A program made the position numbers and the translations under genes. 64,000 bases of DNA from NCBI RefSeq assembly GCF_032118995.1, contig NC_092656.1, forward strand, positions 8,747,761 through 8,811,760. The letters are read 5' to 3'. The notes under the pieces were generated by a model. That model was not told the DNA's origin. It worked only from the letters and a program-made list of their open reading frames with translations, and did no database searches. The DNA comes from Asterias amurensis (Eukaryota; Echinodermata; Asteroidea; Forcipulatida; Asteriidae). Shown one piece after another: positions 1 to 64,000 of this stretch (positions are counted from its first letter, which is position 1; each line of letters starts with the position of its first letter).

Positions 1-260
1 GTGAAAATTTAGGCTCAATCGGTCATCGGTGTCATGACATGTGTTTACTAACATAAATTCTAAATTCTCAATGTCGAGAATTGATAATTGTTTCAATGTT
101 TTCTCAAAAAGTAAAGCATTTCATGGAATAATATTTCAAGAGAAGTCTTTTACCATTACCTTCTGTAAACCCTGTAAGTTATTTGTAAATCTGTGAACTT
201 TTTTTTTTTCTGTTCCGAAAGTGTAGGATAAGGGCTTTAAAGTTTCACATGACTGAGAAA
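1..260 (-). mobile_element. MITE family M5 copy, truncated by window start
   Basis: Matches, in inverted orientation, the element at 11345-11700: shared blocks are the AATTCTCAATGTCGAGAATT palindrome, the 'ttccatgaaatgctttactttttgaga' type block and 'cttctgtaaaccctgtaagttatttgtaaatctgtgaac'. A degraded piece of the same family is at about 1130-1240. Confidence 0.6.
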
Positions 261-600
261 TCCTTCCATGTTTAGTGAGGTCACAGCTGTGTAATGTATG
301 CATCTCTGACTGCAGCATACAGACTTGTCAACCCTCAGTCAAATGTTTTTTATTGATTTCTAATCAATGGCGGAGCACTTCAGACAAAAAAATAAATAAG
401 TGGAACAAATGCTGCTTACTTTCTAATCTCACATTAAAGGTACACAGAGTGAAAATTGTTTATGCGTATTTTATTTTATTCTTTTCTAAATAAAATATAC
501 CAGATTGTGGAAATAAAAAATTGGCACAGTCAATAAAAAAAGGCATGTATAATAAATCGGCACATATGAAAAAACGGATGTCTGCTTAAAACCAGAGATT

Positions 601-748
601 TCACAGACCTGCCCGAGTCCTGGAAAAAAATCCACAGTCAAACTACTTGGATGGGATTCCAACCCAAGATCTTTACCATTCTAGAGCAGATGTCTTACCA
701 CTAGACCACTGAGACTGCCCGGTAGCTAGAGGCAGTTTGAATCCTATA
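601..748 (-). mobile_element. tRNA-derived SINE, family C
   Basis: On the minus strand it reads a pol III A-box-like GTGGTCTAGTGGTAAGACAT and a B-box-like GGAATCCCATCC, followed by a body ending GACTCGGGC. Better preserved copies lie at 16193-16330 and, partly, 44222-44300. Confidence 0.6.
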
Positions 749-808
749 AATATATTATTTGAATGGCAATCATTTCTGTTTTACACAATGTGTTAAGGGC
801 ATACTCAC

Positions 809-3800
809 ACTGCCTTCCTCTTGCGCTGTGCCATCTGCTGGGGCGGGATTTCTTCGTTTCCTGAAAGATGAGAGAATGACGAGCCAAGACATTATTGAGA
901 TGATTAGACTGGACTCCACAAGAGGCAGCAAATCAGCTATAGAAATGGAATTTAACCAGGGCCCAATTTCACCACAAAATTTTTATTTCTTCAGTTTTAG
1001 CATGTTAAACTATAACCAGTTGTAGTATTTTATCACGTTTTTACATGTTAAAATAATTTTAAACTCTCTGAGACGAAAATTATTTTTGTGACTTGTTTTA
1101 ACACTAGTTTCTGAAAACCTCAGCACCTCAACAAGTAATACTTTAAGGGAAGCTTTCTACCATCATTATCTTCAAACCGTGTAAGTTCAATGTAAATCTG
1201 TGGACATTTTTTGCAGTCGGCTAAATCTGACTTAAGCCCGGTTCATACTTCATGCAATTATATGCACACAAAAATTGACCTCACATGGCTGTTTTCACTG
1301 CAATGTTTCGCAGGAGTTGAGCACTTCACAACTGATTCAAATTATTTGTTGCGAATTTGTAGCATCAAAGTATGAACTGGTCGGGCTTCATGTTTATATA
1401 GAAAGGTTTGCGGTAACACCATGTAATGACTACATGTATCTCTAATGAGTTGGGGTGGTTATGAAAAGAACCCTTGGTTTTCACCTTGATGTTTCGATCG
1501 GTAGGCTCTGATCGCCTTCTGGAGAAAGCATTCTCCAGAAGCATTCTCCAGAAGACGATCAGTGCATACTGATCGAAACGTCTTCTCCAGAAGACGATCA
1601 GAGCATACGGATCGAAACGCCAAGTTGAAACCAACGACCACCCCAACTCATTAGAGACAGTCATTACATGGTGTCACCGCAAACCTTTCTATATCGTATT
1701 TCCTTCCACCATGCAAAGTTTCAAATTCTACTTGGGCTTCATGTACCTTCACCTTGTATACTCTACATTAAACTCTTGTCCAGTGTACCGTGTACATTGA
1801 AATGCACCAGTATGCAATGACACAACACAATACCTTGTATCATGAACATGTTCTGTGACTATGTATCTTTCAGTTGAAAAACTCTTCATTTTAAATGGGA
1901 GTATGCGATGTTGGAGGTGCCTGTAAACCCTTACAAAATAAGACTTTGTGTTTTGTTATGCATACACGTACTAATGCATACACGAACATGTAACCTCCAT
2001 GATGTAACTGCACCAAGTATTGGTACATGTTGTACTACTTTATTGAGTGATAATGAAAACACCAAGGCTATTGGACAGGTCTGCATAATGTAAGGCACTC
2101 CACATGCATCAGGATTCAGGGTAGGCCCACATGTAACAGGGGTCGAAATTGCCACTAGCCCGCTAGCCCAGGACTACCAGATTTACAGCCGGGCTACTGA
2201 TTTTTCCAGTTTGATAGCCCGACGGGCTAGTGGAAAAACAATGCAAAAAATCGTCATTACAAAGAACTGTGCTATGGTGTATTGTAAAGTTTAAGCCGTG
2301 ACTCGAGACATAATGTGTCTTTTGGGCTACCAAAATCTCATCAGGGCTACTAAAAATTATTGGTTACTAGCCCTGCTGACTACCATGAAAATACACTTAA
2401 TTTCGACCCCTGTGTAATGTATTACAGGAAAACAAATCTACATTCTGCAATGTTCAATACAATTCAAACTAAAAATGCAAATCTATGACTAACAAACAAA
2501 TTTAACAGCACAAACATTTAAATACCTTTGTGTGGAACAAAGAAAAAGAAAAAGTGACCACAGCGACCTCAAGATTAATGAGCCGGCACCCTTCTAATTG
2601 AGCTACGTACTAACCCTACATGTAATTTGTAAACATCAGTTGGTGGTTTCCCTATTTCTTAAAATTTTTCGGAGGTGCCAGTCAAAAAGCCATTCAATCT
2701 GTACTTGCTATGGAGTTAGGCACTATTCATAAAAAAATAAATAAATAATCCCTGAAAGAATGTATGTATTTGCATGGTGTTTGCTTTGCAGCTGCTGCTT
2801 CCATCAACTGTATTCAGCAACGTGTACATTATACATCTTACTGTACACATTCCTAAAAATGTACACATTTCTAAAAATGTACACAGTGTTTACATTCACT
2901 TTCCAGGTAGATACAACAACTGTCATGACAATGTTCCAGAAATTGCTTTGTGCCCCCCCCCCCCCCCCAGGGCAGGCACAACTACCAACTGTTTGTAGTT
3001 GACCCCAGACGAGGTCACACCCATCAAGGGGGTTGGCTCCAATGAGCCTTTTGGTGAAGCCCCAATGGTGACTTTAGTACTCGGGGATTAAATTTGGGGG
3101 TAAAATGCCACAACACTGTAGGGCATGTGTGTATAATCATGGAGGTAGAAAACGTAGCTAAACGTTTGTGCTGGAATAGTATTGACAATACCAGAATCTA
3201 AAGTCTAAACAGGAAAGAACTTTCTACAAAGTTCATTTACTTGTAGGCCTAAACTAAGGTTTTAGTCTTGTACTATTTTTTTTTTATGTACGTAGGTGTG
3301 TGTACTTTGATACTCTTACAGAATTGAAAGATGTATCCATTGTCATTCATTAGGTCCTTTAGGAAATAAAATAGTTTCATACAAAGTCAAACAAGATCCT
3401 TTTGGTCAAAATTAATGGAAAAGTTGTGGCAGGATCTGGAGGTCTTTCTGTGAAACATTCCAAAGTGCCAAACACCCACAAGGCACCATTCATGTAGTAT
3501 GCATACTGTGCAAAGATTTTACAGCACCGAGGGTGAATGGTGAAATCCGGTATTGGTGGTCTAAATTGGGCTGAGTAAAAAAAGAAACATATTTAGTGTC
3601 CGGGTTTTCCAAAAAAAGGAAGGAGGAGGGGCATCTAATTTTTTATTTCAAGATGGCTCTGTTCTTTTTAAAATGTCAAATATGATTGTTTTTTTCTACT
3701 GCTCAAACACACAATACATAAATGAAACATTTTGGTCAAGACATTCAGACAAGACATTCAGACAAGACATTTAGACTGTTTTAGCTGAGATCGTTTAAAA

Positions 3801-5440
3801 TAATCCTGTTTTCATAAAAATAAAATAAAAAATCTTAATTTAAAAAAAAAAATTATGTGCATAAAAAATTTTCTTTTTTAAAAGGAGGCGACGGCCTCTA
3901 AAAAGGAACGGGCGGGGGCGTAAAACATGTTTCTTTTTTTACTCGACCTTAGCTTAACATCCAGTAAATCCAATGTTGACATCTTAAAAATAGCTTTTTC
4001 GAATGCAGCACTACAGTTAGTGGGAACAAGGAAACAAAGTTTGAATCGACAAAAATGGCACACAATGCACATTTTTAAAGTCTATTTTCTAATATTTTGC
4101 CTAAATTTTTACAGCTCTGACAGAAATCTTTCTTGATAATTTTGCCCACTGTAGATGTTGACAAATGCCATTTTCCAAGGGATAATACTTGTGAGGTAGC
4201 TTAAAATTGAAAATTCAAGCACGCATCAAGACCCCAAAAATGGCTTTTCTAACATGATTTTGACACTTCTTTGAAAGCCGTTCAAGGTGCATGCGTCTAT
4301 CTGGCAAACATTCTGTCAACCCTTCCTGGACAGGTAAGGGTATAAGTAAAAACAAAAATAATGTAGTGGTTGCTGCGGAAAACTAGCCATCCAATCTATA
4401 TGACCCAAGGTACATATAAGGCCAAAACAACAAATAACAGTTGATCGTCCCCGCCCATATGCTTTTTAGGGGCTGCATCCTTTTTTTTAATTCTTTTTTT
4501 TTGCAATTTTTGTTTAAATCTGATCCTTTCAAAAGGACGGGCCTAGGGGTCTTTTTCCCGAAAATCTAACGTGATGCTCTTGAACACGTGTTACCATCTG
4601 TTTCATAGTGAATGCCTCCCACCAGCAAATCTTTTAAGTGTAATAATCCGACCCTGTTAAAGGCAGTGGACACTATTGGTAATTACTCAAAATCATAAAA
4701 CCTTATTTGGAAATGGGCAATGGGGAGAGGTTGGTAGTATAAAACAATGTGAGAATTGGCTCCCTCTGAAGTGACATAGTTTTTGAAAAAGAAGTAATTT
4801 TCCAAAAATTTGATTTCGAGGTTTAGAACTTTTTCATTCATTATTATCTCGCAACTTTGATGACCGATTGAGCTCAAATTTTCACAGGTTTGTTATTATA
4901 TGCATATGTTGAGATACAGCAAGTGAGAAGACTGGTCTTTGACAATTACAAATAGTGAAAATTTACAATTTCCTCATTCAATCATAGGATGCCCTTTACC
5001 AAAGAGAAAATGCGTTGGGTGCCCTTCCCTTTCACAAAAAAAGCACACACTACAGTGGTACAGGTAGGCCTATAGGTCTAGTTCAGTTGCGATGTAACCT
5101 AGTTGCGATAATGTAACCCTCCTCCCTATGGCGAGAGGAGCAGGAAGGTTTACGTTAGCTAGATCGATGTTACCCTCCGTCCTCCCGATGATCGCACTGT
5201 TGCGTTGGGACGATGGAGGGTTTCGATCATCGCAACTACACTGGGTCCACAAGAAACCGGGAGTGCACTTTGTGGAGGTGCAACACAGTCGTGGCATGGA
5301 GCCAAGTCCTAGACCATCATAACTTGCTTGGAAAAGACACATACTCAAATCAGGTTAACTACGAACTACATACGTAGACAACTTTACCACACTGTAAATG
5401 TTGTTGTTGGTCACACAAATTCACACAACTTACCTGCCAT
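809..5440 (-). CDS. Candidate 5' part of an unknown minus-strand gene (weak)
   Basis: I do not recognise this protein. Seen: on the minus strand an ATG with good context (5440-5438) is followed by CAG and a strong donor GTAAGT, giving a 7-nt coding start (5440-5434, Met-Ala plus one base). Far downstream a 52-nt segment (860-809) has a pyrimidine-rich acceptor ending in TTTCAG and a GTGAGT donor. Joined in phase it would read MAGNEEIPPQQMAQRKRKAV. All three frames of the 52-nt piece are open, so the frame is set only by the assumed join. Any further exons lie left of the window. The gene would be divergent from Homer. The two exons may be unrelated or spurious. Confidence 0.25.
1390..1700. 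mobile_element. Long inverted-repeat (foldback) element
   Basis: Arms of about 60 bp (TATATAGAAAGGTTTGCGGT at the left end, and its complement at 1675-1696) enclose a core of repeated TTCTCCAGAAGACGATCAG and CGATCGAAACG blocks. Core pieces recur at 22995-23120. The small open frames on the minus strand here are products of the repeat, not genes. Confidence 0.7.
2135..2413. mobile_element. TIR element family M4, copy 1
   Basis: Ends CAGGGGTCGAAATT / AATTTCGACCCCTG; the interior has GGGCTA-rich direct and inverted blocks (CGGGCTACTGATTTTTCCAG, GCCCGACGGGCTAGTGG). A second copy lies in the opposite orientation at 53423-53645. Confidence 0.75.
2540..2700 (-). mobile_element. Degraded tRNA-derived SINE, family A
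   Basis: Pieces GAGCCGGCACCCTTCTAATTG and TTCGGAGGTGCCAGTCA match the tRNA-like head and 5' flank seen in the 23.6-24.4 kb array. Too diverged to set ends. Confidence 0.4.
4658..4962. mobile_element. MITE family M1, copy 1 (3' truncated)
   Basis: Family M1 is the commonest repeat here: about 380 bp, ends TTAAAGGCAGTGGACACTAT and its complement, TTAA at the ends, and no coding capacity. The interior has a GAGACCTCA...TGAGGTCTC hairpin. In this copy the central hairpin and right end are lost. TTAA-like ends suggest a piggyBac- or similar DNA-transposon source (inference). Confidence 0.85.
5080..5240. mobile_element. Hairpin element
   Basis: Arms TAGTTGCGATAATGTAACCC (about 5100) and its imperfect complement GGGTTTCGATCATCGCAACT (about 5219) flank a core with CCTCCCGATG. 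A related short piece is at 53370-53422. Confidence 0.55.
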
Positions 5441-6309
5441 AGCGTGACACACTGCAGTGGCAAAGCCAAAAATAACCAAATCTAAGGCTTTCCGAATGGA
5501 CGCTCACGCCAAAGTGCTTGTGATGATGAACAATTCACTGATTCATTGATTGTAAAATCACTGATTCCGTTGTTACTCACTGCTCAGTCGTGTCAGTGTT
5601 GATGAAAAAGCTCATTGAAATTCAAAAATTTGTTTAAAAGTAATATCATCAATTAGTAATTACAAGAATTACATGTCCGAAATAGGAAAACTTCGTTGTA
5701 GACGGTGTTGATGACGATTTCCTTATTCCTCACTATGCACTGATGGGATTGAAGGTCATTTATCACCCACTGTGTCCACTAGACGTCAAAATCAATGACT
5801 GGTCACATACAAAAGCAACAAGGTCAGTCTTGCACAATTCAGATAAGGAGGTTTTGTGCTGGTGGTTCTAATCAAAACGAAGTCCACATCACCCTGTTTG
5901 CAGACTACTGAAGAAAGATCCAAACTGGATACACTTACAGACTACAAATTGAATATTTTCCACATTGACTTCCACTTTCAATCGTTATTTGTTTTAAAAA
6001 GAAATTAGACTTTCTATTCAGACATCTCAGCCGCAAGGCGATAACCATCCTTCTCGTTCTGCTGAAAATCCACTTATTTTACTCTTTCCATCGACGGTTG
6101 GTTCACATTGGTTCTCATTGAATGGATCGTATGTCAGCTGGGTACCAGGTGGATGTTTACCTCTCACAATAATCTGACACACACGTGACAAAAGCTGCCA
6201 AAAGAGGGCGACATTCCAATTTAACGGTGCAAATAAAAAACAAAAACATTGAGGGGCCGGACGGCCGGTGTCGCATGCAATTGACCGATCCATTACGCCC
6301 CACCTCCTT

Positions 6310-6412
6310 ACCAGTTGACCAATCACAGCTGCGAAACCCGACCACCATTAGTGCAAAGATCACCAAACGGTTCAAATGGTGATCAGATTTCGCGGTTGTG
6401 ATTGGTCAATGA
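6310..6412. repeat. Inverted repeat with paired CCAAT motifs
   Basis: Left arm TGACCAATCACAGCTGCGAAA (near 6316) and right arm TTTCGCGGTTGTGATTGGTCA (near 6390) are imperfect inverted copies about 50 bp apart, each carrying a CCAAT/ATTGG motif. It sits just left of the palindrome-rich duplication. It could be a small foldback element or a promoter remnant. Confidence 0.5.
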
Positions 6413-6469
6413 TATTTGGGCCTGGCTTTAATAATGGATCGGTGTATTACGTCCTCTATGGAATACTAT

Positions 6470-7160
6470 CCGGGGACATTATTGCATATGCAATAATGTC
6501 CACCGGACGATTTTGCATATGCAATCGTGTCGCCCGGACGCTGCTGCATAATACAATTGTGTGCGCCCGGACACATTTGCATATGCAGTTGTGTCCGCCC
6601 CCGTGGGTCGACGGAACACGTTCGCCATTTTTACAAGCTAAGTGCATGTCATGATTGACATGGGAAATGTTCGGCCGTTGGGTATTCGCTGCAATCATAA
6701 AATAACATGTGAATATTCATGCTGCACATTATGTAGGTTCTACAGTGTGCATGCACGCTCGCTTACATGTCCGCCGGGCGGTTTTTGCATAACCCCGGAC
6801 ACGATTGCAAATTGCCGGGGACATTATTCCATATGCAATAATGTCCACCGGACGATTTTGCATATGCAATCGTGTCGCCCAGACGCTGCTGCATAATACA
6901 ATTGTGTGCGCCCGGACACATTTGCATATGCAGTTGTGTCTGCCCCCGTGGGTCGACGGAACACGTTCGCCATTTTTTTACAAGCTAAGTGCATGTCATG
7001 AATTGAATGACATGGGAAATGTTCGGCCGTTGGGTATTCGCTGCAATCATAATTATGTGAATATTCATGCTGCATATTATGTAGGTTCTACAGTGTGCAT
7101 GCACGCTCGCTTACATGTCCGCCGGGCGGTTTTTGCATAACCCCGAACACGATTGCATAT
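6470..7160. repeat. 345-bp tandem duplication rich in TTGCATATGCAA palindromes
   Basis: Copy 1 (about 6470-6814) and copy 2 (about 6815-7160) are near-identical. Each holds three palindromic sites built on TTGCATATGCA inside GGACA...TGTCC arms. The first (6474-6501) is a perfect 28-bp palindrome whose half is GGACATTATTGCAT; copy 2 has one change in it. Further half-sites (CGGACACGATTGCA) follow on the right to about 7215. The core resembles POU/octamer dimer sites, but binding is only inferred. Confidence 0.85.
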
Positions 7161-9216
7161 TATTGAGCGGACAGTATTGCATGGCGGACACAATTGCATC
7201 TGACACCGGCCGGGGTGTGCACCATATAACTAGCTATGTGTGCACGATTTCTATATGGTGTATCGTGGAGTTATGCCTCCATGGGTGTATACACATCACC
7301 CAATAAATAAGAAGGAAACGATAGATGAAGCGTGTCGAGATCATTTGTTTGTAGGCTCTCCATATTCCATGTTAGATCGAGAGACCGTTTGACAGTTTTT
7401 AGAGCCAATCAAAAGGGATGACTTTCAACTTGGATGTATTTTGGGTGGCATCATATATAGATTCTCAAAAATTGTAATAATTATTTTTCTTAGAGGTGTT
7501 ATAGGGGACAATTTTCATGATTGATGCTTGGACATTATTTAGAAAAATACATCTGGTTTAGTTGTATTTTTATTTGGAGGTTGAATAACTTGACAGTCAC
7601 TGAGACTCCCGGTCCCCGATGTTAGGAGAGAGGATTAAGTTCAAGTGTGATTTCCCCTCATAGAATCATAATTGTAACTAGCTGGGGTTTTCCATGTTAA
7701 ATGGCCTTGAATCGAGTTTATTTATTGGGGTGCACATTAACTTATGAAATTATTAATTTATCTTTTTCAACTCTTTTTAAAAATTGTTAATTTATTTGGT
7801 CAAGATCCGGTCAATGCCGGCGGGTGCAACATACTACAGTTGAATCGACTTTTTGGCCCTGCCGTCCCCGGGCCGGACGCACTTTTGTTTTGTTTGCTAT
7901 CCTCAAAAGTTTTTTTTCTGATTTTCCTTTTATCCCTTTTTTTTAAATCGAGTTAGACAAAACAAAATCCCAATTATAGGATTTGAAACATTGCATGGCG
8001 AGGTATCAATGTATATTATTTGGTTTGCGGTGACACCAAAATAATATACATCAAAATCTCATTGAAAAGCATACCCATCCGGTCCATCCCACACCCTCAA
8101 CCAATAATGAAGCCGCACTGAAAATGAGGGCGCCCTACTTTGCGCTCGGTTGTAAAAGCGTCAGTTGTACACTGGTAGTCTGGTTACCTGGTACCGGTGC
8201 TCAACCTCAACTCAGCGTAATTGTAATTCCATAGGTATACCGTTACAGTCGACGAACGAAAAGTACATGTAGGGTTTGGGAGATATACCATGTGTATGAT
8301 TGATTAGTCAACAACAACATCAGCAACTTTCCGATCGCTGAAAACGTAAAGAAACTTTACTTTGAAAAGATCTGTGATTGTTTAATCAGCAATAAGTGTC
8401 ACAAAGTACAGGTTAGCAGATCAAGTGGTAAGATAACCTCTCATTTACTGGAATTATTATATAAAGAAGGATCATTTGATTTATTTATCTGTATATCAAC
8501 CAATGAATCATTTGAGTGACGTTTAGTTTTGATTATTATTGAATGAAACCGAAATTGCGGAAATGAGCTGAGCTGAGTGAGATGCTCTAAAAATGACTAA
8601 AGCATTGAGTGTTGTTCCGAGACTAGAATTAGAAAGGAGCTGTTTAATTATCCCATCAAGATCAAGCAACCCATAGACCTTAATTTATAAGACTTTTCAT
8701 TGAAAAAAGGAAAGGTGCTCTTTGTAAAATGAAAGTGGCCTTGTTGCTTACTTTCTCTCAATTCAAATTTGAAACTCCAATTTATTTCAATCCATGTAGT
8801 TGTAGTTTGTACTGTAAAAAAGAGAAAGAAAAAAAGAAGGCCAGAAATGGGAGGTCGTAAATGTTTTCCGAAAGACTGCGCTATCGTGGGATTAATTAAA
8901 CAAAAAACAAAACAAAACAAAACAAATAAACAAACAAACAAACAAAACAAAACATATCTTATCTTATCATAACTTATCTGAAGTTTAAACTTGCAAAGAA
9001 CAAGGTAACAGTACATTTTAAACAAGCACTTTAGTTGAATGTTTACTTTATTTACAATGAAACTTTTTATATTCATACATTTTTTGTTTTTAAACTTGTC
9101 ATTTCCACAAGCACAACAAGAAAAGATAGGTGCGACAATCTTATACATACGATTGTAACATAACCCTCTGGTCTACACAAGTGTCTGGAAGGATCAAGCT
9201 TTACAATTATCCCAAC

Positions 9217-9603
9217 TTAAAGACAGTGGACACTATTGGTAATTGTCAAAGACTAGCATTCACAACTAGTGTATCTCAACAGATGCATAAAATAACAAAC
9301 CTGTGAAAATTTGAGCTCAATCGGTCATCGAAGTTGCGAGATAATAATGAAAGAAAAATAACCCTGTGTCACACGAAGTTGTGTGCGTTTAGATGGTTGA
9401 TTTCGAGACCTCAAGTTCTAAATCTGAGGTCTTGAAATCAAATTCGTGGAAAATTACTTCTTGCGCGAAAACTATGGCACTTTAGAGGGAGCCGTTTCTC
9501 ACAATGTTTTATACCATCAACCTCTCCACATTACTCGTCACCAAGAAAGGTTTTATGGCAATAATTATTTTGAGTAATTACCAATAGTGTCCACTGCCTT
9601 TAA
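9217..9603. mobile_element. MITE family M1, copy 2, just upstream of Homer exon 1
   Basis: Both ends are preserved (left AAAGACAGTGGACACTATTG, right complement). It ends about 273 bp before the proposed Homer start codon, so it lies in the promoter or 5' UTR. Confidence 0.88.
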
Positions 9604-9876
9604 ATATAAATGCCACTTTCCTTTGATTTTTCTTTTACAGGTTTATGTAAACCAGGAAGTTCATTTGTTATGCTTGGTGGCAAGCGCATACACTTGAGTA
9701 CCGAAAGTGATATATGAATCAACACTACTCCACTCTGGGCAAACGAAAAAATCACTACTGCATTGCCACTGAAACATTTCTCTGAAGTGCTTGAGTTTGT
9801 ATACTGACTGTATGACCACTTTCCATTGTGTGGACACCAAGTAGAAGAACTTGACGTGAAAATCATAAGCTTGAAA

Positions 9877-9881
9877 ATGGG
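9877..9881 (+). CDS. HOMER: Homer coding exon 1 (ATGGG only), with 5' UTR to the left
   Basis: Exon 2 starts with one base that must be joined to ATG+GG to give Met-Gly-Glu-Gln, the family start. Reading upstream, the only place I found with ATGGG directly followed by a donor is here: AAAATGGG|GTGAGT, with A at -3 and G at +4. The coding part is 5 nt and intron 1 would be 10,163 bp. Vertebrate Homer genes also split after Met-Gly. The 5' UTR is probably within 9605-9876, just right of a MITE that ends at 9603. An alternative first exon cannot be excluded. Confidence 0.6.
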
Positions 9882-12800
9882 GTGAGTTTTCAGTCGTCTG
9901 TAGACATGCATGGTGTGATTTTGAAACCGTTTATTTGCAGGTTATTTTGGTTGAAAGCGACACCCACCTTGTGCTTATAATATTGTTATTTGAATTTACT
10001 GGTTTTCTTGGAGGGGACGAGGTTCATTACGCTATTGTCTCCATGAATCGCATTATTATTATTATTATTATTATTTATTCGGCCAAGATTTCAACAAACA
10101 GTACAAGATACAATATTACTGTATGAAATATAACAGTATAAGAAACAACGGATGTAAACTTATGACACCCAGAAGAATTGTAAACCAATTGAAAGAGACA
10201 GAGCACTGGCAATCAAGCAAGACAGTTATAAAAACAGACATGACAAGCCCATTCTAAGATGGCCAGGATTAATAAAAGTGAGCCTAACCACTGTGACTAG
10301 AAAGCCTATCAATCCAAAAAATACATAAATGTAGACTGTGATTTGTAGGTTATTTACGGGTGGTTTACATTGATAGTCCACAGACTTTTCGGGGAAAACC
10401 CATAAGACTGCGGGGGGGGGGGGGGGGGGGGGGGGGCTTGTACCTCAAAATATTTACTGGACAGGAATTTTGTGTTCAAGACCAGAATTGAAGTGAGAAG
10501 AAAACTGCCTACACTGGTTAACAATTGAACTGTTTAAATTTGGAGAAAAAACAACACTAAGAGAAGAGTTATCCCATTTTTTGTTGTAAAGTAATAATCA
10601 TCAGAATTATATTTAAATCAAACTGAAAGTAAACCTTTGAGCACAACTACAAAAGCACTGACACTGACAGTCCCGAATAGGAAAACCCTTTAGGTTGCAG
10701 TATTGTTGAAACATGAAGGATACTAACTTACCTTCATTAACATTGTGTATGTATCCGGGATTAACATTACACGTTGTAGCAGTGTAGGGTGCAGATTGCA
10801 GATTTCTGTATACACAGCCTGGCAGCGTTTGGTTCATCATTCTTCCACAAAACTACAGGTTATATTTGTCCTCAACTGTTGAAAAAATTGAATCAATAAT
10901 TTATTTATTATAGGGGAAACTTAGTTACTTGAATATAATACCATTTATTTCTCTGAGAATTTAAAAAAGTCGTTGATTCCAATCCCCCTCTAGTCAATTC
11001 TTTGTTCAACCTTAAAAATCATTTCAAAAATTTACCCAGTCAGTTTCCCTTGTGGTTTATATTGATATAGAGTTTTAAAAAGAAACAACTTGTGATTACA
11101 AGTTGAAACTTTTTCCAGATTGTTTCTTTTGAAAAAGACAATAATGTTAAAATCTATTTTTACTGGGGTTTCTGGATGGAATATTCTTGGTATTGAAAGA
11201 GAGATTTTCAGAAACAAATTTTTGTCAAAATAGCTGCCTCGTCATTTGGAAAATCACTTTTCCTGATATCAGCATTTACCTTCACAGATTTGTTTGAGAG
11301 AAGAAGGGTGAAACTATTGCATTACATTCAGCAACTTAACATAACCCTTAAAGCCATTGGACACTTTCGGAACAGAATTTCTTTTTTTTAAGTTCACAGA
11401 TTTACAAATAACTTACAGGGTTAACAGAAGGTAATGGTGAAAGACTTCTCTTGAAATATTATTCCATGAAATGCTTTACTTTTTGAGAATATATTAAAAC
11501 AATATCAATTCTCGATATCGAGAATTACAGATTTATTCTAAACACATGTCATGACACGGCATAACGTGCGGAAACAAGGGTGGGTTTTCCCGTTATTTTC
11601 TCCCAACGCCGATGACCCCTAAATTTTCACAGGTTTGTTATTTTATATAGGGGGCCTATAAGTTGTGATACACGAAGTGTGGGCCTTGGACAATACTGTT
11701 TACCAAAACTGTCCAGGATGGTTTTAACAAACCTGTAGAAAGCTATTTGTGATGTCAATTTCATCTACTTCAGTTCATCTGAATTGTTATTTCTTTATCT
11801 TTTTCGAGGTCAAATTTTTGTTGTTGTGATATTGGCATAGAATAATAAACAATGTAATCACTTACATACTATGTACAAAGGGAAAAGATTGTGTTTCAAA
11901 AGTATGGGAACATTGGGGGGGGGAGGGGGGGCGCGTGAAACTCTGCCATGTATCAGTCATGGTCTGACGGAGTCCATTGATTTGTCTTGGCATCGAGCTA
12001 GCAAAGTTAATGAAGAAAAAACATACAAAAAGTAGGTTGCACCGAACATCTACATTTATTTGGATTCGGTTGAACAAACCTCATTAGGCCTACATGCCAT
12101 AGTCCATAACCTACACATTTAGAGTTTGTGGTTTTAGTTGGTTTCACTTTCTCATACTTATTACAAAATCTAAACAACGCAACTCTTGGTCTGCTCCCAA
12201 AACATAGATCTTGGATATATTGAAACAAAACAAAAACAAAGTCAAGTCAACCTTGGCAAAACTGTCTTGCTGCTTGTTTGATTTTTTGTTCATTACCTGA
12301 TTTCCTCTTTCATGTACATGTATTTTTCTTTCTGTTCTTTAAAAGAACAGCCATCTCGGCTGAAGTGTGTCTAGTTTTTTAAAAATCTTGAGGTTAAGCC
12401 CTAGTTTGTTTGATCAATAATTACGAAAAAATTCAAAAGTTTTACAATATCAAAATTGTATATAAAATGATAAACAAACACATTAAAGGCAGTGGACACT
12501 ATTGGTAATTGTCAAGGACTAGCCTTCACAGTTGGTGTATCTCAACATATGCATAAAATAACAAACCTGAGAAAATTTGAGCTCAATCGGTCATCGAAGT
12601 TGCGAGATAATAATGAAAGAAAAAAAAACCTTGTCACACAAAGTTGTGTGCGTTTAGATGGTTGATTTCGAGACCTCAAGTTCTAAATCTGAGGTCTCAA
12701 AATCAAATTCGGGGAAAATTACTTCTTTCTCGAAAACTATGGCACTTCAGAGGGAGCCGTTTCTCACAATGTTTTATACCATCACCCTCTTCCCATTACT

Positions 12801-15800
12801 CGTCACCAAGAAAAGTTTTATGCCAATAATTATTTTGACTAATTACCAATAGTGTCCACTGCCTTTGAAAGTATGTTTAAATAGAGTTTCCATTGAGTTT
12901 TTCCGCTCAAGATGCTACATATTCTATCCCTAACCATCGTACCAAGGTAACGCTGTCTGCCCGCTTTCTGTGTCTGCCGCGATTCAAATAACATTAAAAA
13001 CTTTGTAAGTGTGTAAGCATGCGCTCTACACTGTATAACCATGGAGGATCCTACCTCCATGGTATAACACACATGGACACTGACTCCAAAATGGTGCAAT
13101 CAAGATTAGTGTGAAGATGGATGTCAGTTGATTTGGTAGACCTGGGGCCGATTTCACAAAGATCTCAAATTGATCGTAACTTCAAATCAATCGTAGTTGC
13201 TAAGTAAAGTGTGATGTCACAATACAAATCTTTATGGTGATACTGAAAATTTGTCTTGCGATGCATTGTATTGCTTTGTGAAATCGGCCCCTGGGCCCAA
13301 TTTCATAGAGCTGCTTAAGCAAAATATTTTGCTTAAGCAAAAAATTCATTGCTTAGTAAAATAAGATTACCGGCCAAGTCTCCACTCAATTGTTATGCTA
13401 GGTAAACAACAGCTAAATACTAGTCATAAGCAATGTATATGGCATGACATTTTGGCCGGTAACATGTGTAAAATAAGCGTGCTGTTTTCGTGCTTAAGCA
13501 AATTTTTTGCTTAAGCAGCTCTATGAAATTGGCCCCTGTCTGGAATTACACGCAGGCCACGTAGGCCATGACCTCTGCCCCGGTCTTGGCCTTGGTGCCC
13601 CTTCAAAAGTTTCCCGTTGACTTTAAGATTCTCCAATTGCCTTTTGCAAAATGAATGGCCTTGCCCTTTCAATGTGTACAAAAATGAAATTCCAGGCCTG
13701 ATTTGGAATAGTTTTGAAAGCTAAACAGGTAAACGGATTTAATTAACCTTTAAATACTGTCTCTAGAAATCTAGATAACTTTATTTCTCTTTATATCGTT
13801 CTATGAAAGGTCCAAACATACATGAGGCGATTAAGAAAGTAAAATTTTTTAATCTGAATGTTTGTGTTTTATAAACTTAATATCAGCATTGAAAGTGTCC
13901 TAGAAATGATTCTGAAAGTGAAATACTTAATCGTTAGAAACAAAATTTAAGCTGATAAGCTTTTATGTCATGATGAACCTGTGTCAAATCCAAATGAAAT
14001 TTTACTATGTTGTTTTTTTGGATATATTGTTGAAGTTTTTAACACCTTCGTTTGTACTTTTACAAACTTGTTATCTATAGGTTAGTTACAATGGCCATGT
14101 TTTTGTACACCTGGAGGTTTTAAATGATTGTTGTACATTTTATGTCACTCTCTAAAAATCATTTTTGTTATATCTTACATATCTTCAAAGGGAAAGTATG
14201 CTCTGTTAAGTTGTTTATATCCACACAGAAAGAATAATCAGTAACCAGAATACACAATCAGAGAACATACTTTCAGTAACGCTTCTCCAATTCAAATTCT
14301 GCGGGACTGAAACTGATATATTTTACATATTTAAAGGAACAAGTTGCCTTGGATCGGACGAGTAACTCATTGAAAAGCGTTTGCAACCGTTTGTTATGAA
14401 ATGCATATGGTTAGATAGATAAATTAAAAGTAGAATATAATGATCCACACAAATTTGCCTCGAAATTGCATGGTTTTCCTTTTACTTTGCAAACTAACAC
14501 GGTCGGCCATTTATGGGAGTCAAAAATTTGACTCCCATAAATGGCCGACCGTGTAAGTCGACGAGGTAATAGGAAAACCATGCAATTTCGAGGCGTATTT
14601 GTGTAGATAAATGTATTCTACTTTTACAACATCTTTCTAACCATACACATTTTATTACAAACGGTTACAAACGCCTTTTATGTACCAACTCGTCCGATCC
14701 AAGGCAACGTGTTCCTTTAACCACAACTAAGTTCAAAGTGAAAATTATGCTTTTCAAAATGTTTAATAAGATGTTGTACTTCTAACCAAGTAAGTTTTTA
14801 TTTTTATTGATTCTAAGAGTTATGTACCAAACATATTGTACCTTCCTTTTAAGTAAAACCAACAGAGGAATTAAAGAACATTTAAAAGTTGTTACAGAAA
14901 GTCAAATTGTCAAGAAGAAATATGTCTCACCAAAAGGTTGTTCAGCAGTCCTGAGTCAACATCAACCCACGCAACCGATTTTAGCCGTTAAAATCCTGTT
15001 GTAGAATGTTACAAGATAAATATTAGAGGCAGAAAGAAGTGTGTTTCGAACCACAGAATATATTCATCACTTTTCTCAGTCTGCGTCTATCTGACACTCA
15101 AGCCACAAAAAAGCAACACTGACCCTCAGAAACTCCACGGTTTATTTAAAGATAAATCAATTAGGACACTGTGTAATCAACGCTCCATCCAAGAAAAGAA
15201 GAAGAAAAGAAAAACATGGTGGAATTGTAAGATTTAGCGTCTTTTAGACCCTTCACATAGAATCCTGCCGTTCGAGGAAAGTAGTCCCGGGTCCCCAAGT
15301 GAACCTGAGCACTGTGGAGGAAATACGATGATTGGCAAACAGGAAAGACCCACAGGCTGTAAGGAAGTTCAACTTGATCTTTAACGTTGACGCCATTTTA
15401 TTTTCAAACACACTTCTTTTTTAATGAGAAGAAAAAAAAACAGCGGAAAATATGTGTAAAGGCCTACTCAATGTTGTCAACCCGTGCTTAGCGGTTGGTG
15501 ACTGTTAGTATGTGATGTTGAGCCGTGTGTGGTTTGGACAGGAAACCCAAGTTATTTTGTCGACAGAAGAGACCACGGTTGTTGCTCAGGCTTTGAGCCC
15601 AGGCTACTTCTCACTCGGCACTGCCTGCCTGGAGCTAGGTGGGATCTGACGAAGGTGCTGGCGATCTCTGGTCATGGTGTGGAGGGATTTGCTCTAATCG
15701 ATGCCGATGTGAGATTTTTTGTGAAAGGACTGAAAGCTGATGAAAGTGAATTTTTTGGACGGAATCTCATTAGCTAGCTGCAATGGGGACGTACATGTAT

Positions 15801-18800
15801 GTATTCTTATTGTTCTAAGATTAAAAATGTTTACATGATACTGTTTGTACATACAAAATATATCTGTGGTTGCTCCTTTAAAATATATGAATAAATAATC
15901 GTGCTTTTTAATAGCATACATGCAAAACAGTGACTCATTACAAGGTATGTGGCGCTATGTTCAAAAATATAAGACCCATTTATTTACTCGCACCATGTTT
16001 AGCACCATGTAATGGTTTACAAGGTGCTGTGACACAATATTCAGCCAACCTTACCAGAAAACACCACTCAAACTCCTTTTCATAACCATAAATGTATATA
16101 ATAGATGTTAAATTTGCATCGGGGATAAAGAATATTAATTTTTGGTTTTTACCCATATACACCGATGTGTGTAGCACTGTATACTCAGTACTTTCCCGAG
16201 TCCTGTGAAAAAAATCACAGGCATTTTACTTGGGTGGGATTCGAACCCACGACCTTTGCAATTCTAGAGCAGTGTCATACCAACTAGACCACTGAGATTG
16301 CCCGGTAGCTAGAGGCAGTTTGAATCCTATGTTTTAGCAGCGGGTACTGCAAACGATTTAATAGATGTTAATGGACATAAATGTATACTCTTTTTTTTTG
16401 TACGTGCATTACACAACATACGGGACCTGCTGCGACTTTTATGTCCCACCTTTACGTCGATCCGGAGGATGAAGAATAAAATGGTCAAAAGTCTCCTTTT
16501 TTTTAAAGTCCAATTGTCAAGATTGTATGGGACTTAAGCCCACACCTTTTCAAAGTATTTAAAATCCTTTAACTTAGCAGATAAACAAATATACATGGTA
16601 AAGGCAATACACAATTTACCCGTTTTCCTGAGAAATAATGTTTAAAACCAGCAGAAACAAGGTAAGACCAGTCAAAAGCTAAAAATGTTTGTGATTGTCT
16701 GTTTAAGGCAGTGGACACTATTGGTAATTATTCAAAATAATTATTGGCATAAAACCTCACTTGGTAACGAGTAATGGGGAGAGGTTGATATAATAAAACA
16801 TTGTGAGACACGGCTCCCTCTGACATAGTTTTCTATAAAGAAGTAATTTTCCACAAATTTGATTTCGAGACCTCAGAATTAGATTTTGAGGTCTCGAAAT
16901 CAAGCATCTGAAAGCAAACAACTTTGTGTGACAAGGGTGTTTTTTCTTTCATTATTATCTCACAACTTCAACAACCAATTGAGCCCAAATTTTTACAGTT
17001 TTTTTTTAATGCAAATGTTGAGATACACCAAGTGAGAAGACTGGTCTTTTTTTGACAATTACCAATAGTGTCCAGTGTCTTTAAATTTTTCAAAAGAAAA
17101 AAAATTGATCCAGCTCTATCCAAGTATGATGGAACTGTACTATGACCAACCTATACCCTTACACATGTTGTATTTTCTTGGTTTTGTTTGGCCAAAAATA
17201 TAAATCGGGTTGGCGAGCCTAATTTATACATGTAGTATATTGTTTTTAAAAAAAATAACTAAAACAAATTTGTGGCCTTATGTTTTGACCCTAGCACAAG
17301 CAGAGGCTAAACAGATTTCTTCTTTTTTTAAAAGAAAACAAGAAAGACTTGAACTTCTCTCTTGTAAAATTCTGAAATTAAAAGCATTTATTGTAGTACA
17401 CTGCTGTGATCAACAATGACACTGTAGATGTAGATGTAGGGATGTAAAAGTCACATGGTTTTTCAATTAAAATGAGGCACTTCCTGTCCAAAAATATAAA
17501 ATTACTGTCACTTCCCTTTCTTAAAACCATAACTTGTATTATGCATACTAAATCAAGCTGTATTTTTGTCTTCACGTGATACACATATACATGGCATAAT
17601 AATACTATTGCATGATCGAAGGTTAAGGGGTCTGTACCTTCGCTTGGCAATGACTCTGAAAATTGATGACAATGAAAATTTACTTGGTAAGAAGTACAGC
17701 AGCTTTCGATTAATGCATTTTGAGAAACTTTTCCTTTGGGAGTAATGTGGTTATGGAAAAAAACCATAATTTTGTTTCCCCCAAAAAATAATTATAGGCC
17801 CCCTAGTGTTACTGGTAGTAACATTTCTCAGATTGTGTATCTTAATTGCGGATTATTCTTTCTTCGGGACATAACGGCTCCAGATTTTCATCAATATCTA
17901 AAAATCGCTACCACCTTTTGAAATGAAATTTTCCAGGTTTAGTTAAAATCCCACGGTATTTTCACTTACCAAACATACAGACCCTAAAGACAATGAGTAT
18001 TATTAGTATTTAGTTGAAGAACACAAGACCATCAGACTTGTTTTTTAAATTAACTGGCCTGGGCCAAACTTCATAGGGTTGCTTTTAAAGCAGAAAATAT
18101 TGCTGAAGAATGTTTTGCTTAGCAGAATTGAGCAGGATACCAGTTACAAATTGTACAATGTGACAACAGTTTGATAACCACAATTTTGTTGTGCTTACCT
18201 GCTGTACTTTTTGTGCTTAAGCAGCTCTATTAAACTGGGCCCTGAGGCTGAAATCACTGGCCACGGCCACAGGGTCTGCAGACAAGTGTAAATTTTGAGC
18301 TGATATAAAAAAAATGCAGATATGACTTGTTGACTTGGTGTGAGCAGTTTTTTTTAATGGGTTGAGGAAATGATGGGAAATAGGTTAATTTTTTCCAAGG
18401 TCGAGTTTATAAATATTCCATGCTGGCATTAGAAAGTGGGTGGTTTATCCTAACATGCATAAATAACAAATCTGTGAATATTTCGACTCAATTGGTCATT
18501 GTAGTTGCAACAAAATAATGAAAGAAAAAACACACTTGTTGCACAGCTCTCCATTGCTCGTTACCAAGTAATTTTTTATGCTAATATTTGTTATTGTGTC
18601 GTTAGCGAAAAAGTATGTAGTGCCTTTAAACTATGAAGATGTAGTTTGATTCTGGTGATTTGAAAACTGCGAGCAACAAGCCCTGCTGTTTTTGTGGATT
18701 TTTCCATCAGAACTTCAAGCCATGAAGACATTTTGTATCAAATTTTCACAGTGCTTTAACTACTATATTTTTGTTCGAAAATCAAGAAGTTACACAGTGA

Positions 18801-21800
18801 GGAATGCACCATTAATATTCAATTAAAAAACACAAGACAGCAGGACTTGTTCGTCCGTAAGTCTACTGGCCGACACCTAGACTTGATGACATTCTGCCAT
18901 TCATGCAACAGTCACAGTGCGATTATACACACGCAATGGTCGTAGGTAGGTGCCACACACATACTTGGATCGAGGATGAGTGTACCGTCCCCGTAGCTAT
19001 ACACCGCGCTTAACAATTACCGACTTAATTTCAAGACAAGCCGACACCAAAATCTCTAGCATCGGACCTGAGGTCCAGTGTAAAATTGGAGCCCTTTTTA
19101 GTTTGGCGAATAGATTGGTAAATCATTCCAAAGATCATTTGCTGCGGCATAGAAACCTTAATCTTTAATCTTGAAAGACTTAAATTTAGTTTGTTTGCTT
19201 CTGCTGTCCTTGTTCGAGTAGCATGTGTTTCTTTGATGTTTATATGTGCGTGTACAGCTTTATTTGTTAATTCAGGTTTTGCAATGGATCTCAGTTTTGA
19301 TATTGCTACAGTGTGGACATTGGTCCAAAACAGTTATTTGTAATTTTGCTTTCGTCTGACACGTTGATTAATTTCAGCATTTTGACCAGAGGGAGTCAAA
19401 TTGTATGCAAAGAAATTAACTTTCAAAATGGCAAAAAATGGCAACGCACATTTTTGCAGGGGTTCCGCATTGTGCTGTCAAACTATTTTTTAAAACAAGG
19501 AGCCCTGATGAGACTATTTTGTTAACAGTGTAGGGTGTCATATGGCCAAGCGGTTAAGAGTATCAAATTAAAGTTCTGGTGGTTTAGTCATCAGGGTGTG
19601 TGTTTGAAATCCCCTGTCATGGCACTTGTGTCCTTGAGCAAGATAATTCACTATAATTGCTCCTTCTCACCCAGTGGTATAAATGGGTACCTGCGAGGGT
19701 AGAGGTTGATATTGTGTTCGAAAAAGCCTTTGGTGTGCCATGGCAGCCCAGCAGCCAAGAGCTGCCAAGCAGAAAAAGTTTGCTTAGCATAAAAACAGGA
19801 TTACCAACCAAATTTCTATTTGTTGCATATTGCTTGTTACAGGTATTCAGCTGTTGTTTGCTGGTCCTGAAAATCACTTAGCAGCTCTTTGAAATTGGGC
19901 CCAGAGGTGTGGGTGTGGGACCTGAGAAATATGAAAGAAATGTTATTGGACCACAGGACCAATGACCAGGGTACTAAAATGTGCTATACAAAGAACTAGT
20001 AGTTATTACTATTTTAACGATGATTTACTTTCCTTCAAATGCAGGGAGCAACCGATCTTTACCACCAGGGCTCATGTCTTCCAAATAGACCCAGTAACCA
20101 AGAAAAATTGGCTTCCCTCCAGCAAACAGGCAGTCACTGTCTCATTCTTCTATGACAGCACAAGAAGCTCCTATAGGATCATTAGTGTGGATGGATCCAA
20201 GGTAGGAAATCACCACTCGGGCCTAATATAGTTTCATGGTTCTGCTTATCGTAAGCAAAGAATCGGCGCTTACAGAAGCAGGGAAATTTGTGCTTACATC
20301 AACTTAGAAGTCTACAGCTCAGCTTTCAAAATCATAAAACACTTTTAAGAGATTCGCTTCACTTTGAAGTAACGTGGTTATGAAAAGAAGAAGAAAATGA
20401 TTGAAGCCCCGAAATTTGAATCTCAAAAGCGCTACTGTCAGTTATGCTTCCCAGATTATGCAACCCTGTTAGGTATTATTCTTCCAGCGTATTGGCTCCG
20501 GATTTTCGGCGACCACCTGAGATAAAATTTGTGCCGTAGTTTTGTATTCCTCTACACTTATATCGTTCTATTAACGTTCAAAAACCGAAAGTTATATTGT
20601 GCCTTGAAGCCTAACTTGAGTTTTTTTTCCCCCGATCTCAACAGGCTATCATCAACAGTACAATCACACTACAGATGCAGTTCACAAAGACGTCGCAGAA
20701 GTTTGGCCAGTGGGCTGACAATAGAGCCAATACAGTGTATGGACTTGGGTTTGCTGCCGAGGCTGAACTTAATAAGGTTGGTATGGTTCTATATCCTCTC
20801 AACTTCAACTGAGCCTGGGTCCAATTTCATAAAGCTGTTTTAAAGCAGAAAATACGGCTTGACAAATTTTTTTGTTAAGTAAGTGGGGCACCAGCCACAA
20901 CAATGTTAACTTAATGTAATATTGGCTGGTAACCTGTTGATGTTAAGCAATACTTTTCTGTGCTCAGCAAATTTGTGTTACAGGCTTTATGAAATTGGGC
21001 CCTGGTCCATGTATGAAAACATGCTACGGTGACAGAGCTTTTTCTGCTGCCACTCTCAAAATAAAGAACATTTTCGAACACTCTTTCTCAGATTAAATTT
21101 GGTTGGCAGAAAAATTACCTCTTTCTTTAAAACTGTTTTATACTGTCAACAGCTCTCCAGTGCTCTTTACATTTTTGGAGTAATAGCCAAAGTTGTACCC
21201 TCCCTTTAAAACAGTAAAAAATAATCCATTTTGTTTGTCTTTTTTTTACCACCAGTTCATCGAGCAATTTGAAAGTATTAAAGAGAACATGAAAGCAACT
21301 GCTGCGGATAAGAAGGAAGGTGACCCGGTTACAACCAACGGCACCGCACCGAAAACCATCATCAGCTCTCCAGAGCCAATACCGGTCATCAAACATGCTA
21401 GGGTAAATATCAACAAAAAGAAAAACAAATGTTAAAGGAACATTACAGAATTGTTTTTTGCTAACAAAACAATTGCTGGCAGTGTAAGCGCTTAATGTAA
21501 TCCACCATATACATAAACTGACAAACCTGTAGAAGTTTGAGATCGATCGGCCATCTGGGTCACAAGAAAATAGCGAAAAACCGATTACACATTTTGCATG
21601 ACACTGATTTTAAAAAAATGAATAAAATGCTTAGGGTTAGGGTCACTGAGCAATAAGCTCCCATTGGGAAATTGGTTTTATTTATCTCTCATGAAATATG
21701 ACATTTCAGACAGAAATATTTCAAGGGATGATTACTACTATCATCATTAGATCGTGTAAGTTTTATGTAAATATGTGATCTTAGACAATTTTTTTCTTAC

Positions 21801-23529
21801 GAATTCCGTAATGTTCCTTCAAATAGTTTTATGTTAAGTCCAGCTTTTGAACCATTGTAGTATTACCCTGATGAGTGGGCTAGCTGTGTTTGGGTAAAAA
21901 GAAATTTGATGTACAAGATTTTCTTGATTCAAAATGGACTTGGTTTTTACAGGAATCGTCTGGTGACAAGACTACAGTTGGTGCTGTTCCACTAAGCACC
22001 TCTAATGATGCTCACGTTCGATATGAAAATGACAGACTAAAGATTGCCCTCGCACAAAGGTAATGCATTATCGCAGTGTGTTGTTTGTAACCCCCCTTAA
22101 TTGTGTTCATACGCCGACCGGTCGCTAGCCATTGGTTTAAATCCCTTCAGAAAAATAGTTGTAAAGATCTCATGTCGGACCACAATTTTCAGAATGGGAA
22201 AGAGGACTCTTGAAGGTGCTATTGTGACCTGTTTTGAAACCTTTATAAAAGGTGCTTTCAAAATATGATCATGGTTTTGTATTATTATTTATCTCTTTTT
22301 ATGATAACACCGACAGCAATTTTTCTTTGATCCTGCAGTTCAAACAATGCCAAGAAGTGGGAGCTAGAACTACAGACTTTAAAGAACAACAATGCCAGGC
22401 TCACGACGGCTTTACAGGAGAGCACGTCCAATGTGGAAGAGTGGAAGAAACAACTATCGGCGTACAAGGAAGAGAACAGTAAAATAAAAGCAAAGGTAGG
22501 ATTTTGAAAGGCTGTATGTCGTATGGTGTGTTGCCAAACCACACAGTGGTTTATGTTTTCGAGCAAGCTTCCTAAATGCTTCACAGAGGATATCAACTAA
22601 TGTAATGTGCACATATCCACCCTGCTGGGTTGGGTGTTAAAGGCGCAGTCAAACAAAAAACAACAAACGAAAACAGACACAACTAAATAAGTCCTTGAAA
22701 ACCTGTGACATGAGATCAGTTTTGAGAAGAGATTTGAATTTTGTGGTACAAAGACAAGATCTAAGATTAAGTGGTAGAGAGTTCCAGATGCATGGCGCAG
22801 CTGAAGGAAAAATACCTGTCACCCCAGGAGTTTCAAAACTTGGGTTCATTGAGGAGAAGCATGGTACTGGATTGAAGATTCCTTGATGAAGTGTCAACTT
22901 GACTTACTTATTTTTCTTTTTTACTGGTGTGGAGGTTAGTGGAGTATTGAGGTATCATGTAAAGCTAAGAGACTAAAGGAGTCAGGATTTTATAATGCGT
23001 GATAAATTTATACACAAACGGCAGAGCCAGCATTCTCCAGAAGACGGTCAGAGCACACTTGACCGAAATGTCGAGCAGTACAAACCGGCTCGTCTCAGAG
23101 CCACCTCTACTCACAACAAAGATTATTACATGGTGTCGGAGTGGGAGTGTCGTGGCCGGGCGGTTATGAGCACCGAATTCAAACTCTGGTGTTTCTGATC
23201 AGCAAAGTGTGGATTTGAATCCCCAGCCGTGACACTTGTGTCCTTAAGCAAGACACATAACCATTGCTTCGTCCTTCGGATGGGACGTAAAGCCGTTGGT
23301 CCCATGTGTTGTGTAAACGCATGTAAAAGAACCCAGTGCACTTATCGAAAAGAGAAGGGGTTCGCCCCGGTGTTCCTGGCTGGATTGGCAGCATCTTGCG
23401 CCATAGCACCTTGTAAACCATTACATGGTGCTTAAGGATTAGGTCTTATATCTCAAAATTCACCCCACTCCTTGCAGTAATAATACCTGGCGCTTTGTAT
23501 CCTTTGGCAAAAGGCGCGTTACAAATACG

Positions 23530-23570
<41 letters not shown>

Positions 23571-26087
23571 CAATATAAACCACTAGGGAAACTGTCTGGG
23601 TAAATTTGTAAATGATTTTTGGGGTTGAACAAAGAATTGACTAGAGTGGGATTCGAACCAACGACCTCCGGATTAACGTGCCGGTGCTCTACCAACTGAG
23701 CTATCTAGCCCTATATTGGCGGTGTCCCTATTTTGTCAATATCTTTGTTCGGTGGTGCCAGTCAGAAGCCATACATGGTTGTATGGCTTCTGACTGGCAC
23801 CCCCCAACAAAGATATTGACAAAATAGGGACACCGCCATTATAGGGCTAGATAGCTCAGTTGGTAGAGCGCCGGCACGTTAATCTGGAGGTCGTTGGTTG
23901 TATGGCTTCTGACTGGCACCCCCGAACAAAGATATTGACAAAATAGGGACACCGCCAATATAGGGCTAGATAGCTCAGTTGGTAGAGCGCCGGCACGTTA
24001 ATCCTGAGGACGTTGGTTGTATGGCTTCTGACTGGCACCCCCGAAAAAGATATTGACAAAATAGGGACACCGCCATTATAGGGCTAGATAGCTCAGTTGG
24101 TAGAGCGCCGGCACGTTAATCCGGAGGTCGTTGGTTGTATGGCTTCTGACTGGCACCCCCGAACAAAGATATTGACAAAATAGGGACACCGCCAATATAG
24201 GCTAGATAGCTCAGTTGGTAGAGCGCCGGCACGTTAATCTGGAGGTCGTTGGTTGTATGGCTTCTGACTGGCACCCCCGAACAAAGATATTGACAAAATA
24301 GGGACACCGCCATTATAGGGCTAGATAGCTCAGTTGGTAGAGCGCCGGCACGTTAATCCGGAGGTCGTTGGTTCGAATCCCACTCCAGTCAATTCTTTGT
24401 TCAACCCCAAAAATATTATTATTATCAACGCAAACCTTACTTATTTAAAATTTCTACATGGTTGTCTGTTTAGTTACAAGACGCTACCTTCGAGGCTCAA
24501 GGTGCAGCGCCCTCTAGCATCCCTGGAGGACAGGACGGTAGAGTGAAGGAACTCGAAGAGAAGATTCAGTCACTCACTCTAGCGAACAAGGACCGTACAA
24601 AGGCAAGTCACAAGTACAATTGACCAAATTCACATGGGCAGAATTTCATGGCTCTGATGGGCAGAATTTCATGGCTCTGATGGGCAGAATTTCATGGCTC
24701 TGCTTACCGCTAAATTCAGCGGTTACAATCTCTTGGCTTACTGTGCAATTGCCACACTATTGTTCACGGTGTGCAGTAAATACAACATGTGATGCAATAA
24801 CCTCCCAACATGATTACAACTTTGCCAACTTTTTAATAAAAAGCTGTTCTTGGTGTAAGTGGTTTCATGCGCCCATCCCATTATGTCTGATTGAAATTCT
24901 TTAAATGAATTTTCAGTAGTTTGTATTTCCTTTTCTCATGTCGTCCTGGTGTGGGCTTTTTGAGTCATAACCAATAACCGTTTCAGTCAGTGCCCTGTGA
25001 TTAACCAATTGCAAATTCAACGGAAACAGTTATTGGTTACGACCACGAAAACGCACCCCTATAAGTTGAAATCGTTTTTAACAACGGTATTAGCGCAGCA
25101 AGGTAACATGAAAAGATGTTCTTTATGTTAGTGTTTAAAGCCACAAACTTGATTCTTTTATCGTAGGAGGTCGATGAATTGACAAAGAGACTCAACCAGG
25201 TTACAGAAACGGAGGAAGAAGACAAGAAACTAAGGCAGGGTTTACAGGTAAAGAAATCAGATTAATGGACTATAATGGACTATTTACTGATTAGAACCAC
25301 AGTGGAACATTATAGACTAATCAGTAAGCACAAGTGCTACACGCTGCTCCGCCATAACTTAAAGGCAGTAGACACTATTTGTAATTACTTAAAACAATTG
25401 TTAGCGTAAAAACTTACTTGGTAACAAGCAATGGAGAGCTGTTGATAGTATAAGATGTTGTGAGAAACGGCTCACTCTGAAGTAACGTAGTTTTCGAGAA
25501 AGAAGTAATTTTCCTGTAAAATATTTGAATTTGACTTTGAGACCTCAGAATAAGTTTTTGAGGTCCCGAAATCAAGCATCTGATAGCACACAACTATGGT
25601 GGCAAGGTCTTTTTTCTTCCATTATTATCTTGCAACTTCGATGACCATTTGAGTTCAAATTTTCACAGGTTGTTATTTTGTGCGTATGTTGAGCTACACC
25701 AAGTGAGAAGACTGGTCTTTGACAATTACCAATAGTGTTCAGTATCTTTAAGCAGTGTCTGGATCCCAGTTTCAGACTTTTTTTGTCATCAATGACTCTC
25801 ACTTCTGGTTCCAATACAACAATTTCACTATGGAATGATTCTGACAACATTCAAAAATGGTCTTGGAAAGTTTTTGACAATATTTTCGATGTTTTTGTCT
25901 CTTTAAGGAATCGCAAGAGAAGCAAGCCGCTCTTCAGAAACGGGTGGAAGAGCTGGAAGAAGGTTTATTCAAGGAGCAGAAAGGGAGGAAGAAAGACTCG
26001 CACCAAGCCCAAGAACTTCACCTACAACTTGGGAACCTGGTCCAACAGCTGGCCGGCCTTCACCAAGACATGGCGCAAATCTTGTAG
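9877..26087 (+). CDS. HOMER: Homer family postsynaptic scaffold protein, 9 exons, 364 aa
   Basis: Homer proteins bind PPxxF-type motifs of metabotropic glutamate receptors, IP3/ryanodine receptors and Shank through an EVH1 domain, and tetramerise through a C-terminal coiled coil at the postsynapse or cortical membrane. Exons: 9877-9881, 20045-20201, 20645-20776, 21256-21402, 21953-22059, 22339-22495, 24474-24602, 25167-25247, 25908-26087. All phases agree and the frame ends at TAG 26085-26087. The protein starts MGEQPIF, like vertebrate Homer. EVH1 covers about 1-110, a variable linker 111-182, and coiled coil 183-364. The length matches vertebrate long (coiled-coil) isoforms of about 354-366 aa. 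The ligand-contact residues W24, F74 and G89 are kept at the same numbers as in human HOMER1. All introns are GT-AG except intron 7 (GC-AG). Repeats fill introns 1 and 6. Confidence 0.93.
10412..10437. repeat. Poly-G tract (about 25 G)
   Basis: A near-pure G run in Homer intron 1. It is prone to length error and could form a G-quadruplex. Other shorter runs: C at 2965-2979, G at 11917-11931, G at 50869-50887, C at 26816-26828. Confidence 0.9.
10954..11070 (+). mobile_element. SINE family A, body fragment
   Basis: The block CTAGTCAATTCTTTGTTCAACC...ACCCAGTCAGTTTCCC...GTTTATATTGAT is the inverse of the segment left of the tRNA-like array at 23575-23650. This shows that the family has a defined body after its tRNA-like head. 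Confidence 0.65.
11345..11700 (+). mobile_element. MITE family M5, fullest copy
   Basis: Starts AAAGCCATTGGACACTTTCGG, contains TTCTCGATATCGAGAA and a 'gatgacccctaaattttcacaggtttgttatttta' type segment that is also found in family M1, so M1 and M5 share a module. Another degraded copy lies at 21432-21830. Confidence 0.65.
12483..12868. mobile_element. MITE family M1, copy 3
   Basis: Intact ends in Homer intron 1; same orientation as copy 2. Confidence 0.88.
13141..13294. mobile_element. Short TIR element (CCTGGGGCCGATTTCACAAAG ends)
   Basis: About 150 bp with terminal inverted repeats GGGGCCGATTTCACAAAG / CTTTGTGAAATCGGCCCC. It abuts the next TIR element on the right. A distant relative is at about 43484-43570. 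Confidence 0.7.
13288..13538. mobile_element. TIR element family M3 (GGGCCCAATTTCATAGAGCT ends)
   Basis: Ends GGGCCCAATTTCATAGAGCTG / CAGCTCTATGAAATTGGCCC with several TGCTTAAGCA motifs. Other copies or fragments: 18057-18242, 20812-21003, 29900-30115, 49465-49750, 63815-64000. Confidence 0.8.
14333..14721. mobile_element. Palindromic element family M2, copy 1
   Basis: Whole-element inverted repeat: ends AAAGGAACAAGTTGCCTTGG / CCAAGGCAACGTGTTCCTTT, centre GGAGTCAAAAATTTGACTCC. Nearly the full length can fold on itself. Other copies: 55732-56153 and, partial, 61009-61080 and 61700-61948. Confidence 0.88.
16193..16332 (-). mobile_element. tRNA-derived SINE, family C (best copy)
   Basis: The minus strand shows an A box (AGTGGTCTAGTTGG) and a perfect B box (GGTTCGAATCC) about 40 bp apart, like a tRNA, but the acceptor stem does not pair. 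The tail CCCGAGTCCTGTGAAAAAAA is on the other side. Confidence 0.7.
16702..17084. mobile_element. MITE family M1, copy 4
   Basis: In Homer intron 1; the right end carries the variant TCCAGTGTCTTTAA, seen also in copies 5, 9 and 10. Confidence 0.87.
19536..19760 (+). mobile_element. tRNA-derived SINE, family D
   Basis: Head with GGCCAAGCGGTTAAGAGTAT (Leu/Ser-tRNA-like A box) and GTGTTTGAAATCCCC (weak B box), then CACTTGTGTCCTTGAGCAAG and CCAGTGGTATAAATGGGTAC. Other copies: 23148-23530 (+), 29915-30480 (+, degraded), 60535-60870 (-). Confidence 0.7.
20045..20776 (+). CDS. HOMER: Homer exons 2-3: core of the EVH1 domain
   Basis: Exon 2 (20045-20201; acceptor TGCAG, donor GTAGGA) encodes [16 protein letters not shown] through the SVDGSK turn. 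Exon 3 (20645-20776; acceptor CAACAG, donor GTTGGT) encodes AIINSTIT through the FGQW and YGLGF motifs. Aromatic W24 and F74 and Gly89 form the proline-ligand groove in known Homer EVH1 structures, and all are present. This is the most conserved part of the gene and makes the identification secure. Confidence 0.95.
21256..22059 (+). CDS. HOMER: Homer exons 4-5: end of EVH1 and flexible linker
   Basis: Exon 4 (21256-21402) starts [13 protein letters not shown], the last EVH1 helix, then turns into a Lys/Glu/Thr/Pro-rich linker with [11 protein letters not shown]. Exon 5 (21953-22059) is Ser/Thr-rich and then starts a helix ([13 protein letters not shown]). Vertebrate Homers hold a proline-containing self-ligand in this linker; the SPEPIP stretch sits at the equivalent place but is not the same motif. 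Intron 4 contains a degraded MITE (about 21432-21830). Confidence 0.88.
22339..26087 (+). CDS. HOMER: Homer exons 6-9: C-terminal coiled coil
   Basis: Exon 6 (22339-22495) encodes [15 protein letters not shown] and [13 protein letters not shown], closely matching the start of the vertebrate Homer coiled coil. Exon 7 (24474-24602) is a less conserved insert with a short Gly/Pro/Ser stretch and then a helix. Exon 8 (25167-25247) and exon 9 (25908-26087) are heptad-like Glu/Lys/Leu helices ending [17 protein letters not shown]. Because the coiled coil is present, this gene encodes the long, tetramerising type. I saw no obvious short Homer1a-type terminal exon, though intron 5 retention (after 22059) would end the frame early. 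Confidence 0.88.
22645..22900 (-). pseudogene. Non-LTR retrotransposon ORF2 C-terminal fragment
   Basis: The minus-strand reading contains [17 protein letters not shown] and [10 protein letters not shown]. The motif AAP-WNSLP--LR followed by a K-L-K-L-type helix is the usual tail just after the reverse transcriptase of many animal non-LTR elements. No RT core is nearby, so this is a dead 5'-truncated copy inside Homer intron 6. Confidence 0.65.
23148..23572 (+). mobile_element. SINE family D with (ATT)n tail
   Basis: GGCCGGGCGGTTATGAGCAC head, GATTTGAATCCCCAGCC B box, CACTTGTGTCCTTAAGCAAG body, ending in ACAAATACGGTT(ATT)n at 23530-23570. The ATT tract is shared with the next, opposite-strand SINE, so two SINEs meet tail to tail. 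Confidence 0.75.
23575..24413. repeat. tRNA-like tandem array inside a foldback SINE structure
   Basis: The left part (23615-23772) is a family A SINE head on the minus strand. It is mirrored at 23773 into plus-strand copies with heads at 23847, 23966, 24084, 24202 and 24321 (period 118-119 bp). Outer ends are inverted copies of TTTTTGGGGTTGAACAAAG. Every unit has the A box TAGCTCAGTTGGTAGAGC. Only the two outermost copies keep a B box GGTTCGAATCC; inner units jump from GGTCGTTGGTT into TGTATGGCTTCTGACTGGCA. Confidence 0.9.
24603..25166 (+). other. Homer intron 7, non-canonical GC-AG
   Basis: The exon 7 boundary reads ACAAAG|GCAAGT. Apart from C at +2 the donor is a perfect match to U1 snRNA, as is typical of genuine GC-AG introns. 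The acceptor is TATCGTAG|GAG. Exon phases on both sides are 0 and the protein reads through cleanly. A 3x tandem 23-bp repeat (24635-24702) begins about 30 bp inside the intron. Confidence 0.8.
24635..24702. repeat. 3x 23-bp tandem repeat
   Basis: Three exact or near-exact copies of GGGCAGAATTTCATGGCTCT plus 3 bp, in the 5' part of Homer intron 7, right after its GC donor. Confidence 0.9.
25359..25752. mobile_element. MITE family M1, copy 5
   Basis: Complete but diverged, in Homer intron 8. Confidence 0.85.
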
Positions 26088-26099
26088 GACCCCTTAGAT

Positions 26100-26720
26100 C
26101 TACCTCGGAGAATTCATTAGTGGTTAGACTGCAGGGCTTGCAGTCATAAGGTTATGGGTTTGAATCTTACCCAGCTCACCGCTGATGTCACAATGACTAG
26201 AAGAAGTATTGTTGTCTTGTTACTGAATCACAACTTCTTGATTTGTGCGATTCACAATCGCAGATCTTGTAGGACCCCTTAGCTCTACCTCTGAGAAGTC
26301 ATTGTGTGGTCCAGTGGTTAGACTGCAGGACTTGCAATCACAAGGTTGTAGGTTTGAATCCCAACCAAGCTAACCACTGATTTCACATTGACTAGAATAA
26401 GTATTGCCGTCTAGTTACTGTATTACAATATCTAGATTTGTCTAACTCATCGTGGTCTAGTGGTTAGATTGCAGGACTTGCAGTCACAAGGTTGTAGGTT
26501 CGAATCCCAACCAAGCTAACCACTGATTTCACAATGACTAGATTAAATTTTGTCGTCTAGTTACTGAATCACAATTTCTTGATTTTGTGCAATTCATAAT
26601 CATAGACATTAAACCAATGTTTGTATGAGAGAGATTGGCTGTTGCCAGCTTGGTGTTTATTCCCCACTGGTGGGAGTTTGCCGAGTTCCCTTGGTGGGAA
26701 GATCATTCATACAAACACTG
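26100..26720 (+). mobile_element. tRNA-derived SINE family B with three tandem heads, in Homer 3' UTR
   Basis: Three partial repeats of a tRNA-like head (GTGGTTAGACTGCAGG...AGGTTTGAATCC; at about 26120, 26310 and 26455) are followed by one body (CCAATGTTTGTATGAGAGAG...GGGAGTTTGCCGAGTTCCC). It starts about 13 bp after the Homer stop, so most of the predicted 3' UTR is SINE. Even the segment GATCTTGTAGGACCCCTTAG, which overlaps the stop codon, is copied at 26263-26282. Confidence 0.8.
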
Positions 26721-26838
26721 ATGGATCGTGAAGGGGGTAGCTACAAGCAGAGGAGGTCAAACTGCTGACAAGAGGTCACCATAGCCCTCAGGAACCCCTT
26801 TTGATTTGATTCAACCCCCCCCCCCCCCTCCCAAAAGA

Positions 26839-26844
26839 AATAAA
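26839..26844 (+). terminator. Candidate Homer polyadenylation signal AATAAA
   Basis: AATAAA lies 752 bp after the Homer stop codon and is followed within 50 bp by a GT/T-rich stretch (TTCGTGCATGTGATAC, then a T run). The intervening 3' UTR would consist largely of SINE sequence. No other canonical signal was noted between the stop and this point. Confidence 0.5.
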
Positions 26845-26879
26845 TCCTGTTCGTGCATGTGATACTTTTCTTGTTTTTT

Positions 26880-27127
26880 TTTAACTGACAACATAAAGTA
26901 ACAGGCCTTGAACATTGCTCTTAAAGGAGCACAGCAAATTTCCCTCTGGTAAGGGGCACTTGTACGAGGATAATGTCAGTTTGTATTGGAACTTTGCAAA
27001 GGGCATTACAGCAAAAGCACAGGGTACCAATGCAATTGCTGTGGGTGACATGGTATATATTTCAAGGCCTGAAGTAACCTTTGTGTTTTTAAAGCTTAAG
27101 TATGACCACTCATATTTTTGTATTTCA
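26880..27127. other. Unassigned segment between Homer and MITE copy 6
   Basis: Contains a plus-strand open frame without stops for about 80 codons but with no start context, splice sites or recognisable motif. CTTAAAGGAGCACAGCAAAT at its left looks like a MITE end. Probably an unclassified repeat. Confidence 0.4.
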
Positions 27128-27505
27128 AAGGCAGTAGACACTATAATTACTCAAAATAATTATTAGCATAAAACCTTACTTGGTAACGAGTAATGGGGAG
27201 AGGTTGATGGTATAAAACATTGTGAGTTACGGCTCCCTCTGAAGTGGAGTAGTTTTCGAGAAAGAAGTAATTTTCCACGAATTTGATTTTGAGACCTCAA
27301 GTTTAGAATTTGAGGTCTCGAAATCAAGCATCTGAAAGCGCACAACTTCGTGTGACAAGGGTGTTTTTTCTTTCATAATTATCTCACAACTCCGACGACC
27401 AATCAAGCTTAAATTTTCACAGGTTTGTTATTTTATGCATATGTTGAGATACAGCAAGTGAGAAGACTGTCCTTTGACATTTACCAATAGTGTCCACTGG
27501 CTTTA
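27127..27505. mobile_element. MITE family M1, copy 6
   Basis: Both ends present; clear GAGACCTCAAGTTTAGAATT hairpin core. Confidence 0.88.
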
Positions 27506-30500
27506 ACACGGATCTGTTTTCCACGAGTAGCCTATGCACACAGACTTATCTCTTATACTTTTATAGGATATGGGACTGTATGGAATTTTATGGTACATTG
27601 TATTTTTACCCTTTGACCAAGTACATGTATTTATTTTCCTGTTTATTTTAGTTTTGGTTGTATTGAAAGACTTATTTGGAAAGCAGATATAGTTCAGGAA
27701 TGGGCTGACCTTGGGTATTACATAGTGTACATGTATGTAACACAATTAGGAAAGACAGAGCAGAGACCAGAGGCAAGGGTTACCTAAAAACGTCCCCACC
27801 CTGTCCTAATTTGTCTTCAGAGATTTACAGTGTTTTGTTTATTTATTGTAAGTACGCAGAAGGTCAAGTCTACATATATATTTTTTTTTTAAGAGTAACA
27901 GAGTATGAACAAAGCTACACAGAACTATTACAAATGGACTTAGCAGGGAATTTGAACAAAACAAAACACTTTTATGTGTTTAGTAGAAGAATATGATTTT
28001 TAATAAGTATACTCTGCTCATCTTCAAACTGTTCAAACATCAAGACCACATCAATTTTTCCAAGAAGAACCAACACTTCGATACAGATGTTGTGGTCACG
28101 GTTGTGATTGGCCGATATGTCATGGGGCGGGGCTTCGTGGAATTTGTGGGAATGCACTAAAAGATGCAACTTGTAAGCACCTTGATGTTACTAAATTTGT
28201 TTGTTTGTTTGTTTGTTTTCTTCGGGAATGATTTGAAGAAATTCCAGTGTCTTACTTGCAACATCTGTCATGTATGTTCAGTCAGTATTTAAAGATGCAA
28301 TGTTGTATACAAGTTGTGAACATGTAAAATGACCGAAATAGGTTTGCATGTTACAGTGCAAGGTTGGGACTCGCAGTTTGGTGAAATCAACGTCAAATGT
28401 TACTCATAACCACTGGTCCAAACAGGGGTTTGAAATGCAAAGGAAACTTAAATACAAAAATGGAATTGTAGATGATTTTAAAAATGTAGTAGTGTGGCTT
28501 GTTGGGATGGAGCATTCTCGTTGAGCAGCAAGTTCATAGAATGAACATTTGGGTATCAGTGCTGTCGGGATATATTGTATAAATGACTTAATCTTCAAGA
28601 CCATTCATTTCTGTATTGACCCCTTATGTGATGTGCAGCGCACATACACATGCCGATCTTTGCCTATCCTGTTAAATGTACACAAAGGAATTAACTCCAA
28701 AAATGGTGGAAAAAGCAGAAGTGCATCTTCCGCATCTACAATTGGTCGGTATTCTTCAGACTGTAAGTGTTCATGAACAATTTCTGGACAAAAACCCAGC
28801 ATACAAAACATAATTTTCTTTTTGGAATGTAGAGATGTTAACATGAGACACATTGGAAAATGTCAATTCTGAACATAACCTTTACTTTGACATTTTTTAG
28901 TTCAGTGGAAATAGCTAAAATTTTGCATCTTTTTGAAATTAACATTTTTGTTTAGTATCTCTAAAAAATCTTTGATAGGCAGGAAACTTTGTGCCTAACA
29001 CGTCAACCGAAAAAGAAAAAAATATGCAAAATTCAAACATAAAGTTCTGAAAACTGACAGCAGTTTCTAATGTAAATACTTCTCACGGTGATTTAAGCCG
29101 GACCAATGAAGCTTTTTATGACCATAAACAAAAATTATTTCTAAGGACAAACTGGTTCTGCATAGTGGTATATATCAAAACCCATAGAATGGTAACAGAA
29201 ATTGCACTGACTCCAGCTGGTCCCAACTCTACGGCCAGACGTAATTAATGTACATGTATTGATTGTAGCGCAAACCAAAAAATATTGTAAATATCAAGCT
29301 GTATATATATTTTTACAAATAATCCCATTTATTGGGAGTTGATAGTTTTGTCTTTAAAAATAATCACTTGTATGCATGACTATTAACGGTAACTGCTCTA
29401 TGTTTCGACACCTAATACCTCTTGTTGTCTACATACAATACAGTTTGGGTTAGGGTTTACTTTTATTCTTTAAATTGCACTGTACTGTTCTGGAGGTTAA
29501 ATCAATTTTTTAACATGTAAATTTTGAATTTTTATCTTTGAAATGAATTTGTCAGAACATTGGGGTGTTGGAACATAGGTACATGTACATGTAGGTAACT
29601 GACTAACACACGTTTTTTTATCTTTACATTTTATGTCACAACCTTTTCCTAGTTTCCGTAAAACTCATCGTACAACAAACTAGTGATGATTTTAATCAAG
29701 TACATGTAGCAGACCCAGGAACAGGTTTACAACCAGCCCAACTACCATGTCAAATGTACTGTTTGATATAGATTTTTCTGCTTATTTTTGCTTAGCAACA
29801 ACAAAATACTACAAAGCACACTTGTCGTGCAGCTCTTAATATTGTTATTAAACATGACATCTAATTTTGTTGGTTCTTCAAATTTGTTTAACTTGTACAT
29901 TGCAGCATTTCATGTGGTAATGCGGCCAAGCATTCTGGTGCACTGGACTCCCATCAAGTAGTGGGCAGAACAAAATTGCTAAGCACAACAAAATTTGCTT
30001 ACCAGAATAAGGTTACCAGCCAAACATCAATGACACATGTACAACTTTTGACTGGTATATTACCCTGCTCATTTCTATTGCTAAGCTAAGCAATATTTTT
30101 TATGAAATCGGGCCTTGGTTGTGGGTTGGGTTCCCATGCTGATGGCACATATGTCCTTGAGCTAGACTTGACCATTGCAAGATTGCTTCATTTTGGATTG
30201 AATGTAAAGCCACTGGTCCAGTGTGTTGTGTGTAAGTAATGCATGTAAAAGAACCTACAGTACACTTTTTGTTTAGAGAAAGGGTTAATGATAATATTTA
30301 TATGGTGTTAAAATCTGCTCGATGCTCAAGGTGCTTCACAAAATTAAAGATGCAGTTCTTGTTAATTGCCCGGGTATTTCTTGTATGGTTGCAGACTGCG
30401 CCACATCACTTTGTAAACTCTTTGCAAGGTTCTATAAATGGGTCTCCTAATTCTATACGATAGCACTGCATAATTGTAAAAATAATAAGTGCTTTAATAA

Positions 30501-31061
30501 GCGCATCAGATACGTTAAGGGAACTGCATATTGTTAATATTATTATTGAAATTTTTTTTTTCAAGACAGTGTAGGTCATAGTAAAAAAACTCCAACGAAA
30601 TTAATGACAAATACAGTATACTTTTTTGTTGCACTTTAACGAGTCTTTACCTTAGCTCTTCCTTAAAAATATTTTAAAAAATCACTGTTGCAAATGCACG
30701 GACTGGAATTATGATGCATCAACATTCACCGAACCTCTCTTTTATGAAAAGAAATTTTCCATTCTGTTACTATTATTTTGTAATATATTTTGGGGGTTAA
30801 CTTAACATGTGCAATTTATGTGTGTCTTTCTCCATGTGTAACATTTAGTTTGTTCAGTTTTTAATGGAGACCATTTTTTTTTTTAGCCAGCTCTGCTTAA
30901 AACAAAAATTATGTGATATGCGTAGGGTCAAGTTTTTTTCATCTGTAATAGATTGCTGGTTTTTTTTTTATGCTTTGCTGATAATGTACATGTATAAAGA
31001 TGATCATCATCCACCAAGGTTTTAACATTTGTGACTAAAACGCGTATCAGAATAAAAATGC
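27506..31061. other. Intergenic AT-rich stretch, no gene seen
   Basis: Between Homer and gene A. Holds a (TTTG)n run (28198-28219), a family M3 fragment and a degraded family D SINE (29900-30480). No open frame shows a known motif or a good exon signature. Confidence 0.5.
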
Positions 31062-31458
31062 TTTAAAGACACTGGACACTAGTGGTAATTATAAAAGACG
31101 CCTTCTCTCTTCGTGTATCTCAACATACATGTATGCATAAAAAAAAAAAAATGTGCAAATTTGAACTCAATTGGTCGTCGAAGTTGCGTGATAATAATGG
31201 AAGAAAAAAACACTCCCTTGTCACACGAAGTTGTGTACTTTCATATGCTTGATTTCGGGACCTCAAAACCTAATCCTAAAGTCTCATTCAAGTCAATTCA
31301 TGGAAAATTACTTCTTCCTCGAAAACTATGTTACTTCAGAGGGAGCTGTTTCTCACAATGTTTTATACTATCAACCTCTCCCCATTACTCGTTACCAAGT
31401 TAGGTTTTATGCTTATAATTATTCTGAGTATTTACCAATAGTGTCCACTGCCTTTAAA
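31062..31458. mobile_element. MITE family M1, copy 7
   Basis: Opposite orientation to copy 6; left end AAAGACACTGGACACTAGTG, right end CCAATAGTGTCCACTGCCTT. Confidence 0.85.
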
Positions 31459-31689
31459 GGTGTATACTGATTTGTATTGAGTTGTTACCTATAGTTGAAC
31501 ATCACAAGACACAGACAGGTTCAAGATTATGTTTGTTTGAAAAATTGAAATCTTGGATTAAAAGAAGGTGGAATTTTTGAAAAGTATTTAATGAAATAAG
31601 CCATTTTGATTTGAATGTCTGGTGCAATGACTTGCTTGTAGTAAAGCGACTGCTTGCATTTGATTTCGTTTGGGTTGACCAAAGGAAAA

Positions 31690-31802
31690 CTGACTAGAGC
31701 GGACTTGAACCCGTGATCTCTGGACTAATGTGCCGGTGCTCTACCAACTGAGATAACGAGCCCTTCCGTTAGCAGTCTCCCTATTTTTTCAATATCTTTG
31801 TT
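31690..31802 (-). mobile_element. SINE family A head, interrupted by MITE copy 8
   Basis: The minus strand has GGGCTCGTTATCTCAGTTGG and TAGAGCACCGGCACATTAG. The sequence runs into CCCTATTTTTTCAATATCTT and then directly into the MITE at 31800, so the MITE inserted into this SINE. Confidence 0.7.
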
Positions 31803-32165
31803 AAAGGCAGTGGACACTATTGGTAATTAATCAAAAAAACTATTAGCATAAAACCTTACTTGGTAACGATAAATGGGGAGCTGTTGTTAGTATAAAACAT
31901 TGTTAGAAACAGCTCCCTCTTATAAGTGACGTAGTTTTCAAGAAAGAAATAACCTTGAGACCTCGTAATTAGATTTTGAGGTCTTGAAATCTGAAAGCAC
32001 ACAACTTCGTGTGACATGGGTGTTTTTTTCTTTCATTATTATCTCGCATTTTTGACAACCAATTGAGCTCAAGTTTTCACAGGTTTGTTATTTTATGCAT
32101 ATGTTGAAATACACCAAGTGAGGAGACTGGTCTTTGACAATTACCAATAGTGTCCATTGTCTTTA
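31800..32165. mobile_element. MITE family M1, copy 8
   Basis: Inserted in SINE A with the junction TTTG|TTAAAGGCAGTGG; right end TCCATTGTCTTTAA. Confidence 0.87.
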
Positions 32166-33486
32166 ATTAACGAAGTCATTGTATCAGACAATGTTCAAAA
32201 TCAATGTTGGTTTCTGTGTTTCTTTGGGATGTGGGCTGAAAAATGTAATATGTCTCACAATTTTATAAACATGCTGCATTTACTCGGACCTATTAACAGA
32301 TTGTGCTTGAAAAAAATCCTGACATGTAGATATTTACACGGTATAAATTGTATAAAAAGATGAACTTAATATTTTAACATTTTCATTAAAATAAACCATT
32401 ATTGTACTGAGAAAAGTGTTTCAGGTTTGGATTGTTTTCTTGATTTTGTCTGTGGTAAATAAATGTATGAGTTCACTGTCTATATGATACAGGGGCACAG
32501 AGCACTTCCATACCAGTGATGGTCTCAACAAATGGGTTTGACCAAAGTTTTCAGCATTTTTAAAGGTTTTACGGAGTATTATTTCTATGGCACTTTCCCA
32601 CCTTCCCCCTTTTTTTAGCAATCCAAACTGACATCCAATATTTTGTTAATTACAAAAAAGTACATGATTTGAGTGATTTGGTTTTACTCAAAGACAAAGT
32701 ATATTTTAGGCGTACTAAACACTCTTAATCTAATATTTACAAAAGACTTGTATCTTTACATGACATTTCGTTTAGTTTTAAAATAAAATCGGATAAAGGG
32801 TCACAGTACACAGTCAATAAGGACGTCAAAAGTCATGTACGTTTTGTTAAAAAACAATTTGTTTATTTATGTACATGTTTTATACTGTCCAACTAATACT
32901 AGACATGCCAGAGATAAAATTCGCAATTCAAACTATAAATCATATACTACCAATTGGTTCCATTTTGACACGACCACAAGTAATTTTGATGCAATAATAT
33001 ATTCACCCCTTACAAATATTCTGCATTTTGATTGGTTTAGAGCGTGTCACATGATGTGGGTTTTTCCCAAGTATAAACCACGCAAACGCAACGTACTGAA
33101 CATGCAGCAAACAAGGTACCCATGGCAACCGATATACTATCACAATGTACTATACCCATAGTAACAGCAGCTTTGTGGTACCTTGACATCTGGCTATTAA
33201 GTACAATGTATATGTTTGGGGTGTTGTAAAACAAATATTAACTGCCGTTACTCGTGCCATGGTTAAAACTACGACTCCCTCAGTGATCTGTTTTCCCTCG
33301 ACTACGCCTCGGGAAATAGAATGTGCCAGGGATCACCTCGAGCGTCATTGTTTTAACCGTAGCACTTGAAGCAGCCAACATGTGTATACTAGCTCCTTGC
33401 CCAGCCTGATGGCAATTCAATCCAATACCTGATTTTATGTTAGCATACTGGATATTTGATACCCTCCCACAGAAATTGTTTTTAAA
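32166..33486. other. Intergenic stretch, no gene seen
   Basis: AT-rich. A block at 33240-33380 with GTTAAAACTACGACTCCCTC...TTGTTTTAACCG has loosely inverted ends and may be another small repeat. Confidence 0.4.
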
Positions 33487-33866
33487 AAAGGCACTTGACA
33501 CAATTGGTAATTACTCAAACATAATTGTTAGTACAAAAACTTACTTGGTAACGGCAATGGTGAGCTGTTATAGCATAAAACATTGTGAGAAACAACTCCC
33601 TCTGAAGTAAAATAGTTTTTGAGAAAGAGGTAATTTCTTTCTCAAAACAATAAAACGCTTCAGCTGAAGCCTTTTATTATGCATCTGGAAGCACACAAAT
33701 TTATGCTACAATGGTGCTTTTTTCTTTCACTAATATTCTCTTGCAAAATTCGAAGACCAATTGAGCCCAACTTTGTACAGGTTTGTTATTTTATGCATAT
33801 GTTGGGATACACCAAGTGAGAAGACTGGTCTTTGACAATTACCCAATGTGTCCAGTGTCTTTTTAA
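33487..33866. mobile_element. MITE family M1, copy 9
   Basis: The most diverged complete copy. It is the last M1 element before the MITE-free region. Confidence 0.78.
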
Positions 33867-35892
33867 CAGGGTTTAAGAGATTCAACACCAAATACTCACA
33901 GAACTTTCCTTTGCACCTACCTTTTACCACAAGCAAAGGATACTTACCAACTCATCTGTACACAAGATCCAGGTCCATCTATCACTGCATATCTAACAGA
34001 CTTACAGAACCACTTATTCACCAGAACATGTACATTGCTCCGACACAAGAACTACAATGTACCCTGGTCGACTATTCCCTTTTCGTTTGAAGTCCTTGCT
34101 TTAATTAGGTACAGATACCCACAACTTCAGTGGTAAAAGACGCAGCACAATTATAGCCACGTCAACAGTTTATGACTCTGGCAGAGCTGGATTCCTACCA
34201 CCAACCTAAAACCTTTTTGTCGGTCAAGAATGTGCAACACACAGAAAAGCCGACGACGATGGAACAAATTATTGAAAGCATTTCTCAGATTTCCCACTTT
34301 ATCGCTACTCCTGATGTTAGAGTGTCTTGACACCAAATCTTCAATAATTTAGCCACTCAATACACTTGATAAATGATATAAACGGAGTCGAGTTTCCACT
34401 CACGAATCACCCAGGAGAGTTAGTGAGTATCAATGCCTTTTGTAGATTGATTCTTATGGATGGTCCATGTGCTTTCTATTTTCTATCCCGACATGTTATT
34501 CACTCAACACAAAGTCATAATGGAAATAACTGTTCATTTCTTCAGACAGTTAATGTTTCCTGGTGGGATATTTGTAGGTCTCCTTACTTCTTGTTTTCGC
34601 TGTTTATCATATACTGACAGAGTTCAAGGGAAAACTTCACCACCATGTGAAACATATCAATCAAACTAGTAACCACGGCTTTCATCCAACACTGCACCTT
34701 CACAGGTACCCATTTGTACAAACTGGATGAATCAGACATTTTTTCTTTCTTTTCAGAAATCAATTTCTCCACTCTAAGTATTTCTCCCACAATAAATGTA
34801 GTTAAAGTCAGTAAGAGTGTTGTTGGATTGACATCATGTACTTCAAAAATTTAGAATTTCACTTCACGTCCTGCAAGTTTCAGATCAATGCCCAGTTTCT
34901 TGCTGTATTTCTCACATAGCTCTGTTCAAATTTCACCAAGACCCACTAACACAAACTGTGACATCTTCCTCAAAACAGGTAAACTGCTTTTTAGCGACTA
35001 CATGTATTACTTTAATGCTGTCAAGCAAACCCCTCAAATCCAAGAATAGTTGGTTTTGTTGCCTCTTAGTTAAAGAAACCAAGCCTCCCTGCACTCCCAG
35101 AGTGTTTAATGCATTTCAGACAACTTGCAGACTGCCCCCATCAAACCCAACAGCAACCCCCCCTCCACAAAAAAATAAATAAATAAATACCTAAAAAACA
35201 AAAAATACTTAGAACATGTATGCAGTTTCAGGAAAATCTCCCCAAATCAGGCAAGTTTCGTGCATTTTCAAAGGTAGCTGCATTTCCCCAAAATTGTCCC
35301 AGACTAACACAAGACAACACAAAGGAGCAAACAGATAATTAAAGACTTTCACAAATTTTCGTCATTTTTAGATAAGTCAGGCATAGAAAAATACATCAAT
35401 TCCTTCCTCCAGTAGTGGAAACAAAAAAAATGCAACTTGACAGCTCGTTTTCTTCCCGACATATTTGAACAATTGCAGTACATGAGTCACTAAGACTGGT
35501 GTAATGAAACACTTCGGTAAAATTTCTTGTGCAAAAGTAGCTGAAACATATTCTAGCTGTCGAATAAACCCGAGTAATCGCAGGTGTCAAGTAATTGCAG
35601 ATGTTCTGTTTTGAAGTTTAGAACACAAAGAAGGACAAGAAGTTTGTAGATGGGTCAATGGCATAGATTGTACAAACTGAAATGCCATGTATGAAAAAGT
35701 GTTCATGACACAAAAGACAACTGAATACACACAAAACCAGTTTCATTAACTTTTTCCAGGAAAGGCAAGCTACAAACCCAAAAGCTCCAATCTTTCCAAG
35801 CCGCCGATTTTTCCGCCAGTGTTTCTTATATAACAGTTTCCCCAACAATTTGTCTCGCAGCAATACGTACAGCCGTAAACTTGAAACCATAA

Positions 35893-36350
35893 AACATCAT
35901 AGCTCAATCAGCTGGATCACTTGTGGTCACATTTATTTTACAAAAACATTTCGTTGATAATCATGGATTTTGTAAATTTTCCACTTAAGCGTAAACTTAA
36001 GCGGAATCTCAAATCAGCTTGGGTCACTTGCAGTCCCGTTTATTTTGGATCACAACATTTCCTTGATCGACACCCAACATGTAAAAAAAACTTTTTTGTT
36101 GCGCAGGAAAACCCACAATCGTCAACTTTTAACCACAAAGCATTGTTAACTCGATCAGCTTGGTTTGAACCACAATAAAACACTTCCCTGATCATCACCA
36201 AACTTATGAATTCCAGCATTTTGTTTCGCAGGAATACCCACAAATGCCATCTTTAAACCATAAAGCATCGTAACTCAACAAGCTTGGTCATTGTGGTCGC
36301 ATTTAATTTTGTATCACACTGAAAACATTTCGTTGATTGTCGCCAAACTT
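35893..36350 (-). repeat. Degenerate ~125-bp tandem repeat (4 units)
   Basis: Units begin near 35893, 36010, 36139 and 36265. Shared blocks are AACTCGATCAGCTTGG, ACATTTCGTTGAT, CATCACCAAACTT and TTTGTTTCGCAGGAA. It lies in the possible 3' UTR of gene A. Confidence 0.7.
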
Positions 36351-37269
36351 CTAAATTCCACCTTCATTTATTTTGCCGTCATGAAAAATATTTTTGAGGT
36401 GTCCTGGAAACACCAACCATATTTCCATATCCCAACTTGACAATTTCCGCTGTAACACTTTTTGGGTGTAGATTTGTGCAGCTGAAAGAAAAAGAGTGAC
36501 AAAAAGTGCAAACGAGTGACACAAACCTCTCAAAACTTCAAAAACACCTCTCCGTGTTTGACTATTCAATAATCGTCACAATCACATTCCCCCAGAGAAA
36601 TCTGTGCAGTGACAAAATTAGACGTAATACCAAAAGAGAGACCACAGCAGAACGATTTCCAACTACAAGTGGATGTCTTTGAACCCTTTATTTCTGCAAC
36701 TCAAACTCTACAAAAATTGCATTACTCTACCTACAAAGGTGACCAACTACATGTACCAACCACTAATGACAGAATTTATCACGTCGTCGGTTTCAAATGC
36801 CAGTAATCCGAGTATAACAATATACAGTTTTAAACACGTTAATACTTTTAAACAATTGGTAGCACTTTCACAGAGACACAGAGTCCTGACACTAATTTAA
36901 TTTACACTTCAGGGACGAGTTTCAAATGAAGTCGAACATATTCAAATACACAAGGCAGTCTGGTAATCTTTCTTTCTCATACAGAACAAGTTTGTTTCTT
37001 GTTTTTTTCATAAACATTGAAAAGAGAAAAGCAAAGTTGATGTGTATGTAACAACAGCCTAACGACAGCTTTTTTCATATTCATTGACCAAATTTCAAAA
37101 CAACTTCTCAATCAGTGAGCTTTGTTCGACAAAGTCTCAAAAGAAAAGTGTACATAAAGAAGGAGCCATTCCCTCAGAACTCATCTCAAGACACTTGACC
37201 AGAGTTGTACACCAAGTAAAAAAATACACATTTCAAAACCTGTTTGAATTTCTGCTTTATCGGAGACCT

Positions 37270-37376
37270 TTGAAATGCTAGGTGGCAGCAGACTCACCAG
37301 GTAAATTTCCAATGTTTACCAAGTTCTGAGCATGCGCACATCTTCGAGAATGATGGATTTACCTAGTAAGCCTGCT
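37270..37376. repeat. Inverted repeat (hairpin) in possible gene A 3' UTR
   Basis: Arm GGTGGCAGCAGACTCACCAG... (37270) and the complement of ...TAGTAAGCCTGCTGCAACC (37376) pair over about 28 bp with few mismatches. A related block, CATGGCAGCAGACTTGACTT, occurs in intron 14 at 39949. Confidence 0.65.
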
Positions 37377-38289
37377 GCAACCTTGTGTTCCCAAAGTCCC
37401 TCATGGACTACCAGCACATTCTCAAGACAAGTCTCTTTCTACATCTTATGTTTCCACCCGAAAAGACAAACAAACTAGGAATTTGTTGGCTATTTCTCAC
37501 TAGTAAAATATATCATCAACTTTGCTTTTTGGACCAATTCCCAAAAGACTGCAACCCAAGACATTCACATTCTTCATCTGACGAGAAAACTCCCTTATGT
37601 CTATGAGATGTTACACTCCCTCCTCGTGAAGTAAATCTTTCAAAACAGTTCAAGATTGAAGTTGCTCAAACCACCAGGAAATGGATGATGCTTTCAAGGA
37701 AATGTTTAGCTCCTCCAGAATCCATCCCAGGACGGGTACTCTGCTAAAAGAAATCTTCAGACGTTGCAAAGATCCTTGGATGGAATTGGCATCGGGCAAC
37801 TGCTCCTGACAGATATGTTTGCTGGGAAGCAAAGTTTCATATCCTTCTTGTGAAGAGAAACTTTCATGTCCTTTCTCTACCCAGCACGACTCATTTGTAC
37901 ATGTTTAATTTGACATAAGCAGACTCGGAAATACCGCTGGAAAATGTCTCTTTAAAAAAACATGTCACACAGTTGAGAAGCGGTAATAATTCAACTTAGT
38001 GCAACACTGATCATAAGTTAAATTCGTATGTAGCTCATAAAACCACAGCTGGCAATATTCTCCACACCTTCTCGCTTAAATCTAAATTGTAAACATCGGA
38101 CAAGGCATGCCTTTCGACTCTTGCCACCTTGTATTAGAATCAGAATAATACACGGAATGGTAGCTTTTTATATACACAAGCAGGCTTTAGATGCTGAACA
38201 ATACAATTATGGATACATTCCAATCGTACAAAGTTAAAGCAACTTTTCCGGAGATAGTATAATTTTGAAGCTAAACACAAATCATGCAG

Positions 38290-38573
38290 ATACACCATTA
38301 TTATTAATTCCTAGACCACGGGTTGACATTGCTGTAAAATGCAAGACAGTGTCACAGATTATTTATTTCAAGCTACCAGCCTTCCGATCAAAAGAGGCAG
38401 CAGAAGTGATCACGCAAACTTGTTCAAACAAGATACACCATTATTATTAATTCCTAGACCACGGGTGGACATTGCTGTAAAATGCAAGACAGTGTCACAG
38501 CTTTTTAATTTCAAGGCACCAGCCTTCGGATCAAAAGAGGCAGAGGTGATCACGCAAACTTGTTCGAATCAAG
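38290..38573. repeat. 143-bp tandem duplication
   Basis: Two copies starting TACACCATTATTATTAATTC at 38291 and 38434, about 90% alike with small indels. It lies in the possible gene A 3' UTR; no coding frame is preserved across both copies. Confidence 0.88.
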
Positions 38574-39602
38574 AACGAAATGGCAGCCAATCTCCCGAAC
38601 ATCAGCATGTGATTATGGCAACTTAAGAAAACCTTGTAAATCTTGTCTCGTTTTGCCATGATGCCATTATGCTTTCAAAACCATTACACGAAAAGGTGCT
38701 TAGCAGCGTTGTTTCGATTGGCTTTCAAATCACAGCAAATAAATGTGGATGCACCAGCATCTTACAACAAATATAATTTGGTCAAGTCACAATCTTACAT
38801 CTACATCAAACCCCAAGTAGAGATAAGACATAATGAAAAACCTGGCACACAGGAAAAAGTCTAAAATAAAACAAACCAATCAACAGCTACAACGACAGTT
38901 CATCGAATCGACGTTTGCTTACAATTAAAAACAAAAACCTCTTTTAATACGCTGAAAAAATAACAATAAAATCACGCAATATACAAAATCCTTTGTTGTT
39001 CTTCAAAAACTAAAACAAGCACTTAATAACTTCTAGGTCCGAGCAATGACTCCCTCACAAAGGTGGGTAAACCGTTCCCGGTTCTCATATATCAAACTCG
39101 ACGTTTGGATAAACCGGAATTGAATGGTGCGATCAGAATAAAATTATCAAACAGAACGAAGCAGTTTGGAACAATTCAGAAGAACAAATCAAATACAAAT
39201 TGCTCTCTCTCTATGAATACAGACAATTCACAAATACCCCCCTCCCCCGTGACAAGGCCTCCAAAACCACACAGATGAATTTGGAACGTGATTAGAACTG
39301 ATACATCACCCGAAATGAAGCCAGAACAGCATCCTGACAATCACAGTTAAAAACTAAGAAGTGTTGATGGATCCTGATCAAAAAATCAATTCCCGATCAT
39401 AAAATAAATTCCAGATCAATGGAATCAACCTTTGCAACACTATTGATAGAGTCAAAGTCCAAACATCATCCTTGGCTTAAAAGTCTCGACCCCCGAATAA
39501 AAAACCTAATAACCAAGTGTTGATGAGACAGCATGTACACTGTAGACAACCGCAACCTCTGCAGGACACCGTTTATAAAACAAGGGAACCAGTGAACAGA
39601 CT

Positions 39603-40932
39603 TTAGGCATAGTCAAGAGTCACTTCAATATCACGACCTTCCATTCGACAACCACTCATCTCTCCTGTTTAGCGGGAAAAATCAGGTTAAGGAAAATAAC
39701 TGCTTCAGTAAAAGTGCAAAGATTTTAGACAACTTTGAGTGTCCCACAAAAATTGAAGGGGGAACGGGTGTACATACCTGCCAACTGAGAAAGTGTTATT
39801 CCCTCTTTGCTAATTTATTTTCCATCTTCAGGTTTGAATTAGGAAATGATTTGTAAAATGAAAGCAATAAATCTGAGTGTTTTTTTTTGCATTATTGTTG
39901 AGTTACCGATCTATACTTTGGTCAAAAGTTCCTGTCTTTGGAGCGCTACATGGCAGCAGACTTGACTTAACAGGTAAACTTTTGTTCAACTGGTTGTCAA
40001 ATCAATCAGGTTGTAAAATCAATCAAGGCCCTCGTGGCTTTGCAACTGGACTTGGGCACGTGTTCTCCCATTCCAGTCGCTTGGGAACACGGCTCTTTGA
40101 AGTTGTCCAAGCCACAAATGCCTTGACAAAAGGCTAGCATCATTCAAGATCATGTCCAAGCATGACGTAAACAAGGAAGGCATGGATTTACAGTACGATT
40201 ATAAAAGGATACGGATTGCCTTTTGTGCATCTTCAGGGTTCTGGAACCTGACAGTCCCATAACCCTTGGACCTGCCACTCTCGGCGTGGGTCTTGATCTC
40301 AGCAAACTGCACTGGACCTGTGGAGCAAAGCGTAAAACATGTTCTTCATTAGGTCATGTCACTCCACACAATCACATTAAGACTTAGATTAAGAATGGAA
40401 TGCCTGACCAGGTGATAAGCAATTATTTTTTTAGGACAGACATCCCTCAGTCCTGAATCATTCATTTTGGCAAAGAGAACACAGAAGGATTTGGGAGGGT
40501 AATGATTAATTCAAGGCGTGTGAGTGAGCCTTTAAAAACAAAGCAGAAACACTACATGATATAGGAATGATTGTGTAATGTCAAGTGAGCATGCGTCACG
40601 AATTTACCCTGGTCGATTAAGGAAACCCCATTAATCCAGTATGTAGGCTTATCACACATTATCATAGTTTAACATTATTGTTGCCATCTTAAATAAGGCA
40701 TGCTAAACTTATAAGGGAATTAAAAGAACGAAGAAGAAAAAAAGAGAAAAAAAACACAGGACAAAAACAAAACAGAAATTAAAAAATTCGATATCAATAA
40801 AAAAGCAAATATCTCACAGGCCTATACTTAGATTTGATAAGGCGTCTGTTTGGACTCCCAAGATTTAAATTTCAACTTACCGATCAACTTGAAACGATCC
40901 TTCAGATCCTGCCAGGAGTACTTGAACGGCAA
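39603..40932 (-). CDS. HNRNPM: Gene A exons 13-15: RRM3 and C-terminus
   Basis: Exon 13 (40932-40881) encodes LPFKYSWQDLKDRFKLI. Exon 14 (40317-40213) encodes GPVQFAEIKTHAES and RNP1 RSKGYGTVRF, ending QKAI. Exon 15 (39664-39603) encodes REMSGCRMEGRDIEVTLDYA-stop, parallel to the human end NGMKLSGREIDVRIDRNA. Exon 15 was located by the U12 branch site next to its acceptor (CTAAACAG) and by phase. Confidence 0.88.
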
Positions 40933-43900
40933 CTGTAGTTATAGACAACAAACACAAAGGCACTGTGAGTAAATTGTGCCTAAATACAAAGGTCAATAAC
41001 CCTTGGGAAAGCTTAACAACAGGAAAAACAATCATATAAACTTATAAAGCGCACAAAGATCATGAAGTGCTCATGGCTCTAAATTATTACTAATACCATA
41101 CACATGTATAATAATCAAAATGGAAACATAAACGATGATGTGGACAAGTTGGAATTATGGTGAAGAAATTACGTAAAGCTTTGAATATTATTGCCTACCA
41201 ATCTTTCTAGCTAACATTGGATAAATGTACATGATTCAACAATTGTTTTTTGTGCCTTCAGCCCTCAGTCATTCACTTTAAAAAAAGAGGATACAGGTTT
41301 TTTGGAGGGCAAGGAATGAGCTCTAGAAATACAGTCTAAAAAATGCCTAGCTCAGTTGTCATAATTGTTTAGGCCTACGAATAAAGACTATCAATACTAT
41401 GTCATAGGCCTGTATGGTAAAAAATATGCAGACAGACGAATGGGAAAACTGCACAACAGCTAAGAGCAAGTTCAAGTGAGGCACTATAGTCGACTAAAGT
41501 CGACCATTGGTTGATTTTGCCTGGTACCCAGGATGTATTGAATGCATAGGTAACGATGGAATATTGACCAGTGGTTGACAAATGGTCGCCCTCCGAACTT
41601 GCTCTAAATTGGCCATGTGCATAAACTGTCTCAAAGCCAGACACATCTACACACACAGCATTGGTATACGTATAATACCATCAACAGATGCTTGATATGT
41701 ACATACGTACAACAGATTGCTAGCAATAGACTGTGCAAGTCTCGCGCAGATTTGAACTTCCGGGACCATTGTGGTCCCAACCTTATGGAGTTTTACGTTG
41801 GGGAAATTTTGTTTCGTCCATTACTTTAGTTTGATATAGTTTATGACCATAAAAATGACATATGTTGTTAAAAATGTAATACTAATTAACAACATATATA
41901 AAAGTAAAAAATAAAGTCAACATAATAACGAAGAAAACCCGATATTTAAACTTGACCTCAGGTCAGATTACTTATAAAAAATTAAGAATTTGAGCCCATC
42001 TCCGATCACAAAACTTACGCAGACGCTTGTTTTGGCCGCGTGGGGTGGAAAGTCTTTTCATTGGTCGCTTAGGCGTCGGCTTCCTCTTTAAACTGCGTCA
42101 CCCGTTTATCTTACGCCCTTGCGACCATCGTGCGTCCGCGTATAAACCAGCTTCACATTCGGGCGTAGATTTACAAAAGGGGTTTCAAAACATTTAAGAT
42201 CAAACAAACATCCTTGTCCCAGAGTTTTACTTTTGTCTATACATATAGACTTTAACCGATAATTGTGTATTAATTTAAAAAGCTAAAACTAATTTAAACA
42301 AGCTCTAATGGGTATTCGGCATTAAGAAAAAATTACAGCAAAGATTTGATTCATAAAAAAATTAAGTTCTTCAGTTGTCGTGTTTTCTCGCTCCGGTGCG
42401 CGCGAGACTTGCACAGTCTATAAGGAAGCATGGACTCTAACCAAGTTACAAAAGCCAGTGGACGTCACACCTTATAGGGCATCGTAATTCTTTTCTAGTG
42501 TGATGGTGCGTGCATATAAAAAATTGGTTTCAGTTCATAATTCTATTTACAACCACAGGTATGCAATGATCGTTACAGCAGTGCTTCCTACACATGTCAC
42601 CTTAAATTCACTTTTGCCTTTAACAACAAATATTTCCAAACATGAATTGGTTAAATCAACAAACAAAATATAACACAATTTCATTCCACAGTTAAAGCAC
42701 CGAACAAAAACAATGTTACACATACAAATTTAGATGTAATAATAAACAAGAGTAGGAAAAATGGATTAAACGCATAACATGTATGTTGAATAAAGTAAGA
42801 TAAAAATGGAAATTTACTTCATTAGAATTTCAACGAAAGGCGGAAAAAAATCAGGGAAATCTTCTTGAAAGAAACTGTGTAAAACAACAGATATGAATAG
42901 ATTTGCTCAAAACAAAAGACTTACATTTCTGACGAAGACTTGACATCCCTGTTCAACACCACTACGTCCACGGTTGTCCCTATCCCTGTCTCTACCCCCT
43001 CCCCCTCCTCCTCCTCTTCGGTCCCGATCCCCACGGTCTCTGCCACCCCTGTCCCCCCTGTCTCGGTCATCCCTCATGTTACCCAGGCTATCCCCGTAGT
43101 TGTCCTTCCCACCGCTGAGCATGCCCATGTTGGAGCCCATCAGCCCCTGTCCGGAGCCTCCGTATCCCCCAGAGTTGCCCATGTTGCCCATGGAGGACAG
43201 GTCTGATCCCATACCCAGAGAGGATAGACCACCCATGTTGAGGGAGTTCTGAGAGAGGTCACCGCCAAATCCTAAAAATGAATTCATAAGAAAAAAATCT
43301 TGAATGATAAAAAGAAGAGCCTTTCAATGAAACATGTTTTATAAAAAACATTATTAACATAAAATTTGGTTTTTTACAAAATGGAGAACCATGTAAAAAA
43401 AAAAAAAGAAAAAAAAAAGTAAAACCAACAACACAATATCACAATGTATTTTGCTCAGAGTGCTGGGCATTACAAAGTGAGTCCTGGGGTGGATTTCACA
43501 AAGAGTTTAATAAGACAAGTCTTATCTTGAGTTTCTTGTTTCTTGTCGTAACTTAGGACTAGCCTTAAGTTTTTAATATCAGCCAAGCATTGCCCACCAA
43601 TGGCTACAACACTGAAATGAATCTTACCTCCCATACTGCCTAGCCCACCTCCTAGTCCGCCACCGAGCCCACTACCCAGATTCCCACCGAGTCCAGATCC
43701 GAGGCTGTTACCGAATCCACTTCCACTGCCTCCAAGCCCACTCATCCTGTTGCTGTCCAAGCCTCCAAGACCTCCACCGCCGAGGTTGGATCCGAGGTTA
43801 CCAAGTCCTCCCAAGCTGCTCCCAAGACCTTCAAAGTTGGCGAAAAGAGATTATTGATACAATTTAAGTTGAATCTTTTGATGCTGCTTCAAAACAAACA

Positions 43901-46900
43901 AACAAGAACTTTCAGATATAATAATACAGCATTTGTAAGGCTCACTTTCCTGTACACCACTTGAAGGCGCAGGTGTATTAGAACTTAAGTTAGAGTATTG
44001 TCAAATTGGTTGGAACGTAAGCATGAGCAAGTGTGTTTTAAGTTTCTGATGATAGAGAGTGATGTTGTGTATTCGTGTGAGGTCTTCAGGAAGTGAAATT
44101 TAGAGTCTTGGTGCTATGTTGAAAGGCCCTGTCCCCATAACTGGCTAACAAAGTGTGAGGAACATGAAGCGTATTGCCGATATATTTCAGGGCGGGTCCT
44201 GTTGCATGGAGTGTCAAGGGATTTTGTATGTGACACTCTAGGGCAGATGTCTAACCACTAGACCAATGAGCTTAGAGGCAGTTTAAATACCATATTTTAG
44301 CAGTGGTACAATGAACTGTTTTCCAAAAAAAAAAAAAAGAGTTCAACCGAAACAATTTTATTTATCTAAAAAATAAATTGTCAGAAGTCTGATATTTACA
44401 TGAGTAGCCCTCACGTGTTTGATGTTTCAAGCCATTGAGGGAAAAATCTTACACGCTATAAAGTGCCACTTACCACCAAGGTTTCCCATGTTTCCTAGAT
44501 TTCCCAGGCCCATGTTGCCCATTCCGATGTTGCCCAGTCCACCTAGTCCACCACTCAGCCCTCCTCCCATTCCTCCTCCTCCGCCCCCCTCCTCCTCCTC
44601 TACCACCAGACCCGCCTCCCATACCACCACTGCCTCCGAATCCACTGGTCAGATTCTCAAGACTGGGGCCAAGCTGGCTTAGACCACCTAAACAGGGGAA
44701 AAAAAAACGGTTGAGATAAAAGACTGTATTGAATACGACGTCACGCGGCTCAAATATCTGACCTACAAGATGGCGTCTGTGCGTGTGCGTGCATGTGCCG
44801 TAGAAATCAAACCGGGAATGTTGCGTGCTGCGTGCTTCGATGATGTACCATTCGCATTTGGCTGGCATACGGTTTGCCCTACAAGATGGCGACTTTTCAT
44901 AGCGAACGGGGGTTATTCAATACGGTCTATAGCAGAGGTGTGATTTGAGAGAGAAAAACTGAGATAATAGCAGAGGTGTGGTTGGAAGAAAAAAGGTTGA
45001 GATAACAGAAGGTGTGAAACTGGGAATGGACCCTTCCCATGAAATATGTAAATTGCACATAGAGTGCGCACTTACATTTTGGTTGGCAAAACGAGGGAAC
45101 GTCGCGCTGTTTTGTACACAGCTAACTGCATGACGCAGATGCGATCGCGGGTCTGCTTAGTGCACAACTCTATGGAGTTTGCCAACCAATAGGGTCTATA
45201 CGCATGCGTGAATGTAATTAGCATATTTCAATGAAAGGGTCCATTGTCTCCTCTTTCTTAAAGTCTAAACGAAGATCACTACATATCTAAGAGGACTCTC
45301 TAGACTGGTATGATAATTTTTGCTCTTGGGGTAAAAGTAGGAACATTTTGATGAGTCGAGGCGGAATGTGGCTGGCCCACATGTAAAAATGGTATAGGCT
45401 TTTAAAGGACATTTTCAGGATATTTAAAAACACATTTTGCAGATTTTTATGAGAAAAAAAAAGAAAAGGAAATCTGACTTAAGTTGAGAGAATATCATGC
45501 CTGTCTAGACAGCTACAAACAGAGAACTAAGAATAGAGACAATTGATACATTTTGATGGGAGTTAGAAGGCATCTGATACATGTGTTAAAAATTGTGAAA
45601 TCAGTAAAACATCTTGACAACTTGAACGCCTGCAATTTGAAATATCCATGAATAATTACCACATTCGAACCCACAGTCCCATGACTTAACCAAAAGAACT
45701 TAAATATGACGCTCTAAACCACTCAGCCATGACAACCTAGGATAGCTTGGACAACAATCATAAAAATCACTTCCTATGAAACCCTTGAGGTATAGAGAGC
45801 GACAACTTACTTGGAAGAGGTTGCTGCTTCTGGGGTCGGTCTCTATCTCTCTTGGCTTGATCCTACATAAAAAAAAATAAAGAAACAATTGTTTAGAGAT
45901 GCATACAGTGGTCTCGATATAATCCAAGCTTGGCCTGTTTCGTAATTTGGCGGCTATGGCTTGAACGCCGCGTCATCATGTGTTGAAGTATAGACTGTCC
46001 TTAGCAACAACCTTAGAAACAGCCATTGCCAATGGTCACCAACTTGGATACAGCCCAAGTCAAGCATCTGTGCTAGACCCCCCCCCCTAATCCAGATTCT
46101 CTGATGATTGGTGAAAGAAATTCAATTCTATTATCTATTATCTATTAAATTCAATTCTGTTGAAAATTTCTAATTTTTTTACGAATCCTGTGCAATGGGT
46201 TTACTGCAAACCAGTAATTAAAATAATTTTTGGTGGCGACTAGTTTCTGTTTTAAAGCAAGGTGTTTCTGTTCTGTGTTGTAAGCAGATTTGTGAAGCCA
46301 GTAGGGGAGAGTGGGGGGGGGGGGGCAGGAAAATGAGCAGTTTACATTTGTGCCTTCCAAATTGAGATTTAAAACTTACCATTCTGACGGCAAGTTTCCT
46401 GGTGTAGAGCATCTGCCCATCAAACATGGCTATTTCAAAAGGGTTAAGGAAATCTAATAAAAGTCCAAACCTATGGGATAAACAAATCCAAAATTCCACA
46501 AAACAAATGCAAAATTCTACAAAACTGCATTCCTGGTCAGGATTGAAACTTTGCGAAGGGCAGCCCAGCAATTGCTGTAGGGTAATTCGAGGTCTGATAT
46601 TTCTTACAAGATCAATTCATGTAAATAACGGTTAAACTATCAGTAAAATAAAGGATACAGATGGCATTGACAGCTTCCACAATGGATTCGAATGTAACAG
46701 TGGCACTGCCTTTACTCTTTCCTTTGTTGTCCATCAAGACGTCAGCGTGTGTGACCTCTCCGGCAAGATGGAAGATGTCCTTCAGTTTTCTCCAGTCTAC
46801 ATCGTATGGAATCTGAAACAATGGCGGTAAAAACAGTCATTTCATACAACAATAACAAAGACATTTGTAAAGCGCCTGGTGCAAAACAGTCATTTCATAC

Positions 46901-49900
46901 AATAATAACTAGTTCTTATATAGCGCATTTCACAATAACATATCAATGCACTTAACATTAGTGCCCTGGTCTCTCTCATAAAGGCATGCATAATACTTTG
47001 TCCTTGGGTGAAAACAATAAGAGCTGCCAACATTTGCATCTTGCAATCAGGGAGATTTTGTACAACAATCAGGCAGATATTCAGAATTACATTCGTCATA
47101 TTTCCATATGGGAGATTTTCAAATTTTTCCATCATTACATGGAAAGATTGGTCTTTTAACTCAATTTTCAGGGATCTTTCTGCAGAATTTTTGCAAAGGC
47201 TAAACACCAGAAAAAAGACTTCCTACATGCCTGTAAAGGACAGCGATGGAAAGGCAAGGAAAGGTAAATAAAGCCTCTGTAGGAAAACTTACATTAGACA
47301 CAAAGATGGTGTCACTGACTGTGTTGGGGTCCAGGTTGAGCTGGGTAAGCACCTGGGGTGTCAGTAACATACGCGCCTTCTGCTCCTTGTCAGCCTGCCG
47401 CCTGTACTTGTCACTGTACCGCCGGTCCTGGTCCTAGGCATTCAAATGGGAATATGTAGGCATGGGTAATTTATACTTAGTTGAAGGTAACAAAAGCCAT
47501 ACTTTACAAATATTGGTCTATCAGATGTACTGTTTGTTTGTTTGTTTGTTTGTTTGTTTGTTTGTTTGGATATCCTCCAGTCAATGGAACTCTGCAAATT
47601 CCCACAAGGGGGTATAAACACCAAGCTGGCGACAGCCAATCTCTCTCATACAAACATTGTTTAACGTCTGTTGAATTGCATAAATCAAGAAGTTGTGATT
47701 GAAACTTACGATTTTCACAACCAGCCCACGTCCTCTGATCTGGAATTTGTTCATCTTGTCCATGCACCTGTCCACGTTTTCCTTTGAGGCAAATTCAACA
47801 ACACTGTGGAGATAACAAGAAAGGAACAATTCATAATAAAAAAAATAACGGTTCATAAAAAAAACTGACATCCACAGACTTTGGTATGAAGTCATGAGCT
47901 GTTAAAACATGCAGATTCCAACTACACGTCTAAAAGTTTGAGTTTCTGATACCTGAAGGACAAAAAATATTTATGATACTTATCATAATAATTTTCATAT
48001 TTGCAAGAGTTACAAATGAGACTTACCCAACTCCCTGCAGACATTCCGTAGACCAATATGAAAGGAAAAAGGGAAAACAAAAAGAGCAAATGTTTAGCCA
48101 AATTTATCGCCACTTCAGGTCAACAATGTTTTAATTTAGTACTTTTAGGAATCAGGCATGACATTTGGCCACTAGAATTTTTTTTTAGAAATACAAGGGC
48201 TGACAAACATGTGGTATAGGACTTCATAGACTACCAGTCAAATATTCAAGTACAACGTGAGTGAATGGGCCCTCTCAACTAACCTTGCCCCTGGGCATCA
48301 CAAGCCTTAGCTACACCCTAGGGCGCCACACCACTGGGTTCACTGGAACAAGGCCAACTTAAAAACACTGGCTTTGTGGATACAATCTGAGACCATTCAA
48401 ACCACACCATGAGTTCCAAGAAGTTTCAACAAAAAAAGTTACAACAGGTGGTTTCTCAAGATGTGTGACCTTCTAATGGAGAGGTTTTGACTTGGAAAGG
48501 TAAGTAACTTGATTGTGGATTAGGCTGGATGAAGTAGTTTTACTTTGAAAGGAAAGTGACTTGATTGTGAATTGGCTGAATCAAGAAGTTTTACTTCAAA
48601 AGGAAAGTAACTTGTTTGTGAGATGGAATACAAAGCAAGAAGGCTACAGTTACCTTTGATCTGTTCTCTGTATCAAAAAACAGCTCTGTGTATGTGACCT
48701 CACCCACTGAAACGAGAGAGAGAGAAACAAAATGATTAAAAATGCAACTTGAGAACTTTAAAGGCAGTGGACACTATTGGTAATTACTCAAAATAATTAT
48801 TATCATAAAACCTTACTTGGTAACAAGTAATGGGGAGAGGTTGATAGTACCGGTATAAAACATTGTAAGAAACTGCTCCCTCTGAAGTGACATAGTTTTC
48901 GAGAAAGAAGTAATTTTCATCGAATTTGATTTCGAGACCTCAGATTTAGAATTTGAGGTCTCGAAGTCAAGCATCTGAAAGCGCACAACTTCGTGTGACA
49001 AGGGTGTTTTTTCTTTCATAATTATCTCACAACTCCGACGACCAGTCAAGCTTAAATTTTCACAGGTTTGTTATTTTATGCATATGTTGAGATACACCAA
49101 GTGAGAAGACTGGTCTTTGACAATTACCAAGTGTCCAGTGTCTTTAAGAAGAGAAGGGCTACAAAAAACTTAGTTTTGTGATGCAGTTATTTTCCATGTA
49201 TCGAGTATTATTAAACAAGGAAAACTGACGAAAGTCCTTATTAAAAGGGATGTAAAAATTACAAGTCTCAAATCTCATGTTAAATCTGTGTAAGCCATTA
49301 TATCTGATATCGCCCAAAGTTAATTTTGTAAACCATGTGAGAAAGAGCAACGTTCAAGATCTGCAAGTGCAGTCCTCATGTGCAGTCAACAGAATTAAAC
49401 AATTCTGACAGGTGGACACCAGTCATAAAAAAACCCAGGTTTTGCCAAGTTTTGGGAAAGGCCCCAGGGCCCAACTTTCACAGCACTGCTTAGCAGCCAA
49501 TTTTGTGCTTACTCTGCGATTTCCATTTCACCACAGCGCTGCTAACCGCACACAAATAAGCCTGTCACATTTCCAGTGCTTTACTGCACAAAAATAAATG
49601 ACGTCACAATGCAAATCCATGGTGAACGCGCAATACGGCCACTAGATTTCCTGCTAACCTGTGAAATACGCTTACACCTTAGCAAATTTTTCTGCCACAG
49701 TTAGGCACAAAAGTTTGCTTAGAATTAAGCATCAGGTTGAAATTGAGCCTAGGGTTCAACTCACCTTCTTTCCTCATGATATCTTTAAGTTCTTGCCATT
49801 TAATCTCAAACGGAATGTTACTGACAAAGACGGACCGGCAGACTGTCTTGTCTCGTCCACCACCCCCGTCACGATCCCGGCCCCCGTATGGGTGGAACCT

Positions 49901-51124
49901 TCCCCCTCGTTGGTCGCGCCTTCCCCCATCTCGACGCCCTGAATCCCGGCGGTCACGACGATTGTCACGATCCCTGTTGCGCTCTCGATTCCTGTCATTT
50001 CCTCGGTCACGATCTCTTGGTTTATCCTGTGATCTGCAAATACAACAAATATTGTTCAGAAGAATGACTGGAAAAGTTGCAGAATCTAACCGCAACATCT
50101 CGACTTTTATTTTATACGACTTTATCTCTATGGTTACATTACAATGACAAAGATAGTAAATTTTAAAATAATATCTACATTTCTACAGGAATTGAGACAA
50201 TCAAATGGTGTATAAAAACCAAAGACATACTTTGCATTTAATTTAAAAGTTGCTGGCGCGTTTGTCATCCAGTTACTTGATTTATATTTGAAGTTTGAAA
50301 AAGAAAAAACGAGAACAGCAGAAATCAATAGACATTATATTTAGTACAAATCAATTTTCAGAAATCTTCCGTATCCTGCCCCACCACTTTTTCAATAATT
50401 AAAAAACAGAAAAAAAGGAGAGTTTTATTGAGTAAATAAGATAATTTTTTATCAAATAAAAAAATGAAAAAGTGATGGCAGGATACAGAAACTTTTGGTG
50501 ATTTTCTTTTTATGTAAAAAAGAATTAATAAAGCAAAATTGTTCAAACAAAACAGTAATTTAAATTTAATAATAAACAAACAGCAATTGAAACTTTAAAA
50601 TAAAAAGACAATCTCAGTGACTCAAGTTTACAAATAATTGTTATTAAATTTAATGCCAACAAACACTTAAAAACTTTTACCAAAACCTGAATAAAAGAAA
50701 TACAAACAAAATAGAACAAAGCAAGCATCTCAACCCCCCTCAGCGAGGCTCACGTAAGCCACAAAAAACACCACATGAAAAAAAATCATTTCTCTTTCTT
50801 TCTTTTTCAATTCTATTTATATTTATTTCTGGTTATGTGTACTGTATGGGGCGACTTTGCTAATTCTGGGGAGGGGGGGGGGGGGGGCGAGATGAACCGG
50901 TTTCCGTACCTTTTATCGGGTTTATCGCCGTCTTTTTCATCGGCGTCCGTGCCGTTGTCACCAGGACCGGTCGTGGCATCGTCAGTCCCCTGATCGTCAA
51001 ATTGACTCGTTTGGCCCAACTCAATGGCAATAATGTCATTGTCTATGCCCTCGGAAGTGTCTTCGTTTCCCGACCGTTCTTCACCCATGTCGCACACGTC
51101 CGCCTCCCCGTCGAAATCTGCCAT
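39603..51124 (-). CDS. HNRNPM: Gene A: hnRNP M / myelin expression factor 2-like RNA-binding protein, 15 coding exons, ~671 aa
   Basis: hnRNP M family proteins bind GU-rich pre-mRNA in the nucleus and control splicing. Exons in order: 51124-50910, 50033-49765, 48706-48654, 48034-48027, 47803-47710, 47433-47293, 46812-46659, 46429-46380, 45862-45811, 44687-44474, 43828-43628, 43271-42925, 40932-40881, 40317-40213, 39664-39603. Layout: acidic N-terminus (1-72), Arg/Asp/Gly-rich stretch (73-135), RRM1 (about 138-213), RRM2 (about 254-328), Gly/Met/Leu-rich linker (329-592), RRM3 (about 593-671). Human HNRNPM has the same order RRM1-RRM2-G/M-rich-RRM3 and about 730 aa. RNP2 motifs are VFVSNI, IFVSNI and VFVRNL; all three RNP1 motifs are well kept. 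Exon 10 carries one extra base that breaks the frame (see separate entry). The ATG is in the context GAGACATGG. Confidence 0.9.
39665..40212 (-). other. U12-type intron in RRM3 of gene A (548 bp)
   Basis: The donor is C|GTATCCTTTT. A perfect branch site TTTTCCTTAAC lies about 22 nt before CTAAACAG. Phase 1, directly after AI in helix 2, the same domain position as the RRM2 U12 intron. The intron also holds a segment (about 39920-40140) with a loose internal inverted repeat. Confidence 0.93.
41729..42418. mobile_element. 690-bp TIR element with TA target duplication, in gene A intron 12
   Basis: Terminal inverted repeats GACTGTGCAAGTCTCGCGC match 19/19 at both ends, flanked by TA on each side. 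No transposase frame was seen. TA duplication fits a Tc1/mariner-type non-autonomous element. Confidence 0.82.
42925..45862 (-). CDS. HNRNPM: Gene A exons 9-12: Gly/Met/Leu-rich linker and RNP2 of RRM3
   Basis: Exon 9 (45862-45811) encodes a charged/Gln stretch (DQAKRDRDRPQKQQPLP). Exons 10 (44687-44474), 11 (43828-43628) and 12 (43271-42925) encode Gly-Leu-Gly, Gly-Asn-Met-Gly and Ser-Gly repeats, then an Arg-Asp-Gly block (RDRGDRGGRDRGDRDRRGG) and QVFVRN. Human HNRNPM has a Gly/Met/Arg repeat region in the same place, but with a different repeat unit. The segment is low complexity and repeat-prone. Confidence 0.85.
44584..44589 (-). other. Apparent 1-base insertion (frameshift) in exon 10 of gene A
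   Basis: On the minus strand exon 10 reads Gly-rich, then passes a run of six G and becomes Arg/Trp-rich nonsense (RRRNGRRAEWW). The Gly-Leu-Gly reading continues in another frame. Dropping one G from this run restores GGGMGGGLSGGLGGLG to the exon end and gives exit phase 1, exactly what exon 11 needs. It is most simply a homopolymer sequencing or assembly error, but a real allele is possible. Confidence 0.8.
44722..44935. mobile_element. Short TIR element in gene A intron 9
   Basis: Ends GACTGTATTGAATACGA / TTATTCAATACGGTC and a repeated CCTACAAGATGGCG block inside. About 25 bp from the exon 10 acceptor. Confidence 0.6.
45017..45245. mobile_element. Short TIR element in gene A intron 9
   Basis: Ends ATGGACCCTTCCCATGAAAT / ATTTCAATGAAAGGGTCCAT, with an inner inverted pair TTTGGTTGGCAAA / TTTGCCAACCAAT. 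Confidence 0.75.
46380..47433 (-). CDS. HNRNPM: Gene A exons 6-8: RRM2
   Basis: Exon 6 (47433-47293) encodes a basic inter-RRM linker and RNP2 (IFVSN). Its acceptor has two AGs 6 nt apart (CTAG|GACCAG|GAC), so a two-residue alternative is possible. Exon 7 (46812-46659) carries helix 1, the loop and RNP1 KSKGSATVTF, and ends NAI. Exon 8 (46429-46380) encodes SMFDGQMLYTRKLAVRM, matching human SMFNGQLL. The exon 7/8 intron is U12-type. Confidence 0.9.
46430..46658 (-). other. U12-type intron in RRM2 of gene A (229 bp)
   Basis: The donor (minus strand) is T|GTATCCTTTA, a full match to the minor-spliceosome 5' consensus RTATCCTTT. Upstream of the acceptor AAATAG is TTTCCTTAAC, a perfect U12 branch site with its A about 14 nt before the exon, and there is no polypyrimidine tract. 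Phase 1, interrupting Ser312 after AI. Confidence 0.93.
47526..47701 (-). mobile_element. SINE family B fragment next to gene A exon 5
   Basis: The (GTTT)n tail at 47526-47568 is followed by ATCCTCCAGTCAATGGAACT...AATTCCCACAAGGG and CCAATCTCTCTCATACAAAC. Its far end (ATCAAGAAGTTGTGATT) stops about 7 bp from the exon 5 donor. Confidence 0.8.
47710..48706 (-). CDS. HNRNPM: Gene A exons 3 and 5: rest of RRM1
   Basis: Exon 3 (53 nt) encodes VGEVTYTELFFDTENRSK and exon 5 (94 nt) encodes VVEFASKENVDRCMDKMN, then GRGLVVKI. These are beta2-loop-beta3, helix 2 and beta4 of RRM1. A SINE starts about 7 bp past the exon 5 donor (GTAAGT at 47709-47704). Intron 4 (47804-48026) is short. Confidence 0.88.
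48027..48034 (-). CDS. HNRNPM: Gene A exon 4: 8-nt microexon in RNP1 of RRM1
   Basis: Exon 3 (48706-48654) ends ...RSK and exon 5 (47803-47710) starts in phase 2 with VVEF. The missing piece is GGAGTTGG, flanked by TCTGCAG and GTAAGT. It restores RSKGVGVVEF, a textbook RNP1, and makes the phase add up (53+8+94). Without it exon 3 to exon 5 would be out of frame. Gene B has the same exon (55371-55378). Confidence 0.9.
48757..49148. mobile_element. MITE family M1, copy 10
   Basis: Complete copy in gene A intron 2, about 50 bp from the exon 3 acceptor. Confidence 0.88.
49765..51124 (-). CDS. HNRNPM: Gene A exons 1-2: acidic N-terminus, RD/RG stretch, start of RRM1
   Basis: Exon 1 (51124-50910) encodes MADFDGEADVCDMGEE and a long Asp/Glu/Gly/Thr-rich acidic segment; donor GTACGG. 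Exon 2 (50033-49765) encodes a run of Arg-Asp and Arg-Asn repeats, then RGGRFHPYGGRD, then RNP2 VFVSNI (residues 140-145) and helix 1 of RRM1, ending in a perfect GTGAGT donor. The Arg-Asp-rich region before RRM1 may act as an RNA or protein interaction segment. Human HNRNPM has a basic N-terminus here, so this acidic head is a lineage difference. Confidence 0.87.
50366..50490. mobile_element. Hairpin MITE (TTCCGTATCCTG ends), copy 1
   Basis: Arms TTCCGTATCCTGCCCCACCA and TGATGGCAGGATACAGAA pair; AT-rich loop. Gene A intron 1. Related to the element at 52746-52868. Confidence 0.7.
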
Positions 51125-51325
51125 GTCTCACAGAATAGTGGTGTCTTCAGAAGCTTCAAAATTGAGATAAAAGGAGTGAAAAACAGAGAAGACTTTTCTG
51201 TAAATTTTGTGCGGCGCGTGGTTAAAAATACACATGCGGCCGACGCGCTGGCTAGTTTTTAAATAAAATGGCGTGCGTGTTTTATATTCGTGGCTTAAAT
51301 TCACAACCATCCATGTGATATGAAT

Positions 51326-51390
51326 TTTTTATGAATAAACAATAGTTGTAATGTGACATTTATGAATAAACAATAGTTGTAATGTGACGT
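51326..51390. repeat. 34-bp tandem duplication near gene A promoter
   Basis: Two copies of TTATGAATAAACAATAGTTG plus 14 bp, differing at about one base, roughly 200 bp upstream of the gene A ATG. Confidence 0.9.
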
Positions 51391-52745
51391 ATTCCACTAA
51401 GCCGCGCCCACCCCCTCCACGACGCGTGTGGTTCGGTTTTTACCAAGAGTGGTTTTACTCGGGTCCTCATTATTTCTTACTTTTCTTACCCTTGTGCCTA
51501 CTTGATGATGCACAATAAATGATATGTCTGTTAATTTGGTTAGACTCTTCAAATTAAAGAAGCAGAGCAGTTTGGATAGTATAGAAGTTCACACGTCATG
51601 ATCAGTTTTGACTGAGGACATTTTACTTTGAAATAGCCAGCTACTGCGCTGCCGGGCCACTCATGGAAAAATAAAACACTTTCTATCCCGTAAAATTTTA
51701 ATATAAGAAGCGTACCATGGGCCTGTGTGGACTTCGCCAAGACTTTCGGATATATCTATAAAAATACTGCGATCTGTTGAAACCAAATATACATGAGTTA
51801 GTTTCTACATTAATAAATGATTGAAATATTTGAAGGGTTCCCAAAACGATCCCCATTTTTTAATAGGCTTTTAAATACTTTAAGGGGGCGGTAAAACCAT
51901 AGACGTAGAGTAAAACCGACTTGGTGATTCTTTTCCCAAAAGTTTTGGGCTGTTGCAGAGAGTACCACAAAGATAAAAGATAAGGCAGGAGAAAGGGGAA
52001 CAGTCGGATTATACATGTAGTACTTTTGTCCATACTCTGAAAATAAGTAGTCCATAGAGACTCAAACCCCACCCACTCAAGAAGTCATCACCTTATAAAT
52101 ATTCATACCACATCAATAGCTGTGAATTTCAGTTTTTAACAACGAATATCGGGGGACGGTCAATATCCTTCTTCCTGAGCTAAGTCCACACGAAAGTCTG
52201 TGGGTGCTGGGGGCCGGGTGGAACGAGGTTGAAACTTAATGCTTCGCTGTGTTTTAGTGGTTGGGACAAAAACACGGAGTGGAATATCGATGTTCAGCAG
52301 TTATTTGGCCCATTGATTTGAAGAATAACATTACGGGGAAGGGTGAGATTTAATTATGCTTAGATTTCTCGTTTTGGTAGCAGAAAAGACTTCTTGTGGT
52401 GGGTTGGTTAAGATCAAGTGTGGTGGGAAGAAAATTTCTCCGATTGGTTGGTGGAGAGGGGGTCAGAGGCGGGGGCGGGGTTGGGCTGGGGGCGGGGTTG
52501 GGCTGGGGGCGGGGGGGGGGTCACTCCTACCTAGAACCATAGAGCAAGGAAGATCTCTTCCTTGTTATATGCTAGAACTATGAGGTTCGTTCCGCTATCT
52601 CGAAAGGCGGGGTTGGGCTAGAATTATTAGGTTTGTTCCGTTTTTAACGATAGCAGAATGAACCATAGTTCTACTCTAGTTTGTAAGAGGGGGGGGGGGG
52701 GGTTACTCCTAGGTTTTTTTTTTAGTCATAGGAGTAGATGGGGAA

Positions 52746-52868
52746 AAGTTTCCGTATGGCGCCACCACTTTTTAATTCGATATGAAATAATTTAGTATCT
52801 AATTTACCTCAATGAGATATCCTTTTTTGTAAAAATGAGTGAAAAAGTGGTGGCGCCATACGGAAAGT
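52746..52868. mobile_element. Hairpin MITE (TTCCGTATGGCGCCACCAC ends), copy 2
   Basis: Arms TTTCCGTATGGCGCCACCAC and its complement pair almost perfectly. It lies between the divergent A and B genes. Confidence 0.82.
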
Positions 52869-53069
52869 TATCCGTAGATGGGGGGGGGGAGGGGTTACTG
52901 CTGTAGCGGGGCTGGGAGAAATTTGTGGGGGCACTTCAAAAGTTAAACCCAGGGCTCCCCCCTTGCTTGATTGACTTGTCTTGGTTATTTTACTTGACTG
53001 CTGCAAGACCTGATGAAGCTTATCTTTCTTGATTGAGCATAGTTGCTCCCTCCTTGTTTACGTACCATA

Positions 53070-53245
53070 ATAAGCCTATTCGCTATTGCAGCTGCGCATG
53101 TCCGTCACTGCTGACAACGCAATTTGTTTATCTCCCGTGACCTTTTGACAATAAACCCGGGTATTGTCAAAAGGTCACGGGAGATAAACAAATTGCGTTG
53201 TCAGCAGTCAGACATGCGCAGTTGTAATAGTGAATCGGCTTATTA
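53070..53245. repeat. Long near-perfect palindrome upstream of gene B
   Basis: Arms of about 75 bp (CTGCGCATGTCCGTCACTGC...TTTTGACAATA and complement) around an 8-bp centre, AACCCGGG. About 500 bp upstream of the gene B start codon. Confidence 0.88.
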
Positions 53246-53422
53246 GTTTGTCCGTAAGCTCGATCGTTTATAAAATGTTACTTTGACATACTGCTCTAGC
53301 AATGCATAGGTCTCGGGTTAAGTGATTTGTCTGTGGACTTTTATTCACAGAACTAATGAAATTGAGTATGGTTGCAATGATCGTAACCCTTGATCCTCCC
53401 GATGGCAGGAGGATCAAGGGTC

Positions 53423-53645
53423 AGGGGTCGAAATTAAGTGTATTTCCATGGTAGTCAGCAGGGCTAGTGACCAATAATTTTATGTTATGTCTCGCGTCAC
53501 GGCTCAAACTTTACAATACACCAATAACATAGTTCTTTATTGTTTGTGATGATGATTTTTGCATTATTTTTCCACTAGCCCGTCGGGCTATCAAACTGGA
53601 AAAATGAGTAGCCTGGCTGTAAATCTGGTAGTCCCGGGCTAGCGG
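53423..53645. mobile_element. TIR element family M4, copy 2
   Basis: Opposite orientation to 2135-2413. The end after GGGCTAGCGGG is clipped, and it stops about 90 bp before the gene B coding exon 1. Confidence 0.75.
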
Positions 53646-53738
53646 GAGTGTGTTTAATACACATCAGTTTAAGGATAAAGCAAATTGTATCAATATTATC
53701 TTTAATTCAGGGTTCTTCTTTTTGTTTTAAATAGCAAA

Positions 53739-55692
53739 ATGGAGGGATATGATGGCAATGAGTATGAGGACAATCAGCCATCCGCAATGGAGGAGACATG
53801 TGAAGACACAGGCAGAAATAATACCAATGGAAAGAAGGGGTAATACTTATCAGATTTTGTTTGCAAGTTTGTTCAGTCTACACATTCTGTACTTATTCTG
53901 AAAACATATTCTGAAGATCATGGCATTATGTGGCCAAAGCAGTCTATAGTGGGCTGATTGGACTCAAGTTTCTGGTGGCCAAGGTCATTGTGGTCTGGGT
54001 TTGAATCCCGGTCTTGACACTAAGTGTACATGTAATTGAGTTTCTCTGCACTCAAGGATTAACTTGGTTTGTTTGTTTGTTTGAATGATCTTCCCATCAA
54101 GGGAACTCGGCAAACTCCCACAAGGGATATAGGCCCAAACACCAAGCTGGCAACAGCCAATCTCTCTCACAAATATTGGTAACGTCTATGGTTATGAATA
54201 GTACAAATCAAGAAACTGTGATTCATTAACTAGACAACAATTTTTATTCTAGTCATTGTGAAATCGGCGGTTAGCTGGGGGATTCGAACCCACAACCTTG
54301 TAATTGCAAGTCCTGCAGTCTAACCACTTGACCACGGCAACTTTAGGTTCGTGTGAGGACAGAGACGGTTCTTACAATAGTAGGCATTGTACCCACGGTA
54401 TCCCACAGCAATTATAATTCTAACTCTAAAATATTTCTTATTATTTTGTTACAGCTCTTATGAAAACGTGCCCAGAATGGGTCTGCAAGGCAAGAGGTCT
54501 CGTATTAGATTTCAACCCTACAAAGGGCTCGGCACGAGAACGTACAAGAACTCTGTCTTTGTAAGCAACATTGCATATGAGTTGACTGAGAAGCAATTCA
54601 AAGAGCTCTTTGAAGATAAAGGTATGCTCTTAAAGGGACATTATAAGCATGATTTCCAGTACCTTCTGTTCCATATTGTATATCAAAGTGTGGAACGATA
54701 TGTGCATGCAATAGGCACGCTACCTGATGGAATGTCCGGGTGGATTACACGTCAGCCGTCCAACTGACTGGAAATTTGTTTAGAGTGCTCCAAATTTGCT
54801 CTGTATGTCAACAAAAATTGCTTAGTCCAGAACAAGTTTGTGAGTTAACATAACATCTGACAAGGAGTTGCTAATTGTAGACCGTATGATGAGATGTTCC
54901 AAAAATCCTGCGTGTGTGCTTGAGCATAAACCAAATTTATTGATGTTTAACCATAACTAATCACTGTTTGTTTTCTTATATCAATATTTCCTTGCAGTTG
55001 GAAAAGTGAGCTTTTGTGAAATCTTTCCTGAGCCAGATGGACTTTCAACGGTAACTATATATTATTTTGATTTCAAAACTCACTTGTTTAAATCTACATT
55101 TTTATAACAAATTGTTGTGTTATGTCATAATTGTGTTTAACATGCTTTAATGAACCTAGAGGCTCTTGTTTTGTTAAATGCACTATGTAACACAATTCAT
55201 TTAAACATTTTGAGGTCGTTCGATCCCCAAAATGCTAGCATGTATCAATGTTACTGTTTATGAATTATTAGGAATCATTGTAATCGTTTCTGGTTTTTTT
55301 TTTTTTCTCTTCATAATGACTGGCTGTCCAATTCACTCATGGAATTGGGAAATCTTGATGCATTTCACAGGGGTGTGGGTGAGTAAAAAAAGTTCTTTGT
55401 TTAGCCACTTAATAATGAAAATAATTTATTGATTTAAATTGTGCCCCTGTAAACAAGCGCAAAATTATCAAGAAAATATTTGGCGCCACTCTAGAGCACC
55501 TGTTAGAACCAGGTAGGTGTAAGACAGTTGAAAACTATAAGTGTTGTTGTGAACGCACTAGATTTGACTTTACCGTTTTTGTGGTTGTTTTGTGACAGGT
55601 GTGTCGAGTTCGAAAATGAAGAAGACGTTGAGAAATCAACGATTGTGCTAAAGAAATTCCAGGTGCAAGGCAGGGGTCTCATCGTCAGGGAT
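53739..55692 (+). CDS. Gene B exons 1-5: short N-terminus and RRM1
   Basis: Exon 1 encodes MEGYDGNEYEDNQPSAMEE and an acidic/Asn-rich head. Exon 2 ends with KNSVFVSNIAYELTEKQFKE. Exon 3 encodes VGKVSFCEIFPEPDGLST. The 8-nt exon gives Gly-Cys-Gly and exon 5 CVEFENEEDVEKSTIVL, then GRGLIVRD. RNP1 therefore reads LSTGCGCVEF; human HNRNPM has KGCGVVEF here. The basic residues of A's RNP1 (RSK) are replaced by LST. Confidence 0.9.
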
Positions 55693-58600
55693 GTGAGTGG
55701 CATTTCTAAGATTTTGTTCCTAATTTAATCTTTGAAGGAACACGTTGCCTTGGATCGGTCGAGTTGGTCTTTAAAAAGCGTTTGTAACCGTTTTTAATAA
55801 TATGCATATAGGTAGAAAGATGTTGTAAAAGTAGAATACAATGATCCATACAAACACGCCTCGAAATTGCACGGTTTTCCTTTTACCTCATCGACTAACA
55901 TGATCGGCCATTTATGGGAGTCAAATTTTTGACTCCCATATTATGGGAGTCAAAAATTTGACTCGCATAAATGGCCGACCGTTTTAGTTCGCAAAGTAAA
56001 AGGAAAACCCTGCAATTTTGAGGCAAATTTTTGTGGGTCATTGTATTCTACTTTTAAAACATCTTTCCAACCATATGCATTTTATACCAAATGGTTATAA
56101 ACGCTTTTTATAGACCAACTCGCGAGATCCAAGGCAACGTGTTCCTTTAAAGTCTTCCTTGAAAATTGTAACGCAGATGCCATGGCCTCGATCAGTTACC
56201 CCTGTCTTGGTCTTGGTGCCCCTTCAAAAGTGTCCCATAGACTGAAACATTTTCCAATGGAAGTGCCCTTTGCAAAATGAAAATGACCTTGCCCTCTTTC
56301 CACGTCTTTTACCGAAAGGTTAGAATTTTTGTTTCAGACCACATAGTGTCAGTGATGAATCTCACCTCTATTAAGAAATGATTTAATTTACCTTTAGAAG
56401 GAGATTAGAGGGTTGAGTTAAAAATCCCATATTAATAATAATTGGATGCATGTTTTTATTCCCAATTGTAGGATAGAGATTTGACATTTAGTTCACGGTA
56501 CAGACCACAAGTAGCCTACAACCAACAACAACAATATCAACAACCACCCTCCTCGATCGTCAACCCCCAAGTCCTTCATGGACTCGGTATTCAAAACGAT
56601 GAAGTATCCGAAACCATCTTCATAGCTAAGGTAAGGCTGTGTCCCAATTGGCGGCTACGACTTTGACTTGATCACCAACAAACAAGCGTTGACACCCTTA
56701 GCAACAGCCATACATGAAAACTTGCACAGTCGCAATTTCATAAAGTCAGTAATCACAAAAAAACTGGCTCAGCACGGAAAAGTCTTGCTTAGCGGAACCA
56801 GATTACCAACCAAAATTACATCAAGTTTACATTGTTGCAACTGGTGCAATAGCTCAACAAAAAAATAGCATAGGGAGACTGCCAGCATAAGGCTAGATAG
56901 CTCGGTTGGTAGAGTGCGGCACACATCAATACAGAGGTTGGTGATTCATATCCCACTCTAGTAAAATTGCAATCACAAGGTTGTGGGTTTGAATTCTCCA
57001 GCTCACATTTCACAATGACTAGAATAGATATTCACAATGACTAGAATAGATATTGTCGTCTTGTTGCTCAATCACAATTTCTTGATTTGGGCAATTCATA
57101 ACCATAGACCTTAAACCAATGTTTGTATGAGAGAGATTTGCTCTTGCCAGCTTGGCGCTTACATGTATAACCCCCTGTGGGAGTTTGCCGAGTTCCCTTG
57201 ATGGGAAGATAATCTGAACAAACAAACAAACAAACATTGACCAATCACAACCCTGGCCCGAAGGTTGACAGGTCTGTTTGCTGTGACGTTTATCGTTTCT
57301 TCAAAATTTCTCTGACTCTTTTCCATTCCATGTTTCTATTTCCTCCCCAGCTTGCTGATGAGGTGGATCTGCGGAAGTTGAAGGACGTCTTCTCCTTGGC
57401 TGGTTTGGTCATGAACTGCGACATCTTAATAGATAATGAAGGGTTGAGTATCGGCCTGGCAACCGTCACTTTCTCCTCTTGTGAGGAGGCGGTCAATGCT
57501 GTCTGTATCCTTGAGTTACGTCTTAACCATTTATTAGGCCAGTGGGTCCAAATTCATAGAGCTGCTTAAACCATAGAGCTATATATATTGACTAGAGTGC
57601 TAACTTGCTCTGTGTTTTGAAGCCACCCTGGGCGCAGACATGTTTGATGTGTTGCATGACTACGGAACGATTTTAATTTTAGGAGAACACACATTGCCGC
57701 AATTTTTTTGTCATTCGGCGTTTGCGCTTACATCTGCGACTGCCCATTCGCGTACGTCCACGCTACGAAAACCAAAGTTGATAAATGAACAATGTTAGCA
57801 ATGTCCGGGCGCTTTGTGATGATTTTACAGAAAAAGGAGGTTCTCTAAAGGGTTCAATCTTTTATCTTAGAGATCTTTTCCTTAAATGTTTGCTTTGCAG
57901 CTATGTTTGACAACCAACCTCTCTTCGATCAGAAAATGACTGTCCGAATGGTATGTTAGTGTGGTGTAGACTGTGCCTACACTTTCGTATTACACTACAG
58001 TGACGTCCTGGATATCGGGGCATTTTGGGGGCAGAATTTAATTAGAGCCTCATAACTCAAATCTTACCTGCAAGAAGCCACTAATTTCAACAGATTCACA
58101 TTCCATAGCAGCATACATTTTTCTGGGGTGGGTTTTGGTCGTCAAATGTCCCTCACGAATCCGTCATTTTCGTGAAATAATGCAGCTCCCAACATCAGGA
58201 AATTCCTGTTTTGATCGTATTCTCACAGTCTGCCGTTAACACTTAGTTAGTAGTCAAGATAGAATTACATGTGTTTGTTTGTTTGTTTTGTTACACGCGA
58301 ATGTACGCGTACGCACGGCAGCAGACAACACTGGATTTCGATCAAAACAGGAATTTCTTTGTCTCATTATTGTTGTTTTAGGTTTTGTCTTCATAGCCAA
58401 TGTTGAGACACTGCAGTTCCTCCTTGTTGCCTGAAGGAAATCAGGCCTTCACACTCTTTTGTGGATGTAATATTATGAGTTACATTAAACTTATAGAAGT
58501 AATTGCACCAAAATATACAATTTGACCAATACTATTGTTAAATTTGATTGTTTTCTATATTAATTTGTTTGTTTTGTGAAGAATAAGATCAAGAAGCCAC

Positions 58601-61600
58601 AGGATTCTGTCAGCAGACCGCCCACTGAACTCCCACGTATGTATCCATTTATCTCTTATTCACGCTCAAGAAATTTTATAAATTTGGGATGGGGGCTGGA
58701 CATTCTTTTCAGTCAAGCAATTGTTCAAATTATTTTGTTAACAAAAGGAAATTCATGTGAAAGTTATATGTTGTTGTGCCATTACATAGTTATTTGGTTT
58801 GCGGTAACACCATGTTTGTACTATCTACTTGCCAGGTAGATTCTGTTTTTTGAGACATTGACTACCGCAAAGTAGATTTTTCGGGATTTGGAAGCCCCTG
58901 AAAAGAACTATCCTGCTTTTTAACTACTACCTGGGCGGAAGGTAGAATATCGTCCATGACAACTACTAATTTAGCTTTAGTGAAATGACGGGACTTCTCA
59001 TAATAAACTTCACTGCAGAGTGAGTTCTTAATTGGTCTCAAGGTCTCGACAAGTTTGCTCTAGTCATCGTCAGGATCTACCTTATTGAAAAAAAAAAAGA
59101 TTTCAAAGCCCAATGAATTATCTTTAACATTGTTATTGGTGTCAAGTTTCAAAGCCCAATGAATTATCTTTAACATTGTTCTTGGTGTCTTTTCTCCAGA
59201 GGGACTTGGGTCCATCGGAGCAAACCTTCTGGCTAGAGAGGGTACGGCTGCAGGAGGGGATCGGCCATTGAACAGTCTAATGGGAGATGGGGCAATGGGT
59301 GGGGCTCTGGGCATTGCCAGCATGTATGGCAACAGAGTGCCTGACTATAACAGGGGAGGAGGGCACGGTTTCGACAGACCATACATGCCATACGGAGGTG
59401 AGAAACATTTAGAGAAAACTATTTGACTATTAAAATGCACTGGACACTTTTGGTAATTACTCAAATTAATTATTAACATGAAACCTTGCTTTGTAATGAG
59501 TAATGGAAAGCTGTTGATAGTATGAAACATTGTGAGAAACAGCTCCCTCTGAAGTAACGTAGTTTTCGAGAACGAAGTAATTTCTCAATAAAATAATTTA
59601 ATTTGATTCGAGACCTCGAAATCAATCATCTGAAAGCACACAACTTGTGCAACAAGGGTCATTTTCTTCCATTATTCTCTCGCAACTCCGACGACTAATT
59701 GGGCTCAACATTTCACAGGTTTGATATTTTATGCACAGTTGAGATACAGCAAGTGAGAAGTCACAAAGCTAAGGTTTCTTTGCTATGTAAAATGTTGTCG
59801 ACTACAGCGAAATTGTTGCTGGACTACAAGCCTAAACGAGTGATTGTAGCGTAAGGGCCCATAAACTCATGACCAGACAAACCTGGTGGTGTTGTGTTTT
59901 TCAATTGAGTAATAATTCTTCTATTTCGAGTGGTGTTCTCGCTCAATGATGTTACAGCTGAGTTGCCCCCAGATCTCCCTGTCCCTCATGCATGTAGATA
60001 TTTCCCCAGCTGGCTATAATGGCCCCATATTAAACATGAATAATTTTTGTTGATTTTATCGCCCATGATGACTTTGAAAAAAAGGGATTTGTTGCCCAAA
60101 CTCGTGATAAAGACTAGTCTTAACTCTTTGTGAAACCCATCCATGAAATTTATCAGTGAGCCGGATTGCCACGAACAACAGAGGATATGACATGACCCCT
60201 GACACAGGTTACCCGGCGGACGCTAGGGGGGGCTTCGGCGGAGGTCCCATGAGGGGATATGATGCTCACAGAGAATCTCAACAACCCTCGGCAGATGGAC
60301 GGACACAGGTGTTTGTCAGAAATGTAAGTTGATTCCCCTCCAGCAGCCAATTTCACAAAAATTTACGCAACTGCATAAGTCCACTTGCGCAACGCTTATG
60401 GCGCAACTGTAAACGTTGCGCAAGTGGACTTATGCAGTTGTGTAAAGTTTCTTGAAATCGGTGCTTGTCATCTTATTTCACTGACACTTTGCGATTATTG
60501 TGAAAACAAGATTCAATCGCTAAACTTATAATAATAATGACTAGTTCTTATATAGCGCATTCCACAATAATGTCTCAACCCACCTTACATTAGTGCCCTG
60601 GTCATTTGGCCAATACCATTCTTTTATTTTTTTTAGCTCCCTGGGGAGTATACTGCCCTGAGCTTACATGACGCTCCAGTGGCTTTTTCATATACAATAT
60701 CAACCTCCACCCTCGCAGGTACCCATGTACCCCTGGGTGAAGAGAAGCAAGTAAAGTATCTTGCTCAAGGACACAAGTGTCATGACAAGGATTCCAACCC
60801 ACACTCCGATGAATATAGCCACCAGAACTTGAATTTGATGCTCTAAACTAATCTGACATGACAACCTATTTGAAATTCACAATAAGACAAAAGCTCAGGT
60901 ATACAGATGCTGTTGCTATGGACATCGAGGTGCTTCCAACTGATACTCTTAATGAAACCCTTTGGAGACCGTTCATTTCTGCAGTGATTTTTTAAGCAAT
61001 AGTATGTGCTTACAGGGACACGTTGCCTTGGATCGGGCGAGTTGGTCTATGAAAAGTGTTTTTATAAACTATTGCAGTACCCATTTGCTGGTCATGCCAT
61101 TAGGGAGGGAAGCTATAGGTTGATAATTCACCAACTTTCATCCCATTTTTTTTCTTCAGCTGTCTTCAGATCTCACTTGGGAGGAACTGAAGGATTCATT
61201 TAAGAAAGTCGGTGAGTGAAGTCAAAATATAAATGTTGTGGTTAATAAAGTATTATTTGTTTAGGATTATTTCCTTGTTTCAAGATTCAGTTTGTTTTCT
61301 TAAACCCTTTTCTTAAATTTTTTTCTGAAAGATTGGAAGTAGAAATAGGGGAAGACAAAAGCTCAGGTGTACAGATGCTGTTGCTATGGACATCGAGGTG
61401 CTTCCAACTGATACTCTTAATGAAACCCTTTGGAGACCGTTCATTTCTGCAGTGATTTTTTAAGCAATAGTATGTGCTTACAGGGACGCGTTTCCTTGTT
61501 TCAAGATTCAGTTTGTTTTCTTAAACCCTTTTCTTAAATTTTTTTCTGAAAGATTGGAAGTAGAAATAGGGGAAGACAAAAGCTCAGGTGTACAGATGCT

Positions 61601-62343
61601 GTTGCTATGGACATCGAGGTGCTTCCAACTGATACTCTTAATGAAACCCTTTGGAGACCGTTCATTTCTGCAGTGATTTTTTAAGCAATAGTATGTGCTT
61701 ACAGGGACACGTTGCCTTGGATCAGGCGAGTTGGTCTATGAAAAGTGTTTGAAAACGTTTGTTATCAAAAAGAAATATGGTTGGAAACATGTTTTTAAAG
61801 TAGAATATAATGATCCACACAAATATGCCTCGAAATTGCACGTTTTTTGCCAACTAACACGGTCGGCCATTTTGTGGACTCAAAAATTTGACTCCATAAA
61901 ATGGCGTGCCGTTTTGGTTAACGCTGTAGAAGGCATTGTGTCCCTTTAAGCAGCTCTATGAAATTGGGACTTGGTAACCGCAGATAATGAAACTAGATGG
62001 TATTCTTTCCTCTGCTTTGTAGGACCGGTTTACTTTGCTGAAATTAAGAAAGATAGCGATGGCACCTCAAGATGCATCGGCACAGTCAAGTTCTTTAACC
62101 CTCTCCATGCCCAGCAAGCCATTTGTATCCTTTAAAAGATTTGGCACTAATTTCTTTAAGAAATATTAATTTTGCGGGGGGTATAAAGAATATTATTTCA
62201 AGCCCGGTGGCTAGAGGAAGGGTTTGAGTTTGAATTTCACGCTTGTTCTCCTTGACCAGATTTTGTTCTTCTGTCTTCCAGTGTTACTGAATGGAAGTGT
62301 CCTGAAGGGGCGACGTATTGGAGTCACTATGGGTCGGTTCTAA
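53739..62343 (+). CDS. Gene B: diverged hnRNP M-like paralog, 14 coding exons, 473 aa
   Basis: Exons: 53739-53839, 54455-54621, 54998-55050, 55371-55378, 55599-55692, 56472-56630, 57351-57504, 57901-57950, 58582-58636, 59200-59397, 60157-60323, 61160-61211, 62023-62124, 62282-62343. Phases agree throughout. RRM1 is about 66-141, RRM2 about 187-262, a short Gly/Met/Tyr linker 263-395, and RRM3 about 396-473 (C-terminus GRRIGVTMGRF). Exon lengths 53, 8, 94, 154, 50, 52 and 62 are identical to gene A. It lacks A's acidic head, Arg-Asp stretch and long Gly-rich linker. RNP2 of RRM1 and RRM3 is intact (VFVSNI, VFVRNL), but the RNP1 motifs are eroded. The ATG lies 4 nt after an acceptor (TTAAATAG), so at least one upstream 5' UTR exon exists. 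Confidence 0.9.
54063..54345 (-). mobile_element. SINE family B, full copy in gene B intron 1
   Basis: The tail (TTTG)n is at 54069 and the tRNA-like head, B box GGGTTCGAATCCC and TGGTCAAGTGGTTAGACTGC, reads on the minus strand at 54345-54280. Confidence 0.82.
55371..55378 (+). CDS. Gene B exon 4: 8-nt microexon in RNP1 of RRM1
   Basis: GGGTGTGG is flanked by TTTCACAG and GTGAGT, is found in the right interval, and restores phase between exon 3 (ending T107) and exon 5. It encodes Gly-Cys-Gly at the same RNP1 position as the gene A microexon. Introns on either side are 320 and 220 bp. Confidence 0.9.
55732..56153. mobile_element. Palindromic element family M2, copy 2, in gene B intron 5
   Basis: Complete, with a doubled centre (GACTCCCATATTATGGGAGTC inserted beside GTCAAAAATTTGAC). 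Confidence 0.85.
56472..57950 (+). CDS. Gene B exons 6-8: Gln-rich linker and RRM2
   Basis: Exon 6 encodes DRDLTFSSRYRPQVAY, a Gln-rich patch (NQQQQYQQPP) and RNP2 TIFIAK. Exon 7 encodes LADEVDLRKLKDVFSLAGLV, then GLSIGLATVTF at the RNP1 site, where A has KSKGSATVTF, and ends NAV. Exon 8 encodes SMFDNQPLFDQKMTVRM. The exon 7/8 intron is U12-type. Intron 6 (56631-57350) is nearly filled by SINE sequence. Confidence 0.88.
56885..57236 (+). mobile_element. SINE A head followed by SINE B, in gene B intron 6
   Basis: GGCTAGATAGCTCGGTTGGTAG (family A head, 56890) runs to CCCACTCTAGT, then a family B body ends with (AAAC)n at 57218-57236. The B head is mostly replaced by the A head, which may be a chimera or a nested insertion. 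Confidence 0.7.
57505..57900 (+). other. U12-type intron in RRM2 of gene B (396 bp)
   Basis: Donor T|GTATCCTTGA; branch-like TTTTCCTTAAAT about 13 nt before the acceptor GCTTTGCAG. Phase 1, splitting Ser after AV. The last base of the branch consensus is A instead of C. Orthologous in position to the gene A RRM2 intron. Confidence 0.9.
58582..60323 (+). CDS. Gene B exons 9-11: shortened linker and RNP2 of RRM3
   Basis: Exon 9 encodes NKIKKPQDSVSRPPTELP. Exon 10 (59200-59397) encodes GLGSIGANLLAREG, MGDGAMGGALGIASMYG and an RGGGHGFDRPYMPYG tail. Exon 11 (60157-60323) is Gly/Tyr/Arg-rich and ends GRTQVFVRN. The linker is about 133 aa against about 264 in gene A, but it is still Gly/Met-biased. 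A 50-bp tandem duplication abuts the exon 10 acceptor. Confidence 0.87.
59067..59199 (+). repeat. ~50-bp tandem duplication at the gene B exon 10 acceptor
   Basis: TTTCAAAGCCCAATGAATTA... occurs at about 59100 and 59149. The second copy continues into TCTTTTCTCCAG, the real acceptor; the first lacks the AG. Confidence 0.85.
59432..59760. mobile_element. MITE family M1, copy 11 (right-truncated)
   Basis: In gene B intron 10. The left end is variant (AAATGCACTGGACACTTTTG) and the right end stops after AGTGAGAAG. Confidence 0.8.
60337..60456. mobile_element. Hairpin element in gene B intron 11
   Basis: Arms ACGCAACTGCATAAGTCCAC...GCGCAACG and complement pair over about 33 bp, between CCAATTTCACAAA / TTTCTTGAAATCGG ends. 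It starts 14 bp after the exon 11 donor. Confidence 0.82.
60535..60870 (-). mobile_element. SINE family D, minus copy in gene B intron 11
   Basis: Read on the minus strand: head with TTGTCATGTCAGATTAG, CACTTGTGTCCTTGAGCAAG, CCAGGGGTACATGGGTACC, ending TGCGCTATATAAGAACTAG, the usual end of family D. Confidence 0.75.
60888..61948. repeat. Three direct repeats straddling gene B exon 12, joined to M2 fragments
   Basis: A roughly 130-bp block (AAGCTCAGG...GTGCTTACAGGGAC) occurs at about 60890-61020, 61357-61486 and 61580-61708. Copies 2 and 3 form a 223-bp tandem. Copies 1 and 3 run straight into an M2 element head (ACACGTTGCCTTGGATC). Exon 12 (61160-61211) lies between copies 1 and 2. Confidence 0.88.
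61160..62343 (+). CDS. Gene B exons 12-14: RRM3 and C-terminus
   Basis: Exon 12 encodes LSSDLTWEELKDSFKKV. Exon 13 encodes GPVYFAEIKKDSDG and RNP1-like TSRCIGTVKF, ending QQAI. Exon 14 encodes LLNGSVLKGRRIGVTMGRF-stop (TAA 62341-62343). GPV-FAEIK is identical in gene A, the clearest local sign that A and B are sisters. Confidence 0.9.
62125..62281 (+). other. U12-type intron in RRM3 of gene B (157 bp)
   Basis: Donor T|GTATCCTTTA, a perfect minor-class donor. The best branch candidate is TCTCCTTGAC, about 26 nt before CTTCCAG, somewhat far and followed by a pyrimidine-rich tract. Phase 1 after AI, as in gene A RRM3. It may be drifting towards U2-type use. Confidence 0.85.
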
Positions 62344-64000
62344 GTCAAAGTTCCAACGGGTTTAGTATTAGGTAGATTGATCTCCAGGTGTTGGTTTCGT
62401 AACCATTTCCTCCTGTCTGACCATTCAACATCATTCACTGTTGGTTTTTAACTGATAAACACACTATTAAAGCCATCCTGCAATCCGTTAGTTCTGTGTA
62501 TGGTCGTCACAAATGGTTGGTCTACTCGCTGAAGAATGGGAACAATAGTAGGAGGGTTAATAGTAATGAACTGTTGAATCGTAGTCAGCATACAGGTCCT
62601 GTGACTCTGCTAGGGTCAAAATGTTAGGCCATTTTTGGCAGGTCATGAGAGTTGTCTCTTTTTTCATCCAAAGAAATTGCTGTGTCTGTTTAAAAAATAA
62701 GTTTACTGTTTTCTATTTTAAGTTACTTTGTTCTTTGATGTCAAAGGATTTTAACCTCTTTCTGTCTATACTAACAACAAAAAAGTGAAATTAGTAAATG
62801 GTTAGGGTTAGGGTTACCAAACGTATATATTAAGCCTCAAAGGGCTTTGCTAGTACAATTTAGAAAAAAGCCAAAGAACAGTAGGATAAAAGCAACACAG
62901 CAAAAATAACAGCACTAACAATTTAACAGTAGTCAGTCTTCATAGTATTTGGGGTTTCTTTTAGTACACAGATATTTTTTTTAAATCAATCAATTTTAAT
63001 CAAGAGAAGAAAGTTTTTTATAAAGGGTTTCAAATGCTCGGCATTTCTGTATGTTTATTGAACATTTAAAAAGGTAACAACCCTGTAAGGTTTTCAATAT
63101 CTCTATTCAAAAACAATCAGTGAGCTTGTAGTTTTAAGGCAAAGGTTTCAATAGCTGTGTCTGTACTTTCCAAAGGTTGTTGAAAAACTGCTTTTTGGTT
63201 TTTAGCTCACTATGTTTATGAGGAAAGTCACATTTTTGCGTTAGACTTTCAAAATTTTACCGGTGACATTTGGCAATCTTTAAATTTCAAGCAGGTCTAC
63301 AGGTCGAAAAGTGTTTTCTGGTTAGTTCACTTTGTCAATGATGAAAGTCACTATTTTTGGCGTATAACTTTTTATATTTTTTGCTAGAGGAAGTTTCAAC
63401 CAGAAAATGTTTGCATTGATCATGAGGTCTCATCAATGTTTTCCTAACGTAAAAGCCTTGTCAAGTTTGTAAATGTCGATACACTAGAATCTTTATTGGT
63501 AAGGTTATTTCGTTTTCCAAGAAAGTCACTCCAAACAATTATTGCATCATCAAAAACTTTAAAATAACAAATTTGTAGAAGTCAATTAAAAGTTTGTTTG
63601 GTCTGAACCAGAATGTAAAAGACGGTTTTTCCTTCCCCATGTTGAGGTCATTGGATATCTGTAAGATTCATATGTAGTATTTAAAAACCAAGTTGAAATC
63701 CCCATATTTTGGGGTTTTGGTAAGAAGAAACCTTTAAAAAGCGGTCCTGGTTGGTTACAACTTGTTTTCTCTTGCTATATTATACATCATGTATTGTCAT
63801 CAATTTCCCCAATAAACCGGGCAAAGTTCATAGCACTGCTTATAAAGGTAAGCAAATTTCCCTGCTTAAACTATAGCAGATAAGCAAAAAAATTGGATTG
63901 TCAGCTTGCACACTCAGAGCGGACTTGCATTGTTACATCATTCATTTTCATACAGTAAGCGCCCGAAAGTTAGCATGCCTTTTTGTGTGCTTACAGTTAG
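62344..64000 (+). other. Gene B 3' UTR and flank, no further gene seen
   Basis: AT-rich sequence with no recognisable coding exon and no MITE until about 63815. There the end of a TIR element (aaagttcatagcactgctt...) begins and runs to the window edge. Absence of repeats over about 1.4 kb fits a transcribed 3' UTR. Confidence 0.4.
62466..62471 (+). terminator. Candidate gene B poly(A) signal ATTAAA
   Basis: ATTAAA lies about 123 bp after the stop, followed by a GT-rich stretch (GTTAGTTCTGTGTATGGTCG). A canonical AATAAA also occurs at 63811-63816, which would give a 1.47-kb 3' UTR. Both may be used. Confidence 0.4.

Follow-up and report, generated by a model that had tools for sequence, protein, structure and literature searches.

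Minor-spliceosome introns are recognized through U11 and U6atac, which act on the GTATCCTT donor, and through U12 snRNA, which base-pairs with a TTCCTTAAC-like branch site. In the hnRNP M/MYEF2 family, the available text of PMC10853781 mentions "the U12-type intron" of human HNRNPM in the singular, and that of PMC5063418 calls intron 8 of mouse Myef2 U12-dependent. The premise of the original prediction for the locus described here, that such introns are usually single in a gene, holds with a qualification: according to the accessible part of PMC6717393, human and mouse each have 50 genes with two minor introns and 3 with three. The minor-intron density of the starfish Asterias rubens is similar to that of vertebrates (PMC10639083, text as available).

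We analyzed a 64,000-nucleotide stretch of Asterias amurensis contig NC_092656.1 (the window), in which two hnRNP M/MYEF2-like genes stand head to head, gene A on the minus strand and gene B on the plus strand (Table 1). The best annotated matches of both are hnRNP M or MYEF2-like proteins: those of gene A are "myelin expression factor 2-like" proteins of Acanthaster and Patiria, and gene B is identical at 463 of 473 residues to "heterogeneous nuclear ribonucleoprotein M-like" (P0121) of A. rubens. Translation, Pfam and alignment give both genes the layout of the family, with two N-terminal RRMs and one C-terminal RRM; exon 10 of gene A has a one-base frame break (region 44474-44687) in the present assembly. 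Only RRM models, and no PF11532, were found by Pfam in the scanned parts of the two genes. Among the listed relatives, PF11532, the N-terminal stretch of hnRNP M, is confined to some rows from fish and sharks and is absent from starfish and from most MYEF2-named rows; it is too patchy there to define the wider family. Solved human hnRNP M RRMs match RRM2 and RRM3 of gene A in sequence and are uninformative on introns. Of the 31 long ORFs in the window, eight that lie outside genes A and B were also run through Pfam; seven gave no match and the eighth a match with E = 0.07, far under its cut-off.

Table 1. Features of the two hnRNP M/MYEF2-like genes. Intron class is assigned from splice-site sequence; fractions are matches to the U12 consensus.
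Feature	Position	Length	Strand	Description
Gene A, MYEF2/hnRNP M-like	39603..51124		-	15 exons, three RRMs; exon models and translation, Pfam RRM_1
Gene A exon 4	48027..48034	8 nt	-	Microexon within RRM1
Gene A intron 6, U2-type	46813..47292		-	RRM2 beta 1 end, phase 0; site common to RRM3
Gene A intron 7 (A7), U12-type GT-AG	46658-46430	229 nt	-	RRM2 helix 2 end, phase 1; donor GTATCCTTT 9/9
A7 branch site	46443..46451		-	TTCCTTAAC 9/9, 14 nt before exon
Gene A intron 12, U2-type	40933..42924		-	RRM3 beta 1 end, phase 0 within domain; site common to RRM2
Gene A intron 14 (A14), U12-type GT-AG	40212-39665	548 nt	-	RRM3 helix 2 end, phase 1; donor GTATCCTTT 9/9
A14 branch site	39686..39694		-	TTCCTTAAC 9/9, 22 nt before exon
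Gene B, hnRNP M-like	53739..62343		+	14 exons, 473 codons, three RRMs
Gene B exon 4	55371..55378	8 nt	+	Microexon within RRM1, position matching gene A exon 4
Gene B intron 6, U2-type	56631..57350		+	RRM2 beta 1 end, phase 0
Gene B intron 7 (B7), U12-type GT-AG	57505-57900	396 nt	+	RRM2 helix 2 end, phase 1; donor GTATCCTTG 8/9
B7 branch site	57878..57886		+	TTCCTTAAA 8/9, 15 nt before exon
Gene B intron 11, U2-type	60324..61159		+	RRM3 beta 1 end, phase 0
Gene B intron 13 (B13), U12-type GT-AG	62125-62281	157 nt	+	RRM3 helix 2 end, phase 1; donor GTATCCTTT 9/9
B13 branch site	62248..62256		+	CTCCTTGAC 8/9, 26 nt before exon

All 27 introns of the two genes were scored against the known U12-type donor (RTATCCTTT) and branch site (TTCCTTRAC) consensus strings and against the U2-type donor consensus. 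Four introns, A7, A14, B7 and B13, separate cleanly from the other 23 and are confirmed as U12-type at the level of splice-site sequence. Their donors match the U12 consensus at 9, 9, 8 and 9 of 9 positions, respectively, against at most 7/9 in the remainder, and the U2 consensus at 3/9, against 5–9/9. Two of their branch sites match fully and two at 8/9; the top branch-like match elsewhere is 7/9. The donors named in the original prediction (46658, 40212, 57505 and 62125) all coincide exactly with exon ends in the gene models. Its statement that U12 branch sites are present also stands, although it counted three and here all four introns have one matching at no fewer than eight positions, and its consensus strings agree with the available text of PMC2831892. 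B13 has the weakest 3′ end of the four, with a long branch-to-exon distance and a pyrimidine-rich sequence (0.88).

A donor match of 8/9 is reached by 16 of 7,640 GT sites on both strands, and the chance of at least four such donors among 27 introns is P = 3e-7. Scanning the whole window for donor–branch pairs independently of gene models returned eight pairs, including all four introns; 60 resampled windows gave 2.5 pairs on average and never more than 7. This selectivity is too low, and the scan was rejected as stand-alone evidence. The weight of the U12 case comes from the coincidence of donors with exon ends and not from the blind scan. Retention of any of the four introns leads to a stop codon after 3–21 codons, and the annotated starfish proteins P0121, P0001, P0002 and P0005, which are taken to be predictions, continue across the junctions as modelled. 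We infer that splicing follows the models.

The residues preceding the introns are NAI (RRM2) and KAI (RRM3) in gene A, and NAV (RRM2) and QAI (RRM3) in gene B. All four introns occupy a single alignment column (60) in the same phase, as had been claimed from their placement after the AI/AV of helix 2. RRM1 lacks an intron there. The U2-type site where beta 1 ends (column 7) is likewise present in RRM2 and RRM3 of both genes, and in each gene these two domains have two of three intron sites in common (P = 0.0003 under random placement). This second shared site independently supports the reading that the introns were duplicated with the domain. A phase 0 site at the end of beta 4 is common to RRM1 and RRM2, and sites common among all three RRMs number three in total (P = 0.0007); an additional RRM1/RRM3 site is offset by one column owing to a one-codon gap at the junction. 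Between genes A and B every RRM intron position is common, including those flanking the microexon.

Trees of the RRMs of 24 bilaterian proteins (24, 24 and 23 rows for RRM1, RRM2 and RRM3) recovered each domain as a single group, with support of 100/98 for RRM1, 100/97 for RRM2 and a moderate 82/87 for RRM3, which held together in 84% of 200 bootstrap trees. The RRMs of genes A and B each fall with their same-numbered counterparts from annotated hnRNP M/MYEF2 proteins. Because the three domains group separately across bilaterian proteins, the split between them is older than Bilateria. With the RRMs concatenated, the starfish A and B genes join with support 100, and the RRM2 tree agrees in placing the gene B domain with that of gene A; RRM1 and RRM3 of gene B are not placed with those of gene A in the single-RRM trees, and in the RRM3 tree the 20 other RRM3 rows exclude that of gene B with support 43. 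Most simply, the A/B duplication is starfish-specific.

Deeper relationships were addressed with fungal RRMs included. In an AU test of the RRM pairings, RRM2+RRM3 had p = 0.27 and the two alternatives had 0.29 and 0.32. In the best trees RRMs 1–3 of Basidiobolus join animal RRM2 (support 92; 96/81 in a second tree) and its RRM4 joins animal RRM3 (93/40). The AU test does not reject trees that unite the four Basidiobolus RRMs in one clade (p = 0.25), and a pre-fungal RRM2/RRM3 split is therefore a lead only. A look for the intron in other genomes gave five bacterial MAG loci with an RRM-like match and no match in viral contigs.

These data probably reflect the descent of one U12-type intron, copied with an RRM segment before Bilateria and then with the gene on the starfish line. 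An ancestral RRM-coding segment would have held a single U12-type intron at the end of helix 2, and copying of this segment with its introns before the bilaterian ancestor would have given RRM2 and RRM3. Much later, a whole-gene duplication on the starfish line would have produced the head-to-head pair, each member retaining both introns. Judged by their splice sites, all four introns are predicted to be removed by the minor spliceosome, and each mature mRNA would require two such events. The order of events in the original prediction, an RRM duplicated with its U12 intron and the gene later with both, is thus supported by the shared U2-type site, by the RRM introns common to both genes and by the trees. 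U12 intron gain is very rare, with at most one case in eighteen metazoan genomes (PMC2831892, text as available), and we infer descent rather than repeated gain. Several observations count against this history: RRM1 is without the intron, support for the RRM3 group is moderate, the single-RRM trees are partly discordant, and the AU test shows no preference for the RRM2+RRM3 pairing. The single U12 intron described for human HNRNPM also indicates that the RRM2/RRM3 pair is not universal; the human RRM3 intron could have been lost or converted, or else the second intron was acquired on the starfish side.

One way to accommodate the human gene is that the position is common by descent and the class is not, one U2-type intron having become U12-type later, on the echinoderm line. 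The singular intron of HNRNPM (available text of PMC10853781) fits this, and one such conversion is documented in flies; however, U12-to-U2 is the usual course, and 87 of nearly 1,000 U12 clusters contain both classes, presumed conversions (PMC2831892, in the part available). A 9/9 donor in both A14 and B13 is also a lot for chance to assemble, and we regard this conversion as unlikely. The contrast of one U12 intron in vertebrates with two in starfish would also follow from a later transfer, in which gene conversion or unequal crossing-over in an ancestor of starfish or of echinoderms copied a stretch of RRM2, intron included, onto RRM3. This is highly improbable, since gene A's RRM3, to either side of the intron, resembles and groups with RRM3 from other animals, and such a transfer would have had to carry the beta 1 intron as well. 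By eye, the aligned sequence is RRM3-like both before and after the intron, which speaks against a recent copy from RRM2.

That U12 introns were inserted twice, independently, at one proto-splice site common to RRM2 and RRM3 is barely credible, even though the A-I/V preceding the intron is conserved and Physarum has undergone a burst of minor-intron gain (PMC10639083, text as available): U12 gain is almost unknown in animals (available text of PMC2831892), column and phase agree exactly, and the two domains also have the U2-type site in common. As for the splicing machinery, at least one intron, most likely B13, could be spliced by the major spliceosome or by both. The pyrimidine-rich 3′ end of B13 and its distant 8/9 branch site are compatible with this, and sites serving both machineries are reported (PMC10853781, in the text available), but all four donors match the U2 consensus poorly, with C at +5, and we consider it quite unlikely.

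Returning to descent of one intron, we see an even chance that the RRMs of hnRNP M come from one intron-rich exon set with a U12 intron that predates Bilateria, its class being kept in two copies; the origin of such an exon set possibly also precedes the animal/fungal split. If true, two domain copies within a single gene would each have retained the U12 class, independently, for more than half a billion years. Minor introns are usually dated across species; where paralogous domains hold a pair, the internal duplication supplies the date, with no orthologous intron required from a distant outgroup. Should some lineages have lost or converted the RRM3 intron and kept that of RRM2, the pair becomes a matched test of U12 persistence and a built-in control for class retention, with common origin, gene and expression, yet two fates: both introns kept in starfish, apparently one in vertebrates. 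A starfish hnRNP, of a protein class active in splicing, is also predicted to depend doubly on the minor spliceosome.

Human HNRNPM and mouse Myef2 thus have the gene family and intron class of the starfish genes, and differ in that the available sources mention one U12 intron per gene, against two in two domains in starfish. Intron 8 of Myef2 could be the RRM2 site (gene A intron 7) if vertebrates have one extra upstream exon; the middle exon of the mouse event is 47 nt (PMC5063418, text as available), compared with the 50-nt exon following the starfish RRM2 intron. Among other starfish, Acanthaster planci has the same two paralogs of the family (P0001 and P0005), probably on one scaffold, as both are listed on contigs of the same length (1,089,804); these, and P0121 of A. 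rubens and P0002 of Patiria miniata, of the same family, were compared at the protein level, and the relatives listed include neither a Patiria gene B nor an A. rubens gene A. The locus is not wholly new in kind, since U12 introns in HNRNPM/Myef2 are already known, as are genes that carry two of them; a matching RRM2/RRM3 pair in hnRNP M was not found in the literature searched, which left supplementary tables and most subscription journals outside. Multi-minor-intron genes of human and mouse resemble the starfish genes in having more than one U12 intron, and the accessible part of PMC6717393 yielded no statement on equivalent positions in repeated domains. A further comparison is with voltage-gated sodium and calcium channel genes: SCN and CACN1 alpha genes mostly have two U12-type introns in mammals (PMC2831892, text as available). 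Like the starfish genes, these channel genes are multi-domain and have retained two U12 introns through gene duplication, in a family different from hnRNP M. Their two introns may also occupy equivalent domain positions, as reportedly described by Wu and Krainer in 1999.

Four introns, the seventh and fourteenth of gene A (A7 and A14) and the seventh and thirteenth of gene B (B7 and B13), are set apart from the others in the models of these two hnRNP M/MYEF2-like paralogs. All 27 introns of both models were scored against the U12 donor consensus RTATCCTTT, the U12 branch site consensus TTCCTTRAC and the U2 donor consensus. Both U12 strings agree with PMC2831892. The four introns score 8/9 or 9/9 for each U12 signal (see table) and 3/9 as U2 donors, while the remaining 23 score at most 7/9 for the U12 donor, at most 7/9 for the branch site and at least 5/9 for the U2 donor, so the original prediction of four U12-type introns is correct. 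Because 16 of the 7,640 GT sites in the window score at least 8/9 as a U12 donor, the probability of such donors in four of 27 introns is 3e-7; a random pick of four of the 27 would be exactly the RRM2 and RRM3 helix 2 introns with a chance of 6e-5.

Coordinates of the two genes and of the microexons and introns compared between their RRMs
Feature	Coordinates	Strand	Details
Gene A	51124 to 39603	-	15 exons (exon models)
Gene B	53739 to 62343	+	14 exons (exon models)
A7, RRM2	46430-46658	-	donor 9/9; branch site 9/9, 14 nt from exon
A14, RRM3	39665-40212	-	donor 9/9; branch site 9/9, 22 nt from exon
B7, RRM2	57505-57900	+	donor 8/9; branch site 8/9, 15 nt from exon
B13, RRM3	62125-62281	+	donor 9/9; branch site 8/9, 26 nt from exon
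RRM1 8-nt microexon, gene A	48027-48034	-	kept in both paralogs
RRM1 8-nt microexon, gene B	55371-55378	+	kept in both paralogs
Beta 4 introns, gene A	47434-47709, 45863-46379	-	phase 0, RRM1/RRM2 site
Beta 4 introns, gene B	55693-56471, 57951-58581	+	phase 0, RRM1/RRM2 site
Helix 1 introns, gene A	48707-49764, 40318-40880	-	phase 1, RRM1/RRM3 site +/- one codon
Helix 1 introns, gene B	54622-54997, 61212-62022	+	phase 1, RRM1/RRM3 site +/- one codon

When intron positions were compared on an alignment of the six RRMs (three per gene), the U12-type introns all fell at column 60 in phase 1 in RRM2 and RRM3 of both genes, as had been claimed, and this intron is absent from RRM1 of either gene. 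RRM2 and RRM3 of both genes share a second site, a U2-type phase 0 intron where beta 1 ends (column 7), and RRM1 and RRM2 share a phase 0 site where beta 4 stops (column 77). Random placement of the same numbers of introns (200,000 draws) gave P = 0.0003 for at least two RRM2/RRM3 coincidences and P = 0.0007 for all three coincidences, under an assumption of equal likelihood for every site that is generous to the result. RRM1 and RRM3 each carry a phase 1 intron where helix 1 ends, an equal number of codons from the domain start; the two are one column apart because RRM1 has one extra codon there. Together, the beta 4 and helix 1 sites indicate that all three RRMs may derive from a single intron-rich exon set.

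Inheritance through domain duplication is the simplest account of the RRM2/RRM3 pair, since the two domains share a second site and U12 gain is rare: a survey of eighteen metazoan genomes reports at most one gain and finds that U12 introns are as a rule lost or converted to U2 (PMC2831892). Gene conversion could instead have carried the intron from RRM2 into RRM3, but this is disfavoured because RRM3 of gene A is RRM3-like on either side of it. With two sites common to RRM2 and RRM3 and positions that agree between the paralogs, the predicted domain duplication followed by gene duplication is probably right.

In a tree of RRM1 (24 rows), RRM2 (24) and RRM3 (23) sequences taken from 24 bilaterian proteins, each domain forms a group of its own (supports 100/98, 100/97 and 82/87, respectively), which indicates that RRM2 and RRM3 were already separate before the bilaterian ancestor; an intron common to both, if inherited through the duplication, would be older still. 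AU tests rejected none of the alternatives for the closest RRM pair or for fungal RRM placement (p 0.25 to 0.32). A fungal relative, P0067 of Basidiobolus meristosporus, has four RRMs, of which the fourth shows a weak grouping with RRM3 of animals; the protein is a useful outgroup for dating the split.

Within the RRMs, every intron position is the same in genes A and B, including the flanks of the RRM1 microexon. The MYEF2 model of the frog Discoglossus has a stray insertion exactly at this place, a hint that the microexon is present in vertebrates and overlooked by annotation. A concatenated-RRM tree of 24 proteins unites the A and B genes of starfish (support 100), which places their duplication later than the divergence of starfish from sea urchins and crinoids but earlier than that of Asterias and Acanthaster. 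Counting against this date, single-domain trees separate RRM1 and RRM3 of gene B from those of gene A, with low support and long gene B branches.

The genes lie head to head, each with three Pfam RRM_1 matches; PF11532, the hnRNP M N-terminal model, was unmatched in both in the Pfam scan. The gene B product shares 463 of 473 residues with Asterias rubens ‘heterogeneous nuclear ribonucleoprotein M-like’, and for gene A the top relatives, annotated as ‘myelin expression factor 2-like’, come from Acanthaster planci and Patiria miniata. These matches make a starfish very close to A. rubens the most likely source of the window. Both paralogs occur in Acanthaster, where their contigs have an identical listed length of 1,089,804 bases and are probably one scaffold. 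Exon 10 of gene A (44474-44687, minus strand) is one base off frame relative to downstream exons, with the break inside a G-rich run. An assembly error is likeliest, and a real change also in A. rubens is less probable; the best 120 matches listed in either of two gene A searches held no A. rubens ortholog.

Elsewhere in the window, a 119-bp unit containing tRNA-like sequence is present in five tandem copies (23776-24373), with full-length tRNA-model matches overlapping the end of the array (24319-24391, plus) and just outside it (23638-23710, minus); the array looks like a tRNA-derived repeat. Intron 12 of gene B holds a near-identical 221-bp tandem pair (61270-61719, 99% matches). Between the genes lies a long hairpin (53068-53245), its 47-nt arms 100% complementary and separated by 8 nt, with a further pair of 35-nt arms on the outside (89% complementary); it is perhaps a mobile-element remnant.

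Each primary transcript of either gene would require two minor-spliceosome events. Retention extends reading by 15 (A7), 4 (A14), 21 (B7) or 3 (B13) codons to an intronic stop; from sequence, RRM2 intron retention is predicted to lead to likely mRNA decay and RRM3 intron retention to loss of the end of RRM3.

Earlier papers describe ‘the U12-type intron’ of human HNRNPM, bound by ZRSR2 (PMC10853781), and call mouse Myef2 intron 8 U12-dependent (PMC5063418). The gene A RRM2 intron is intron 7 and vertebrates may have an extra upstream exon, so the starfish RRM2 intron may be the vertebrate one. PMC6717393 gives two minor introns in 50 genes and three in three genes, for human and likewise for mouse. 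A pan-eukaryotic survey of minor introns took in Asterias rubens, with a density comparable to vertebrates (PMC10639083), and may well have these introns in its tables; no report of the RRM2/RRM3 equivalence was found in the literature searched. The hnRNP M case thus adds a new example in which the kind of intron and the kind of duplication are both already known, and its chief worth is that the U12 pair is datable and testable.
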